DNA of 64,000 bases, taken from contig WSUB01000071.1 in NCBI GenBank assembly GCA_019633425.1, positions 1 through 64,000 of the forward strand, written 5' to 3'. This DNA is from Tulasnella sp. 424 (taxonomy: Eukaryota; Basidiomycota; Agaricomycetes; Cantharellales; Tulasnellaceae). Under the pieces are notes generated by a model that saw only the letters and a list, made by a program, of their open reading frames with translations, did not search any database and was not told the origin of the DNA. The position numbers and the translations under genes were made by a program. Within the stretch, counting starts at the first letter, position 1. Every line of letters begins with the position of its first letter. This document shows positions 1 to 64,000 of this stretch, one piece after another.

Positions 1-48
1 GACCATGTTGGGTGGTCCCACGCATCCCCCTTTGGGCCGCGAGCCGAA

Positions 49-70
49 GGACTCACTCAACCGTGAGTCC
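49..70. repeat. 8-bp perfect inverted repeat (hairpin) next to a gene breakpoint
   Basis: Arms at 49-56 and 63-70 are perfect reverse complements around a 6-nt loop. The hairpin ends six bases before the point where the left DUF6535 copy starts to match the right copy, so it may mark the rearrangement junction. That link is inference. Confidence 0.55.
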
Positions 71-1557
71 TCGCATGGCTTGTCTACTACCGCAAGCGCG
101 GTGGTGGTGGTCCTGACCGCCAAAGATGGGAACAGCTCAAGCGATTACTCGGCGCTGAGCGATGGCATCTTGAGCTCGTATTGGATGATATCCTTCCTTC
201 CCTTCTCCAGATTGGGCTCATCATTTTCTGCGTTTCTCTCATTCTTTATCTCCACGTTCTTAACCCTTCTATATCCGGCGTCGTAGGGATTCCGGTGTGC
301 TTGGGATTGGCAATTGTTGTCTTGGGCCCGCTCTTTACGGTGTGGGATAGATTCTGCCCGTTCCAAAGCCCTCTTTCGCATTTATTCTCTTGGGTTACCA
401 ATCACGTCCTTTCGTGGTCTGCCAGAATCTGGCGAATAGTCGGGCCTAAGTTATCGCCAATCGTACCAATAATATGGTTGGCGTTGGGGCTTGTCGCATT
501 CTATTTAGGGGTTCTTCTTATCCCAGTTTGGCTCCCTTTCTTTGGCTTTGCCTATCTGGTCGGGCTGCCTGGATCCCGCGACATCGTTTCCGCGTTTTAT
601 GGGTACTTCGGTCACGGTGGCTTAGAACGCCGTAGGGACAATAACCCATCGCAGTCCCAGCATAATCTTAGTGGACTGTTTAAGCAGTTCTTCCGCTCAT
701 TGTTCAGTGGTTATTTTACCGTGTCGACTCTCCGCAGGCCCAAGAACGAAGACACATTCCTACAGGTTGTGGCGCTCAAGCGGACCATCTGCACATCTGA
801 TGATCCTCTCACTCTCCTCTGCGCCACAGCGAACATCTTTACAATCGACGAAACAGGATACCTCGGGGGGCTGTGGAGTGACGAGACATTTCACTCCCGT
901 TTCCTTGAACTGTGCACAAATCCGTATCAGCGAATAGCGCAACTCCTGGGACGTGATCGAATCGAAGCCGCGATCTCTGCAGCGCGACTGTACCGCGGAG
1001 CGTTGTGCCACATATTTCTTTCGCTCGATCCCGCTGACCAGCACTGGCGCTTTCTGGACGGAGAGGTCCCCCAGGAGATTTTCAAGGCAATCATGAGCGA
1101 GCCGCTTGTTGATTCAAGTTGGTTGATTCCACCCGACATGGTTGACGAATGCTCTCCTGCCTTCATCGAGGCCGCGTTGGCTTCGTGGATGCTTCGAGCA
1201 TGTGTGGAATACGTCCCCGTGGAGCGGATTGGGAGACATATTACGACGTATTCGGATTCACTGAGTGTCGCAGACTGGAAGCTTGTATCCCTGATTGTCT
1301 GCATCCTTACGAAATTCCGAGACTCAACCGACCGGATAGGAGTCATCCCAGACAGTCTGCGACCGTATTACTCATCCCCAAAACGTTACGACTCGTCGGG
1401 AGACGTGGAGGTCATCCGCGTAGTACAGCCTCCCCCTACTATCCAGCCTTTCACTCATCAAATTGTAATCAGCCATAACCAGCCAATCTATCATAGTTCG
1501 CCTATCTACCCAGCACCTACCGGTCACCCCATCCAGCCGATCATCGTTTCGCAACCC

Positions 1558-1870
1558 CCCACTGGCGTTTCTATCATTCATCGCCAGATTACTGGTGGGC
1601 CTCCTCAACCAATTATCTCTGAGAGACCAGGAGGAGACCGGCTTTACATGCAAGGGACTGGCCAAAGCGTACCATTGGCCCATACGACGAGTCCAATTCA
1701 ATACACTCCTACTGGTGCAGCGGCTTCGATCGTCGTTGTGGAACCCCAGTCCACTGGCCTTTCTATCACTCAGGATCAGATTACCGGTGGGCCTCCTCGA
1801 TCAATCATCTCTGGGGGGTCAGTAGGAGACCGACTTTACATGCAAACGACTGGCCAAACCATACCGTTCC
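1558..1870 (+). repeat. Tandem coding repeat, period 192 bp
   Basis: Two in-frame units start at 1558 and 1750. Each codes for an STG..I...QITGGPP..II block followed by a GDRLYMQ..TGQ block. The right-hand paralogue has only one unit (about 9190-9310), so this copy gained one or the other lost one. Confidence 0.7.
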
Positions 1871-3124
1871 AACGAATTCAAAGCGAGCAACAGGTAGGTG
1901 TGCCGATTCGAATCTTACGGAATCGAACCAACCGTCAGTGTTCAGCCAGTGTTCAGCCCATTGAGACGCTTCAGGTCCTATACGTACCCGGTCCACGAAG
2001 TCTCAATTGAAGCAAACGACATGCTTAACCGCTCGTGGCCCCCCATATTAAACATCGCAGAATTACGATCTGCGTACACACGGTAAGCTTGGAATATTCT
2101 CCCTGCGTCACGGATCACTAAATAGTACTTTAATAGGAACGTAGAAATGACCCTAACAGCCCTAGAAGAAGTGGCTATAGACTTGGCAAGACAGCGATAT
2201 GCGGGCGATCTGGATTGTCACCGAATTCTGCTGAACATCCTGAGATGCGCAAGAGAAATCACCTTTGATGAGAGCCGATACCCAAATACTAGAGTCCGAG
2301 ATAAACTTGGACTCTTAGATATCGCCGAACAAGTGTTGAGAATCGAGGACATTCCCGTTCAAGTTCGGGCTACAGCGACGATGCTACGAATGGATTGTGT
2401 CACAATGTTGCGACTCCGCTTCATGACAGAAGGCGCCAGGAGAAAGTAGGTGGCGTTTTCAATGAACTCAGCTCGTATAATGATCTTATGGGTTGCCCAG
2501 AATACCTTCAGACCTCCTTGTCCTTCTTGGAAACTTTTTCTTCAAGCTGAGAGCAAGAGGCGACGGTTCTCAGCTCTCGAATGAAGAGGATTTGCTCGTT
2601 CTTCAGCTATTCGGGCCCCTCCTGCGAGAGTTGTACAGCTACCCCACCAATGTATGGAAGATAAATGATCGATCACTCTGGGGTTCCCCCATGGCACAAC
2701 TGGAGAATCTTTGCGACGAAGTTCGCCAAGTTTATCATCAGTTCCGGGCCAAGGTAGAGAAAGGCTTCCCAGCGTTCCAGGCACGTCTCTCTTAATGCCT
2801 AATATCCTTCTCACTGAGGCTTACAAATATATTGCATAGGGCGACGGGCAATGCAACAGAGATCCGGAAATTTCGTGGTGTCATCGAAGGGAGGAACTCG
2901 ATCTTGATTTACCGGCGCAGCAATTTTCCGGACGAGATTCTCTGAGCTTCCAACGAGTTAACTTGCCCGAGGAGAGCTCTATGGCAGATGATGACTGGAC
3001 TGGCTTGAGGCCAATCTGGCATGATGTGATGCCGGTTTCTTTCCCCATTCCAATCCCTCGGACTCCCTACATCCCAGATATTTTGCCACCATATCCTCCG
3101 TCAGTTCCTATTCCCATTCCAACC

Positions 3125-3400
3125 TGGACGGCTCCGCAGACTCCCACATTCCAAGTTATTATGCCGCCAGGTTCTCCCATTCAACCCCCCCTTCTAGTTA
3201 ATAGGCAGCCTCGGCGTTCAGACGATGATCGATCCCTCGCGTTGGAGTCCCTAATCTGGACGGCTCCGCCGACTTCCCAAATCCCAGCTACTGTGCTACC
3301 ATATGTTCCAGGTTCACCCATTCAACCTCCCATTCTAGCTAATAGTCAGTCACAGGTTTCAGATGATGATCGATCCCTCGCTTCCGAGTCCCATGGCACC
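3125..3400 (+). repeat. Tandem coding repeat in the Pro-rich tail, period 132 bp
   Basis: Units start at 3125 and 3257. Each codes for WTAP, then PGSPIQPP, then SDDDRSLA. The other paralogue carries a different tail repeat of 108 bp. Confidence 0.65.
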
Positions 3401-3535
3401 GTAGATGGAACTGTATAATTCTCCAGCATCATCGATACTAGTCCCCATTCACTGCGTTGAATAGATATGGCAATGTGCATGTTTTTGATAATAGCCTGGA
3501 TAGTAGTTGGAGGGGCACAAAGTGTGCGCGCGAAG

Positions 3536-3581
3536 CGTGGCCAATCCATTACAGCGTATACGCTGTAATGGATTGGCCACG
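3536..3581. repeat. Perfect 46-bp palindrome without spacer
   Basis: All 23 base pairs match around the centre at 3558/3559; the next pair (3535/3582) fails. It lies about 120 bp after the left DUF6535 stop. The aligned flank of the right copy (10981-11015) lacks the second arm, so the palindrome arose after the duplication, for example by a fold-back template switch. Confidence 0.9.
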
Positions 3582-4131
3582 ACTACGTAGTGCAAATTCG
3601 AGGACAATGCTCCCCTGCCTCGGACTGGCATTCATGTGACTGCCCTCGGTCCGAGCAGATACAAATTATTGGATGTAGGAGCAACTGTCAAATTCGATAA
3701 GTAAAATTATGCTCTGCATTTCATGAGCGGTTTTTGTGGTTCCGCCGTGAAACAGATTACGCTCAATTTATCGTAGGTTAAGCTCCTTTAGAGAGACGCC
3801 GATTGTTCGTGTGACCCCGCTTCTGCGGTCAGTGCAAGGAGGATTTTGGGAAGTTGTGAGATCTCGCGCTGGTGGTTGGTGACCTAGGTACTAGAGTGGC
3901 TGAGACTTTGAGGAGGAGACGACGTTGAGATGCGGGCAATGGGAAGTTCTCGGTTCGAGAGCGCTAAATTCGGCAGGGCAAAAACAAAGACAATCCGCAC
4001 CGGTATCGGGTGAAACTCATGCAACCAGTTTCAGTTGGGTTTAACACAATTTTTTTTAGCTGCAACGCTAAGAGGGACTAAGGATCTGTGGGCGACCAGT
4101 CGAGACTCGAAGTAGGTTTTTGTAGCCTTTG

Positions 4132-4290
4132 ACCAGCGCCTTCGCGTCCGTTGCGCACTACAGTCCCGAAGAGCTCTATGAGCAAGAGAAAGAAAGCCGA
4201 AAGAGTTTCGTCACTGAACTTTTGGTTCTCGAGGCGGCGTTCGAGGGTGACCCTGAGCTTGTTTCATTAGCTTCCTTCGACTCCTAGAAC
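4132..4290 (+). other. Possible coding relic, no start
   Basis: One frame is open and reads like protein (contains SPEELYEQEKES and SFVTELLVLEAAFEGDPEL, rich in Glu and Leu) before a stop at 4285-4287. There is no start codon and no recognisable family. It could be the last exon of a decayed gene or chance. Confidence 0.25.
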
Positions 4291-4900
4291 GTATCTGCGG
4301 CGTTTGATCCACTTCAAACGAGAGAAGGAGTAGGTTCAAGTCGTCGTAAAAGCCCAGAGAGTGAGAACATACGTGCGTCTGTTATTTCACCAATGACGTA
4401 ATCCGGCCGGATCCGTTCGTCTCGAGTAGCTTATCATACGCGGTGATAATGCCTTTGGTGTCACGCTTAGCGCGTCCAAGGATCGGTAGTCCAGGTATTC
4501 AGTCAGGCCAAAGATATATAGGAATGCAGCGTACTACTCACAATTTGTTCTCCGAAGGAGGAGCATACTTTCTTCCTGTCAGGCTCAACTTCCCCGCCGC
4601 GCATACGAGCAATTTCGTTCTCGACGTTAGCCCTACGGAAAAGTTCGTTAGTCCATAGTTTTTGCCCAGCAAAGGAAAATGATAAATGCACAGCATATCC
4701 GCTGCTTCAGCTCTCAACGCTACTAGTTCGCTTTCAGCGGTTTCAGCAAAACTAAAAATTTTGCGCGTAATGGCCGTTGAACGTGATGAGCCTTTGACGT
4801 GCCTTCAGCTAATAAATGCCGAGCTAAGTTAAGATGAAATCGAGCCAGACTAAGAGCCCCTACTTTCTACCGCTTTCAAGATTGCTTGAAGTCTGTTTGA

Positions 4901-5203
4901 ATGTCGCGGCCTCAGACGGGCCGCGTCCGCAGGGTCCCAATCTCCACTAACCCGGATGTCCCGCTTTCTTCAGTCGTTTCGGAGATTTCCTCCATCATGT
5001 CGCTATCAACCATTTCTACCTCAGACGACGGATTCGCCTTGGCGCGACGTGTGGTGGAATGCTTGGTAGACGTGGTGCCGGTGGCGACTGACGAAATTCA
5101 TCAACAACCGGCCGGACGCGCCGACGGAGCTCTCAAACTCATACCAACTACTTTTTTGGCCATCTATACGTACGTGAATGCTTTGATGGGTGCCTTTGGA
5201 TAG
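4901..5203 (+). other. Possible hypothetical protein or relic, 100 aa
   Basis: ATG-initiated frame with a Ser-rich N-terminus and then a hydrophobic, helix-like stretch (VVECLVDVVPVA). The composition looks coding and a splice continuation past 5190 is possible, but no domain is recognised. It could be a fragment of one of the large fungal signalling proteins; I cannot assign it. Confidence 0.25.
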
Positions 5204-7143
5204 ACACAGGTGGGCAATGTTTTGGCGGGATGGGAGACAAAGCTGGATGCTTGCTTACTTATTCAGCACAAGTAAACAAACACCGTGACGGAGGTGTGAT
5301 GCACCACTGGCGTCACCCAAAAGGCTCGACTCATTACACTAACAGATGCTGACGTGCATTATCGATTCTGACTTCAGTGATATCGGAGAATGGAAACTTA
5401 CGAATAATCGATGTCTTAAGGAAACATACACCGGTCTAATTCCCCATTCCCTCGTCCCTATCGAAGCTAACCCTCATTTACGAAGTCTCGTCAACACCTA
5501 GTGCGGCGTTTTAATGTGCCTAGCTTGGTTTACAGATGGTCGTTTCGTGGCGGTTTGTCTCTCAAGCTCTTGTTCTCTTCGACACGCGGCTGAAACGACT
5601 TGATGAAGATAGGTCGGCGGGCAAGATGACCTCGTCACAATCCACTCTTCGCAAGAACAACGCGTCATCGCTCGCTCTTTCCTTCGTTCCCGGTCTCGTT
5701 TTCTAACCGCTTTGTTGTGATGGGAGGACGCATCGGTTCGCGAGTGTCGGAGAAGTATGTCTTGTTGCATTTGCCAGCTCACGAGCCGAACATTCATTTT
5801 TGCAGTTGGACACTTCTTCGGGAACGCTCCACCCACCGTATCAGTCGCTCACGCCCACCGAAAGTCGATATTATCGCAGTACTCTCTGGTATTGAGGGGC
5901 GCTCCGGGAAGAACTAGCTTCGACGTCAGGGATCCGTTCGTCTGGGGTTCAGTGTTGCAGGCGCCCTGAGAATGAGCGCTGACATATACCACCCCACACC
6001 ATCGAGGAATGAGGTCGCGGTAGCCCAGCCTGGTCTTATAAGGGGGATAAAAACCCTTCACGGGTCTCTGCAAACGCGGAATAAAGTACCGTGTCGCCGA
6101 CGCTCGTCTTATTTGCCCATACTAGGTCAAATCCATCGAAGGCAACCTTCCTCTCATCGATTAGCATCACTGTCAACGCGATTTTCAAAGATTCGAGACC
6201 GGGGATAAGCAAGGTGTGGACGAGACCTGCTCCTCCCGTGAGGTGTGCGAGGAGGGTGAAAGGCGGGGGTGCGGGGGGAAGATGAAGGAGTTTGCTGGGG
6301 AGGGTCATGGAGGTCCGACCGCGGCGCGCGTTGATCAAAAGTACCAACTTCTCGCATATAAGGAGCTGAGTTGGGCGAGGTGGTGGGTTTCTCAGCCGTT
6401 AGAACACCAAAAGAGGTGAGGTCGATTCAAGTGGTTGGCATAAAAGTCGGCTTTGGAGTTTGAACCTTAGTGAGGAAAATGGATCGCAAATGGTGGATTC
6501 TAATATATTGAGGATGTCGTATAGACTGGCTCAGAAGATTTGGGTCATGGAACGTGGGCGCGGTGGCACAAGACCGACAGCAAATTCGCAAGAAATCAAT
6601 TGGTTGCTCGTTCGTTCCACGGACGCCCAAGGAAAAGACCTGGTTCGCAGTTGGGCGCACAAAGGCTTAAGCCGGGCGCTCAAACTGACATTAACCTTAA
6701 ATGACCGAAAAAAATCCAACCTGTAAAAGGATTTAAAGCCTCCAGTCCCCAACCTACGAGGCGGCCTAAGAGTGATGGGCTGTAGCGCCGTCCTGCATTG
6801 TTTTCGCTCCAGTTCTCCTAACTAGACGTACTTCTCATTTGCAACCCCGAGAATCCGATAGGCCACAGGCCGCAACCTGCATGGTAACGATTATCAAGAC
6901 CCGCTTGCCTTGGTGTTCGGCCGCGCGGGCTGAGCAGGAAGAGAATATGTGATGGGATGGGCAGTATCCGGGGTCCCTGCCCCCGTGTACCTTTCGACTT
7001 GCACAATAATCCCTCCCACATCATCCTCGTGTTTCGGTTCTTTCTTTCTCACCTCCGCAACCACTCCCTTTCACTTTTCTCCTGATTCTGACTCTACCCA
7101 TTTCCTCAAAACCTTCCAGGCCACCTCAGAAGAGGTATCCAGA

Positions 7144-10100
7144 ATGACCACAGTTGCTGCTGGTGCCCTTAATCAAATTCCGTTCGGAGTCCCAGATCCG
7201 CCCCGCGAGTTTGGACAAGATGGCGGCAGATTTTACCGCTTGTACGACAACCTCGCCGAAGAAATCGATGATGATCTGACAAAAGGACTCAAGGAACAGC
7301 TCGATGGCCTTCTCATCTTTGTAAGCGGAGACATCAACCTATTTCTGACCTGTGCGTTTTAACGTTACCCACTTTGCAATAGGCTGGTCTTTTCGCGGGC
7401 GTCAATTCCGCCTTCCTCGCTCTGACCCTTCCTCTCCTTTCGGCGGATCCTGCCGACGATACGAACGCGCTGCTGGCGCAGAATAATGCAATCTTGATGC
7501 AATTGATGCAAGGCCGGAACGATACGGGCCTCGGCAGTTCTGCCCTCCCATCAACATCATTCTCTCCCTCTCATGGCATTTTCACTGTCAATGTTCTCTT
7601 TTCATTCAGCTTGTCGCTCGCCATCATATCTTCATTTCTTGCAGTGCTGGGCCGTCAGTGGCTCGTTTACTACCGTAAACGCAGCGGTGGTGGTCCTGAC
7701 CGCCAAAGATGGGAGCAGCTCAGGCGATTCCTCGGCGCTGAGCGATGGCGTCTTGAACTCGTATTGGATGATATCCTTCCTTCCCTCCTCCAGATTGGGC
7801 TCATCATTTTCTGCGTTTCTCTCATTCTTTATCTCCACGTTCTCAACCCTTCGATATCCCGCATCGTAGGGATTCCTATGTGCTTGGGATTGGCAATTTT
7901 TGTGTTGGGCGCACTCTTTACAGTGTGGGATAGATTCTGCCCGTTCCAAAGTCCCCTTTCGCATTTATTCTGTTGGGTTACCAATCACGTCCTTTTATGG
8001 TCTGCCAGAATCTGGCGCATCGTCTGGCCCAAGTTATTGCCACTCGTACCATTCATATTGTTGGCGTTGGGGCTTCTCGCATTCTATGTCGGGGTTCTTC
8101 TTCTCCCAGTTTGGCTCCCTTTCCTTGGCTTTGCCTATCTGGTCGGGTTGCCCGGTTCGTCGATATCCCGCGACCTCGTATCCGCGTTTTCGAGTTGCTT
8201 GGGTGATTTAGCAGGCCGCAGGGACAACAGCCCCTCGCAGTCCCAGCATAATATCAGTGGACTGCTTAAGCGGTTCTTCCGCTCCTTGTTTCGTGGTTAT
8301 TTTACCGTGTCGACCCTCCGCGGGCCAAAGAACGAAGTCACATTCCTACAAGTTGTGGCGCTCAAGCGGGCCATCTGCACATCTGATGATCCTCTCACTC
8401 TTCTCTGCGCCACAGCGAACATCTTTACAATCGACGAAACCCGGTACCTCGAGGGACTGTGGAGTGACGAGATGTTTCACTCCCGTTTCCTTGAACTGTG
8501 CACAAATCCATATCAGCGGATAGTGCAGCTTCTGGGACGCGATCGAATCGAAGCCGCGACCTCTGCAGCGCGGCTGTACCGCGGAGCGTTGTGCCACATA
8601 TTTCTTTCGCTCGATCCCCCCAACGGGTACTTGGTTTTCGAGGATCCAAAGGTCCCCGAAGACATTTTCCAGGCAATTATGAGCGAGCCACTTGTTGATC
8701 CAAGCTGGTTGATTCCACCTGAGATGGTGTACGGATGCTCTCCTGCCCTCATCGAGGCTGCGTTGGCGTCGTGGATGCTTCGAGCATGCGTGGAATACGT
8801 CCCCGTGGAGCGCATTGGGAACCATATTACGGAGTACTCAGATTCACTGAGTGCCTCAGACTGGAAGCTTGTATCCCTGATTATCTACATCCTTACAAGA
8901 TTCCCCCACTCATCCGATCGGGTAGAAATCATCCAAGACGGGCCGCGACCGTTTTACTCATCCCCAAAACGCTACGACACGGTGGGAAGCGTAATGACCG
9001 CAGGACTCCCTCTTTTCACCCAGCCTTTCGCCGGCCAGCCAGTCATAGTCCGCCAACCTGCTCCTCAACATGAACAACAGTTCATTCAGACAACCGGCGT
9101 CCCCATATACCCCGTCCAGTCAACCGGTCATGTAGTTGGTTCGCCCCTCTACGGAGTTGGTACCGGTCACCCCATCGCTGCGCAACCCACTGGCATACTC
9201 CCAACTCCTAGCATTCAGGGCCAGATTACTGGTGGGCCTCCTCAACCAATCGTCTTCGAGGGTTCAGTAGGAGACCGCTTTTATGTGCAAGGGACCGGCC
9301 AAACCGTACCGCTAGCCTATACGACGGGCCCAAATCGACCCATTTACACCGGTCCGCATACAGGGGAGGGCCCCTTTATGACAGAGCGAGTCCCAACCGG
9401 GCAACAGGTATGTGGCGGTATACCGATTCGAATTCTGCTTCCTCACGGAATCGAACCAACCATCGTTGTTCAGCAAATGTTCAGCCCATTCAGACGCTCC
9501 ACTGGCAGGTCCTATACGTACCCACTCCACGAAGTCTCAGTCGACGTAAACGACATGTTTACCCGCTCATTGGCCCCCGTATTAAACATCAGAGAATTGC
9601 GATCTGCGTACACGCGGTAAGCTTGGAATGCTCTTCGTGCGTCATGGATTACTAAATAGGGCTTTAATAGGAGCGTGGGGATGACTCTAACAGCCCTAGA
9701 GGAAGTGGCTATAGACTTAGCAAGACAGCAGTACGCAGCCGATCTGGATTCTCACCGGATTCTGCTGAACATCTTGAGATGTGCAAGAGAAATTATCATC
9801 GATGAGAGCCGATACCCAAATACTAGGGTCCGAGATAAACTTGGGCTCTTGGATATCGCCGAACAAGTGTTGAGAATCGAGGACATTCCCGTCCAAGTCC
9901 GGGCTACAGCGACGATGCTGCGAATGGATTGTGTCGCAATGCTGCGGCTCCGCTTCATGACAGGAGACGCCCGGAGAAAGTAGGTATTGTTCTCAATTCC
10001 AGTAATTCGCATGCTAATATTCTGAGCCGCCTAGATTACCTTCAGACCTTCTTGTCCTTCTTGGAAACCTTTTCTTCAAGCTGAGGACCGGAGGCGACAG

Positions 10101-10865
10101 TTCTCAGCTCTCAAATGAAGAAGATTTGCTCGTGCTTCAGCTATTCGGGCCCCTCCTGCGAGAGTTGTACAGCTATCCCACCAATGTATGGAAGATAAAT
10201 GATCGATACCTTTGGGGTTCGAATTCCCCCGTGGCACAACTGAAAAATCTTTGCGACGACGTTCGCCAAGTTTATCATCAGTTCAGGGCCAAGGTAGATA
10301 GAGCCTTCCGAGCATTCCAGGCACGTCTCTCTTAATTCCTAGTATACTTCCCACTAAGGCTTACAAAACTATTGTCTAGAGCGACGGACAATGCAACCGA
10401 GATCCGGAAATTTCGTGGTGTCATCGGAGGGAGGAACTAGACCTTGATTTACCGGCACAGCATTTTTCGGAACGGGATCCTTTGAGCGTCCAACGATTCA
10501 ACTTCCCTGACGAAAGCGCGATGATTGATGATGACTCGACTTGCGTGAGGCCGATCTGGCGTGCGGACTCGCGAGCTTCATCTCCTATTCCAATCTGGAT
10601 GGCTCCGAGTCCGCCGGCTCCGTGGCCTCGCCCACTCCAGGGTATTGTGGAGGAATCCTCTCTAGCATCATCAAACGATGGTCAATCATCTCCCATTCCA
10701 ATCTGGATGACGGCTCCCCCACTCCAGGGTATTGTGGAAGAAGATTCTCCGCCCTTACCCATTCAGCCCTCCCTTCCACTCGTAGTTGATAGTCCGCCAC
10801 AGCTTTCAGATGATGGCCGATCCCTCGCGTCCGAGTCCCATGGCACCGTAGATAGAACTGTATAA
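7144..10865 (+). CDS. DUF6535 domain-containing membrane protein, complete copy
   Basis: Six exons: 7144-7320, 7383-9407, 9474-9616, 9671-9979, 10035-10293 and 10380-10865, giving about 1132 aa. The N-terminus has the DUF6535 pattern: an acidic helix (FYRLYDNLAEEID), then LLIFAGLFAGVNSAFLAL as first membrane helix across the exon 1/2 join. Further hydrophobic segments follow (FSFSLSLAIISSFLAVLG, IGLIIFCVSLILYL, a double segment near 8020-8150). A globular region, a TG/ITGGPP-rich linker and a Pro-rich tail complete it. The 66-nt intron at 9408-9473 is a stop-free multiple of three; it is called because the paralogue has 52 nt there yet stays in frame only if spliced. Retaining the last intron would end the protein at 10335 instead. 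These proteins are expanded in mushroom-forming fungi; role unknown. Start at 7144 is the ATG before the conserved region. Confidence 0.8.
10581..10760 (+). repeat. Tandem coding repeat in the Pro-rich tail, period 108 bp
   Basis: Units begin at 10581 and 10689. Each codes for SSPIPIWM, then PLQGIVEE. They are unrelated in phase and content to the 132-bp tail repeat of the left copy, so the tails grew independently. Confidence 0.65.
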
Positions 10866-11864
10866 TTCTCCAACACCATCAAGCCAAATCCCCATTTACT
10901 GCGTCTTACTATACATTACGATGTGCTTGCATTTGGCAATAATCTTGCTAGTAGTCGTAGAGCTACAAGGTACGCCCGCTAAGCGCCGCTAATGTATCAC
11001 CACGTATATACTGCAAATCCGAGAACAATGGTCCTCCGCCTTGGATTAGCATTCGTTCGACTTGCCTCGATCCGAGCATGTAGGCATTCGCGAATGTAGG
11101 AGGAACTGTAAACTTCGATAAGTAAAATTATGTTAGGCATTCCATGAGCGGGTTTTGAACCGTGGTTTCAACCAGCTCGCTGCAACTTCGTATGCCACCA
11201 GAACCACTAAACTATCCCCCATGTGGAGGCGTATCCGAATCAAGAGCGTTGCGGGAGAATATGCGTGAAGTAATGGATTCCCCGAGGCTTGGCCTCTCCG
11301 GATTGCTCGTTGACGTCCCACGTATGTCAGGACGTCCGTTGTGACGCTGAGATTGAACCTTGGTTTATTGTACGTTGAGCTCACTCAAGGAGGGGCTGAT
11401 CATGCTGCAGAAGACAAGGTCTGGCTGAGGCCCATGTGAGTTATTCTGACTGTAGATTTTGACTTTGTTGAGCCGCTCACACAGTACCTGGGAGACACCG
11501 ATTGCTATTGGAGCGATTGGGAGACGCTAAAAGATATCCCTCACATCTGACGTGGAGAAGATTTCAAGCGAGTGCTTAAGGCCCGAGCACACTCAGACTA
11601 CTCCACCTGAAGTCCAGTACTGATTCACTCTTTTCTCATACGAGTATCTCACAGGAGACTAGGAAGCTTCTCAGGCTTCCCCCTCACAAGCGTCAGATCT
11701 AATATCAGGCTGACTCGCCTCTTACTATGTCGTGTAAGATGATAAGAAGGGGTATACTATTGGAATCTAAGAGAAGTCCAGTTTCCAAACAAATTAAAGA
11801 GCGAGCGGTATTGTTAAATCATGATGGGGGGGGGGTGATGAAGGACCTGGAGATCTTTGCCAGA
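10866..11864. other. Intergenic, 3' flank of DUF6535 copy
   Basis: The segment to about 11160 aligns with the flank of the left copy. The rest shows no gene. A 10-nt G run lies at 11826-11835. Confidence 0.6.
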
Positions 11865-12412
11865 TCATCCCTGTTCCTGTCTACATTCGGGAAACGATGC
11901 GATACCACCCAGCAATAAGCCGATGGCAATCATGGAAGTGGCTAAAGCCGAAATTTTGATAGTTCGTTCGAGATCAAGGTTCCATTTTGAAAGCACGATG
12001 GTTTTCCCTTCATGCTCGACACTCGGCTCCCACTCGGGTTCCATTTCGAGATCCTCGGACAGCATACTGAATATAAACGCAAATATAGCAACTATTGTGC
12101 TTCCGAGGGAAAGTGTTTGGGATAAGCGGAACTCCGAACGAGGCAGAATAGCGAGGAAGAAGAGTGTTTGGGCCCCGATACCCATTGTGAATTGATTCTG
12201 AACGAAAGACGTCATCACTGATAAACACGCCACATAAGTCGATACAAGAAGCCTAAATGGACCTACTAGTGTCATTAAATCTGTTCGGCCGCATCGGGAT
12301 AGCATAGGATCAAGCAGGGAGAATGCTGGCATGGGGGTGGTGCTAAGAGCGATGAATACAAGAGGCTAGATTAGCAAAAATCGTTATAGATATCATGTAT
12401 GAGGCTCTTACT
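11865..12412 (-). CDS. Small four-helix membrane protein, hypothetical
   Basis: Coding frame 12332 to 11865, 155 aa. Four hydrophobic segments: about residues 20-43, 47-63, 73-92 and 126-147. An acidic, charged loop (SEDLEMEPEWEPSVEHEG) lies between the third and fourth. The gene has a plausible 5' untranslated leader: a TATA-like box at 12479-12484, a leader ending at 12412, and a 46-nt intron 12366-12411 with GTAAGA donor and CTAATCTAG branch/acceptor, then the ATG. The frame upstream of the ATG is open only back to the acceptor, which fits a UTR intron. No family recognised. It faces the DUF6535 gene tail-to-tail but shares no obvious similarity with it. Confidence 0.55.
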
Positions 12413-12476
12413 TTGTGTTCGTCTTAAGTTATTTGATTATTGCAAGGACTAGAAACTGTCGAGAGGGAGGGGGCCG

Positions 12477-12485
12477 GCTTTATAT
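12477..12485 (-). promoter_or_regulatory. TATA-like box for the small membrane protein gene
   Basis: GATATAAAG on the minus strand, about 65 nt before the donor of the predicted 5' UTR intron. Position and sequence fit a core promoter; no transcript evidence. Confidence 0.4.
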
Positions 12486-13836
12486 CCCCACTCCCCTTCG
12501 CCATTCAGGTATCTGCCAACAGCAGGTAAAATGAGTTATGGGGTGAGCCCTCATTTCTCGGATAGAGGAACTATACGGGGTCAAAGCAAGCAAAGTCCCC
12601 CTGTTTTAGATATGACTAAGACGTTTCAAGAGACCACAATCGGCAGGAATCAAGGCACTTGAGTGAGAAACCGCTATCGATTGGCTCTCAGGCTGTGCAA
12701 TACCTACTCAAGGTTGGTTTTCTGCACAGGAGATTCAAGGATCATTTGACATCCCGGGCCTGTAGACACGTGTCGGAATGGTGAATATCTTGCCGACCTC
12801 CACAGCGTTGCTGCATAAGCGAAGATCATAGAATGGCAGCGCTGTACCTATTATAGAAGATATACAGCGTATGTCTGATGTATGTGACTGGGATTTGGTC
12901 TTATGATCCGTAATGCACGGTTAAGGAATCTCGGCATTTCTCGGAGGGGATCGGCAATCGGGGTGACATAGACAGACCGGTCTCGAACTTCATGTCATTG
13001 TGAGCATCGGTTTAGCTTGTAAAAGTATATCTTACCTTCTACAATTTATTCGTCACTCTTATTGGTGCTTTTGAGCTTCGCGTATACGGAGCAAGATGAG
13101 GCCGGAGGTTTAAGCGGTGGTTAAATCGCCGGGCACGTTGCCCGACCTTCTAGAGTGTAGATTTCGGTAGAAATTTTTTTGATGGAAAGCATAGCTCTCG
13201 CATATCGAATACATGCTATACGACCGTGCCTTCTATTTGGATCAACACCTGCATGGGCCGTGGCGATCTAGCCGCATAACCATTCTTCATCGAGTCACTT
13301 CCACGACTTGAAGAGCTGCAATGCAATAGCGACGCATTATATTACAGCGTGACTGCGGAGACATGAGGCCACCGTGAGGCCTTCCTATTCTGCTCGCGCT
13401 GCACGCGATACCCGTTCCACCCTTGGATGTGTCAGCTTCATCAGGTCATTGTGTTAATGTAAACCTAGATAAGCTAATTATTCTTATGGGGTATTCTCTT
13501 GGATTATTCGGCTGGCCCAGGTTCTTTACGAATCGGTGGCCGTCATGAAATTGTCGGCGCCGGTCGGGGGACAATAAACCCCCTGAGAATACAGCAGAGA
13601 AGAGCCGGAAAGGCTGTAAATCGGAGATATATATTTGACTACTTCAATGGTTTGTACTCCGTATCCGGAGAAGGAGCGGAGAGCGTTCCGGAGGTGGTTG
13701 GGAGAATGGATCGCCGCTTGTGAAGCGCCACCGAAACAAACAGGGTCCATTTGCCGAAAACTAGGCCTGTCTGATCTTGAACTTCCCCGTCCGCGGCTCT
13801 CACGTCCTTACATTCTATACATTTCAACAGCTCTTT
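12486..13836. other. Intergenic upstream of GUF1
   Basis: No supported gene. Short frames at 13499-13877 overlap each other on both strands and look like chance; the last ~100 bases probably hold the GUF1 leader. Confidence 0.55.
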
Positions 13837-16800
13837 ATGAGACGAGCTCTTGCCCCCACAGCATTTCCTCGCTGTAGCAGAGCCACAAGACCGACAAGAA
13901 TATGGGTTATAACTACCCGTGCCGCGAGCACCTCAGCACCCGCTTCGGGATCGAAACAATGGGATATGGCCAGCTTTCCTTGCGACCGAATACGGTAGGA
14001 CTTCCTCTTACATGTTTAGGCTCGAATATTGCTCATCACTTAGCCCTTTCTAGAAACTTCGGGATTATCGCACACATTGACCACGGGAAAAGCACCTTGG
14101 CTGACAGGTTCCGTAAACAACCTGAATACTATATCGATCCTCTATTTACGTGACTTGAATAGGCTACTGGAGCTGACAGGAACTATTTCAAAGAATTCAT
14201 CAGAGAATAAGCAGGTTCTAGACAAACTCAAGGTTGAAAGGGAGCGGGGGATAACCGGTATGCACTTTGCTTGATCTCTGGATGTCTTCCCTACTGACTG
14301 GGGTCACAGTAAAGGCTCAAACGGCCAGGTGAGACATTAGGGAGGGTCAGATTCCATTAGGCTGTTGCTAATTTGTGCGGACATCAGTATGTTGACGGAG
14401 CATTCCGGTGCCACGTATCTCCTCAACCTAATCGATACTCCTGGTGTGTCGTGATTGCGTCATTTTTTTGGAACTTGATTGGCTAACTCTGACTCAGGCC
14501 ATGTCGACTTCGCCTGGGAGGTGTTGAGATCGCTAACCGCATGCCAAGGGGCGCTCCTTCTCGTTGATGCATCCCGTGAGCTGAGACGCTCGGCGATAAG
14601 AGTGCAATCACCACAGCTAACGAGCTTCGTTTAGAGGGCGTCCAAGCCCAGACTCTCTCCGTGTACCACGCCGCAAAGGACAGGGGTGTCAAGATCATCC
14701 CGGTTGTCAATAAGGTCTGCCTTGGGGGGTTATTCACGTAATTTACTGCCGGCGTACTCATGCAACCACTTAGATAGACCTCCCCGCTGCGGACCCAGAA
14801 CGCATCATTGCTCAAATGAGCGCGACGCTTGACATTGACCCTTCGGAAGTAATACGAGTTTCTGCTAAAGCAGGTTCGTTGGGGGTTTTCCTTCATCTCC
14901 GAATTACCCTTACCGAGCAAACCTCATTAATTTTCAGGGATCGGCATCTCGAATGTCTTGCAAGCAATCATAGACAGAATTCCTCCTCCGGATGCACAAC
15001 GGGAGGAAAAGCTCAAAGCCCTGCTGTTCGATTCTTCGTGAGTATCCGCGCCTCCATAGACTTAAATGATACCTGAACGTATGGCTCTATGGAACAGATA
15101 CGACCGCTACCGGGGCGTCATCTCTTTATTCAGCTTACAGGATGGGCAGCTTAAAAAGGGCACGTGGCTCCTTCCCCAGGAATAGTTCGCCAAATCCTAA
15201 CATTACGTATAGGAGACAAGATTATATCATGCCATACAAAAAAGCGTTATGACGTTACCGAAGTTGGGGTTATGAACCCGGAGGAAACGCCGGTTGCAAC
15301 ACTGTATGCTGGTCAGGTTGGTGGTCTTTTCCTCCCCTATGTTCTGAAATGGCCCATAACCTTGACGCTTTCTAGGTCGGCTATGTAGCATGCAATATGA
15401 AGCAGTCATCAGAAGGTATAGATAACAACTTCTCCCTTGAAGGCCACATTCTGATCCTCCCATGCAGCCCACATTGGTGATACGTTTTATCGCATGGGAG
15501 AGCCTGTGGAGCCGCTGGGTGGATTCAAGCAATCGAAAGCAATGGTGCGCCTGTGGTTGCAATTCAATTTCAGACTTGAGTCTAAAGGACTTCTTAAAAG
15601 GTGTACGCAGGGGTCTTCCCAGTTGATTCAAACGACTTTCCAAAACTCGAGGAATCAATAGCTAGAGTAGGTTCATGTCACAAGCAATCCGATAGAGGCG
15701 ATGACATGTTCTCTACATTTAACAGCTTACTCTCACGGATCGCAGCGTAAGCGTCCAACGTGAATCCTCAGCTGCACTTGGACAAGGCTGTCGACTTGGG
15801 TTCCTCGGAACGCTTCACATGGACGTCTTCCGACAACGCCTCGAAGACGAATACGACGCAAACGTGATCATCACCTCTCCTAGCGTACCCTACGAGATTC
15901 TCTACCGAGGTGGTAAACTCAAGCACGTCAGTAACCCAGTGGACTTCCCCGACCCACATGAGCATACGGTGATTGAGGTGCGGGAGCCGATGGTCAAGGC
16001 CACGATCATCGTTCCGGATGGTGAGTTGTTCAGTATTACGATATCTTACGAGAAGCTCCGTTTTACTAAACACCTTGCGAGTAGAGTACCTTGGTGATAT
16101 GATGGACCTAGTCTCGTCCCACCGCGGAAACGACATCGAACACAAATATCTGGATACTGGCTCGACCGCTGCTCGAGCGATGCTAACCAGCACTCTGCCC
16201 TTGAGCGAAATCGTTACGGACTTTTTCGACAAGCTAAAGCAGAGATCTTCGGGCTTTGCGAGCTTCGAGTACGTTTTAGTTGCGACGCTGAAAGGTGACT
16301 GGAGTTTACTGACTTCGTCCGACGCGTAGTTATGAGGATGCAGGGTATATGCAATCAGACTTGTACAAGGTTCGTTGGCTGTCTCAATAACTTCACCGGG
16401 AAGCTCAATTCGGGGATTTTCCATAGATGATGCTTCAACTCAACGGAAAGCCCATCGACGCCCTCGCCATGGTCGTTCACAAGTCCAACGTCCAGAAAGT
16501 TGGCCGAATTTGGACTAAAAAACTGAGTGCGTGAACCACATGCCCTACTCGACTATGGAGACTGATCAATGTTACTCTCTCAGAGGAAGTCATCCCTAGG
16601 CAACTCTTCGAAGTGGCCATTCAAGCTACTATTGGGAGCAAAGTTCAAGCTCGTGAAACCATCAGTGCTATTAGGAAGGATGTCACTGCGGGCTTGTACG
16701 GCGGACATTATGAGCGAAAGGTGCGTGCATCGGGGAGGTCTCTCCTTACTCCAAGCACGGGTCTCACATCTCGACCGTCGTGTCCTTGTAGCTCAAGCAT

Positions 16801-16905
16801 CTCGAACGCCAGAAGGAGAGCAAGAAGAAGATGAAAAAGGTCGGCAACATCGAACTTCCTCAAGAGGCATTTTACGACATTTTACGGGCGAAGCAAGGCG
16901 ATTGA
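13837..16905 (+). CDS. GUF1: GUF1, mitochondrial elongation factor 4 (LepA) GTPase
   Basis: Ribosome-binding GTPase of the mitochondrial matrix that promotes back-translocation and accurate translation under stress (family knowledge). Twenty exons: 13837-13994, 14054-14107, 14163-14257, 14310-14328, 14388-14443, 14498-14575, 14635-14714, 14774-14873, 14938-15037, 15098-15159, 15213-15316, 15376-15415, 15468-15544, 15601-15666, 15726-16020, 16085-16268, 16330-16369, 16427-16526, 16584-16720 and 16792-16905. They sum to 652 aa, normal for GUF1. Residues 1-50 form an Arg/Ala/Ser-rich mitochondrial presequence. GTPase motifs: AHIDHGKST (G1), RERGIT (G2), DTPGHVDF (G3), NKID (G4). The LepA-specific C-terminal part is present ([18 protein letters not shown], and a Lys-rich end). 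All introns are GT-AG except 15160-15212, which reads GC-AG. Convergent with the eIF2B gene, stops 63 bp apart. Confidence 0.93.
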
Positions 16906-16968
16906 GTTTTCGGCACGCTGCACGGAATACATCCATCCATATTTTGCTACTATAATATTATTATGCTA

Positions 16969-18531
16969 TCATAGATCCGAATCTTCTTCATCGTATGCCT
17001 CCTTTACGACTCTAGAGAAGAGAAAACGTCAGCCGTGATGGGCGATTTTACCAAAAAGGTCTTACCGGTAGACGTATGATGGTGGATGGTCGCCCCTAGG
17101 AAAGCACCGGTCAAGGTCAGCTACTCATCTTAGGCAGTCGACAACCATGCACTTACTCGTTCGTAATCAGAACATCCACCAGCTCCGGTTTGACATAGTC
17201 ATAATACGGATTCACAATATCCACTTTGTCCATATCAATCCCTTCACTATCCTTCACGGCCAACACCTCCGCAGGATCTCCAAAATCTACCGCTGCATAT
17301 TCGTGGTACAGATTCCAAAGCGGCGTAAACTTGTACTGTCCTGTACAAATGACGACCGGAGTTGCATGGGCTCTCGCTGCCGATGCAGCAATAAGTGAGC
17401 CCGAGATCGCGAAGACGCCACCGTTGGCGAGGACGGCATGTGCGCCGAGGATGACTTTGTTGACGCGGGACATGAGAGCGTAGACGCAACTGTCCGGAAC
17501 AAGGACTGTTGAGATTCCTGAGGCGGAGAGGGATTGGGCCATGTCGCGTCCAGAGAATCTTTAGGGGTTCGGAGGGGGAAGTTAAGTCGAGAGATCGGAA
17601 AGGCCCAAGAGCGGACTCACGAAGGGGCGGTTTCGGCAACTATCACAGTGAACTTGCGGTAATGCGCAGCGGATTTCAAGAACGCTTCGACTGTACGAGA
17701 CTTTCCGATGGTAAGGATGATCTCACTGGAAGGTTTCCACTCGTCAGCCAACGCGGCTAGATCCAGCCCACCGGAGAACTCACTCGGCGTGAATATGGTC
17801 CCGAGCATTCTTGGCCACACCATCGTATACCGTCTCCAGTTCATCTATGACATCCTTTATAGCGTCTATCAGTGCAGGTTTGACGCTCATCGCCTTGAAC
17901 TCCTCGGCATGTTCCGAGTGAGTGGACGACTGGCGAGGATGGCCCTTGGATGCTTGCTCAACTGCGAGAGATTGATGTGAGCGAGGATGGCCGAGAAGTA
18001 CGAAGTTTGACAGAGATGAGGATGATGGAACGACCGCTGAGGCTGGAGTTAGGGGTGGGAGTTGGCTTGACCGTGCTGGGGGTGTCGAGCTATGTGAAGC
18101 GGAGGCGCCTGCTGCAGCGGCAGCGGCGTTGAATTCTTCTCGAATCAAGCGGAGCACCTTTCGTACAATGTTTCCGATACTGTGTTCTGCGATAGTCACA
18201 GAAATTGAGACTCCAGAGGTTCTCCCTGATGTAAACCGAACGGCGTACCCTTGGGTTGAGCCTCAATAATCTGTCGTCCAGCAGCTTTGACGATAGCAAC
18301 GAGCTGATCTAACGAGTTGAATTTGGCTGATGAGATGACTTGTCGCATTAGAAGGACAGTTTCAACTGCCGTGGCATGGGACCCAACGACCTGTCTACCT
18401 GGTTAATCGTGAGTCAAGCTTACTCGAAGGCGAACTTGAATGATGTTTCCTCACCGTCGCCTGAGCTTAGAGACCAGAGCCTCTACATGCTTCTGGGTTG
18501 CCTTGTCCTTGATTATACCGGTATCTCGCAT
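16969..18531 (-). CDS. GCD7: Translation initiation factor eIF2B subunit beta
   Basis: Regulatory subunit of the eIF2B guanine-nucleotide exchange factor that recharges eIF2 in the cytosol. Seven exons on the minus strand: 18531-18455, 18394-18249, 18186-17784, 17725-17621, 17558-17157, 17095-17066 and 17011-16969, giving 401 aa (yeast Gcd7 is 381). Family signatures: [15 protein letters not shown] near the N-terminus, [52 protein letters not shown] and [10 protein letters not shown]. An Ala/Ser/Pro-rich insert of about 70 residues in exon 3 explains the extra length. The start is the ATG that opens the first conserved exon. A second AG at 18398-18399 sits just before the acceptor chosen for exon 2; only the chosen one keeps the conserved RRQVVG frame. 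Confidence 0.93.
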
Positions 18532-18823
18532 GTTTCGCTGCGTTTTGGTTCAGTTTGGTGTTGAGGGGCGTTGGTCGCGGTCAGAATCGAAACGCTAATT
18601 AGAGCGTTTTAAGGGTCTTTGGTCCCCACGTGCTCTGACTCCCATCCCAGAATTAAACGCCACTTCAAATGCACGTAACCGTCGATATACCAAAACCAAG
18701 AAGATCAACTCCATGCAGTATCCACTCGTAGACGTCTCCTTTAGGGTACCGCTTGACACCCTCAGCCTCCATAACCGCCTGGTTGGAAGGTCACCACCTC
18801 GCATCATTATATCACGTACTCCA

Positions 18824-19358
18824 TCATGCGACTCCAAAGAGCGAGTTAATTTTTGTGTCGAATCCTTCGCTTCTAATCGGCATTTCTGGAGCTTGGAAGG
18901 GGTTCTTCATGACTGATTCGGCGTAGGCCTCGTACACCTTGCCTAACATGAGCTCGGCAGAGGTTTCAGAGATGGAGGTAAGCAGTACAAACTTCGTCCC
19001 TAGTTATATGAGAGCGTCAGTAATGTGAGTAGAGTGGTAGGGGGGAGAGAGACCTACCGGTAGGCGTGAGCTTGATCGTCATCTTGAACGTCTCCCCTTC
19101 GATGACTTCTGCTCCGGAGCTCGTGCCAGTAGGAGATAGTCTTGCAGTGATTGCATGAATACCGTGTAGTGTTCCTGCCATGACGAGATACTCGTTTGAC
19201 GTCAATGCCGCTAGGCCATCCGGCTTCGAAGCAGCTGGACCGCAGCTCGTCAATTTCAAAGCTGCAAGACGGATCGAAGCATGTAACTTACCAGGAAAAT
19301 TCTTTTGATAAACTAGGCCACCAGCTTTGTTAATGACCCAAAGCCCATAAATGGCCAT
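18824..19358 (-). CDS. TRS23: TRAPP complex core subunit Trs23 (TRAPPC4)
   Basis: Core subunit of the TRAPP complexes, which act as Ypt1/Rab1 exchange factor and tether at the Golgi. Three exons, 19358-19292, 19234-19058 and 18999-18824, 139 aa. It reads as one longin-like domain: MAIYGLWVINKAGGLVYQ at the start, LTSNEYLVMAGTLHGIHAI in the middle, FKMTIKLTPTGTKFVLLTS and VYEAYAESVMKNPF..PEMPI near the end. The first intron (57 nt) is stop-free and a multiple of three, so a naive reading frame hides it; removing it restores the family spacing. Yeast Trs23 is longer (219 aa) through an insert missing here. Divergent from the cyclotransferase gene. Confidence 0.9.
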
Positions 19359-19474
19359 GGTTCAGAGGCAGTGCGGTGATTGGCTTTTCCCTGTACGCGT
19401 AAATAGAACCGTGTGAGGCTGTCTCGTTCCCTTCCAATTCCGACCATCTCGCGGTCAACGTGGACGCGGCTGCA
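19359..19474. promoter_or_regulatory. Shared divergent promoter region, 116 bp
   Basis: The only DNA between the Trs23 and cyclotransferase start codons, so both leaders and promoters must fit here or overlap. No TATA box is evident, which fits housekeeping genes. Confidence 0.5.
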
Positions 19475-21019
19475 ATGTCCTCTCTTCGCCCCCCAGCGCT
19501 CATCCTCTTGCTCGCGGTATGCTTACTCTGCATCCTAGATCTCTGTTCCTACTCCGTAAGCGCTGAAGATGTTCAAAGACGAAAGCTCGCAACGCTTCAA
19601 TCCCATGACCTGAGCGCGCTTGTCGAACTTGGAGACCCAATGAAGACGCTAGACCCAGCAGATCCAAATACTCATCTCTCACACATCTTAATACCGCGAC
19701 CATGTTCGTATTTCGCCTACGCTTCACCCTTTAAGGCGCTGACTAAAGATCCCTCTCTTTCCGCAGCTGGTAGCGCTAACAATACCCAAGTCCGTCAATA
19801 CATCGTCAATGTCCTCAAGAATCTCAACTGGCACATCGAGGAAGACACATTCGAAGAAAACACTCCTTTGGGCAAGAAACAGTTCACCAACATCATCGCT
19901 ACTTGGGACCCCAGTGCCCCCAGGCGCTTCATTCTGTCAGCTCACTTCGACTCGAAATATTTTGCCAATCCTCCAGACAACCAGGTAAGGAGCTTTTATT
20001 AAATCCGAAACCCCCGCACTTCCTTTCTCAGAAAATTGAACGCCCTTAGTTTGTAGGCGCGACAGATTCAGCAGCACCTTGCGCCTTCATCCTCGACGTA
20101 GCGGAAACACTAAGTCCGCTCCTGGAAGACCGTCAGAAGCGGCTAAAGGCTTCCACCAAGGATGAAGATAAAACGAAGCTAGAGACGACGTTGCAGCTCG
20201 TCTTCTTCGACGGGGAAGAAGCTTTCATCGACTGGAGGGGTACCGATCATACATACGGCGCTAGGTACAGAATGGTTTGGTTCGGTCTGCCAACGGACTA
20301 ACTGAAATGATTTCTGTTACCTTAGACACCTCGCAGAGAAATGGGGAACCACTTACCTCGAACCAGGTCAACAGGCATCCCACCGGTACAGCCGTGGTGA
20401 AACCATGCTATCCAACATTGACTGCCTCCTCCTCCTCGACCTCCTTGGCGCCGAGACGCCTCTCATCCGATCGTACTTCCCTCCCACCGCCTGGCTCTTC
20501 GACCACATGGTCTCAGCTGAGCAACGGTTAGGGCTAGATGGATACTTCAACGACCACGGTCACAACAAGGCGTATACGTGGCAAGAGTGGGATAGCTTTT
20601 TCATGGCTCGGACGAATTATCACACTCCCATGAACTATATTGACGATGATCATATGGAGTTCTTGAAGAGGGGAGTTTCGATTCTGCACGTCATTGCTGA
20701 CCCGTTCCCTCATGTGTGGCATCAGTTGAAGGTATGGGCCCCCGGGCTGATGTTTGGTCGTTGTGATATTGGAAACTGACGCATAATCATTTTTGAAGGA
20801 CGATGCTTCAGCACTTCACCCCCTCACGATGAAACGTTGGGCACTGATCCTCCGACTGTTCGTCGCCGAATACTTCGAACTCCAACCTCGCAAGCCCACA
20901 GCAACCGGTGACCCCGCTGAGCGATCGGAGTTGGTATGCACATTTAGACCGCATTCTTCCGTGCATCTTCATAGCTGACATCCCCGTGCTAGTAGCAACA
21001 AGAAAAGGATGGGCTCTAA
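19475..21019 (+). CDS. Glutaminyl-peptide cyclotransferase-like zinc enzyme (M28 family)
   Basis: Predicted secreted or secretory-pathway enzyme that cyclises N-terminal glutamine to pyroglutamate. Six exons: 19475-19703, 19767-19984, 20050-20264, 20326-20731, 20799-20933 and 20996-21019, 408 aa. Residues 1-31 are a signal peptide or anchor (PPALILLLAVCLLCIL). M28-type zinc ligands appear in order: D in GATDSAAP, E in FDGEEAF, H in ADPFPHVWH; AHFDSK precedes them and DLLGAE and NYHTPMNYIDDDH also fit. The first intron (63 nt) is in-frame and stop-free; splicing it restores the conserved IPRP-SG junction. The tiny last exon codes only for QQEKDGL and the stop. Broken copies of the last two exons recur downstream at 23321 and 25737. 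Confidence 0.88.
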
Positions 21020-21298
21020 CATTCACCGTTCAAGATTCTGCCGTGTGTTCCAATGCTCTGTTCCTGCCTAAAATGGACGCTGTATGATATCTTGCATGTA
21101 TGTTGTAGCACAATTTAGATGCCCCCCTCTTCTAGTTGGTTTATCTTCGCAGGTGTTTGAGCGTCGTCATTCAAGCATCGATATCTAACAGGCCTCAAGG
21201 GGTGCATTCCAAATGACATATTCAATCCATAGTTACATATGGTAAATCCCCTCGGCGATATCGACTGTTTTGAGAGTCAACCCCGAGCTGGGTCATCC

Positions 21299-23068
21299 CT
21301 AGTCTTTTCCTCCCGTACAGATCCATCCTTTATCCTCCTTCCACACCTGAATCGAGGAACCCCACCTGTCAAAAAGTACCACCTTATCCATTCGGTGTGG
21401 ATGGCGGTTCTCCATCTGGCAGGTTCGAGTACCTTGATCCTGGACTTCTGTTGGATCCTGTGACCTACTACTTATCAACCGATCCAACGCACACCGCACA
21501 TCGTCACTGTTTTCGTCGTCCCACCAGATGATGATCTTTTCGAGTTGCGGGCAGGGCCAACATAGGTGTCCGTCATCACCCTCTGTCGTGGAGATGGGTT
21601 GCGGTGATGCGAGGTATTCAAGGACCGACATGGTTCCAGGGAACGCGTTCAGTTGAAAGTAACGGATTGAAGGTATTTCAAACAGGTTCTCGAAGGCAAA
21701 CTCCTGGAAATCCTCTCCGGACGGCCAGTCGGACCCTACTTCCGAAAGTTGGAACTGTACTGGGATGTTGAGGCCGGACAACGCTGGCTGAAGGACTGTT
21801 CTTGCGAATGTTCTTAGAAGGTCGTTCCACGGCTTGGGTCCGTTATCTCCAACAATGTCGGAGCACTGGATGTCGAAATAGATCCCGCGACGTGCCGCTA
21901 GTTTTGAGGTTGCCTCCCGAATATCGAGTACTCCCAACTTCTTCTCCTCCTGTTCCGTGCCTATCTCCAGTTCTCCGTCAAGTTGGTAGTAGGTCACGAA
22001 GAGCATAGAGGTTTCCCGCAGAGGGCCACGGAGGAGCTCGATCAGTCGTGACGTCGCGATCGGGTTTGGAACCGCAGATGCCCTGACAGATCGAATTTTG
22101 AGATATTTGCAATTAGGGGCTTGAATAAAAGAGGAGATTCCTTGTACTAGTAAGGAATTGATACCGTCTAGAATGAGAGTGCTGAGGGAGTTGAGTGTGA
22201 TGAGGTCCAGAGTTGGAAGGTGTTGGGCTGACATTTCAAGCTCCCACTCCCAGAGCGTCAGAGCAAGGACTTCAAGCTCCGGGGAGGCCGAAATGATTGT
22301 ATGGAGTTGTGATTGTGTAGGGATATTATTTTGTAATCCGTGAAGTCGCAAGTTCCGTAACCCCTTCAGTCTCGAAGAATCCCAATCCAANNNNNNNNNN
22401 NNNNNNNNNNNNNNNNNNNNNNNNNNNNNNNNNNNNNNNNNNNNNNNNNNNNNNNNNNNNNNNNNNNNNNNNNNNNNNNNNNNNNNNNNNTGTGTAGGGA
22501 TATTATTTTGTAATCCGTGAAGTCGCAAGTTCCGTAACCCCTTCAGTCTCGAAGAATCCCAATCCAACGTGGTGAACCCTAGAACGACGTTGCGCAAAGC
22601 ATATCCTCCTGGAGTTAAGGGTAGGTTTCGATGTTGTTCGGAACGGAGGGAAGAATGGCTATTGCAGACGTTGATGTCTACGAGTTGAGGGTTTGGGACT
22701 TGGATGAGGTGTTTTTGAATGTGGTCAGATAGGAATCCCGCGATGGTGAGACTCCTCCATCTCCGAGACTCCGGGGAAATTTCTTCTACATGCTTCTCTG
22801 TGGTTTGGTTCACTGGCCTATCTAGTTTCGCCGGGGTCCAGCTGACATCGAGTGGTCCGGTAGGGTTGCGTCGCAAGACCTCTCGGAACTCTTTCGTGCT
22901 CCTATGCAGTCCTATTTCTGTCCAGAACAGCGGATTTTGGGAGATTATGGTATGCCAGGTCCGACAAACGAGCGATAAGCGGCGTCGAAATTTCCGCGGA
23001 CTGGAGTAGTAGGAGTACATGGTCTGAAGGAGGATGATACTCAGGATTTCGACTGGCAAGTTCTTCAT
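21299..23068 (-). CDS. F-box protein 1 (LRR-like), interrupted by an assembly gap
   Basis: Single-exon gene. The N-terminal F-box (LPVEILSIILLQ ... LSLVCRTWHTIISQNPLFW, residues 4-50) should bind Skp1 in an SCF ubiquitin ligase; the rest has Leu-rich repeat-like spacing that could bind substrate. As written the frame spans 589 codons, but it contains 100 N and a second copy of 77 bases. Removing both (177 nt, 59 codons) gives 530 aa, matching the neighbours at 540 and 529 aa. The reading frame survives the gap only because 177 is a multiple of three. Ends tail-to-tail with the cyclotransferase gene. Confidence 0.85.
   Translation of the reverse strand: MKNLPVEILSIILLQTMYSYYSSPRKFRRRLSLVCRTWHTIISQNPLFWTEIGLHRSTKEFREVLRRNPTGPLDVSWTPAKLDRPVNQTTEKHVEEISPESRRWRSLTIAGFLSDHIQKHLIQVPNPQLVDINVCNSHSSLRSEQHRNLPLTPGGYALRNVVLGFTTLDWDSSRLKGLRNLRLHGLQNNIPTXXXXXXXXXXXXXXXXXXXXXXXXXXXXXXXXXXLDWDSSRLKGLRNLRLHGLQNNIPTQSQLHTIISASPELEVLALTLWEWELEMSAQHLPTLDLITLNSLSTLILDGINSLLVQGISSFIQAPNCKYLKIRSVRASAVPNPIATSRLIELLRGPLRETSMLFVTYYQLDGELEIGTEQEEKKLGVLDIREATSKLAARRGIYFDIQCSDIVGDNGPKPWNDLLRTFARTVLQPALSGLNIPVQFQLSEVGSDWPSGEDFQEFAFENLFEIPSIRYFQLNAFPGTMSVLEYLASPQPISTTEGDDGHLCWPCPQLEKIIIWWDDENSDDVRCALDRLISSRSQDPTEVQDQGTRTCQMENRHPHRMDKVVLFDRWGSSIQVWKEDKGWICTGGKD
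22314..22567. repeat. Exact 77-bp direct repeat flanking a 100-N gap
   Basis: Bases 22314-22390 and 22491-22567 are identical and border the N run 22391-22490. Neither F-box paralogue has this duplication. 77 is a common k-mer size in de Bruijn assemblers, so this looks like two overlapping contigs joined as if apart. Confidence 0.9.
22391..22490. other. Assembly gap, 100 N
   Basis: Fixed-length run of unknown bases inside F-box gene 1. The flanking repeat suggests no real sequence is missing. Confidence 0.98.
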
Positions 23069-23320
23069 TCTGATGTCGATTCTCTTTCGACCAAGACTTC
23101 GGGAGTGGTGGAGTTGGTTGGGGCGTAAGGCCCTGTGATATACGCAAGCTGAGTCGAACGGTGGTGGAGGGACAGAAGCCGGGCCTCCACGAGGCGTCAG
23201 GGTCCTGGTTTTGCTCTGACACGTCGGAAACGTCGGTTTTATGACACAATTGAAAGTCAGTCGACCCTCGACTCAAACCGCCCAGAAGAATGCTAGTTTT
23301 AGCTTCCACTATGTAGCTCT

Positions 23321-23759
23321 ATGCTTCAGCACTTCATCCGTTCACGATGAAACGTTGGGCACTAATTCTGCGACCGGCCATCGCCGAATGCTTCGAACTC
23401 TATCCTCGGAAGCCGACGTCCACCGACAGCTCCGTCGAGCGATCAGAGTTAGTAGGCACACTTAGACCGCAGTTTCTTGTACGTCTCCGAATCTGACATC
23501 CCCGTGCTAATAGCAACAAGAAAAGGATGGGCTCTAATATTCAACGTTCAAGATTCTCCCATGTGTTTCAATGCTCTGTTCCCTCGTAAAATGGGCGCTG
23601 TATGATATCTTGGATGTATGGTGTAGCACAATTTAGATGCTCCCCTCTCCTCGTTGGTGTAGTTTCGCAGGTGTTTGACCGTCATCATTCATGCATCGAC
23701 ATTTAACAGGCCTCAAGGGGTGCATTCCAGACGAGATACTCTATCTTTAGTTACATATG
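23321..23759 (+). pseudogene. Duplicated 3' end of the cyclotransferase gene, relic 1
   Basis: Copy of the last two exons and 3' flank of the intact gene (20803-21240). The exon 5 part aligns from the CTTCAGCACTTCA motif, the terminal QQEKDGL exon with its stop is kept near 23510-23537, and the following ~220 bases of flank also match. The donor after exon 5 has changed from TTGGTATGC to TTAGTAGGC. No upstream exons exist, so it cannot code for an enzyme. Confidence 0.85.
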
Positions 23760-23863
23760 CTAAATTCCGTTGCAAGCTCCCTATCACCTATATTCCGCCT
23801 ATCTGCGCCGGACCACTGTAAACTCCCGCAGCCAACCGCGGTGATATCGACTGTCTTGAGAGT

Positions 23864-25486
23864 CTACCCAGAGCTGGCCATGGGTCGTCTCCAGTCTGCA
23901 GAACGTGCTCCTTCTCCCATCCAGATCCATCCTTTATCCTCCTCCCACACATGAGCTGTGGAACCCCACCTGTCAAAAATTAGAATTTGATCCATTCGGC
24001 GTGGATGGCGGTTCTCTATCTGGCGGCTTCGAGCACCCTGATCCTGGACTTTTGTTTGATCCCGTGACCTAATGCTTATCAATTGGGCCAACGCACCCCG
24101 AAGGCCGTCAATGTTTTCTTCGTCCCAACAAATGATGATCCTTTTGAGGTGCGGGCAGGGCCAACATCCGTCATCATACTCTGTCGTGGGGCTGGGTTGC
24201 GGTGATGCGAGGTATTCAAGGATTGACGTGGTTCCGTGGAACCCGTTGAGTTGAAGGCTACAGATTGAAGGTATTTCGAAGAGGTTCTCGAAGGCAAACT
24301 CCTGGAAATCCCCCTCGGACGGCGGGTCGGACCCTAGTTCCAAAAGTTGGAACTCTATTGGGATGTTGAGCCCGGACAACGATGGCTGAAGGACTGTCCT
24401 TGCGAATGTTCTTAGAACTTCGTTCCACGGTTGGAGTCCGTTATCTCCAACAACGTCGGAGCACTGGATCTTGAAACAGATTCCGCGACGTGCTGCTAGT
24501 TTTGAAGTTGCCTCCCGAATATCGAGTACGCCCAACTCCTTCTCCTCCTGTTCCGTCCCTATCACCAGTTCTCCGTCAAGTTGGTCGTAGTTTACGAAGA
24601 GCATGGAAGCTCTCTGCAGAGGGCCACGGAGTAGCTCGATTAGTCGCGGCGTCGCGATCGGATCTGGAACCGCCAATGCCCTGACGTATCGAATTTTGAG
24701 ATAGTCGCAACGAGAGGCTTGAATGAAAGAGGAGACTCCTTGTACTAGTAAGGGATCGATACCGTCGAGAATGAGAGTGCTGAGGGAGTCGAGTGTGATG
24801 AGGTCCAGAGTTGGAAGGTCTCGGGCTGACATTTCAAGCTCCCACTCCCAGAACGTCAGAGCAAGGACTTCAAGCTCCGGGGAGGCCGAAATGATTGTAT
24901 GGAGTTGTGACTGTGTAGGGATATTATTTTGTAATCCGTGAAGTCGCAAGTTCCGTAACCCCTTCAGTCTCGAAGAATCCCAATCCAACGTGGTGAACCC
25001 TAGAACGACGTTGCGCAAAGCATATCCTCCTGGAGTTAAGGGTAGGCTTTGAGGTGGTCCAGAACGGAGGGAAGAATAGGTATTGCAGACGTTGATGTCT
25101 ATGAGCTGAGGGTTTGGCACTTGGATGAGATGTGTTCGAATGTGGTCAGGTAGGTATCCCGCGAGGGTGAGACTTCTCCATCTCCGAGATTCCGGAGAGA
25201 TCGTTTTTATATGCTTCTCTGTAGCTTCGTTTACCAGCCTCTCCGTTCTCGAATTCGCCGGGGTCCAGCTGACATCGAGTGGTCCGGTAGGGTTGCGTCG
25301 CAAGACCTCTCGGAATTCTTTCGCGCTCCTATGCAGTCCTATTTCTGTCCAGAACAGCGGATTTTGGGAGATTACGGTATACCAGGTTCGACAAACGAGC
25401 GATAACCGGCGTCGAAATTTTCGCGGACTGGGGTTCAATGTATGAAGCAGGATGATAGTCAGGATTTCGACTGGTAAGTGCTCCAT
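23864..25486 (-). CDS. F-box protein 2 (LRR-like)
   Basis: Intact single-exon gene of 540 aa, clearly similar to copy 1 along its length. F-box at residues 4-48 (LPVEILTIILLHTLNP, LVCRTWYTVISQNPLFW), followed by a block shared by all three copies (GGYALRNVVLGFTTLDWDS, LKGLRNLRLHGLQNN). The C-terminus after DKGWIW runs about 20 residues beyond copy 1 because the downstream DNA differs, including about 60 extra bases near 23765-23840. Probably an SCF substrate receptor; target unknown. Confidence 0.87.
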   Translation of the reverse strand: MEHLPVEILTIILLHTLNPSPRKFRRRLSLVCRTWYTVISQNPLFWTEIGLHRSAKEFREVLRRNPTGPLDVSWTPANSRTERLVNEATEKHIKTISPESRRWRSLTLAGYLPDHIRTHLIQVPNPQLIDINVCNTYSSLRSGPPQSLPLTPGGYALRNVVLGFTTLDWDSSRLKGLRNLRLHGLQNNIPTQSQLHTIISASPELEVLALTFWEWELEMSARDLPTLDLITLDSLSTLILDGIDPLLVQGVSSFIQASRCDYLKIRYVRALAVPDPIATPRLIELLRGPLQRASMLFVNYDQLDGELVIGTEQEEKELGVLDIREATSKLAARRGICFKIQCSDVVGDNGLQPWNEVLRTFARTVLQPSLSGLNIPIEFQLLELGSDPPSEGDFQEFAFENLFEIPSICSLQLNGFHGTTSILEYLASPQPSPTTEYDDGCWPCPHLKRIIICWDEENIDGLRGALAQLISIRSRDQTKVQDQGARSRQIENRHPRRMDQILIFDRWGSTAHVWEEDKGWIWMGEGARSADWRRPMASSG

Positions 25487-25736
25487 TCTGATGTCGATTC
25501 TTTCGGCCGGGATTTCGTTTCGGGGTGGACGAAGGTGGTCGGTGCGTAAGGCCCTGTGATATATGCAGGATGAGTCGAACGGTGGTGGAGGGACAGAAGC
25601 CGGGCCTCCACGAGGCGTCAGGGTCCTGGTTCTGCTCCGAAACGTCAGTTTTATGACGCAGTTGAAAGTCAGTAGCTCCTCGACTCAAAAATTGCCCAGA
25701 AGAATGCTCGTTTTAGAATCCACTATGTAGCTGCAG

Positions 25737-25955
25737 GCTTCAGCACTTCTCCCGTTCATAATGAAACGCTGGGCACTAATTCTTCCACCGGCCATCGCCG
25801 AACGCTTCGAACTCTAACCTCAGAAGCTGACGTCAACCGACAGCTCCGTCTAGCGATCAGAGTTAGTAGGAACATTTAAACCACAGTTCCTTGTGCGTCT
25901 TCAAAGCTGACATCCCGTGCTAGTAGCAACAAGAAAAGGATGGGCTCCAGACTTC
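25737..25955 (+). pseudogene. Duplicated 3' end of the cyclotransferase gene, relic 2
   Basis: Second fragment of the same gene tail, shorter and more worn than relic 1. Similarity runs from CTTCAGCACTTC to just past the AAAAGGATGGGCTC of the last exon, where the stop codon context has changed, then ends. It lies between F-box genes 2 and 3, marking the second unit boundary. Confidence 0.8.
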
Positions 25956-26472
25956 GATGTTTAACATTCCCTCTAGTCTGCTATATCATTGTCTGCTCTA
26001 TCTGGCTTTAGTGATGCGCAATTCACTTGAAGTCACGAATGGAAATTGGTCCGTTCGCGGAGCTCTTGGAAACCACGAGAATATTCAGAAGGACGGAGCG
26101 AGATGTGCACATTTGGGAACACGGGGTATCCCCTGTTGGTAGCAGCGCCATTTTAGCGGGCCGCTTAGAGTACCCAACATTCTGCATGGTCTACGGTCCT
26201 CGAGAGTGTTGATCCATCTCCCCGAAAGTCTCCGTATCCCCGGTCCAGTCGCACAAGCCCGAGACTTCGACAAATGCTTTGATCTGGCTCGGTAGCTCAA
26301 CGTTATAGGCACACAATGGCCCATACTGAAGATCATCTTTGATAATAAGATAAAATAGCTCCGTGCTATCTCCAGTCTATCCAGGTCGCTAGCGTTTCCG
26401 CCACATGATGAACTCTAGTCGATTGAACGCACATCGAGCCGACCCCGGTCGTACCCAGTTTACAGAGGGTGC
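25956..26472. other. Intergenic 3' of F-box gene 3
   Basis: No similarity to the flanks of the other two F-box genes was seen by eye and no gene is supported; the duplication unit seems replaced or diverged here. Confidence 0.5.
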
Positions 26473-28062
26473 TCATTCCGCATACATCCAGCCTTCACCC
26501 TCCTTCCACTCCCGAAGCGGAGAGCCTCGGTGGTCATAAATTCTTATCTCATTTATTCTCCGTGGTTGGCAGTCTCCCATTCGGGGCGTTCGAACACTTT
26601 CATCCTGGGCTTTTGTGGGATTTTGTGACCTATTGCTTAGCACCTGGTCCAGTGCACTCCGTATATTGTCACAATCATCCTCGAAGCAAGTTACGGCGAT
26701 TGTTTCGAGGTGCGGGCAGGGCCAACATAGGTGTCCGTCATGACCCTCTGTCGTGGGGATGGGTTGCGGTGATGCGAGGTACTCAAGGATCGACGTGAGT
26801 CCGGCATAGTCGCGACCGTACGCGTGTAGGTCAAGGCCGCTGATTCCAGGTATTTCAAAAAGATTCTCGGCGGCAAACGCCCGTCCATCTTCGGCGAGTA
26901 GGTGCGAGCGTACTACGGGAAGTTGGAACCGTACTGGGATATTTAGGCCGGACAATGCTGGCTGAATGACTGTCCTTGCGAATGTCCTTAGTACGTCGTT
27001 CCACGGTTGGGGTCCGTTGTCTCCGACAACGTGGGAGCACTGGATCTCGAAATAGATCTCGCGACGCGCTGCTAGTTTTGAAGTTGCCTCCCGAATATCG
27101 AGTACTCCCAACTCTTTCTCCTCCTGTTCCGTTCCTAAATCCAGTCCTCCGTCACGTTCGTCGTAGGTCACAAAGAGCTTGGAAGTTCCCTGCAGAGGGC
27201 CACGAAGAAGCTTGACCAGCCGCCAAGTCGCGATAGGATCTGGAACCGCCATTGCCCTGACGTATCGAATTTTGAGATAGCTGCAATTAGGAGCTTGAAT
27301 AAAAGAGGAGACACAATGTGCCATAGAGCGATCGATTTCATATAGGATGAGAGTGGTGAGGGAGTCGAGCGTGATGAGGTCCAGACTTGGAAGGACTTGG
27401 GCTGACGTTTCAAGCTCCCAACGACAGAGCGTCAGACCAAGGACTTCAAGTTCAGGGGAAGCCGAAATGATCGTATGGAGTTGTATATGTGTAGGGGCAT
27501 TATTTCGTAATCCGTGAAGTCGCAGGTTCCGTAACCCCTTCAGTCTCGGAGAATCCCAATCTAACGTGGTGAACCCTAGAACGACGTTGCGCAAAGCATA
27601 TCCTCCTAAGGTTAAGGGAAGGTTTTGATGTGGTCCAGAGCCGTAGCCTGAATCGGGATTGCAGACGTTGATGTCCATGAGCCGGGGGTTTGGGACTTGG
27701 ATGAGGTGTCTTTGAACATGGTCAGATATGTATCCCGCGAGGGTGAGACTCCTCCATCTCCGAGATTCCGAAGAGATCGTTTCCGTATGCTCCACTGTGG
27801 TGGGGTTCATTCCCCTCCGCCAGTGCGGCCTCGGAGGGGTCCAGCTGACATCGAGCGGTCCGGCAGGGTTGAGTCGTAAGACTTCTCGGAACTCCTTGGC
27901 GCTTCTATGCAGCCCAATATCTGTCCAGAACAGTGAATTCTGGGAGATTATGGTGTACCAGGTCCGACAAACGAGCCTCAAGCGGCGTCGCAACTTTCGC
28001 TGATTGGAGTTAAGGGCCTTAAGGAGGATGGTAGTAAGGACTTCGACTGGCAAGTTCTCCAT
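26473..28062 (-). CDS. F-box protein 3 (LRR-like)
   Basis: Intact single exon, 529 aa, the most diverged of the three copies. F-box residues 4-46 (LPVEVLTTILLKALNS, LRLVCRTWYTIISQNSLFW). It keeps the GGYALRNVVLGFTTLDWDS block and the LAARREIYFEIQCS and LASPQPIPTTEG stretches, and ends in a short EGEGWMYAE tail. Its 5' flank still resembles that of copies 1 and 2 for roughly 200 bases, so the duplicated unit included promoter DNA. Confidence 0.87.
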   Translation of the reverse strand: MENLPVEVLTTILLKALNSNQRKLRRRLRLVCRTWYTIISQNSLFWTDIGLHRSAKEFREVLRLNPAGPLDVSWTPPRPHWRRGMNPTTVEHTETISSESRRWRSLTLAGYISDHVQRHLIQVPNPRLMDINVCNPDSGYGSGPHQNLPLTLGGYALRNVVLGFTTLDWDSPRLKGLRNLRLHGLRNNAPTHIQLHTIISASPELEVLGLTLCRWELETSAQVLPSLDLITLDSLTTLILYEIDRSMAHCVSSFIQAPNCSYLKIRYVRAMAVPDPIATWRLVKLLRGPLQGTSKLFVTYDERDGGLDLGTEQEEKELGVLDIREATSKLAARREIYFEIQCSHVVGDNGPQPWNDVLRTFARTVIQPALSGLNIPVRFQLPVVRSHLLAEDGRAFAAENLFEIPGISGLDLHAYGRDYAGLTSILEYLASPQPIPTTEGHDGHLCWPCPHLETIAVTCFEDDCDNIRSALDQVLSNRSQNPTKAQDESVRTPRMGDCQPRRINEIRIYDHRGSPLREWKEGEGWMYAE

Positions 28063-29733
28063 TCTGAGCTATCAATTCTTTCGGTCGGGTTTTCGGGGGT
28101 GGCGAAGTTGGTCGGGGCGTAAGGATTTGTTAGAGGATGAGTCGAACCGTGTGGACGAACAGAACTCCACGCGGCCTCAGGGTCCAGGTTTTGCTCCGAA
28201 ACATCTTATCATTATTTTACGATGTTGTACGCAGCTCCTCGACTCAAGGCTTGGAACCCTGCTTCATTCCGTGGCTCCATACTGGATCGGTCCGGTCAAA
28301 GAGATATGCAAGAGACATACCCCAGGACGTGAGCGAGAAGACCGCGTTATTTCCACCATAAGATCAACCAACACCGGGATCCCGTTTTCCAATGTTGGTA
28401 GCAGTAGAGGAACACCCGACCGGTTCTCTTCCTAGGGCCAATGAATTGCCAGGTCTCCGGAAAACGATGTTGGGAACTCCTGGGCGTTGGGCTCGCTCTC
28501 GGGAATAGTTAGGGGGAAGTTGTGTCCTTTCGGAGGTCACGCAGATTCGATTCAGCGGTAAGGAAGGAGTGCAAATGCAGTAGTGAGTGGGAAGGATGAA
28601 GCCGAGGGAAGATTTTTCTAGCCCGAAGAGAAATACGAGACGTGGGCTGTACGAAGACGTTAGCCGCGAGAAGTGGGTGCAAATGGATTTATTGTCATTA
28701 ATCGATGCTTAGAAGGGATCCCATGGGTACAATTCTCCCGATGACAGAGGGTATCGGATAGCCTCTCGGTGAGCTCGAGAAGATGGCTGGGCGGGACCTG
28801 AGTCACGGCTCCTTCTAGAACTCCGCTCCTGGTGGCGGGTGTGCGTGGAGGTCGATAATCCCATTTACCACGAGATGCGGCTTTTGACGCGCTCCGAGGT
28901 TCGAAACTACGGTTTGGCAACTGATTCCGACTCCAGCGATTGATCCTTAACCGGTGTCGTTTCTATATGTTTATAAGGAGCGCCGAATAAATCCGCCTTC
29001 TGCCTTTCGAGCCATCGACGGGGCTAATTCCAAAAAATGTGAAAACTCCGAGTCGAACATAAGGCTGGGACAATTGCACATACCCCGCTAAATACGTGCT
29101 CCTGGTCTCCATAGTCCACGTAGAACATGAAATATCCTATTATAACTGGATGGCTTTCAGACGTGTGCACGAATCCGTTCAAAATGAAGATCACGCACAA
29201 GGCGCGGTGAGCAGCTGACCCATCCCAGCAGCTTTGAATATCCATGGAGCTGGATGTCCCTTGACGGGCGAGTTTTTGAGTTCCATTCTTCGAAGGAATG
29301 TTTCTTGACGTGCGAATGTCGCGGCGCGGCGCGGCTGGGCAGACATGAAATGGACTGGGTGGTGGCCGGTGGTGGTGGCAGAAAAGTTCGACTTTCTGTT
29401 CGTTTGTTACTGTGTGGTCTCTACCACCACAGGGTTGCTCTTGGGGTATTCCAGCAGGTAACAACAGTCAAGGGAGAAGCCTATCCTGTTCTAAATGGAG
29501 CACGTTCTGAACTGGCGTACTGTACTGTGAAAACAATCGATAATGTCGCGAGAAGAGGATTTAAAAATATGTTCCGAAATTATTCGTTGAAGCGGCGGCT
29601 CCGATGGCGAAGTATCAAAATACATGATGTGAAACCATACAAAAACAAGTACATGTTAAGCATGGTATATGTAGCTAAGAGACGTACGACTCTAGATACG
29701 AAGCGCACTTGAACCCTTCCTCCCGCGAGCCCG
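28063..29733. other. Intergenic between F-box array and kinase-TPR array
   Basis: The first ~200 bases are the F-box 5' flank. A plus-strand frame at 29254-29712 starts with ATG but has no recognisable domain and a composition unlike the neighbours; not called. No repeat or RNA gene seen. Confidence 0.55.
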
Positions 29734-32367
29734 TCAATAATCGACTCTCTCGTTGACTTGAATCTCCAACCTGAGACTCGAGGTTCTCAGGTGAGGTATG
29801 CGTCGTTGGAGCTTCTTCACGTCACAAAGCAGAGGCAGCGCATGCTGAGTCCCGAGTCGTTTTGGCTTGGCGAATTTTCTACTCTCCCAGACAATGGCCG
29901 CCTTCTGAGTCTTCCCCAGCTTGCGCCGGTTCCACCTAACGCCTTGATTATCTTGAAGCTCCGAATCAAGCACCAGGGAAGCCTCAAAGTGCAATGCCGC
30001 CTCGTCGTATTTTTCCTGCTCTTCGAGGATGAGCGCTTTGTCTGCGAGGCATCTCGACATCTCGGACTTGTCCTCTAGCCTGCGGTACTCGGCAATGGCT
30101 ACATCGTACCAATACAGGGCGTCCGCGGTTGCGCCATGGTCCTTTTTCACTGCTGCGAGGAGAGACGCGGTATATGGGAGCTCCCAGTCGCCGTGTGAGA
30201 TTTCGGCGTAGATGGAGAAGGACTCTTCCAAGGCTGCGGCAGCCTCGTCGAGTCGCCCCTGATCTCTGAGGCAGTTTGCTAACACCCATAAGCCCTGAGC
30301 CAACCTCCAAGGGGCGTTGGAGCGCCGAGAGACGGCGGTCGATTCTCGAGCGAGCTCCTCTGCTTCGGCGCCGCGACCTTGTGCCCTCCGTATGTTGCCG
30401 AGGCACAGTAAGGCTCTCCCGACGCCGTGCTCCCATCCGATTCTCCCCGCAAGGTCGCGTACTTCCAAGTAAATGGAAGCTGCTCCATCTAGGTCGTCCT
30501 GGTCGTGGGTCACGGCGCCGAGCACGACGCGTGCCTTAGCTTCCCCAAGTTTATCGCCGCACCGAGCCGCAATCGTCACAGCCTCTTCCAGAATGAGCAA
30601 TGCTTTTGGACGATCGCCTTTCCTTCTGTGGAGTTCTCCTATCCTTTCTAGGCACCCCACGATGCCCACGTCGTTCGTGTGCGCACGGAAGATTTCAAGG
30701 GCTTCGTTCAAAAATGCCATCGCGTCCTCGTTTTTGGATTGAAGGCAGAGGGAACTCCCGATCAGGGATAGGGTTTCGGCCGTCCCGAGGGGATCACTCA
30801 GGGTCCTGAGTTTTTCGAGAGCGGCTGTCGCGGCCTTCAGGGCGTTGACAGGGTAGGAATGTCGGTACGATGCGGCGGCTTGTTTGCGGAGGACGCTCGC
30901 AATCCCTCTGTGATTTCCTTCTTCCTCGTACATCAATAGAGCTTGCTCCATGTACGCGAGACCCTCCTCGTAATTGCCCTTCCAACTCTCGAGATCGCCC
31001 AGATTTTCGAGTAGTGCAGCAGAACGGGTCTCATTAGAGAGAGTTGGGGGACATCGAGGCTATTGAGTGTGAGATTTAGATGAGGGTCTTCGTCAACTGA
31101 ACGTAACAGCAGCGTACCAGGGATGTGACAGTTGTCAGACACATGTTGCTGGTGGGTCGCTGTTCCGGTACAGCCGCCCAGCATCTCGTCATCAACTCCC
31201 ACAGCTGGAGACAGTCAGTGAGGCGGAATTCCCCGTCGGCGTGAGGGCGGGGCCCTTCGAATATCTTGAGTATGATGGCATAGTCTGCGAGAGTTCCCTC
31301 GTAGGGTAACTCCCCGGTCATAATCTGGTCATGAATTCTGAATGAGTGCGGAGCTCAATGCGATAGGAAGAGCGCTTACTAACCTCCCATACTAGCCATG
31401 CCCAAGCATACACGTCGCTACTAGGAGTTCTTGGGTGGCCGTTGATCAATTCTGGACTACACCAACGTATAGATCCTTTGAAACCCGTGGACGTCTCCAA
31501 TCTTCCGAAGCCACTGTCTTCGTGAAGTCGGGCTAGGCCAAAGTCACATAAAACCGCTCTGAATTTGCTGTTGACGAGGACATTTGCCTTCACAAGCAAA
31601 GGTATTTAGATTATGGACTTGGGACAGAAGTTCGGTGCTCTTACGGATTTGACGTCTCCATGGCAGACTGGAGGATTAAGTTGATGAAGGAATACCAAAG
31701 CGTCGATTGTATCATAAATCTGAAATAGGTTTGTTGGTGAGACCCTGCAGTAGACGCTCCATGGCCAGACGCGACTCACCAACGATAGTTTTTCGGGCAC
31801 TTCAAGGTTGTGCCCGCGTATGAACTCGCTGACATTCCCATACGGTTCCCAAGGTGAGAGAAGCCAGGCTTCTGAGAGCTCTTGGTTGGCGTAAAAGCCG
31901 AGAAACCTGGTCATGCCTCGGTGGGCTTCAAGACTCGACCAGACCAACATCTCCTTCGTGAAAGCCTAGGGGGGATGGCATTCGGCCCGTCTTCGCAGGA
32001 GCAGTGAAAAAATGAGCGCACCCTCTTCACGTCAGCTACGTTATCTACAGCTGATATTTTGATCTGCTTGACAGCCACGACTTGAGGAGGGCCATATCGG
32101 CGTGAAGCAACCCATGTGGGAAGGTAGGCGGAAGGATGAAGGCGAGCCTTGCGTACGATTCCGTAACCCCCAGCGCGCTTATGGTCATCGGGGAGGAAAA
32201 CGATCCTTCCACGGCTGACTAGATACTTTTCCAGCGCTTGGTACGCTTCGTCCTGGATAGCGAGCGATTGTCATTTTAAAAATTGAGAACTGGACCGATA
32301 TCGTCGTGTTACCCACCACGGCCTGTCCTCTAGCAAGTTTCCTGTCGGGGTCTTCAACGGTTGTCAT
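29734..32367 (-). CDS. K1: TKL-like non-RD kinase with C-terminal TPRs
   Basis: Seven exons: 32367-32317, 32252-32022, 31965-31780, 31719-31645, 31587-31384, 31324-31118 and 31059-29734; 759 aa, every intron in phase 0. Kinase (about residues 25-280): Gly loop AGGYGIV, ATP lysine in VVAVKQIKI, catalytic loop VCHGDVKSANVLVN, DFG in LCDFGLARL, RWCSPEL in place of APE, DVYAWAWLVWE and the closing RPT motif. The Arg before the catalytic Asp is Gly, so it is a non-RD kinase; Lys, Asp and Asn needed for catalysis remain. Residues 320-700 hold about nine TPRs of about 40 aa, MalT/kinesin-light-chain-like. The tail ends with LLCDVKKLQRRIPHL. No signal peptide or membrane helix, so a cytosolic signalling protein is likely; partner unknown. 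Confidence 0.88.
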
Positions 32368-32881
32368 TATTCGCGAGCGCGATTCTCGCTAAGAAATATT
32401 GAGCTACTGGCGGAGGGTGTGGTAAGGTGGTCGTCGTTGCAGTTAGGTGTTCTCGAGATTCAGGGAAGCGTTCTCAGGGACAGGCGCGTCGCCTTCCCGG
32501 TTGCCGACCCGATTGCTAATTGAAGCAGCGCAACGGCACCCACAAGTGCGAGGCTCCGGGATCGAATATCTAGTAGTGTTCGCGATGGAGAGAATGTTAG
32601 AATCGAATAACTGTGGTATCACAGTTATTGCCTCGCAGTTCTTCGTAGACTGAAGCGGTGTCGATGTCATGTACGGCCTAGGACACGAACCTCCGCTTTC
32701 GGCACGTTACGAGTGTAGGCGTCGATCAACCAGGCGACCCGCCCTCGCTATTTTCCACTTCACTCGCGCATTTCCTGTCGGTGGACTCTTTTATCATTAT
32801 ACGGGTATATAAATAGCCAATACAATGCGGGATGTGAAAGCATATGTGCAGAGATTCTACCACTCCCTCCCGTCAAGGATC
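32368..32881. other. Intergenic K1-K2
   Basis: Contains a TATATAAAT stretch at 32806-32814, about 440 bases before the K1 start, which may belong to K1's promoter or K2's 3' end. Nothing else supported. Confidence 0.45.
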
Positions 32882-35505
32882 CTATTTCCCACCGATCCGA
32901 ATGTTTAACTTGAGGCCGGGGCTCCTGAGCTGCGGGAGACGTCGCTGAAGTCTGTTCACATCGCAGAGTAGCGACGATACTTGCTGTCTTGGCTTGGAGT
33001 ACTTTCGACTTTCCCACTTTATGACAGTCTTGGGGATGGCACTCAGCTTCGCCCGGTTCCGAGAAACATTGTAGGAATATTCGAGCTCCAGATCGAGTAC
33101 CAAGGAGGCCTCGAAGTGCAACGCTGCCTCGTCATACTCTTCCGCTTCCATGAGGATATAGGCTTTTGACCGCAAGCAACGCGCAACATTATACGTGCTT
33201 TGGAGTTTACGATGTTGGGCGATGGCCGCGTCGTACCAAAGTAGCGAATCCCTTTTTGACCCCAGGTCGCGCTTGAGGTCGGCGACAAGCATTGCGGACT
33301 GGGCTGATTCGGGAATGAGTGAAACTTCTTGGAACGCTGAGAATGATTCTTCCATAGGTTTGAGAGCGTCTTCGACCCGGTTCTGTGAACGGAGGCAATG
33401 TCCCAGTGAATCAAGCGCCTGAGCCAGCCTCCAGGGCGCTTTGATTCTCCGAGCCACTGTGGCAGACTCTTGCAGTAACTGCTCCGCTTCCTGCATGTTA
33501 TCCTCCCTCATCTTGAGTACGCCGAGATCCCACAAAGCGGTACAAACTCCGTACTCCCATCCGATCCTCCGTGACATATCACATGCCTCGGTGAGGATCG
33601 AAGTTGCCCTGGCAAGGTCACCATCCCCCCAATGTACTACCCCAAGAATAATGAGTGCTTTGGCTTCTCCGAGCTTGTCTCCACAGCGAGAAGCGATCCC
33701 TACGGCCTCATTCAAAGTAGCGAGGGCCTGCCGATTGCTCCATTGCCGCCGATGAATCTCGCCAATCCTCTCGAGGCATTGTACGATGCCAACGTCGTTT
33801 CCGTGGGTTCGGAAAATGGTGAGGGCTTGGTCCAGTAACGGTGCTGCCTCCGTTTCCTTTGACTGCACCGTCAGGGCGCTGCCCATCAAGTACAGAGATT
33901 CGGCCGTTCCCAGAGGATCACCGAGTACTTTGAACTTCTCCAGAGCCGCGGAAGCTGCGTCAAGCGTTTTGACGTGGTAGGAATGGCGGTAGGATATAGA
34001 GGCTTGTTTTCGGAGAACGCCGGCAATCCCTCGATTGTTCCCTTCTTGCTCGTACAACCCTAATGCTTGTTCCAGGAACGCGAGACCCTCCTCGTAGTTG
34101 CCTTTCCAGCTCTCCAGGTCGCCGAGATTTTCTAATAGCTCAGCTGAGCGGGTATGGTGATGAGCATCTCGTGGGGTCGGGGGGCAGCGAGGCTGTCAAT
34201 AAGGCAGTGGGGTCAGACCGCGGGGAGTAATGCGCAAAGAACTCGACTTACGAGAAAATTGACCGTGGTCCGACACATGCCACTTGTCGGTCGCTGCAGC
34301 GGCTCAATCACCCAGCATCTGGTCATCAACTCCCAGACCTGGAGACAGTCACTGAGACGAGATTCTCCGTTAACTTGGGGACGCGGACTTTCGAAGATCT
34401 GGCGCATGATAACATAGTCGGCGCCGGCTCCTTCGTACGGCAGTTCTCCGGTCATTATCTAGCAAGCCAGGACTCTCAGGACGAAAGCGGGGGGGGAAAA
34501 TCGAGAAACGGGTTCCTAACCTCCCAAACTAGCCAGGCCCATGCGTATACGTCGCTGTTTGGAGTTCGCGGTTGGCCGTTGAGAAGCTCTGGACTGCACC
34601 AACGGATGGACCCCTTGAAGCCGGTCGACGTCTCCAGCCTCCCGAAACCGCTGTCCTCGTAAAGTCGTGCTAGCCCGAAGTCACAGAGAACTGCTCGATA
34701 CTTGGCATTCACAAGAACGTTTGCCTTCAAGACGAATGTGATCAGCTTGAGCATATACAACACGAGAGATCTCACTCACGGATTTAATGTCCCCATGGCA
34801 CACCGGTGGATTGAGTTGGTGAAGAAATGTCAACGCATCTATCGTGTCATAAACCTGGCGTAAAGCCCCTTGTAAGCTTAGTAAATAGATATCTATATGA
34901 GACTCACCAGCGACAGCTTTTCCGGCACTTCGAGCTCCCGCCCGTGGATGAATTCGCTCACATTCCCATACGGCTCCCATGGCGAGATTAACCACGCCTC
35001 CGTGTGCCCGAAGTCGGCACAGAATCCGGTAAACTTGGCGAGACCTGGGTGTGTTTCAAGACCAGACCAGACCAACATCTCCTTCGTAAATGCCTACAGC
35101 AGCAACACGAGCTGAATCAACATTCCCGAGACGTGATATAAATAGCAAGCTCTCACCCTTTTCAATTCAGAGACATTATCTATTGCGGATATTTTGATTT
35201 GCTTGACGGCGACAACTCGAGGAGGGCCATATAGACGGGAACAGAGCCACGCGGGAAGGTAGGCGGAAGCATGCAGGTGGGCTGGTCGTACAATTCCGTA
35301 ACCGCCAGCGCGCTTATGGCCATCGTCAGGGAGAAAAACAACCCTTCGACGGTCTACTTGATATTTCTCAAGCGCTTGGTACGCCTCATCCTGGACGGAA
35401 GGGTGCATACCGCATGAGATATTGTGAGTTAGACTGACGGCGTTTTGCACCTACTACTGCCTGCCCTCTTGCTCGTCTCCTTTCGGTGTCTTCGATGCTC
35501 GACAT
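32882..35505 (-). CDS. K2: TKL-like non-RD kinase with C-terminal TPRs
   Basis: Exons 35505-35455, 35390-35157, 35093-34908, 34854-34780, 34724-34521, 34458-34252 and 34192-32882; 755 aa. Exon 2 is 234 nt, one codon longer than in K1 (DDGHKRAGGYGIV). Catalytic loop VCHGDIKS, CDFGLARLYEDSG and RWCSPELLNG are intact. The TPR exon is open throughout and ends with LLCDVNRLQRRLPQL. No inactivating change seen. The acceptor of intron 5 follows a C-rich tract (eight C in a row), unlike the other copies. Confidence 0.88.
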
Positions 35506-36111
35506 TTGCTGGTGGGCGCGAATCTAGTAGCTGAGCGGGAAGTAACTGGTTTCCCGATAGGGCTGGGCGGTTGCAGGAAAGCCTGGAAAGTGATGGATGT
35601 TATCGCGCAACCTTCAGCGGGCGCCTACGCTTCCCACGCGCGGACCCTAGACGTTCATAGATTGCACTTTCGCACTACGGTAAATTCTACCATTGAACGA
35701 GCAACGCTGGGTGCATCTAGAACCACTCGCGATCTCTTTAGAGTCAAAATTTCACGAGAGGCTGGGTTAGCTGAGGACTGTGAGGAGGTCAATGTAATTA
35801 CACGTTAGGTTGGGAAAGAATCTCCCGAAGAACCAGCGCCCAAGACCACCCTAAGCTACTTCAGCCCCCAGCTCGCCCTGCGGCATCACCGACGCTCCAA
35901 GATATAACGACCCAGTTCGAACTGTGACTGCAGTCCACCAAAGTCCGCTTAAGCGAGGCGTGCCACGTTCAGCTGTGTTCTTCATTTAAGCTAAGCATAT
36001 TGCATATACAGTACATACATATAGGCAGCGGGTATATGGGGAGTTCGTGTCGGGGGGGGGGGGGGTAGCTACTATAACCACACGTATGTCCTTTAAGTCC
36101 TTCCTTCGCGA
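35506..36111. other. Intergenic K2-K3
   Basis: Promoter side of K2 and 3' side of K3. Holds a 14-nt G run at 36052-36065 (antisense C run in K3's transcript tail) and AT-rich TATA-like stretches near 35995-36040. No gene. Confidence 0.5.
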
Positions 36112-38758
36112 TCAGTCGATAGTCAGTCGGGAGTCTCGCTCCTGGGAAGCCGGACTTTCAAATTTGGGACTGGGGGTCATGAATTGGGGAAGGCGTCGCT
36201 GGAGTTTTTTCAGGTCACATAGTAGGCGCGACTCCTGCTGAGCCCCGATAGGTCCCGACCACGAGTTCCTCCGACTCTCCCATTTAATGGCGGTCCTCGG
36301 AATAAAGCTGAGTCTTGACCGGTACCAGCTAACATAGTCGTGCGATCCAATCTCCTGGCTCAGGACCAAGGAAGCCTCCAAATGCAGTGCAGCTTCATCA
36401 TACTGCCCCAATTCCTCCAAGGCCCCAGCCCTTCTGGCCAAGCATTCCGAAACACGGGACTTGTTCCCGGATTTTCGGTGTTCGGCAATCGTCACTGTCC
36501 ACCAGTACAGCGCACTTCGCAGCGAACCCTGCTGTTTCTTCACGTCAGCGAGGAGATTGGCACTGAAGGCTGCGTCTTTGCTAAGCGAGATATCTTGAAG
36601 GACGGAACAGGATTCATCCAGAACTTGTGCTGCTTCATCAAGTTTCTCTTGTCGCATAAGGCATAGACCCAATTCTTGGAGAGCCTGGCCCAGTCTCCAA
36701 GGAAATTTACACCGTCGTGCCACCGCAATCGACTCTTGGAGGAGCTCTCCCGCTTCCTGGTAGCTCTGCTGGGCCATCTTGGATCTACCAAGATCCATTA
36801 GAGTGGTCGAGACACCGTAGTCCCATCCAATGCTCCGTGCCATCTCGTAAGCCTTCGACAGAGTAGAAGTGCCTTTCTCCAAGTCGCCGAGCTCCCACTG
36901 CATAAGTCCAAGGATAACCAGTGCCTTGGCCTCCCCTAGCTTGTAACCACATCGAGAAGCGATCCCTACAGCTTCCTCCAAAGTGATCAAAGCCTGCGAG
37001 TACGGTCCGCTCCTCCTTTGAATCTCGCCAAGTCTCTCGAGGCACTGCACGATCCCAACATCGTTGCTGTGGGTTCGATAAATTGCGAGGGCTTGGTTCA
37101 GGAACGGTGTCGCCGCCTCCTCCTTAGATTGTACTGTCAGGGCGCTGCCGATCAAGTACATGGATTCGGCCGTTCCTAGGGGATCGCTGAGTGCTTTGAA
37201 TTTCTCCAACGCGGCCGAAGCTGCGTCAAGGGCTTTGACGTGATAGGAGTGCCGATAGGATATGGAGGCTTGCTTTCGCAGCACGCTTGCGACACCTCGG
37301 TTGTTGCCGTTTTGCTCGTACAGCTTCAATGCTTGTTCCAGGAACACGAGGCCCTCCTCGTAGTTGCCTTTCCAGCTCTCCAAATCGCCGAGATTTTCTA
37401 ATAGCTCAGCAGAGCGGGTGTGGTGATGGGCATCTCGAGGGGTGGGAGGGCAGCGGGGCTGTCGGCGCAAGTCAGTGGTCGAGCGGCGGAAAGTGGTGCG
37501 CAAAAGAGAGAGCTTACGAGAAACTTGATCGTGGTCCGACACATGCCACTTGTTGGTCTCTGCAGCGGCTCGACTACCCAGCATCTGGTCATCAACTCCC
37601 ACACCTGGAGGCAATCACCGAGGCGAGATTCACCATCAACCTGAGGACGGGGGCTTTCGAAGATCTTGCGAATGATAACGTAGTCCGCTAGGGCGTCTCC
37701 ATAGGGAAGTTGGCCGGTCATTATCTTGGAGACATATTCATGTTACTATCGCGTTCAATGGTCGATTAAATCGTGTACTAACCTCCCAGACTAACCAGGC
37801 CCAGGCGTATACGTCGCTGCTTGGGGTCCGGGGCTGGCCGTCGAGCAGCTCCGGACTGCACCACCGAATGGAACCCTTGAATCCCGTTGTTGTTTCCAAT
37901 CTCCCAAAGCCGCTATCTTCGTAAAGCCGGGCTAATCCAAAGTCGCATAGCACGGCTCTGAACTGAGCGTTGACGAGGACGTTTGCCTTGACGAACCAGA
38001 GTGATCAGCTCCTTGACGCCCGGCAGTGTTAGCCTTCCGTCTTACCGATTTGATGTCTCCGTGACATATTGGCGGATCGAGCTGATGAAGGAAAGCTAAG
38101 GCATCGATTGTGTCGTATACCTAAGTAGTATATTTATAAGTTTTGGATAGAGGTGTTCGGGGAAACCACTTACAAGCGATAGTTTCTCAGGCACCTCCAG
38201 CTCGTAACGACTAAGAAATTCTGATATGCATCCATGTGGCTCCCATGGAGAGAGGAACCAGGCCTCCGATCGTTCAAAGTCCGCATAGAAGCCAAGAAAT
38301 TTGGCGATGCCTGGGTGCGCTTCGAGACTCGACCACACCAGCAACTCCTTGGTGAATGCCTGCCCAAGTTGGATGAGTCGAATCGCACATCAGATTGAAT
38401 TCGTATGCTCACTGCTTTCAAGCTCAACGGGTCATCAGCAACGGACATCCGCATTTGTTTGACGGCCACCACTTGTGGCGGGCCATACTGACGCGATGCG
38501 AGCCATGTGGGGAGGTAAGCCGAGCGGTGAAGCTCAGCCCGCCGAACGATGCCATAACCCCCTGCACGCTTACGCCCGTCTTTGACGAAAACAACCCTTT
38601 GACTGTCCACATGGTATTTACTCAATTGCTGGTATGCCGCTTCCTATGAGGAATATGTCCGTTAGATTGAATATTCTTGCCTGGACTGGTATGCCGTCTA
38701 AACGCACCACCGCTTCTTCCCTTGCCCATCTCCTCGCTTCCTTCTCCGAATTTGACAT
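36112..38758 (-). CDS. K3: TKL-like non-RD kinase with C-terminal TPRs
   Basis: Exons 38758-38708, 38643-38413, 38359-38174, 38120-38046, 37986-37783, 37724-37518 and 37458-36112; 766 aa. The first exon (MSNSEKEARRWAREEAV) and the end of exon 2 (VADDPLSLKA) differ most from the other copies. Catalytic loop ICHGDIKS, CDFGLARLYEDSG and RWCSPELLDG are present. The activation segment has ETTTGF where others have ETSTGF. TPR exon intact; tail LLCDLKKLQRRLPQF. Looks functional. Confidence 0.87.
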
Positions 38759-39447
38759 CCTTCTGAGCGCCTGGCCCTCGATACCAAAGTAAACTGCCCT
38801 CACACGGTGGTTGTTGAGGAATTGCTGCGATACTGGTCGTTGGACGATGTGAACAAGCGCTTCCCAGGTGCCAAGATGTTCTCAGGCCGTCCCTTACCAC
38901 GGAATTAACCTCGGCAAGGATGATCATATGAGAGATTCAATTCCCAGCTATAATCATAGCATTGTATTTGCCTTTGCGACCGCCGACAGATGCTACATAG
39001 GGTCAAGCAACTGGACGGTATTAACTTCTGCATCATCAGTTGTGTCTCTTGGAGTATGGTGGCGGTGATCGAGCAGTGCTAGCATTCCATTCTCCACTGG
39101 ATCATACTCCGTGCGCAGTATTCATGCGACGTGCTTGCCTTTTGGGGGGCTCGATTTAGGATGTTTCGAAAAGTAAAACGGCGTTTTTGATAGTTCTCCG
39201 ATCCATCGAAATTTAGAAATAGTCTTTTGATCCAGAAACCTGACATAGTTTAGGGATTGCCTGCACTACCGTCATCAATGCGTAAAATGAATCGTAGAAC
39301 AAACGTCGTCGAGACGAGCACCCCGGGCGAGCGATAGGATACATATGTAAGAATGTGGCTAGCAAGGACTACAAATTTCGCGACACAACCGGAGATTGAT
39401 ACAACAGCGAGGATGAAATACATCGGCCTTCGTTGGCCTCGACCCAA
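38759..39447. other. Intergenic K3-K4
   Basis: No supported gene or repeat; short frames on both strands only. Confidence 0.5.
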
Positions 39448-42089
39448 TCAAGAACCAACTCCTCTGACTAGTCTGACCGGAGATTTGAGATTTGGCGTCG
39501 CTAGCTGGGGTATGCGGAGTTGAAGTTTCTTCACGTCGCACAACAAAGACGTCGTCCGGCGGGAATGGACCTTGGCTAACGCGAGTCTTTCCCGTCTTCT
39601 GACTTCTCACTTGATGACCGTCTTGGGAACTTCGGCGAGTTTCCTCCGATTCCAATCCGCGTCGTTGCCTTCCCCGCGCTCCTGATCAATTATCATGGAG
39701 GCTTCAAAGTGCAAAGCCCCCTCGTCATATCGCCCTATTTTCGTCAGAAAATCCGCTTTTTCTCCTAGGTATTTTGAAAGGTACCATGTCTCCTGGTGCT
39801 TGCGGCATTCAGTAATTGTTCTATCGTACCAAAAAATGGCACCCTCTGGGTCACCATGGGTCGCTTTCGTGTCCGCAAGGTAAGCTGCGGTGGTTGCGAA
39901 TTCCGAGTCAAACGTGCGTGCGATGTCTTGGTAGACCGAGCACGATTCCTCCAGGACCGAAATGGCTTCTTGCAGCCTCTCCTGTTCTCGGAGGCACGTT
40001 CCCAGTCGGAATAGCGCCTGCGCCAGCCTCCAATTTGCGTCGCTGCGTCGAGTAACACGAACTGACTCACGAAGAAGCTCTTCTGCTTCTGTGTAGAGAG
40101 CCTGAGCCTGCTTCATGGATCCCAACCGGCAAAGGGCGGTGCCCAGGCCTTGATCCCATCCGATGTTCTGCGCGATGTCACGAGCCTTCGATATAGTTGA
40201 AATTGCTTTGGGTAGATCATCGAGGTCCCACTGGGTGACTCCAAGGATTAAAAGTGCGTCCGCTTCTCGTAGCCGGGCTCCACAGCGAGACGCAATGTCG
40301 ACGGCCTCCTCCAAAGTCGACATTGCCTCCGTCCCTCTGTTCTTCCTCCGATGAAGTTCTCCCAGCCTTTGGAGGCATTGTACGACACCGATATTATTCC
40401 CTTTGGCACGGAAGATGTTCAAACTTTCCTGGAGGTGATGCAACGACTCTTCCTCCTTGTCGACTTCCAAGAGTGAGGCTCCCATCCAGAATGAGGCAGT
40501 AGCTTCCCCGATGGAATAGTTTAAGCGTCTGAACTTCTCGATGGCGGCGGAAGAGGCGATCAAGGCTTTGGCGTAGTCGGAACGACGGGCGGCTACGGCC
40601 GCTTGCTGGCGAAGAACGCTGGCGATGCCTCTGTCGTTTGCTTCTTCCTCGTACAGATACAGAGCTTGTTCGAGGTGGCCAGCTGATACCTTATAGTTTC
40701 CCTTCCAGCTCTCGAGCTCGGCGAGGGTCTCCAGGAGAGCGGGTGAACGTGCTTGGGGATCTGCTGATTGGGGGGCTGGGGGACAGTGAGGCTACAAATA
40801 GATTGCTTTAGTTGCGATAGGTATCGCTGCGGATTGTTCAAGGAAACATACAAGCTCTGTGAGGGTTGTTAAACACATGGTGCTCGTTGGTCGCTGCAGC
40901 GGCTCGACCTCCCAACATCTCGTCATCAAATCCCATAGCTGAAGGCAGTCGCTGAGGCGAGATTCCCCGTTAAGCTGTGGGCGGAGAGTCTCGAATATCT
41001 TGCGGATAATAACATATTCCGCCCCAGCTCCTTCGTAGGGAAGCTCGCCAGTCATTATCTAACAAATGAGGACCATCAGTAAGAAGTCAAATGGAGAAAC
41101 ACTTGACAAACCTCCCACACTAGCCAAGCCCAAGCGTACACGTCACTGCTTGCAGTCCTTGGCTTACCGTCGAGCAGCTCCGGGCTACACCAACGGATGG
41201 ATCCCTTAAATCCCGTCGACGTCTCGAGCCTACCAAACCCACTGTCTTCATACAACCGTGCTAGCCCAAAGTCACAGAGAAGAGCTCTGCATTCCGAGTT
41301 GACGAGAACGTTCGCCTTCGGGCATATGAACCTGGTCAGATTGACGGGAAACACCCGTAGAATTATGACTTACGGATTTGATGTCTCCGTGGCACACTGG
41401 TGGATTCAGTTAGTGGAGAAATGCCAACGCGTCAATGGTATCATAAGCCTGGTCCAACGCAAACTGTGAACTGGGTTACTTGCAAAGGGATCCGACCGCG
41501 GCTCACTAGGGACAGCTTTTCTGGCACTTCAAGGGCGCCGCGCCGATGGATGAATTCGCTCACGTTCCCATATGCCTCCCATGGTGATATAAGCCAAGCC
41601 TCCGAGCGCCCGAAGTCAGCGCAGAAGCCGAGGAACCTGGCGACACCTGGATGCCCTTCGAGACGAGACCAAATCAAGAGTTCCTTCGTAAAGGCCTAAA
41701 ATCCCCGACCGAGTTAGCAGTCTCCGATATGAGAAACATGGCCGACGGACCCTTTTCAAATCAGATGCGTCATGCATGGAAGATAGTTTGATTTCCTTGA
41801 CGGCTACAACTAGAGGAGGGCCATGTTGACGTGAAGCGAGCCATGTGGGAAGGTAGGCGGAAGCATGAAGGTGAGCCCGTCGTACAATCCCGTATCCCCC
41901 TGCGCGTTTCTGATCGTTGACAGCAAAAACGATTCTTGGGTGGTTAATTTGGTACTTCTCGAGCGCCTGGTACGCCTCATCCTGTAATCCATGTTGTATG
42001 AGAAATTATGAATTGGACTGATGCTGTCGTGTACCTACCACTGCCTGAGCCCTAGACAGTCTTCGTTCCATATCTTCAACGGCTGACAT
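39448..42089 (-). pseudogene. K4: kinase-TPR gene with two nonsense codons
   Basis: Exons 42089-42039, 41981-41751, 41695-41507, 41448-41374, 41315-41112, 41058-40852 and 40791 to the end. Two stops break it. TAA at 41412-41410 replaces the Gln of the FLHQLNPP motif just before the catalytic loop (a CAA/CAG to TAA change). TGA at 39609-39607 replaces the Trp of the conserved IKWE motif. After the second stop the frame still codes for LLCDVKKLQLRIPQL and ends at 39448, so the change is recent. Splice sites are all intact and exon 3 has one extra codon (189 nt). A protein truncated in the kinase is the likely product unless the first stop is a sequencing error. The TPR part is closest to K7. 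Confidence 0.85.
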
Positions 42090-42928
42090 AACCTGGGGCT
42101 CTTGTGACTTATAGTAGCTGAATGAAAGCTGTGGCGGGCTATTGCAACATGACAGTGGTGGTTGTTGTCGGCGTCGTTTCTCCTGGACCGCGCCTCCATC
42201 GTTCCCAGGCATGACCCTATCTCAGGCACGTCGCCTCTTCATGGCCAAAGCACGAATTAATATTATTACACAGCATAATGTGAGCCCCGCCCACCTTGTG
42301 CCTGTTGAGTATATAGGCAAATATTCTACGCTATCCTCAAACTCTGAACGCTTTTGGGCGGATCCGGAGCACCAAAGGAGGACATGATCCATCATAAAAG
42401 CGTACACCAGTTCCCACTACAGTAATTCGAACAACGGTATATTATCTCTCGGTTACCCGCCCTCTACTCTACCCCATATGCTCCCTCATGAAGACGTCTG
42501 GCTTTCAGGCGCGTTAAATCATAAGGGCAGCCAGTTTTCCTCTACCTCTGCAAATGCGTGGGTGTGCACTCTCGTACCAAACAATGTGAAAGGGATATCT
42601 CTATGACGGAGCAGAATTCTTAAATGATACCAGCATGGGGCTGAAAGATATCATACATCAAGACTGGGGTTGAACAAAATTCGGGCTGCAAAACACACTT
42701 GACTGATCTATTACGGGCGTATTCTGCCCTATTCGCTGATCACTTTGGTCTGCAACTGACTATCGAGTATTGATGGGCAAGTTTCTATAAACGATTTCGA
42801 CCGAATTTGTCGCAGCATACTAAATCTCCCCATTATTCTGCCTGGACTAATAGGTACGATATACATGCAATGTGTACAGCAGGCAATTAGGCGAGGCGTG
42901 TGACCCCAGACCTGACGCGTCGAAGCTA
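42090..42928. other. Intergenic K4-K5
   Basis: A TATATA at 42310-42315 lies about 220 bases before the K4 start and may be its TATA box. No gene seen. Confidence 0.45.
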
Positions 42929-45565
42929 TCAAGAATCATCTGTCGAGCCGAGCCGAACGGTCAGCTTGAGACTGGGTGTTGAAAGTTGAGGTAGGCGTCG
43001 CTGGAGTCTTTTTATATCGCATAGTAAGGGAGAGGTCTGCTGGCCCCCGACCGATATTATTTGCGAATGTCTCCTGCTCTCCCACTTGATCATCGTTTTC
43101 GGGATTTTGCTTAGCTTCTTTCTGTTCCCAGCACGGTTATACGAGTTTCGGAGCTCCCATTCAAGCACTAGGGACGCCTCGTAGTGTAGTGCAGCCTCGT
43201 CGCTCTGATGCGCTTCCTCTAGTACCACGACTTTGCGCGCCAAGCATGCGGAAAGGTTTTTCTGGTCTTGAAGCTTGCGATATTCAGCAATTGCCGCATC
43301 GTACCAGAACAGCGAGCTCCTCGTTGCCTTCTGCCTTTTTTTCACTCCGGCTAAGGCAAGGGCGCTCGATGCAGCGCCCCTGCCGAGTGAGATGCCTTGA
43401 TACACGGAATACGCCTCTTTATAAGCGTTGGCTGCTTCACCAAGTCTCCCTTGGCTATTGAGGCATGCACCCGATATCGAAAGCGCCTGAGCCAACCTCC
43501 AAGGGAATTTACACCGCCGAGCGACCCCCATCGATTCATCAAGCACCTCCAACGCTTCTTGAAGGCGTCCCTGGTCCTTTTTGATTCTACCGATGTGCGC
43601 TGTAGAGGTGCAGACTCCATGTTCCCATCCAATTCTCCGCGCCATTTCGCTTGCAACTCGAAGTGTCGAAACGCCTCTCTCCAGGTTGCCCAGCGAGGCA
43701 TGCGTAACTCCAAGAATGATGTGTATTTTGGCCTCTCCAAGCTTGTCCCCACACCGGGAGGCTATTCCTACAGCCTCTTCTGCCGTCCCCAAAGCTTGCC
43801 GAGCGTTGCCTTTCCTCCTCTGAACCTCTCCAAGCCTCTCGAGGCATTGAACGATCCCAACATCGTTGCCATGAGCCCGAAAGATTGCGAGGGCTTCGTC
43901 CAAGAAAGGGGTCGCCTCCGCTTCTTTGGATTGCATTGTCAGGGCACTACCGATCAAGAAGAGAGCTTCGGCTGTTCCAAGGTAGTCTCCAATTAATTTG
44001 AACCTTTCCAAAGCAGCTGAAGCAGCGGCAAGAGTTTTCAGATGGTAGGAATGACGATAAGATATGGTGGCTTGTTTGCGGAGAACGCTGGCGATTCCCC
44101 GGATATTCCCCTCTTGCTCGTACAGCCCCAATGCTTGTTCCAAGTACTCAAGGCCCTCCTCGTAGTTGCCTCTCCAGCTCTCAAGATCGCCAAGGTTCTC
44201 CAATAGGGCAGCAGAGCGTGCTTGCTGATGTGCAACTTGAGGAGTTGGAGGGCAGCGAGGCTGTCGATAAAGATTTGGTAAGCATTTGCGACGGCAAACA
44301 GAAGCTAAACTTTATCGTACAAGAAATGTGACAGTGGTTCGGCACATGGCGCTCGTTGGGCGTTGCAGCGGCTCAGCTGCCCAGCATCTGATCATCAACT
44401 CCCACACCTGGAGGCAGTCACTGAGACGAGCTTCTCCGTCAACTTGGGGGCGAGGACTCTCAAAGATCCTGCGGATGATGACATAGTCCGCCCCAGCTCC
44501 TTCGTACGGAAGCTCTCTAGTCATTATCTAACGAAGCAGGATGGTCAGCGTGAATGTCAAACGGAGGAAGAGTCGACTAACCTCCCAAACTAACCAGGCC
44601 CAAGCATACACGTCGCTGTTCGGAGTTCGAGGTTGACCGTCCAGCAGTTCCGGGCTGCACCAGCGGATAGATCCCTTAAACCCGGACGTCGTCTCCAACC
44701 TCCCAAAGCCACTATCTTCGTAAAGACGTGCAAGCCCAAAGTCGCAGAGGATAGCTCTATATTCGGCATTGACAAGAACGTTCGCCTGTGGTCATGAAGA
44801 CGGTCAGGTTGAGGCGATACAATGCGAGAACTGCCACTTACAGATTTAATGTCGCCGTGGCAGACTGGAGGATTGAGCTGGTGAAGGAACGTCAACGCGT
44901 CGATTGTATCGTAAACCTGGCGTAGCTCTTTTCGTTAGTGGTGTCCCTTGGGATCAACATGGGACTTCTCACCAGAGACAGCTTTTCAGGCACTTCGAGC
45001 TCGCGTCCGTGGATGAACTCGCTAACATTACCATATGGCTCCCATGGCGAGATTAACCATGCCTCCGTGTGCCCGAAATCGGCGCAGAAACCAATAAATT
45101 TGGCGATCCCTGGGTGCGCTTCGAGACCAGACCAGACCAACATCTCTTTCGTGAAGGCCTACGAAGCAACCCCAGCATAGTTAACACCCTAAGATGTGAG
45201 ATACATCACAGGCACACTCACCCTCTTCATCTCAGCCACATTATCTATGGCTGTAATTTTGATTTGCTTGACGGCTACGACTTGAGGAGGGCCATATTGA
45301 TGCGAGGCCAACCAGGCGGGGAGGTAAGCCGAATGATGAAGCTCGGCTTGTCGAACAATCCCGTAACCCCCTGTGCGCTTATGGTCGTCACGAATAAAAA
45401 CAATTCTTCTGCTGTCGACTTCATACTTCTTCAATGCCTGGTACACCTCGTCCTAGATGGGATGTGCGAATTATGTGAGAAGTTCCGATTTGGACTGGAG
45501 CTATGTGCACCTACCACTGCTTGTCCGCGAGCCAGTCTCCTTTCCACGTCTCCGATTGTTGACAT
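42929..45565 (-). CDS. K5: TKL-like non-RD kinase with C-terminal TPRs
   Basis: Exons 45565-45515, 45452-45222, 45158-44973, 44916-44842, 44785-44582, 44527-44321 and 44260-42929; 761 aa. Catalytic loop VCHGDIKS and CDFGLARLYEDSG are intact; the activation segment reads ETTSGFKGSIRW. Exon 6 starts IMTRELPYEG where the others have IMTGELPYEG (or GQ, GEQ). By eye this exon differs from K2 at about 10 of 69 residues. Tail LLCDIKRLQRRLPQL. No disabling change seen. Confidence 0.88.
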
Positions 45566-45950
45566 CGTTCACGAATGGGATGATAGTAGCTGACCGGATC
45601 TTGTTGAACGACCCGGGACACGGGAGATTCGTCGAGCAAGCCTCAGAAAGGGATGGTTGTTATCACGCAGAGAGGATGGACACGGCGTTCTCAGGCACGA
45701 CCCCTATAGCTCTGTATTCAATCGCCTCGTCAGACTGTTCACTTCAAGTGGAGACTAGTTCCACGTGCAACCTCATTAATATGGAACATTTTATGTGGCT
45801 ATATATCCGCTCTATAGACTCTGGGATTATCGACAAACGGAATGGTCCGCCCGCTGCTTGGCCGGTAGGGGGTTGGGATGAACCGCAATTTCGCTGTCCC
45901 CAATCATCGCAGGCGAAATGCCTATTGGTAAGCTAAGCTTGGCCAATGAA
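45566..45950. other. Intergenic K5-K6
   Basis: A TATATAT at 45800-45806 lies about 235 bases before the K5 start, a spacing close to that in front of K4. No gene. Confidence 0.45.
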
Positions 45951-48678
45951 TTAAGGGGCTATGAAAGTATTCAAAAAATGAGTAACTTGGTTATGGCGGG
46001 CCTTGGTATCAAGTTCCTCAAGTTCAACCTTCCACTCACAAGGAACATAGGGTTTGTCTCTTTCACCGATTCGAATATCCAACTTGAGGCTTGGGCTTGT
46101 GAGCTGAGGTATACGTCGTTGAATCTTCTTCACGTCGCATAGTAGAGGCAGCATCTGCTGGACTTCGGCTGTTCTGACCTGGTGTGGTTTGCAACTTGCC
46201 CAGCTTATCGAGGTCTTCGGGATCAGGCTAAGCTGTTTCTGATTCCAAGGAATGTCGTAGTAATACTTGAGTTCCATATCAAGCACCACGGACGCCTCGA
46301 AGTACAGCACTGCCTCATCATACTGCTCTATTTCATTGAGGATCTTCGCTTTCGCCCCAAAGGATGCAGAAAGCTGATACCTGTTGCGGAGCCTACGATA
46401 CTGCGCAATCGCCACGTCGTACCAATGCAACGCGTTCCTTTTCGCGCCCTGGACATGCTTTAGGTCAGCGAGGAGGGTGGCGACCTGCGCAAAGTCGTTG
46501 GGGAGTGAGACATCCAGGTACGCTGAACACGACTCTTCGAGAGCTTTGATAGCTTCTTCGATGCGTTGTTGGGAGCGAAGGCATTGCCCCAGGGCACCAA
46601 GCACCTGAGCGAGCCTCCAAGGAGCTTTAATCCTCCGAGCTATCGAAATAGACTCTCGCAACACCTCCTCTGCCTCTGACCATCTACGCTCCTTCATCTG
46701 AAGCGTACCGAGGTCCCACAGCGCGGTACAAACTCCATACTCCCATCCGATCCTTCGTGACGTGTCACACGCTTCTGAGAGAATAGAAGCTGCTTTCTCG
46801 AGATCGTCTCTATCCTGGTGCGTGGCCGCAATAATAATGAGCGCCTTGACCTCACCAAGCCTGTCACCGCATCGACATGCAACTTGGACGGCCTCCTCCA
46901 GAGTAATCAAGGCCTGACGAGATTGACCGTTCCTCCTCTGAATTTCGCCGAGCCGTTCGAGGCACTGCACAACTCCGACGTCACTTCCACGATTTCGAAA
47001 AATTGCAAGGGCTTCCTCCAGGAAGAATGCAGCCTCTAACTCCTGAGACTGCACGGTGAGGGCACTGCCAATCAAATATAAGGATTCGGCAGCCCCAAGA
47101 GGATCCCCGATTTTTTTGAACTTTTTAAAGGCAGCGGAGGCGGCCTTGAGGGTCTGGACGTGGTAGGAGTGGCGATAGGATATAGAGGCTTGTTTTTGTA
47201 GTACGCTCGCAATTCCTCGGTCGTCCCCTTCTTGCTCGTACAATCGTAATGCTTGTTCCAAGTGTGCAAGGCCGTCGTCGTAGTTTCCTTTCCAGCTCTC
47301 GAGGTCACCCAAGTTCTCCAATAGCGCGGCAGATCGGGCTTGGTGATCAATGCATCCGGGTGTAGGGGGACAGCGAGGCTAGTAATGAAAGCCATTAAGG
47401 GCAAAACTACCGGTGGTGAAGACTAAATGAGACGTACGAGAAATGTAACTGTAGTCCGACACATGCTACTTGTCGGTCGCTGCCCAGGCTCGCCTGTCCA
47501 GCATCTTGATATCAACTCCCACACCTGCAGACAGTCACTGAGGCGAGATTCACCGTCGACCTGGGGTCGAGGACTTTCAAAGATCTTGCGGATGATGACA
47601 TAGTCGGGCTCAGCTCCCTCATAGGGCTGTTCGCCGGTCATGATCTAATCCATTACATAACACTCAATATACGCTTAGAGTTCAGCAAGGCAGCTAACTT
47701 ACCTCCCACACTAGCCAGGCCCAAGCGTATACATCACTTCTTGGGGTTCGCGGTTGGCCTTCAAGCAGTTCTGGACTACACCATCGGATAGATCCCTTGA
47801 ATCCGTCTGATGTTTCTAATCTTCCAAAGCCACTATCTTCGTAGAGCCGCGCCAAACCAAAATCGCATAATACGGCCCTACATTTGGCATTGACGAGGAC
47901 GTTCGCCTTTCAAAACAAACGGAATCAGCCGATTGAACGGCCTAGCCAGAGGATCATCTTACCGACTTGATATCCCCGTGACAAATTGGTGGGTTAGCTT
48001 GATGAAGGAAGGTTAATGCATCAACAGTATCATGGACCTAGAACAATGGGCTTTATGAGCTTCTGTGCGTAGTCCGCCAACCAATGCTTACGAGGGACAG
48101 CTTTTCAGGCACTTCGAGCTTGCGGCCTCGGGTAAATTCGCTTATGTTCCCGTAAGGCTCCCAGGGAGAGATTAACCAAGCCTCCGAGTGGGTGAAGTCT
48201 GCGCAGAAGCCGAGAAATTGCGCAATCCTGGATGTCCCTCAGTACCAGACCAGACTAACAGCTCTTTGGTGAACGCCTATTATTAAGGGGCCGAGTTAAC
48301 AACTTTAGACGTGCGGTGAAAAGGTAAACTCACCCTTTTTACGTCCGATACGTTATCAATGGCCGATATTTTTATTTGCTTGACAGCTACGACTTGAGGA
48401 GGACCATACCGCCGTGAAGCGAGCCACACCGGAAGGTAGGGGGAAGGATGGAGGTGCGCCTGACGGACAATACCGTAACCTCCGGCTCGCTTACAGTCGT
48501 CGGTAACAAAAACGATTCTTCGACGGTTCACCTGATACCTCTCCAGAGCATGATACGCCTCGTCCTAAAGCAAAGGGATGTCTCGCATGAGAAATTGTGA
48601 GCTTGACTGAAGTGATCATACACTCACTACTGCGTGTCTTCTCGCGAGTTTCCGTTCCGTCGCTTCGATGGTAGACAT
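45951..48678 (-). pseudogene. K6: kinase-TPR gene with a 1-bp frameshift
   Basis: Exons 48678-48628, 48564-48334, 48276-48092, 48037-47963, 47906-47703, 47644-47438 and 47378-45951. Exon 3 is 185 nt; five of the other six copies have 186. One C (plus strand) is missing near 48227: before it the frame reads EGHPG, after it the conserved GFCADF..SEAWLISPWEPYGN is in another frame, leading to early stops. The other exons are clean (loop ICHGDIKS, CDFGLARLYEDSG). With that base the protein would be about 793 aa. The TPR exon is the longest of the array: after the LLCDVKKIQRRIPQL tail it carries about 50 further residues. A homopolymer sequencing error is the main alternative. Confidence 0.8.
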
Positions 48679-49538
48679 AGTTCCTAATCGCAATTTCAGA
48701 GCTGAGTAACGATCTGCTAAAATGCTATCAGCGCAGGTAGATCGTCGTGGTAAAGATGTGGTTCGTGGCTGCTTGTTGGAAGTCACAGCGCAATTAGTTA
48801 TGCCGGCGGGCCCTGACACCCTTGTTCCAAAACTTTACGCGGTGTCCCCTAACCTTACGATACATTTGCGGGCCCGTGTACACACAAGGGAAGGTCCGCA
48901 ATATCCGGAATCCGAACATGCGGTGTATGTATGGGAAATGACCATCCATGTCCAGGGCATGTTCGAATTTGGAAAACGTACTTAGTTTTCTCATCTACAA
49001 TCAAGCCGATTGGCTTATTTCAGCTGACAATGCTCGGGTTATGTTTTGGCTTTGGAAACGGCCCGAACATAGCCCGCTCATTCTCACACGTTGCCGCCGT
49101 GTTCTGAGCCGGAACATCATTACTCTCCCTTTGTACATGTGCATGTTGATGAATCGCCTTACAATAAAACCGATTTGTTTAAAAAGGTTTATTTACTTCA
49201 CCGGAATGTTAACATTGCATGAAAGTTCAAGTGGGTCCGGAATATATAACCCAAATGGAGGTCGTGCAAGTCACAGGGATGCGAGTCGTGGCCCGCGCAG
49301 AGGAAAACGCAAACGGTGTACGGTGTCTCTTCCGAGCCGCAAGCCAACCCTCCGTTCCATGAAGCCTTATCCCACGATAACGTCGGAGAACGAATGTTAT
49401 GGGACTTGAGCGAACATGAAGAAACAACAAATGAGGAATAACAAGGTCTAGCTACCCATACACATAGGACGTCACGGTTAGACGCGGAAGTGAGCGCATG
49501 CGATGAAGTCCCTAGATCCTAATTTGACCACGACACGA
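48679..49538. other. Intergenic K6-K7
   Basis: Longest spacer in the array, 860 bases. An ATATATA stretch lies at 49242-49248. No gene or repeat supported. Confidence 0.5.
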
Positions 49539-52208
49539 TTAGGAGTCGCCACCGTTGCTGATCTGAACAGTTAATTTGAGGTTTGCTGTCGTTAATTGAG
49601 GTACTCGGCGCTGAAGCTTCTTCATGTCGCACGAGATGGACGCCGTTCGAGCCGAGTGGGTTTTGGCGGACCGGAGTCTTGCTTGCCTTCGGACGTCCCA
49701 CCTAATGACCGTCTTGGGAATGTTGCCGAGTCGGGACCGTCTCCAATGGACGTAATAGGCATCCATCCCAAGCTCCTGAGCGAGTACCAGGGAGGCCTCC
49801 AAGTGCAGTGCTCCCTCATCAAATCGCCCCACCTCCACTAGGCATTCCCCTTTACCCTCCAAGTATTTCGAAACCTCGAACTTGTCCGGTCCCTTGCGTG
49901 ATTCGGCAATGGCTTTGTCGTACCAAAAGAGGGCACCTTCCGTATCTCCTTGGCTAGCCTTCAAACCTGCCAGATAGGCAGCGCCATCAGCTAGGGCTGA
50001 GCTATAGTCAAGCGCGAGGCCCTCGTAAGCCGTGCAAGAATCCTCCAGGGTTGAAATAGCTTCTTGGGGCATGCCTTGTGACCAAAGACACCTTCCGAGG
50101 TAGTAAAGAGCCTGGCCCAGTCTCCACTTGGCATCGCTGCGTCGAGCAACCCGGACCGACTCACGGAGAAGCCCCTCCGCCTCCGGGTAGATACCCTCAT
50201 CGAACTTGATAGCCCCTATTCGGCAAAGGGCAGTGGTTACGCCATGCTCCCATCCAATGTCTCGCGCGATATTAAGGGCCTTCGAGTAGTTAGAGATCGC
50301 GCTGGTATTATCGGAGAGCCCGAAATAATACGTGACTCCAAGGATGGTGAGGGCCTTGGCCTCTCCGAGCCGGTCTCCGCAGCGAGAAGCGATGTCAACA
50401 GCTTCTTCCAGAGCGGCCAACGCCTCGCTAGTTCGGCCTCCCCTCCGATAAGCTTCGCCTAATCTCTCGAGGCAATTGATGACGCCCACGGTGTTCCCCT
50501 CGGCTCTGGAGATTTCCAAGCCTTCCAGGAGATTAGGCAACGCAGCCTGGTTCTTGCTTGCCAATAGGAGGGCGGATCCCATCCAGTATAAGGCATCAGC
50601 AGCGCCACTGGCGTCGTTCAGGCTTCTAAACTTCTCCAGAGCGGCGGAAGCAGCGTTCAGAGCTTTGACGTGATCGGAATCGTAGTGCGCTGCAGCGGCT
50701 TGTTTGCGAAGAACGCCGGCGACACCCTTGTCGTTGCCTTCTTCTTCGTAAAGGAGCAGAGCCTGCTCAAGGTAGGAAAACCCCTCCTTGCGGTTGCCTT
50801 TCCAACTCTCCAGCTCGCCAAGGTTCTCCAGTAGAGCAGCCGAGCGAGTACGAGGGTCGTTGGTTGCAGATGAAGGAGGGCAGTGAGGCTACATGGTGAA
50901 TTTAGTGAGCGTAGGCGTCGATAACGTTGCATCGACGAAACGCACGAGATACGCGATGGTTGTTTTACACATGGCGCTTGTTGGCCGTTGCAGTGGCGCA
51001 GCGACCCAGCATCTTGTCATCAATTCCCAGACTTGAAGACAGTCGCTGAGGCGAGACTCGCCGTCGACCTGGGGACGAGGACTCTCGAAAATCTTGCGGA
51101 TGATAATGTAGTCTGCCCCGGCCCCTTCGTAGGGAAGCTCGCCAGTCATTATCTAATAAACAAGGACTCAGCATGCAGTCTAAGAATGGAAGAACAGTTG
51201 ACTGACCTCCCATACGAGCCACGCCCACGCGTAGACATCACTGTTCGGCGTTCGTGGGTGCCCCTCAAGAAGTTCCGGACTGCACCAACGGATAGACCCC
51301 TTAAATCCGGTCGAGGTCTCCAGCCTCCCAAAGCCGTTGTCTTCAAAGAGCCTCGCCAAACCAAAGTCGCAAAGAACAGCTCTGTGTTGGGAGTTGACAA
51401 GAACGTTTGCCTTCGGGTTTTCGTAAATCATCAGGACACTGGTATACAACAAGATCAGGGAACAAACACGCCTACCGATTTGATATCTCCATGACACACC
51501 GGCGGGTTCGATTGGTGAAGAAATGTCAACGCGTCTATCGTGTCGTAGACCTACACAAGGCATTGAGTCTTAGTAAACTGCGCACGTCGCTATTGAAGTG
51601 ACACTCACCAAAGAAAGCTTCTCAGGTACTTCGAGCTGCCGTCCACGGATGAAGTCACTGACGTTCCCATACGGCTCCCATGGAGAGATTAGCCAAGCCT
51701 CCGAGTGCTTGAAGTTGGTACAAAACCCGAGGAATTTAGCAACACCAGGATGCCCTTCAACGCCGGACCAAACTAGCATCTCCTTGGTAAACACCTACCA
51801 CGGTCCCCCTCCCGAATTAGCACCTCACCGACATTAGAGAAATGACGAACCCACCCGTTTTAACTCATGTAAGCTGTATATGGATGACATTTTGATCTCC
51901 TTGACGGCTACGACTTGAGGAGCGCCATACCGACGCGAGGCGAACCATGTGGGGATGTAGGCAGACGCGTGGAGGTGGGCTTGTCGTACGACACCGTAAC
52001 CCCCTGCACGCTTGTGTTCTTCATCTACGAAAACGATTCTTCGCTGGTCGACTTGATACTTTTCCAGTGCCTGGTACGCCTCGTCCTGAATATGGAAAGT
52101 GCCAGGGGTGTGTGAGGAATTCTGAAATGGACTGGACTGAAGCGCAGCTACACCCACCACTGCCTGTCCTCTGGCCAGTCTCTTTTCTGCATCTTCGACG
52201 GTTGACAT
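49539..52208 (-). CDS. K7: TKL-like non-RD kinase with C-terminal TPRs
   Basis: Exons 52208-52158, 52085-51855, 51794-51609, 51550-51476, 51410-51207, 51152-50946 and 50888-49539; 767 aa. Catalytic loop VCHGDIKS, CDFGLARLFEDNG (the others mostly have YEDSG) and RWCSPELLEG. The TPR half shares features with K4 only (FWYDKAIAESRK, GRFDEGALHLEAS, RWDVRR). Tail motif ISCDMKKLQRRVPQL. Intron 1 (72 nt) is a stop-free multiple of three, so retaining it would insert 24 residues before the kinase. Intact; first transcribed gene at the right edge of the array. Confidence 0.88.
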
Positions 52209-52682
52209 TATGTATGTTCGCAAGGATAGCAACCGCGTATAGCTGCAGCGAGAATGGTGTACGTTGTTTCGCGGTTAGAAAACGCTAGGAGCCTTTATGG
52301 ATTTTGAATTCCCAAGGAAGGGGCGGGGTCCTGAGATCGAATTTCCCTGCGGTTAGGCGCCTACTCGTCTCTCGCTCTTCGGCCATGACTGGAGCACGAG
52401 ACCACCCCTGCCATAACAACCCCATCGGCAGCACTCCGCCACTGGCCTAGAACCCCCCTGGAACGGACTTTCCTTGCGTACTTTGTATTCTCTCCTTGCA
52501 CTTGTTGTAGGGCCCCGGCGAAAACCGGGCCGCGTCTTAACGCCCTTAAGGCAGTTTGTTGCGGTAAAATCGAGATTCTCTCTCTCTCTCGCTCTTCGGC
52601 CATGGACTCTCAGATTAGTGCACACCACTTCGGTTCCAAAGATCAATTGTAGAAGATAACACTGCACAGAACTTCTCTCGCC
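52209..52682. other. Intergenic K7 to TPR-MYND gene
   Basis: Holds a 20-bp direct repeat (52368-52387 and 52585-52604, CT-rich, ending GGCCATG) 217 bases apart. No gene supported. Confidence 0.5.
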
Positions 52683-54717
52683 TCATGCCTCGTTAAGCAC
52701 ATCCACATAGAACTCTTCCCAAGTATCCTCGAAGGCCGGACCCTCTGTGGGTGCGCTATCCAAGAACTCCGTCCTCACGGGGAAGAACCCGCACATCGCG
52801 CTATGCCACTTCCCGTCCTCCACGATCATAATGCAAACAGCCGTCCCAAGCGCACCCGCCTTCCTCGCCTCTGCATCCATCTGCTCCCGCTTCTGGGACA
52901 ACGAACTCTGGCCCTCGGGCGAGAAACTTCCCGGATACTTTTCCTCCAACTCCGGTATGCTCATCTTCTTAATACTCAACACGTTAATATGTGTCCTCGG
53001 ATCGGCGTCGTATTCCACGAAAATGACGCCACAGTGCGTCTGGAAATCGTACCGCGACTCGGGTTTGAGCACACCGATGGCGACGAAGCACGCTTGACCG
53101 AGCTCTTGTTTTCGAGTTTCGTCGAATTTGCGCATCTTCTTGAACATCTCCGCGTCCGCGGCGCGTCCTTTGGGTAATTTCTTCTCGAGCATGCGGTTGT
53201 CGTAGCAGTAGGTCTTGTGGGCTTGCCACCCCAAGACAGCGCAAACCTCGCTCTACGGGTTGACAGCTTAACGTTAGATGCGAGATATACGTCGCGAAAA
53301 GGGTAATAAGTGATACGTACGCAATAGGGCACGGCGGAACAAGCTGGGCAAAACATATGGGGCGCGACTCCCGGGAAACGGTTGCATTCGTTGCACTGGC
53401 GCTCGATTTGCCTCGCGCTCGGGCCTGGTGTCTGTGCCTCTTCAATGACTGCGCGGAATTCAGGAACGTCCGAGAATGCAAGTTCGACTTGTGTACCGCC
53501 CTTGGAAACAATCAAAAGGTCCTATTGAAAAGGGCAACTACGTCAGCGACAGCGGTTTCCGGGTCAGGTGCGGGACCCCTACCTGGACATCCTCGGCCCA
53601 AGGCATACACCCTGTTCCAGCTAAGATGTCCAGATCGTCTTCATTTAGTTTCGATGCCCATGACCCTTCCTTGGAACGAGTTTCCTCCCATCGCTTCTTG
53701 GCGATTGCCTTGAAGCCTTCGAAATCGGCTGGTCGCTTATCATACCCATGCGAGTCGATCAACGCCATTGCCGCTTGGGCGTCCTCTGCGGCCGTAGAGT
53801 TTTTAATGTTGATTTGCAAGACCTTGAAAAAATCTGCCGTGTGAGACAGAAAAAGGTCGAGAATTGTTAGCTTAGATTGTGAGGTGGCTCTGAAGTGGAG
53901 GGAGAAGGGCTTACATTGCGCCGCAACCTCCCACCTGCCCATCTCGCTAGCCGATAGAGACGCACGTCAGTTGAAGGAAACTCCATCGCCGATCATTGAC
54001 CACGTTAATACTTACCGATTCGCCACTCCTAGACGATGGTACACCTTGATATGGAACGTGCCCATATGCCAACCATGAATCGAAGCGTGCTCGCGTAGAG
54101 CCATCTTGGCCGCCTTTTCAGCCTCGGACCACCTGTGATGATTGAGAAGCCGTTAGGATCTATGCCTGTACTAATGTGGGTGTCTCGAACTTACCTCCTG
54201 AGCTTTAGCAAGGCAGCGGACATGTTGGACCAACAGACGGCGTTGTGTGGGTGACAGTAGACGATTGCCTGTTGGTAGTGTAGGGCGGCATCTTCGAAGT
54301 TTCCGGCTCGGAATGCATCATCACCCTGGAGGAAAAGAAAAACGAGTAAGGAATACGATGGATAAACGTGCCAAAGTCGGAGGGGTGTGAGGGAGAAAAA
54401 TAAGAAATAAACAACAGAGCGCGTTGGCGTACCTTCTTTTTCGCCTCAACCCCAGCCTCCTCTTTCTCCGTCAACAGGTCCTTCCGGATCCTCTCTACAG
54501 CTTTTTTAATATCATCCCCCCTAGGACCTTTGTACGTCTCATATTTGGGCGTTTGAGGCCCCACTTGAATTTCGGATATAACCTCCTTTTCCCAGCTTTC
54601 TTTTTCTTTGAGGTATGAGTGAAGCCGAAGGATTCGTTCTTTCGTCGTTAGCTGCTCGGTGCTTTGAGGGGCGGCATTTTCGCGTTCGGGGACGGTGGTG
54701 GTCTCTTCAGTAGCCAT
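52683..54717 (-). CDS. TPR and MYND zinc-finger protein
   Basis: Exons 54717-54433, 54325-54195, 54132-54016, 53946-53915, 53833-53583, 53521-53321 and 53252-52683; 528 aa. Residues ~95-160 form TPR-type helices (GDDAFRAGNFEDAALHYQQA, then AVCWSNMSAALLKLR). A MYND zinc finger sits at about residues 310-345: CNEC, CPAC, YCSEVC, then H and C in WQAHKTYC, split by the last intron. MYND fingers bind Pro-rich peptides in partner proteins. The C-terminal 170 residues hold an unassigned globular domain. The N-terminus is Glu/Lys-rich and likely disordered. A co-factor or adaptor role is inferred; no SET domain is seen, so it is not an SMYD methyltransferase. Confidence 0.85.
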
Positions 54718-54985
54718 TGAGAGAAAAGCAGTCAGAGTTGCAACGAAGGGAGAGGGGAGGAAGAAAGAAGGTTGAAGAGATACGCGTGTCACGGCGGAGA
54801 TTAAAAAGGCGAAAAAAAAGGTATCCGACGTAAAAGGTCTGTTCCGAGCATCAAATTTGCTCATCTCCAACGCATGCACATCATCCTTTGCAGAGGTATT
54901 GCATTAAGGAGCAAGATAAGATAACGTTGCCATGCAGATACTTTGCCACAGCACACTCTCCTTCGACAATTTCATAACCAGTTCT

Positions 54986-55926
54986 TCAAGTAATCGTCAC
55001 AACTTCGCCCCTCCAATCCTTAATAACGACCAAATCACAGTCGATAGTCTCCCCCGTATCGGTGCAAACAACGCTCGTGGGGTCGAGGGCGTCGAGTTTG
55101 ATGCCCCTGCGCTCCATGAAGCTCCGCCCTAGGATAACGTCGAAATGCGATTCCTCGCTAAGATAGACGTCATGAATGGTGGTCGTCTTGCCAAGCGTGA
55201 TAGGCCATTTGCCGATTTGGACGAGACCGGTGTAGCTGTGCGTCGGACAAAAAAACACAGCCGAATGACGTCGCAGTCAGCTAAGGAAAAAACAAAGGGG
55301 AGTTGGAACGGCGAACGAAGCTTACCCGTAATGACCAGGAGCAGTGTCGGCGGGTATAAATCCATGCTCGAGTGCGAATGTACGGGATAGGTATACATGT
55401 CGGTGGCCTTTGCGAAGGAGCATTCGCACTAAGTGAAGGAAACGAGGTTTAGGGGCGGTTTCCAAAGCGGCAACGGGAAAGGAGGCCCACCTCCGTCCAC
55501 AGGACCTATCTTCCCGGTGACGGTCCTCACACCGTTCTCGGTATGAAACTTGTTGAACTTGAGCTTGTAATCCGCTTTGTAATCCTCTATCACTTCGGGC
55601 GGCTCTTTCCCACTGCGCTTGGACTTCCCGCTTCGGACGGAGGCCGCTCGGGCGCCATCAGCCGAGCGTATCGACTCTGCTCTCCTTCCTTCATCGCGTC
55701 TTGGCCTGAATGCGTAGAACGAAGGGTTGCGGTACTCCGAGGCCGGTGGAAGGGGGAGGTCGGGGTTCTGGGCAAATAACGTTGGAGTGTCTGTGCTCCC
55801 TGTTGGGTTCGTTCTCCACGTGAATATTCGATAGTCGGAATCATCGTCCAAAGTCCAAAATGAACCGTTCCATTCGTACTTGAGCCATCCAGGGCCAACT
55901 CTAGCTGGGATTCGATTCGAACTCAT
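54986..55926 (-). CDS. Retropepsin-like fungal protein
   Basis: Exons 55926-55491, 55428-55326 and 55235-54986; 262 aa. The N-terminal third is polar and low in complexity (Arg/Ser/Ala-rich). The C-terminal ~130 residues have the look of a retroviral-type aspartic protease fold: a beta-rich run ending in FDVILGRSFMERRGI, where ILGRSF matches the conserved ILG-x-x-F of retropepsins. The catalytic DT/SG is not obvious; GPVDGVR is the nearest candidate. Three small exons and no adjoining reverse transcriptase or integrase suggest a host gene rather than a live element. Family assignment is from memory of similar fungal proteins; activity is doubtful. Confidence 0.65.
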
Positions 55927-57748
55927 TTTATAGCTGAGGCGGTCGAATAAGGTTTCCAAACTGTCATCGCGGACTGTTGGTTGGCAAACCCCGGTGAGAA
56001 TTGGTTAGTATACGTGAGCGGTTATGAATTACTGAGCGTTAGGGCCTACGTGAATGTGGGATTGAGAAGGATGTCGTTGGAGTATGAACGTCGAGGATAT
56101 CCATATGTGGCGTGAGCGGCGGGTGTGGAAGATAGTCGGCTGTTTCCAGCGTGTCCATACAACGTCAAACCAACATCGACGGGTTGCACGCTTCCTCGCC
56201 TGCCTTCGAACTTTGACCTCAAGGCCCGAAATCCCGGCAGCAATTGCCAACACTAGTTTCATGGAATATCAAGCCATGGCCCAGTACGAGATCCAAATTC
56301 CAACGAAGTGGACTGTACATTCGCTCGCCTTCGCCCAGCTCCCTCCGTGCTCGTGCACCGACTAATCCTTGTTCAACGCGATAACCTGGATCGCATATGG
56401 TCACCGACTGTCTCGTCTCTACCACCAGCCAAATTTCCGAAGGTAATTGGGCCAGAGATGCTTGTAAGTGAAAGCAACTAGCATGTTGTGGCCAATTCGC
56501 GAACTCATGGACTCGACCTCCTCCCTTACCCCTTATCCCTTACCGTACATCTCATCGTAGAAGGATCAGAGAGGTCCCCAAATCCAGACGTATCAGGTTT
56601 TGTGCGCATGTCTTTAAAACGACCAAGGATATCCGAATCGGGCCTCCCTCGACCTCAATACTGGGTTCGTTGCCTAGACTTGTGAGCTCCGATTCCACTG
56701 GAGCTTACATATATAAAACTCCTTCTAGTCACAGTTTCGTGGCTGTCAGCTGTGGGGCTTGGTACGAGGTTTTTTAACTAAAGGCTTCCCTAGCCGGTTC
56801 TGCCTCACGTTGACAATACCCTTCCAACAGAAATTCGTCACCGAATTAACGGTTAAACTCGCAGCGGCGTCCGGGGTCCTAGTCAGACCCCAACGCGAGG
56901 CCACGTTACAGCTGATTTCAAAACACCTGGCCATTCCCACATTCTACACGTCTAAATGACAAAGTGCATTTGGATCATTTCTCGCTCATTTCCCCACCAA
57001 TTTACTTCATACTGAATCACATGTACTCGTATGAGCAGGCTTCAGGGAACGATAGGCATTTATGCAACCTACAACGTGGTTTAGAATTTATCGCTGAGAT
57101 TGCCCCCATGGCACGGATTTTGAGGATTTCAGAACACTGGGTCAAGTATCTGCTACCAAAGCAGACTCATGTCTTTTGTATGAGTATAATTTAGTGTCCC
57201 CCGATGAATTTTATGTTCCCTTCTCCCTAACTTGTGGTGTTCTGAGTTGCAGAACATATTTACAGACAAGCAAAAGAGCTAGATTTAGCCTAGTACAACC
57301 TTCAGCAACTCCTCCTATGCCCTATTCCCTATTTAATGCTGATAAAAATAGCTTGGTGGGAGCTTCAACCGATTGGCACAGCAGGGATTTGGCAAATGGT
57401 CAAATGCCGTTAGGGGAGGGCAAGTTTTCAAGGGGAACACACAATATGCTTTGAGAGGATGAAAACTGAGCTGTGCCCTCGCTATTACCTATCTGAGCTT
57501 ATCTAAGCTTGGATGAGGGGAAAAGGTGGAGAAATGGTGAAGAACTAGGCCAAATGCTGCTGGGTCGCGTAGACGCGTAGAATGTGGGAATGGCCAGGTG
57601 TTTTGAAATCAGCTATAACTTCAAAAGGCAACTTTCCGGACCTCCAAACAACGTAATACGTTCCACGATAAAACGGTGCTGAGCGGTGAAAGTGGTTTGC
57701 CTGTTCTTTGACCATTCCACTCGTCTCCCCTCCCTGCTCTATTGAACA
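55927..57748. other. Intergenic between divergent genes
   Basis: 1.8 kb holding promoter DNA for both neighbours and a 50-bp inverted repeat pair (listed separately). The part 56960-57560 is AT-richer than its surroundings. Short frames lack recognisable domains. Confidence 0.55.
56905..57619. mobile_element. Inverted-repeat element, possible MITE-like relic
   Basis: Arms 56905-56954 and 57570-57619 are reverse complements with two mismatches in 50. Weaker similarity goes on inward for some 60 bases (shared GCATTTGG, then ATTTCYCCACC). The 615-bp interior has no transposase. No clear target-site duplication flanks the arms, so it may be an old non-autonomous element or two copies of a repeat in opposite orientation. 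Confidence 0.5.
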
Positions 57749-60700
57749 ATGCCGAGGCTCGAAAGGGAAGAGGTGGACGTCACATCCTCACTGAGGAATA
57801 TTCTTCACAATTACCCAGCTGGCTCGGCGACTTTGCGCGAAATACTTCAAAATACCGACGATGCTGGAGCGAAAACGCAGGTGAGCCTTTGACTCTGATA
57901 TATGGTATATCCTCGTCAATTTTCTGAAAGAGAAACACCAGAAATTTATCTTGGACACGCGTTCCTTTGGGACAAACTCTCTCGTCGATCGTGAGCTAGC
58001 CATCTGCCAGGGACCCGCCATCATTGCTACGAACGACGGTTACTTCAAGGACAAGGATTGGAAGGCGATAACAACGATTCTCGACTCCTCCAAGGTGCAG
58101 GATAAGAACAGTGCAGGGAAATACGGCCTGGGGTTTCGGGCATGCTACCATGTAAGGCGGCACGGCACGTCCAGTCCATCATTTCAACCTGAGCTGACGC
58201 AGCTGGACCCTTATTCTTAGGTCACGGACACCCCACACATCCTCTCCGGTGACAAGCTCCTAATCCTTGACCCGCATGCGCGCGTCAAGAAGTTTCCTGG
58301 CGGTTTCGATCTTAAAACTAAGCGCATCCTGAACGAGGAGAACGAGATTGAGCGCGAAGTGTACAAAGACCACTTTACCCCCTTCAGCGCCGTCCTCAAG
58401 CCAGATGATGAAGTTTACTCGGGAACCGCCATTCGACTCCCACTTCGCTTACCAGGATCCAAAAGCAAGCTCAAGTCGGCCCCGACCCGGGTCGAGGACG
58501 CACGTAAAATGTTCAACGATTTCATCGCCAAGGAGCTTCCCGAGGCCATGCTCTTTTTGAAGAATATCAAGGAGATCAAGCTTATGGAAATCAACGAGAG
58601 AGACGTAGAGACCGTTCTCGCCACAGCTACGCTCGAGAAGTCAGATGCTGTCGTACCTCAGCGGAGTGGAGATCGTGGCAAGCTTCAGGAAATCAGCCAC
58701 CATCGTCTCACAATAACCTTCAAAATCGGGTCTGGCCTCCCGTTCGCAAGGCACTGGATTATTACGCAGTTTGTGGAGAAGTACGAGACCGCGTCTGGTC
58801 ACATGGCTCGGCGCCTCAAACGTCCTCAGAACGATGTCGAAGTGGACATGACCAAAGACAAGCTCTTTCCACACGTCGCTCTCGCTCTACCCATCCCGCA
58901 AGACGATGGCACTGCCACCTCGGGCTTCCACGGACGGATTTTCACTCTTCTCCCATTACCCATCGTTACCAATTTCCCCGTGCACATCAACGCTGTGTTT
59001 GCGCTTCTCCCCAGTCGTCAGAGTTTACAGAACACGATGGATGTTGGGGCAGGGAGCCGCGAGGAGTAAGTGAAAAACTAGATTGTTCTTGGCCTACTAT
59101 CTCAGGACTGAGACGTTATTTTTAAAATGCAGGTTTCTGGTCGAGTGGAATCACGCCATATTTTCCGAGTTTGTGCCTAAGGCATGGGCCGCGCTTCTCG
59201 ATCACCTCGTTACTCTGTCGTCTGCCAATCCCTCCGTGCTGCCCTACTCCACCATCAACGTACTAGACGCATGGCCTGGTCCTGTCGCGAGCCGAGACGG
59301 AGACCAGGGTTACTGGTACTCTGTCCCATCTCGACTCCTGGAGGAAGCCGCCGATAAAGTCGTCTGGCCTTTGTGGGGAAAGAAATCTCAATTCTCCGCT
59401 CTCGGCGATGTCCTAGTGGGAGAGGAAGGAGAGAGCGTTGCTCCGCTCGCATCACTTAAAGCGTGCAATGTTCCTTTGGTCATCGTTCCACAGCGGGTCT
59501 ACAGCCTTATCAAAACGCCAGCGTTCAAGAAGACGATTCTTTCTCCCGAAACTGCTTATCCTTATATCAAGGTGACTAGCCCACATTTCTCCCAAAACTT
59601 TGGTTTCGCTTACTCATTTGTTACTACGAAGAAAAACTCACACAAGCTGTCCGATTTCGACGCTCCGCCTCGAAAGTTGATTTGCGACTACCTCGTCTCT
59701 GCAAACGATATTCGTCTTATCCTTGACCTTCCAATCATCCCGCAAGATGACCACGAACATACTTCAATCACGTCTCACGGCAAGTACGTCATTGCAAACG
59801 AGTCTGAAACCGGTATCTTCGGCGACGTGGACCAAAACCTCCTTAATGGAAAGTTTATGTCCGCTGCAACCCAAAAACTCCTCCTCAGCGATCCGGCGGG
59901 AAGGGTTCGGCTTGTTAGTCCTGCCGATGTCGCCCGCTACTTAGAGAGCCAAGTGCGAACGTTCGACGGCATGGCTCGGGCCATCGGGACTTCTGGGACT
60001 GGCTCGAGAGTACTCCAGGAGTTCTCTAGAGTGCTCGGAACGGAGCGAGGTTCTCCCTTCACCGGAACCCAGTCGGAATGCACTCGGAGCTCGTTGATTG
60101 GCTGGAGAAGCTCATTCGAAGCATTTGAAACCCTTTCCGAACCCTGTCGAGCACCTCCAAAACTCCTGATGGCCGATGACCCAATTAGCGCGAGGCGCGC
60201 GACGTTCAAATGGTTTATCAGATTCTGGAAGTGGCTTGATGAATGGGAGAAGCTCAGCGAGTTGACAAACGACTCCGCTACATGGCGCAGGATTCAGAAC
60301 GCTCATGCTTTACCTATATGTCTGTCGGGCGAGAAGTTTGAGCTTCGACAGGTCGCAAAGTCCGCAATCCGACCTGCCAGCCTGGACGCCGAGGTTGTGG
60401 CCGCGTTGACCGCTCTAGAAATTCCAGTGCTCGACACCTCAATGTCCAACGGCAAGGCCGTTCAACAAGTGTCAAAGGACCCCAGCGACGTCGTGTTCAT
60501 CCTGCAAAGCCTTCCAAAGAAGAAGTCACCTACGCTGGCACACCTTAATCAAGAAACTCGCCGGACGTTGCATGGGTTCTTCACTCAACAGTTGTACAAC
60601 TATCTTCGGTCAGCTCCTCAAGAATCTCGCCGGACGTGGCGTGAGTTCCTCACTCAGCAGTTGTTCGCCTACCGTCGACCCACCGCAAAAGCTCCCGAAC

Positions 60701-63700
60701 AAGCAACGCTCAGCGCGGAGTTACGTAGTGCGTTGCGAACCCTACCAATCTTTCCCATCTTCAATCCTGGTCCTCGAGACAACACCAATATCACGTTCGA
60801 CGTCGCTCCAGAAGGTGCCTCTTTCGTGGACGGCTCTGTTGGGGTCATTCCAAGCATTCGAGGCACAGCTTTCATCAGCCATGACCAAGGGAAAACCCTC
60901 CATACCGCATTGGAGGAGCAGGATATACTTGGAGAGATTGTCGTCTTGCAAAAGGTCATTGGCCCAGATGCATGGAGTCAGCAAGACAGCGTACCAGGTC
61001 TCGTCTCAGCTCTGGTGGACAGGCTGATCAATCGGCTGAATGAGTTGGGAGCCCCAACCCGGGAAAGAATTGCAGAACTTCCAATCGTGGAAGTGGAGGG
61101 ACGAGATGGTCGGCGGAGTCCAAAGGAAGTGGTCGATCCGAGCTCAGAACTTGCTGGGCTTTACGACGTGGAGGATGGAGTCTTGCCTGTCGGACAGTTT
61201 GCGACGGAGGGCGCGGGATCTTATATCTGCCTACTGCGAAATTACGGGATGATACGCACCACGTTGACGCCCCGTGCAATTCCGGAACGGGTCGCCCGCA
61301 TCTCGGATCAGTCACGGCCGATGAAAGATAGGGCGGAGAAAGCTTTACATCTGCTCAAGCTTCTAGAATCGTACACCCGCCCTGACGAGTCCATGTTACC
61401 CCCTGATGTTGTCAGAATTCTGGTCAGCTCGGCGTGGCTCCCGGTCGGAGATGCATTTCATAGGCCGTCGGAGTGTTGGGACGGCCGGCCGAAGGACGCG
61501 TTGCTTTGCGATCTGGTCTTGCCACGACTCCAAATCTCCGTCACCAGTAGTAATCTTCGGGATTGTTTTGGATGGACCCGAGTTCCGTTTGCCACTCTCA
61601 AGGCCCAATTATTCAAAGCCTCAGAGGTCGATCCGAAATCTTCGAACACGCCCCAGACAAACGGCTTGGAGAGAATCGAGGCGTTGTTGTGGGAGCTTGC
61701 TTCTGAATTCAAGGCCGGTCGGCTTTTACGGAAGGATCTCGGGTCATTGGTTGGAGCCTTGGGAGATGCTGCGTGGGTTCCTATTGAATCCCGAAGTCGA
61801 TGTGCGGCTCGGCAGGCCATGCTGGAACAGATTGATCTCGGCATGAAGTACCATGCGGTCGTTCCATCCTTGCTCCAATCAACTGCTATGGAGGAACTTC
61901 TGGAACACATGGGGATTCCTCGCCGGTAAGTACTTGTCGTGGTTTAAGCATCATGTTCAGCATGCTAACGGCGTTCAATAGTCCCTCCAAGGCCTCGCTT
62001 TTTGCAACTCTTCAAGAAATCTCCACGGAACTTTCAGTCCATGGTGTTGCGGTTGATACGCGAGATGGGTTGGTCCGTACATCGATTTTGATCCTCAAGG
62101 AACTCAGCCCGACCATTGAGGGAAGCGAGTCCGAGCTCCAAAAGATTCTTGTACCTACCAACGCCCGCAAGCTAGCTCCAGCGCCTGAAGTCTTATTCAA
62201 CGATTTGGGCGGGGACTCCACGTCCCCACCGCCTGGACTCAAGTTTGCCCATTCTCAAGTTTCTAAGCCACTCGCAAACACTCTTGGACTTCGTCGGTTG
62301 AGCGAAGAGGAGTTCTCACAGGATGGAGATGGCATTGAATCGTTCCACATGGGCGAAGATCTTCCCGTTCGGATAAAAGGAGTTTTGCAAGATTATGACA
62401 TCGACCTTTCCGGTAATGAATGGGTTGCAAATGCAGACGATGCTGGAGCCCACTCGGTCACGTTTCTGGTTGATGAAGCCAGCTTTGACGGTCGACGTGT
62501 TATTCCCGGGCTGAATAGCTTTCAATCGGGTCCTGCATTAGTGGTGCATAACGATGGAAAATTTACGGATGAAGATTTTAGGAGGCTGGTGAATATCGGG
62601 CAGGGCGGCAAATCAGGGAGGACGGACTTGATCGGTCGGTTTGGTCTTGGAGCTTTATCTTTCTATCACTTTTCCGAGGTAATAGCTCCGCTCAATCATT
62701 TCACTATATCCTGCTGATGCAGTTCTCCTTTTAGCTTCCATGGGTAATATCCGGGAAATACTGCTTGTTCTTGGATCCATCCCAACAGTTTTTGCCGCGC
62801 GACCGAAATGCCCGCCGCTCCGCAGCCCTTGTTCCTCTAAGTCTTTGCATGAGGTGAGCCCCTTCTTGGGAGATCAGATCATATTCTGACTCACCTGTCA
62901 TAGCCGCTACCCAGATCAGCTCAAGCCACTTGAGGGTTTATTTGGGTTTAGTTCTAAATGTGACGATTATAATGGGGTGGGTTGTAGATTACATCCCGTC
63001 TTGGCTTAAATTTGACATTCGGATTAGACCCTCTTCCGGTTTCCGCTTCGGACAGCCGCTCAAGCCACGAAGAGCAAGCTGTCAGACAAGCATTTCAGCG
63101 TTGGAGACATCGCAAGACAAATCAATCATTTCTACACGTACGCTCGCCAGTCCCTGTTTTTCACCAAGTCATTGGAGAAGATCTCTGCTGTCTGCCGTAC
63201 CGCAAGGCATGATAGCATCCCCATGTGGTCCGTCCGGTCCTCACGAGAGAGAATCTCAAACGGCGCGCAGAACGAGGTCCTTGCGTCCAAACTCTCCCTC
63301 CTCCTAAAGGCTTCCGATGCAGACGAAATTTCCGAGGATTGGTTGGTTACAATGAGCGGAGTAGCGAAGGAAGAATGTCCCGGAAATCTCTGGCCCCTTT
63401 TCTCCCAACATCGCCTTCCAACAACTCTCACAGTTGGCTTAGCCATGAATTTGTCCGCCAAAGGCAGCATCACGAACTCTCGACTCTTTGCCACACTCCC
63501 ACTTCCGGTCTCCACCTCGCTTCCTGTCCACATCCATGCAAACTGGATCCTGGCCCAGGACCGGCGCTCGATCCGCTACGACGCGCTCGAAGCGGCTAGC
63601 AAAAGGCCTTCGGACTCTCTTTACAACGAGTACCTCCTCGAAAATGCAATCCCGTCCCTCTATCTCAAGACTATAGCCCTTAGTCTTCTACATTGCCCCC

Positions 63701-64000
63701 AATTGGTTCATCAATTTTGGCCCGGGCGGATTCATGCCGGTCCAAGTCGAGCCGTTGTCGCCAAGCTTTACAACCGGGTTGTTTCCACCGAAGAGGGGAT
63801 TCTCCTTAGTGCTAAGAATCAACCAATCTCTCCCAGCAAAGCCATTATTCACCGACCCCAGAAAACGCCAATGGTAGTGCAAAGGGTTCTCTCCAAACTC
63901 CCAATTTCGAACTACGTCCCGGATCCCTACTTCGACACCAGCTTATGGGAAGACGCCGGCCGCCTGAGGTTCGATTCACCCAAGGAAGTCTCGAAGATTC
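57749..64000 (+). CDS. Sacsin-like protein with repeated HSP90-type ATPase modules, partial
   Basis: Exons 57749-57880, 57942-58151, 58221-59065, 59133-61925, 61982-62679, 62735-62853, 62904-62976 and 63028 to beyond the window; about 1947 codons so far. Module 1 (residues ~10-130) has the GHKL features: LREILQNTDDAGA, IATNDGYF, KYGLGFRACYHV. Module 2, near residue 1460, repeats them: GNEWVANADDAGA, VVHNDGKF, GRFGLGALSFYHFSELPWV, then GTLFRFPLR, typical of sacsin repeats. Human sacsin is a co-chaperone with three such repeats; fungal members are little studied. The start is the ATG 30 nt before the conserved helix. Exon 4 alone is 2.8 kb in an otherwise intron-rich region. The end lies outside the window. 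Confidence 0.88.
60550..60687 (+). repeat. In-frame 69-bp tandem duplication in the sacsin-like gene
   Basis: Units 60550-60618 and 60619-60687 each code for 23 residues following the pattern QE-RRT----F-TQQL--Y. They have diverged at several sites, so the duplication is not recent. Confidence 0.75.

Follow-up and report, generated by a model that had tools for sequence, protein, structure and literature searches.

The question raised by this locus is whether a row of similar genes in Tulasnella sp. 424 encodes kinase-TPR receptors and, if so, how these are related to NLRs. The window, the whole 64,000-nucleotide stretch analysed, contains seven genes, K1 to K7, arranged head-to-tail on the minus strand at 29734-52208. 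The bounds of this interval, taken from a first-pass annotation, match exactly the stop codon of K1 (29734) and the ATG of K7 (52208). The seven copies appear as direct repeats 3.1 to 3.5 kb apart. In manual exon models, each gene has seven exons, and the introns are all phase 0, GT-AG and 53 to 72 nt long. A spliced aligner queried with K3 also recovered the K5 model. The identical exon structure across seven copies rules out that the array is a chance or frame artefact.

As first proposed, five of the seven genes are intact, with open frames of 759 aa (K1), 755 aa (K2), 766 aa (K3), 761 aa (K5) and 767 aa (K7). All features below lie on the minus strand and follow the exon models, supported by Pfam for K1 and K5 and by the kinase tree for K2, K3 and the kinase part of K7. 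K1 (29734..32367) has exons 32367-32317, 32252-32022, 31965-31780, 31719-31645, 31587-31384, 31324-31118 and 31059-29734; exons 1 to 6 (31118..32367) encode an N-terminal stretch and the TKL-type kinase, and exon 7 (29734..31059) encodes the TPRs and a tail. K2 (32882..35505) has exons 35505-35455, 35390-35157, 35093-34908, 34854-34780, 34724-34521, 34458-34252 and 34192-32882, with the kinase part in exons 1 to 6 (34252..35505) and nine TPRs and the tail in exon 7 (32882..34192). K3 (36112..38758) has exons 38758-38708, 38643-38413, 38359-38174, 38120-38046, 37986-37783, 37724-37518 and 37458-36112, and its exons 1 to 6 (37518..38758) and exon 7 (36112..37458) are divided in the same way, as are those of K7 (49539..52208; kinase part 50946..52208, exon 7 49539..50888), whose exons are 52208-52158, 52085-51855, 51794-51609, 51550-51476, 51410-51207, 51152-50946 and 50888-49539. 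K5 (42929..45565; exons 45565-45515, 45452-45222, 45158-44973, 44916-44842, 44785-44582, 44527-44321 and 44260-42929) served as the numbering reference. Its kinase part (44321..45565) carries VAVK with Lys79, the alpha-C Glu99, HGDIKSAN from H176, DFG from D196 and SPE from S225, and its exon 7 (42929..44260) encodes nine 40-residue TPRs (residues 331-690 according to the structure model) and the tail.

The other two copies are broken. K4 (39607..42089; exons 42089-42039, 41981-41751, 41695-41507, 41448-41374, 41315-41112, 41058-40852 and 40791-39607) is interrupted in exon 4 by an in-frame TAA (41412-41410), and its exon 7 ends early, lacking 42 to 55 codons relative to the intact copies. In K6 (45951..48678; exons 48678-48628, 48564-48334, 48276-48092, 48037-47963, 47906-47703, 47644-47438 and 47378-45951), exon 3 (48276-48092) has 185 nt instead of 186 nt, a one-base frameshift.

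The kinase and TPR parts are joined over a phase-0 intron of 57 to 60 nt in 7/7 genes. The first Met of exon 7 is at codon 37 in K1 and at codons 100-228 in the other six. Because this Met comes so late, exon 7 does not resemble a separate gene. At the sequence level, the late Met and the phase-0 intron rule out separate kinase and TPR genes, indicating that the kinase-TPR fusion is one coding frame.

The array does comprise seven genes, but it does not stand alone. With K1-K7 and 32 further loci, 39 loci of the same family were modelled in this genome, mostly in tandem groups, the largest with eight copies, and several copies are broken. Twelve of the 39 loci (K4, K6 and ten others) were left out of the codon analysis for a frameshift, a stop, an extra exon or a short model, giving 27 clean genes. 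Some of the loci left out, for example those of the C402 group, may be mis-modelled instead of broken, and two of the twelve, C68_294 and C60_48, are remnants in which no TPR was matched. After Tulasnella, the named next matches were bacterial Ser/Thr kinase-TPR proteins, which have the same two domains, but their identity to the K family is low and mostly over part of the length. A plasmid collection search returned distant bacterial or archaeal TPR proteins only. A HeLo domain search for a nearby executioner gave no match, and its controls gave none either. A literature search in one open library found no papers on Tulasnella kinase-TPR proteins, in agreement with the suggestion that the system is undescribed. 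A paper on fungal tyrosine-kinase relatives does not use the term TPR (PMC3937382).

Tulasnella is an orchid-mycorrhizal genus, and the named close relatives of the family are all Tulasnella. In the kinase tree, K2 grouped with T. calospora M407DRAFT_28867 (P0002) and K3 with M407DRAFT_28866 (P0003). This distribution fits sensors of the host interface, with TPR grooves that would track fast-changing proteins of orchids or other hosts, in the service of mycorrhiza and not of immunity. A transcript for a "TPR-like protein" is reported to be upregulated near the host in Tulasnella sp. SV6, a protein that may or may not belong to the K family (PMC11965168). However, were the proteins intracellular, the host's molecules would need to get into the hypha, and a symbiotic role of this kind is considered improbable.

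Pfam searches with K1 and K5, two of the five intact proteins, matched PK_Tyr_Ser-Thr at residues 47-311 (E values of 4e-33 and 3e-33). The best solved chains by sequence were CTR1, followed by EGFR, RIPK4 and TAK1. Together with Pfam, these nearest chains indicate that the kinase is TKL-type (PF07714-type). The catalytic residues are kept in the clean family genes (Lys and Glu in 27/27, HxD..N and DFG in 26/27). The non-RD HGD motif was rejected as an immune sign, and this form carries no immune meaning, because 11 of 12 other kinase loci read in the same genome are also non-RD.

TPR_12 and relatives were matched in K1 and K5. The AlphaFold model of the T. calospora orthologue of K2 has nine helix pairs of 40 residues each; this turns the "about nine" repeats of the first-pass annotation into exactly nine. 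The kinase half of the model was poor (pLDDT often <50, 23 aligned sequences), and nothing was concluded from it. The nine-repeat block aligned in 27/27 clean genes with 0 to 7 gap positions, and the repeats are little alike (mean identity 0.19, highest 0.38). The kinase-proximal repeats 1-2 are conserved, and the distal repeats 3-9 are more variable. As modelled, the TPR superhelix has an LGN-like fold. The K family and LGN/Pins share this superhelix type but only 16-19% identity; LGN has no kinase and a different biology, and no GoLoco motifs were listed for K1 and K5 at E<=1.

The first-pass annotation had compared the proteins with NLR-type receptors that lack the switch domain. No NACHT or NB-ARC domain was listed for K1 and K5 at E<=1, which agrees with the claim that none lies between kinase and TPRs. 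The same genome has 91 NACHT matches over the cut-off, and four kinase-NACHT genes were read. These genes, and the listing of protein kinase among the 12 N-terminal classes of fungal NLRs (PMC4986451), would suit an origin of the family from kinase-NACHT-TPR ancestors that lost NACHT. However, in the kinase tree the clade formed by kinase-TPR types 1 and 2 does not include the four sampled kinase-NACHT kinases (100/100), and they stay out when P0061/P0062 are added to it (96/91). Their separation from a broader group including kinase-WD40 is weaker (88/93, not starred), and the N-terminal part is poorly modelled in two of the four (L032 and L033). Since the kinase-NACHT kinases fall outside the kinase-TPR clade, descent by NACHT loss is not supported, and the low identity among repeats also argues against it. 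Degenerate NLRs thus appear very improbable, and the "NLR without a switch" stands, on sequence evidence, as a likeness and not as a descent.

The likeness to fungal NLR/STAND proteins lies in the N-terminal signalling domain, the C-terminal superhelical repeats and the multigene families (PMC4986451, PMC9815663, PMC12258605). According to the same sources, positive selection occurs on the concave TPR side of Podospora NLRs; in two clusters of the K family it is enriched at the presumed concave positions (see below). In contrast, the K family has no detected nucleotide-binding domain. In fungal NLRs, roughly one repeat in five is reported as highly alike, with a length of mostly 42 residues for those TPRs, and Podospora shows a varying number of repeats (PMC4986451, PMC9815663, PMC12258605), whereas the K family has nine little-alike 40-residue repeats throughout.

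Codon site-model tests were run with custom codon code on four young tandem clusters (C400, C5, C68 and C418b). The kinase was under purifying selection, with no positive selection in the clusters tested. In the TPR block, positive selection was detected in C400 and C5 (p = 8e-14 and 6e-5), and the selected sites were enriched at groove positions fixed in advance. In C68 and C418b, with three genes each, positive selection on the TPR was not significant (p = 0.33 and 0.41), and the groove of C418b was not in excess (0.35 versus 0.36 for its whole TPR). The results rely on five preset groove positions, because the seven-position "inner face" set (-2, 2, 5, 6, 9, 12, 13) was chosen post hoc, after the first results. 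These groove positions, taken from the TPR motif and not from coordinates, are presumably on the concave side. Null simulations exceeded the 5% chi-square line in 1 of 20 per cluster.

The 30 closest gene pairs include none from the window, and over 351 pairs the median dS was 3.2 for the TPR and too high to estimate for the kinase, so the window genes entered no site-model test. In the five intact window genes, the amino-acid excess at the groove was modest (0.558 versus 0.422, p = 0.0075), and other positions taken as exposed varied nearly as much (0.491). The nearest kinase neighbour differed from the nearest TPR neighbour in 16 of 27 genes, and trees of the two halves differ, indicating exchange between copies, which can inflate positive-selection tests. 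The proposed recognition role is backed by groove-enriched positive selection on the TPR block and none on the kinase, but with significance in two of the four clusters only.

The conserved kinase and the groove-enriched selection would also fit ordinary intracellular signalling kinases, each groove being fitted to its own self partner after duplication to avoid cross-talk, so that selection reflects specialisation. The matched LGN structures carry self partners, judging from their titles, and the plant kinase-TPR protein BSK3 is called a scaffold (PMC6336344). Like the K family, plant BSK proteins (RLCK-XII) have an N-terminal kinase and C-terminal TPRs, and some members are tied to immunity (PMC5478731). 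BSK3 is described as N-myristoylated at Gly2 with three TPRs (PMC6336344), whereas K1, K2, K3, K5 and K7 start with MT or MS, lack Gly2 and have nine 40-residue TPRs in tandem families. Such insulated scaffolds seem rather unlikely, as 39 loci, tandem groups up to eight and broken copies look more like the birth-and-death of sensors. The type 2 Tulasnella kinase-TPR family also argues against them. This family (seven proteins listed, including P0044, P0046, P0050, P0051 and P0121) is the sister clade by kinase (100/100) and has the same domain order, but seven located repeats instead of nine and a tail not common to both. Its kinase and TPR diverge about equally (0.21 and 0.24), and it has no groove excess under either of two repeat registers (p = 0.95 and 0.70).

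The K family thus probably comprises receptor-like kinases that lack a nucleotide-binding switch, each with its private input and all with a predicted common output. The proteins would be cytosolic, and the distal groove would bind a partner by a peptide or an extended segment; this partner would be non-self or modified self, would change quickly and would differ between copies. The kinase would sense the binding via the conserved proximal repeats, either because inhibition is released or because the protein dimerises, and all copies would phosphorylate one common downstream target. New specificities would arise from tandem birth-and-death and from exchange between copies. More tentatively, the genus as a whole may possess a fungal counterpart of a receptor-kinase repertoire: a family of intracellular receptor kinases that lack a NOD, evolve by birth-and-death, detect non-self, be it rival mycelia, bacteria, viruses or proteins of a host, with a TPR groove that diversifies, and signal through one conserved kinase output. 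We can only infer an immune role, because any quickly changing partner would fit the groove diversification, as would, equally, insulation among self partners.

LRR receptor kinases are said to be lacking in fungi (PMC2939053), and the stimuli that activate fungal cell-death sensors are described as a major open question (PMC12881547). An expanded family in a mycorrhizal fungus that combines a signalling enzyme with a fast-changing binding groove looks like a sensor system, and selected sites at its likely sensing surface, together with a kinase output, offer a direct experimental handle. It also suggests that proteins built of an effector and repeats, with no NOD, can expand like NLRs. Fungal protease-WD40/TPR/ANK fusions described in gasdermin control (PMC12881547) likewise place an enzyme directly on repeats without a NOD; there the enzyme is a protease, whereas the K family has a kinase, is expanded and is named so far only from Tulasnella.

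Seven direct repeats with a spacing of 3.1-3.5 kb occupy 29.7-52.2 kb of the window. When the minus strand was translated with splice sites set by hand, a single seven-exon model fitted all seven copies (K1-K7), and the coordinates proposed for the array in the first-pass annotation, 29734..52208, were correct under these models. Exons 1-6 comprise 51, 231, 186, 75, 204, and 207 nt, with one extra codon in exon 2 of K2 and one in exon 3 of K4, and exon 7, which holds the block of nine 40-residue TPRs, measures 1311-1350 nt among the intact copies. The introns of K1-K7 are without exception phase 0, GT-AG, and 53-72 nt long, and spliced alignment of the K3 query gave identical introns for K5. 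The reading frame is open throughout in K1, K2, K3, K5, and K7, which bears out the earlier claim that five of the seven copies are intact. K4 carries a stop in exon 4 and has a shortened end, and the frame of K6 shifts by one base in exon 3; either lesion could be due to sequencing error. The tail following the TPRs (K5 residues 713-761 and homologues) is partly conserved (LLCD..LQRRLPQL..LKL).

The genome containing the window (46.8 Mb, 448 contigs; window in contig C418) had matches to K5 exons in ten contigs. Beyond K1-K7, 32 loci were modeled, including two remnants without a TPR match, for a total of 39, 36 of which sit in groups of at least two (the biggest has eight). The kinase-TPR family is real, largely intact, and expanded. 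Among the best 120 of 764 database matches to K5, the closest were Tulasnella proteins, and the nearest named non-Tulasnella fungal match was a kinase from Schizopora (32% identity, covering 27% of K5), below which the remaining named matches were bacterial. Searches with a profile and with the second Tulasnella kinase-TPR type (type 2) gave a similar picture, with Tulasnella on top of the best 120 of each; Rhizoctonia and Lipomyces proteins with only kinase domains listed appeared low in one list. Distant fungal members were possibly missed, because the best 120 matches were taken per search and the candidates were those sharing words. No description of the family was found in the open-access papers searched.

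One gene outside the window, C68_298, agrees with FRC05_004021 from Tulasnella sp. 425 at all 678 compared residues (269 kinase, 360 TPR, 49 tail), with 97.7% identity over the whole alignment. In the kinase tree, K2 paired with T. calospora M407DRAFT_28867 (support, 100/98) and K3 with M407DRAFT_28866 (100/97). Because these partners are numbered consecutively and their contigs are equal in length, at least part of the array probably predates the split from T. calospora.

The kinase tree had 69 rows, several of them long-branched and placed with a caution from the tool. The family formed one clade (100/99) with type 2 as its sister (joint support, 100/100). P0061 and P0062 branched next outside (96/91), the Tulasnella kinase-WD40 kinases were placed further out, and the genome's own kinase-NACHT kinases fell outside this wider group with weaker support (88/93). 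The genome has 91 NACHT matches above the cutoff, two weak NB-ARC matches, and kinase-NACHT genes, four of which were read. Descent of the kinase-TPR genes by simple loss from the sampled kinase-NACHT receptors is not supported, because the latter's kinases lie outside the kinase-TPR clade. Related kinases have also become joined to WD40 repeats. The four kinase-NACHT genes (L030, L031, L032, and L033) encode HADxKPEN kinases, and the class merits its own census. The Tulasnella proteins P0069, P0070, P0052, and P0043 are on record with kinase and WD40 and without NACHT, the same design on another repeat platform. P0124, a predicted protein of Tulasnella sp. 424, is listed with a kinase domain, WD40, and a glycosyltransferase family 90 domain and is possibly a fused gene model.

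Of 351 pairs, the 30 closest had dN/dS values of 0.09-0.22 for the kinase and 0.27-0.65 for the TPR block. The groove on the concave side of the TPR superhelix, which we take to be motif positions 2, 5, 9, 12, and 13, was fixed in the script ahead of the first look at the data. In clusters C400, C5, C68, and C418b (seven, four, three, and three genes), pN/pS was 1.03, 0.80, 0.75, and 0.35 at groove positions, 0.17, 0.37, 0.15, and 0.27 at packing positions, and 0.19, 0.16, 0.14, and 0.11 in the kinase (permutation across motif positions, P = 5e-5). A site-model test (M1a/M2a, home-made code) detected positive selection on the TPR block in C400 (2dL, 60.2; P = 8e-14) and C5 (19.4; P = 6e-5); the maximum 2dL in 20 null simulations per cluster was 13.3 and 7.6, respectively. 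The same test was not significant for the TPR block in the three-gene clusters C68 (P = 0.33) and C418b (P = 0.41) or for the kinase in C400 (P = 0.71) and C5 (P = 1). Of the sites with a posterior above 0.5, 11 of 24 in C400 (3.0 expected) and 10 of 17 in C5 (2.1 expected) fell on the five preset positions, and seven were common to both clusters (P = 3e-5). The copies probably exchange segments, because the trees of the two TPR halves disagree. With a separate tree for each half, P was 4e-4 and 2e-10 in C400 and 0.027 and 7e-4 in C5. Repeats 1-2, adjoining the kinase, are conserved (0.20, 0.35), and repeats 3-9 vary more (0.42-0.60).

Type 2 showed no groove excess at the amino acid level, either in five proteins (0.211 versus 0.243 overall; P = 0.70) or in a tandem trio (P = 0.43). 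Because of this, the kinase-TPR architecture alone does not explain the groove pattern. The window array had a modest groove excess (0.558 versus 0.422; P = 0.0075), and its helix-B exposed-type positions reached 0.491, compared with 0.558 for the groove. K2 and its T. calospora partner share 94% identity in the kinase, 75% in the TPRs, 64% in the groove, and 76% in the rest of the TPRs; the values for K3 and its partner are 85, 66, 62, and 67%. The family's evolutionary pattern is that of a binding receptor, with a conserved output and a diversifying input groove. A sensing role is probable, and an immune role is possible.

NACHT or NB-ARC is the defining domain of fungal NLRs. In contrast, neither was found in K1 or K5 by a Pfam scan (E ≤ 1), and the family is without a detected one. 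As in the Podospora NLRs, whose TPRs are positively selected on the concave side according to Dyrka and colleagues (PMC4986451), the groove is under selection. The same authors report highly alike repeats in about one-fifth of fungal NLR repeats, such TPRs being mostly of 42 residues; unlike these, the kinase-TPR repeats have 40 residues, a mean identity of 0.19, and a constant number. A 2025 review states that proteases of fungal gasdermin control may have WD40, TPR, or ANK repeats joined directly to them (PMC12881547), a precedent for an effector-repeat design without a NOD. Plant BSK3 has a kinase followed by three TPRs, is N-myristoylated, and had undetectable kinase activity in the reported assay (PMC6336344).

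Elsewhere in the window, at least two tandem genes, similar by eye, lie at 67-9617 (+), with the uncharacterized Pfam family DUF6535 (PF20153) at 7383-9617 (+). A probable M28 peptidase exon (Pfam) is located at 20306-20776 (+). Three tandem genes, similar by eye, occupy 21302-28068 (-); Pfam F-box-like was matched in the two scanned, and the third (21302-23272, -) contains a short N run. Open frames with a Sacsin domain (PF25794), the second slightly below the Pfam cutoff, extend from 61836 to 63999 (+), reaching the window end.
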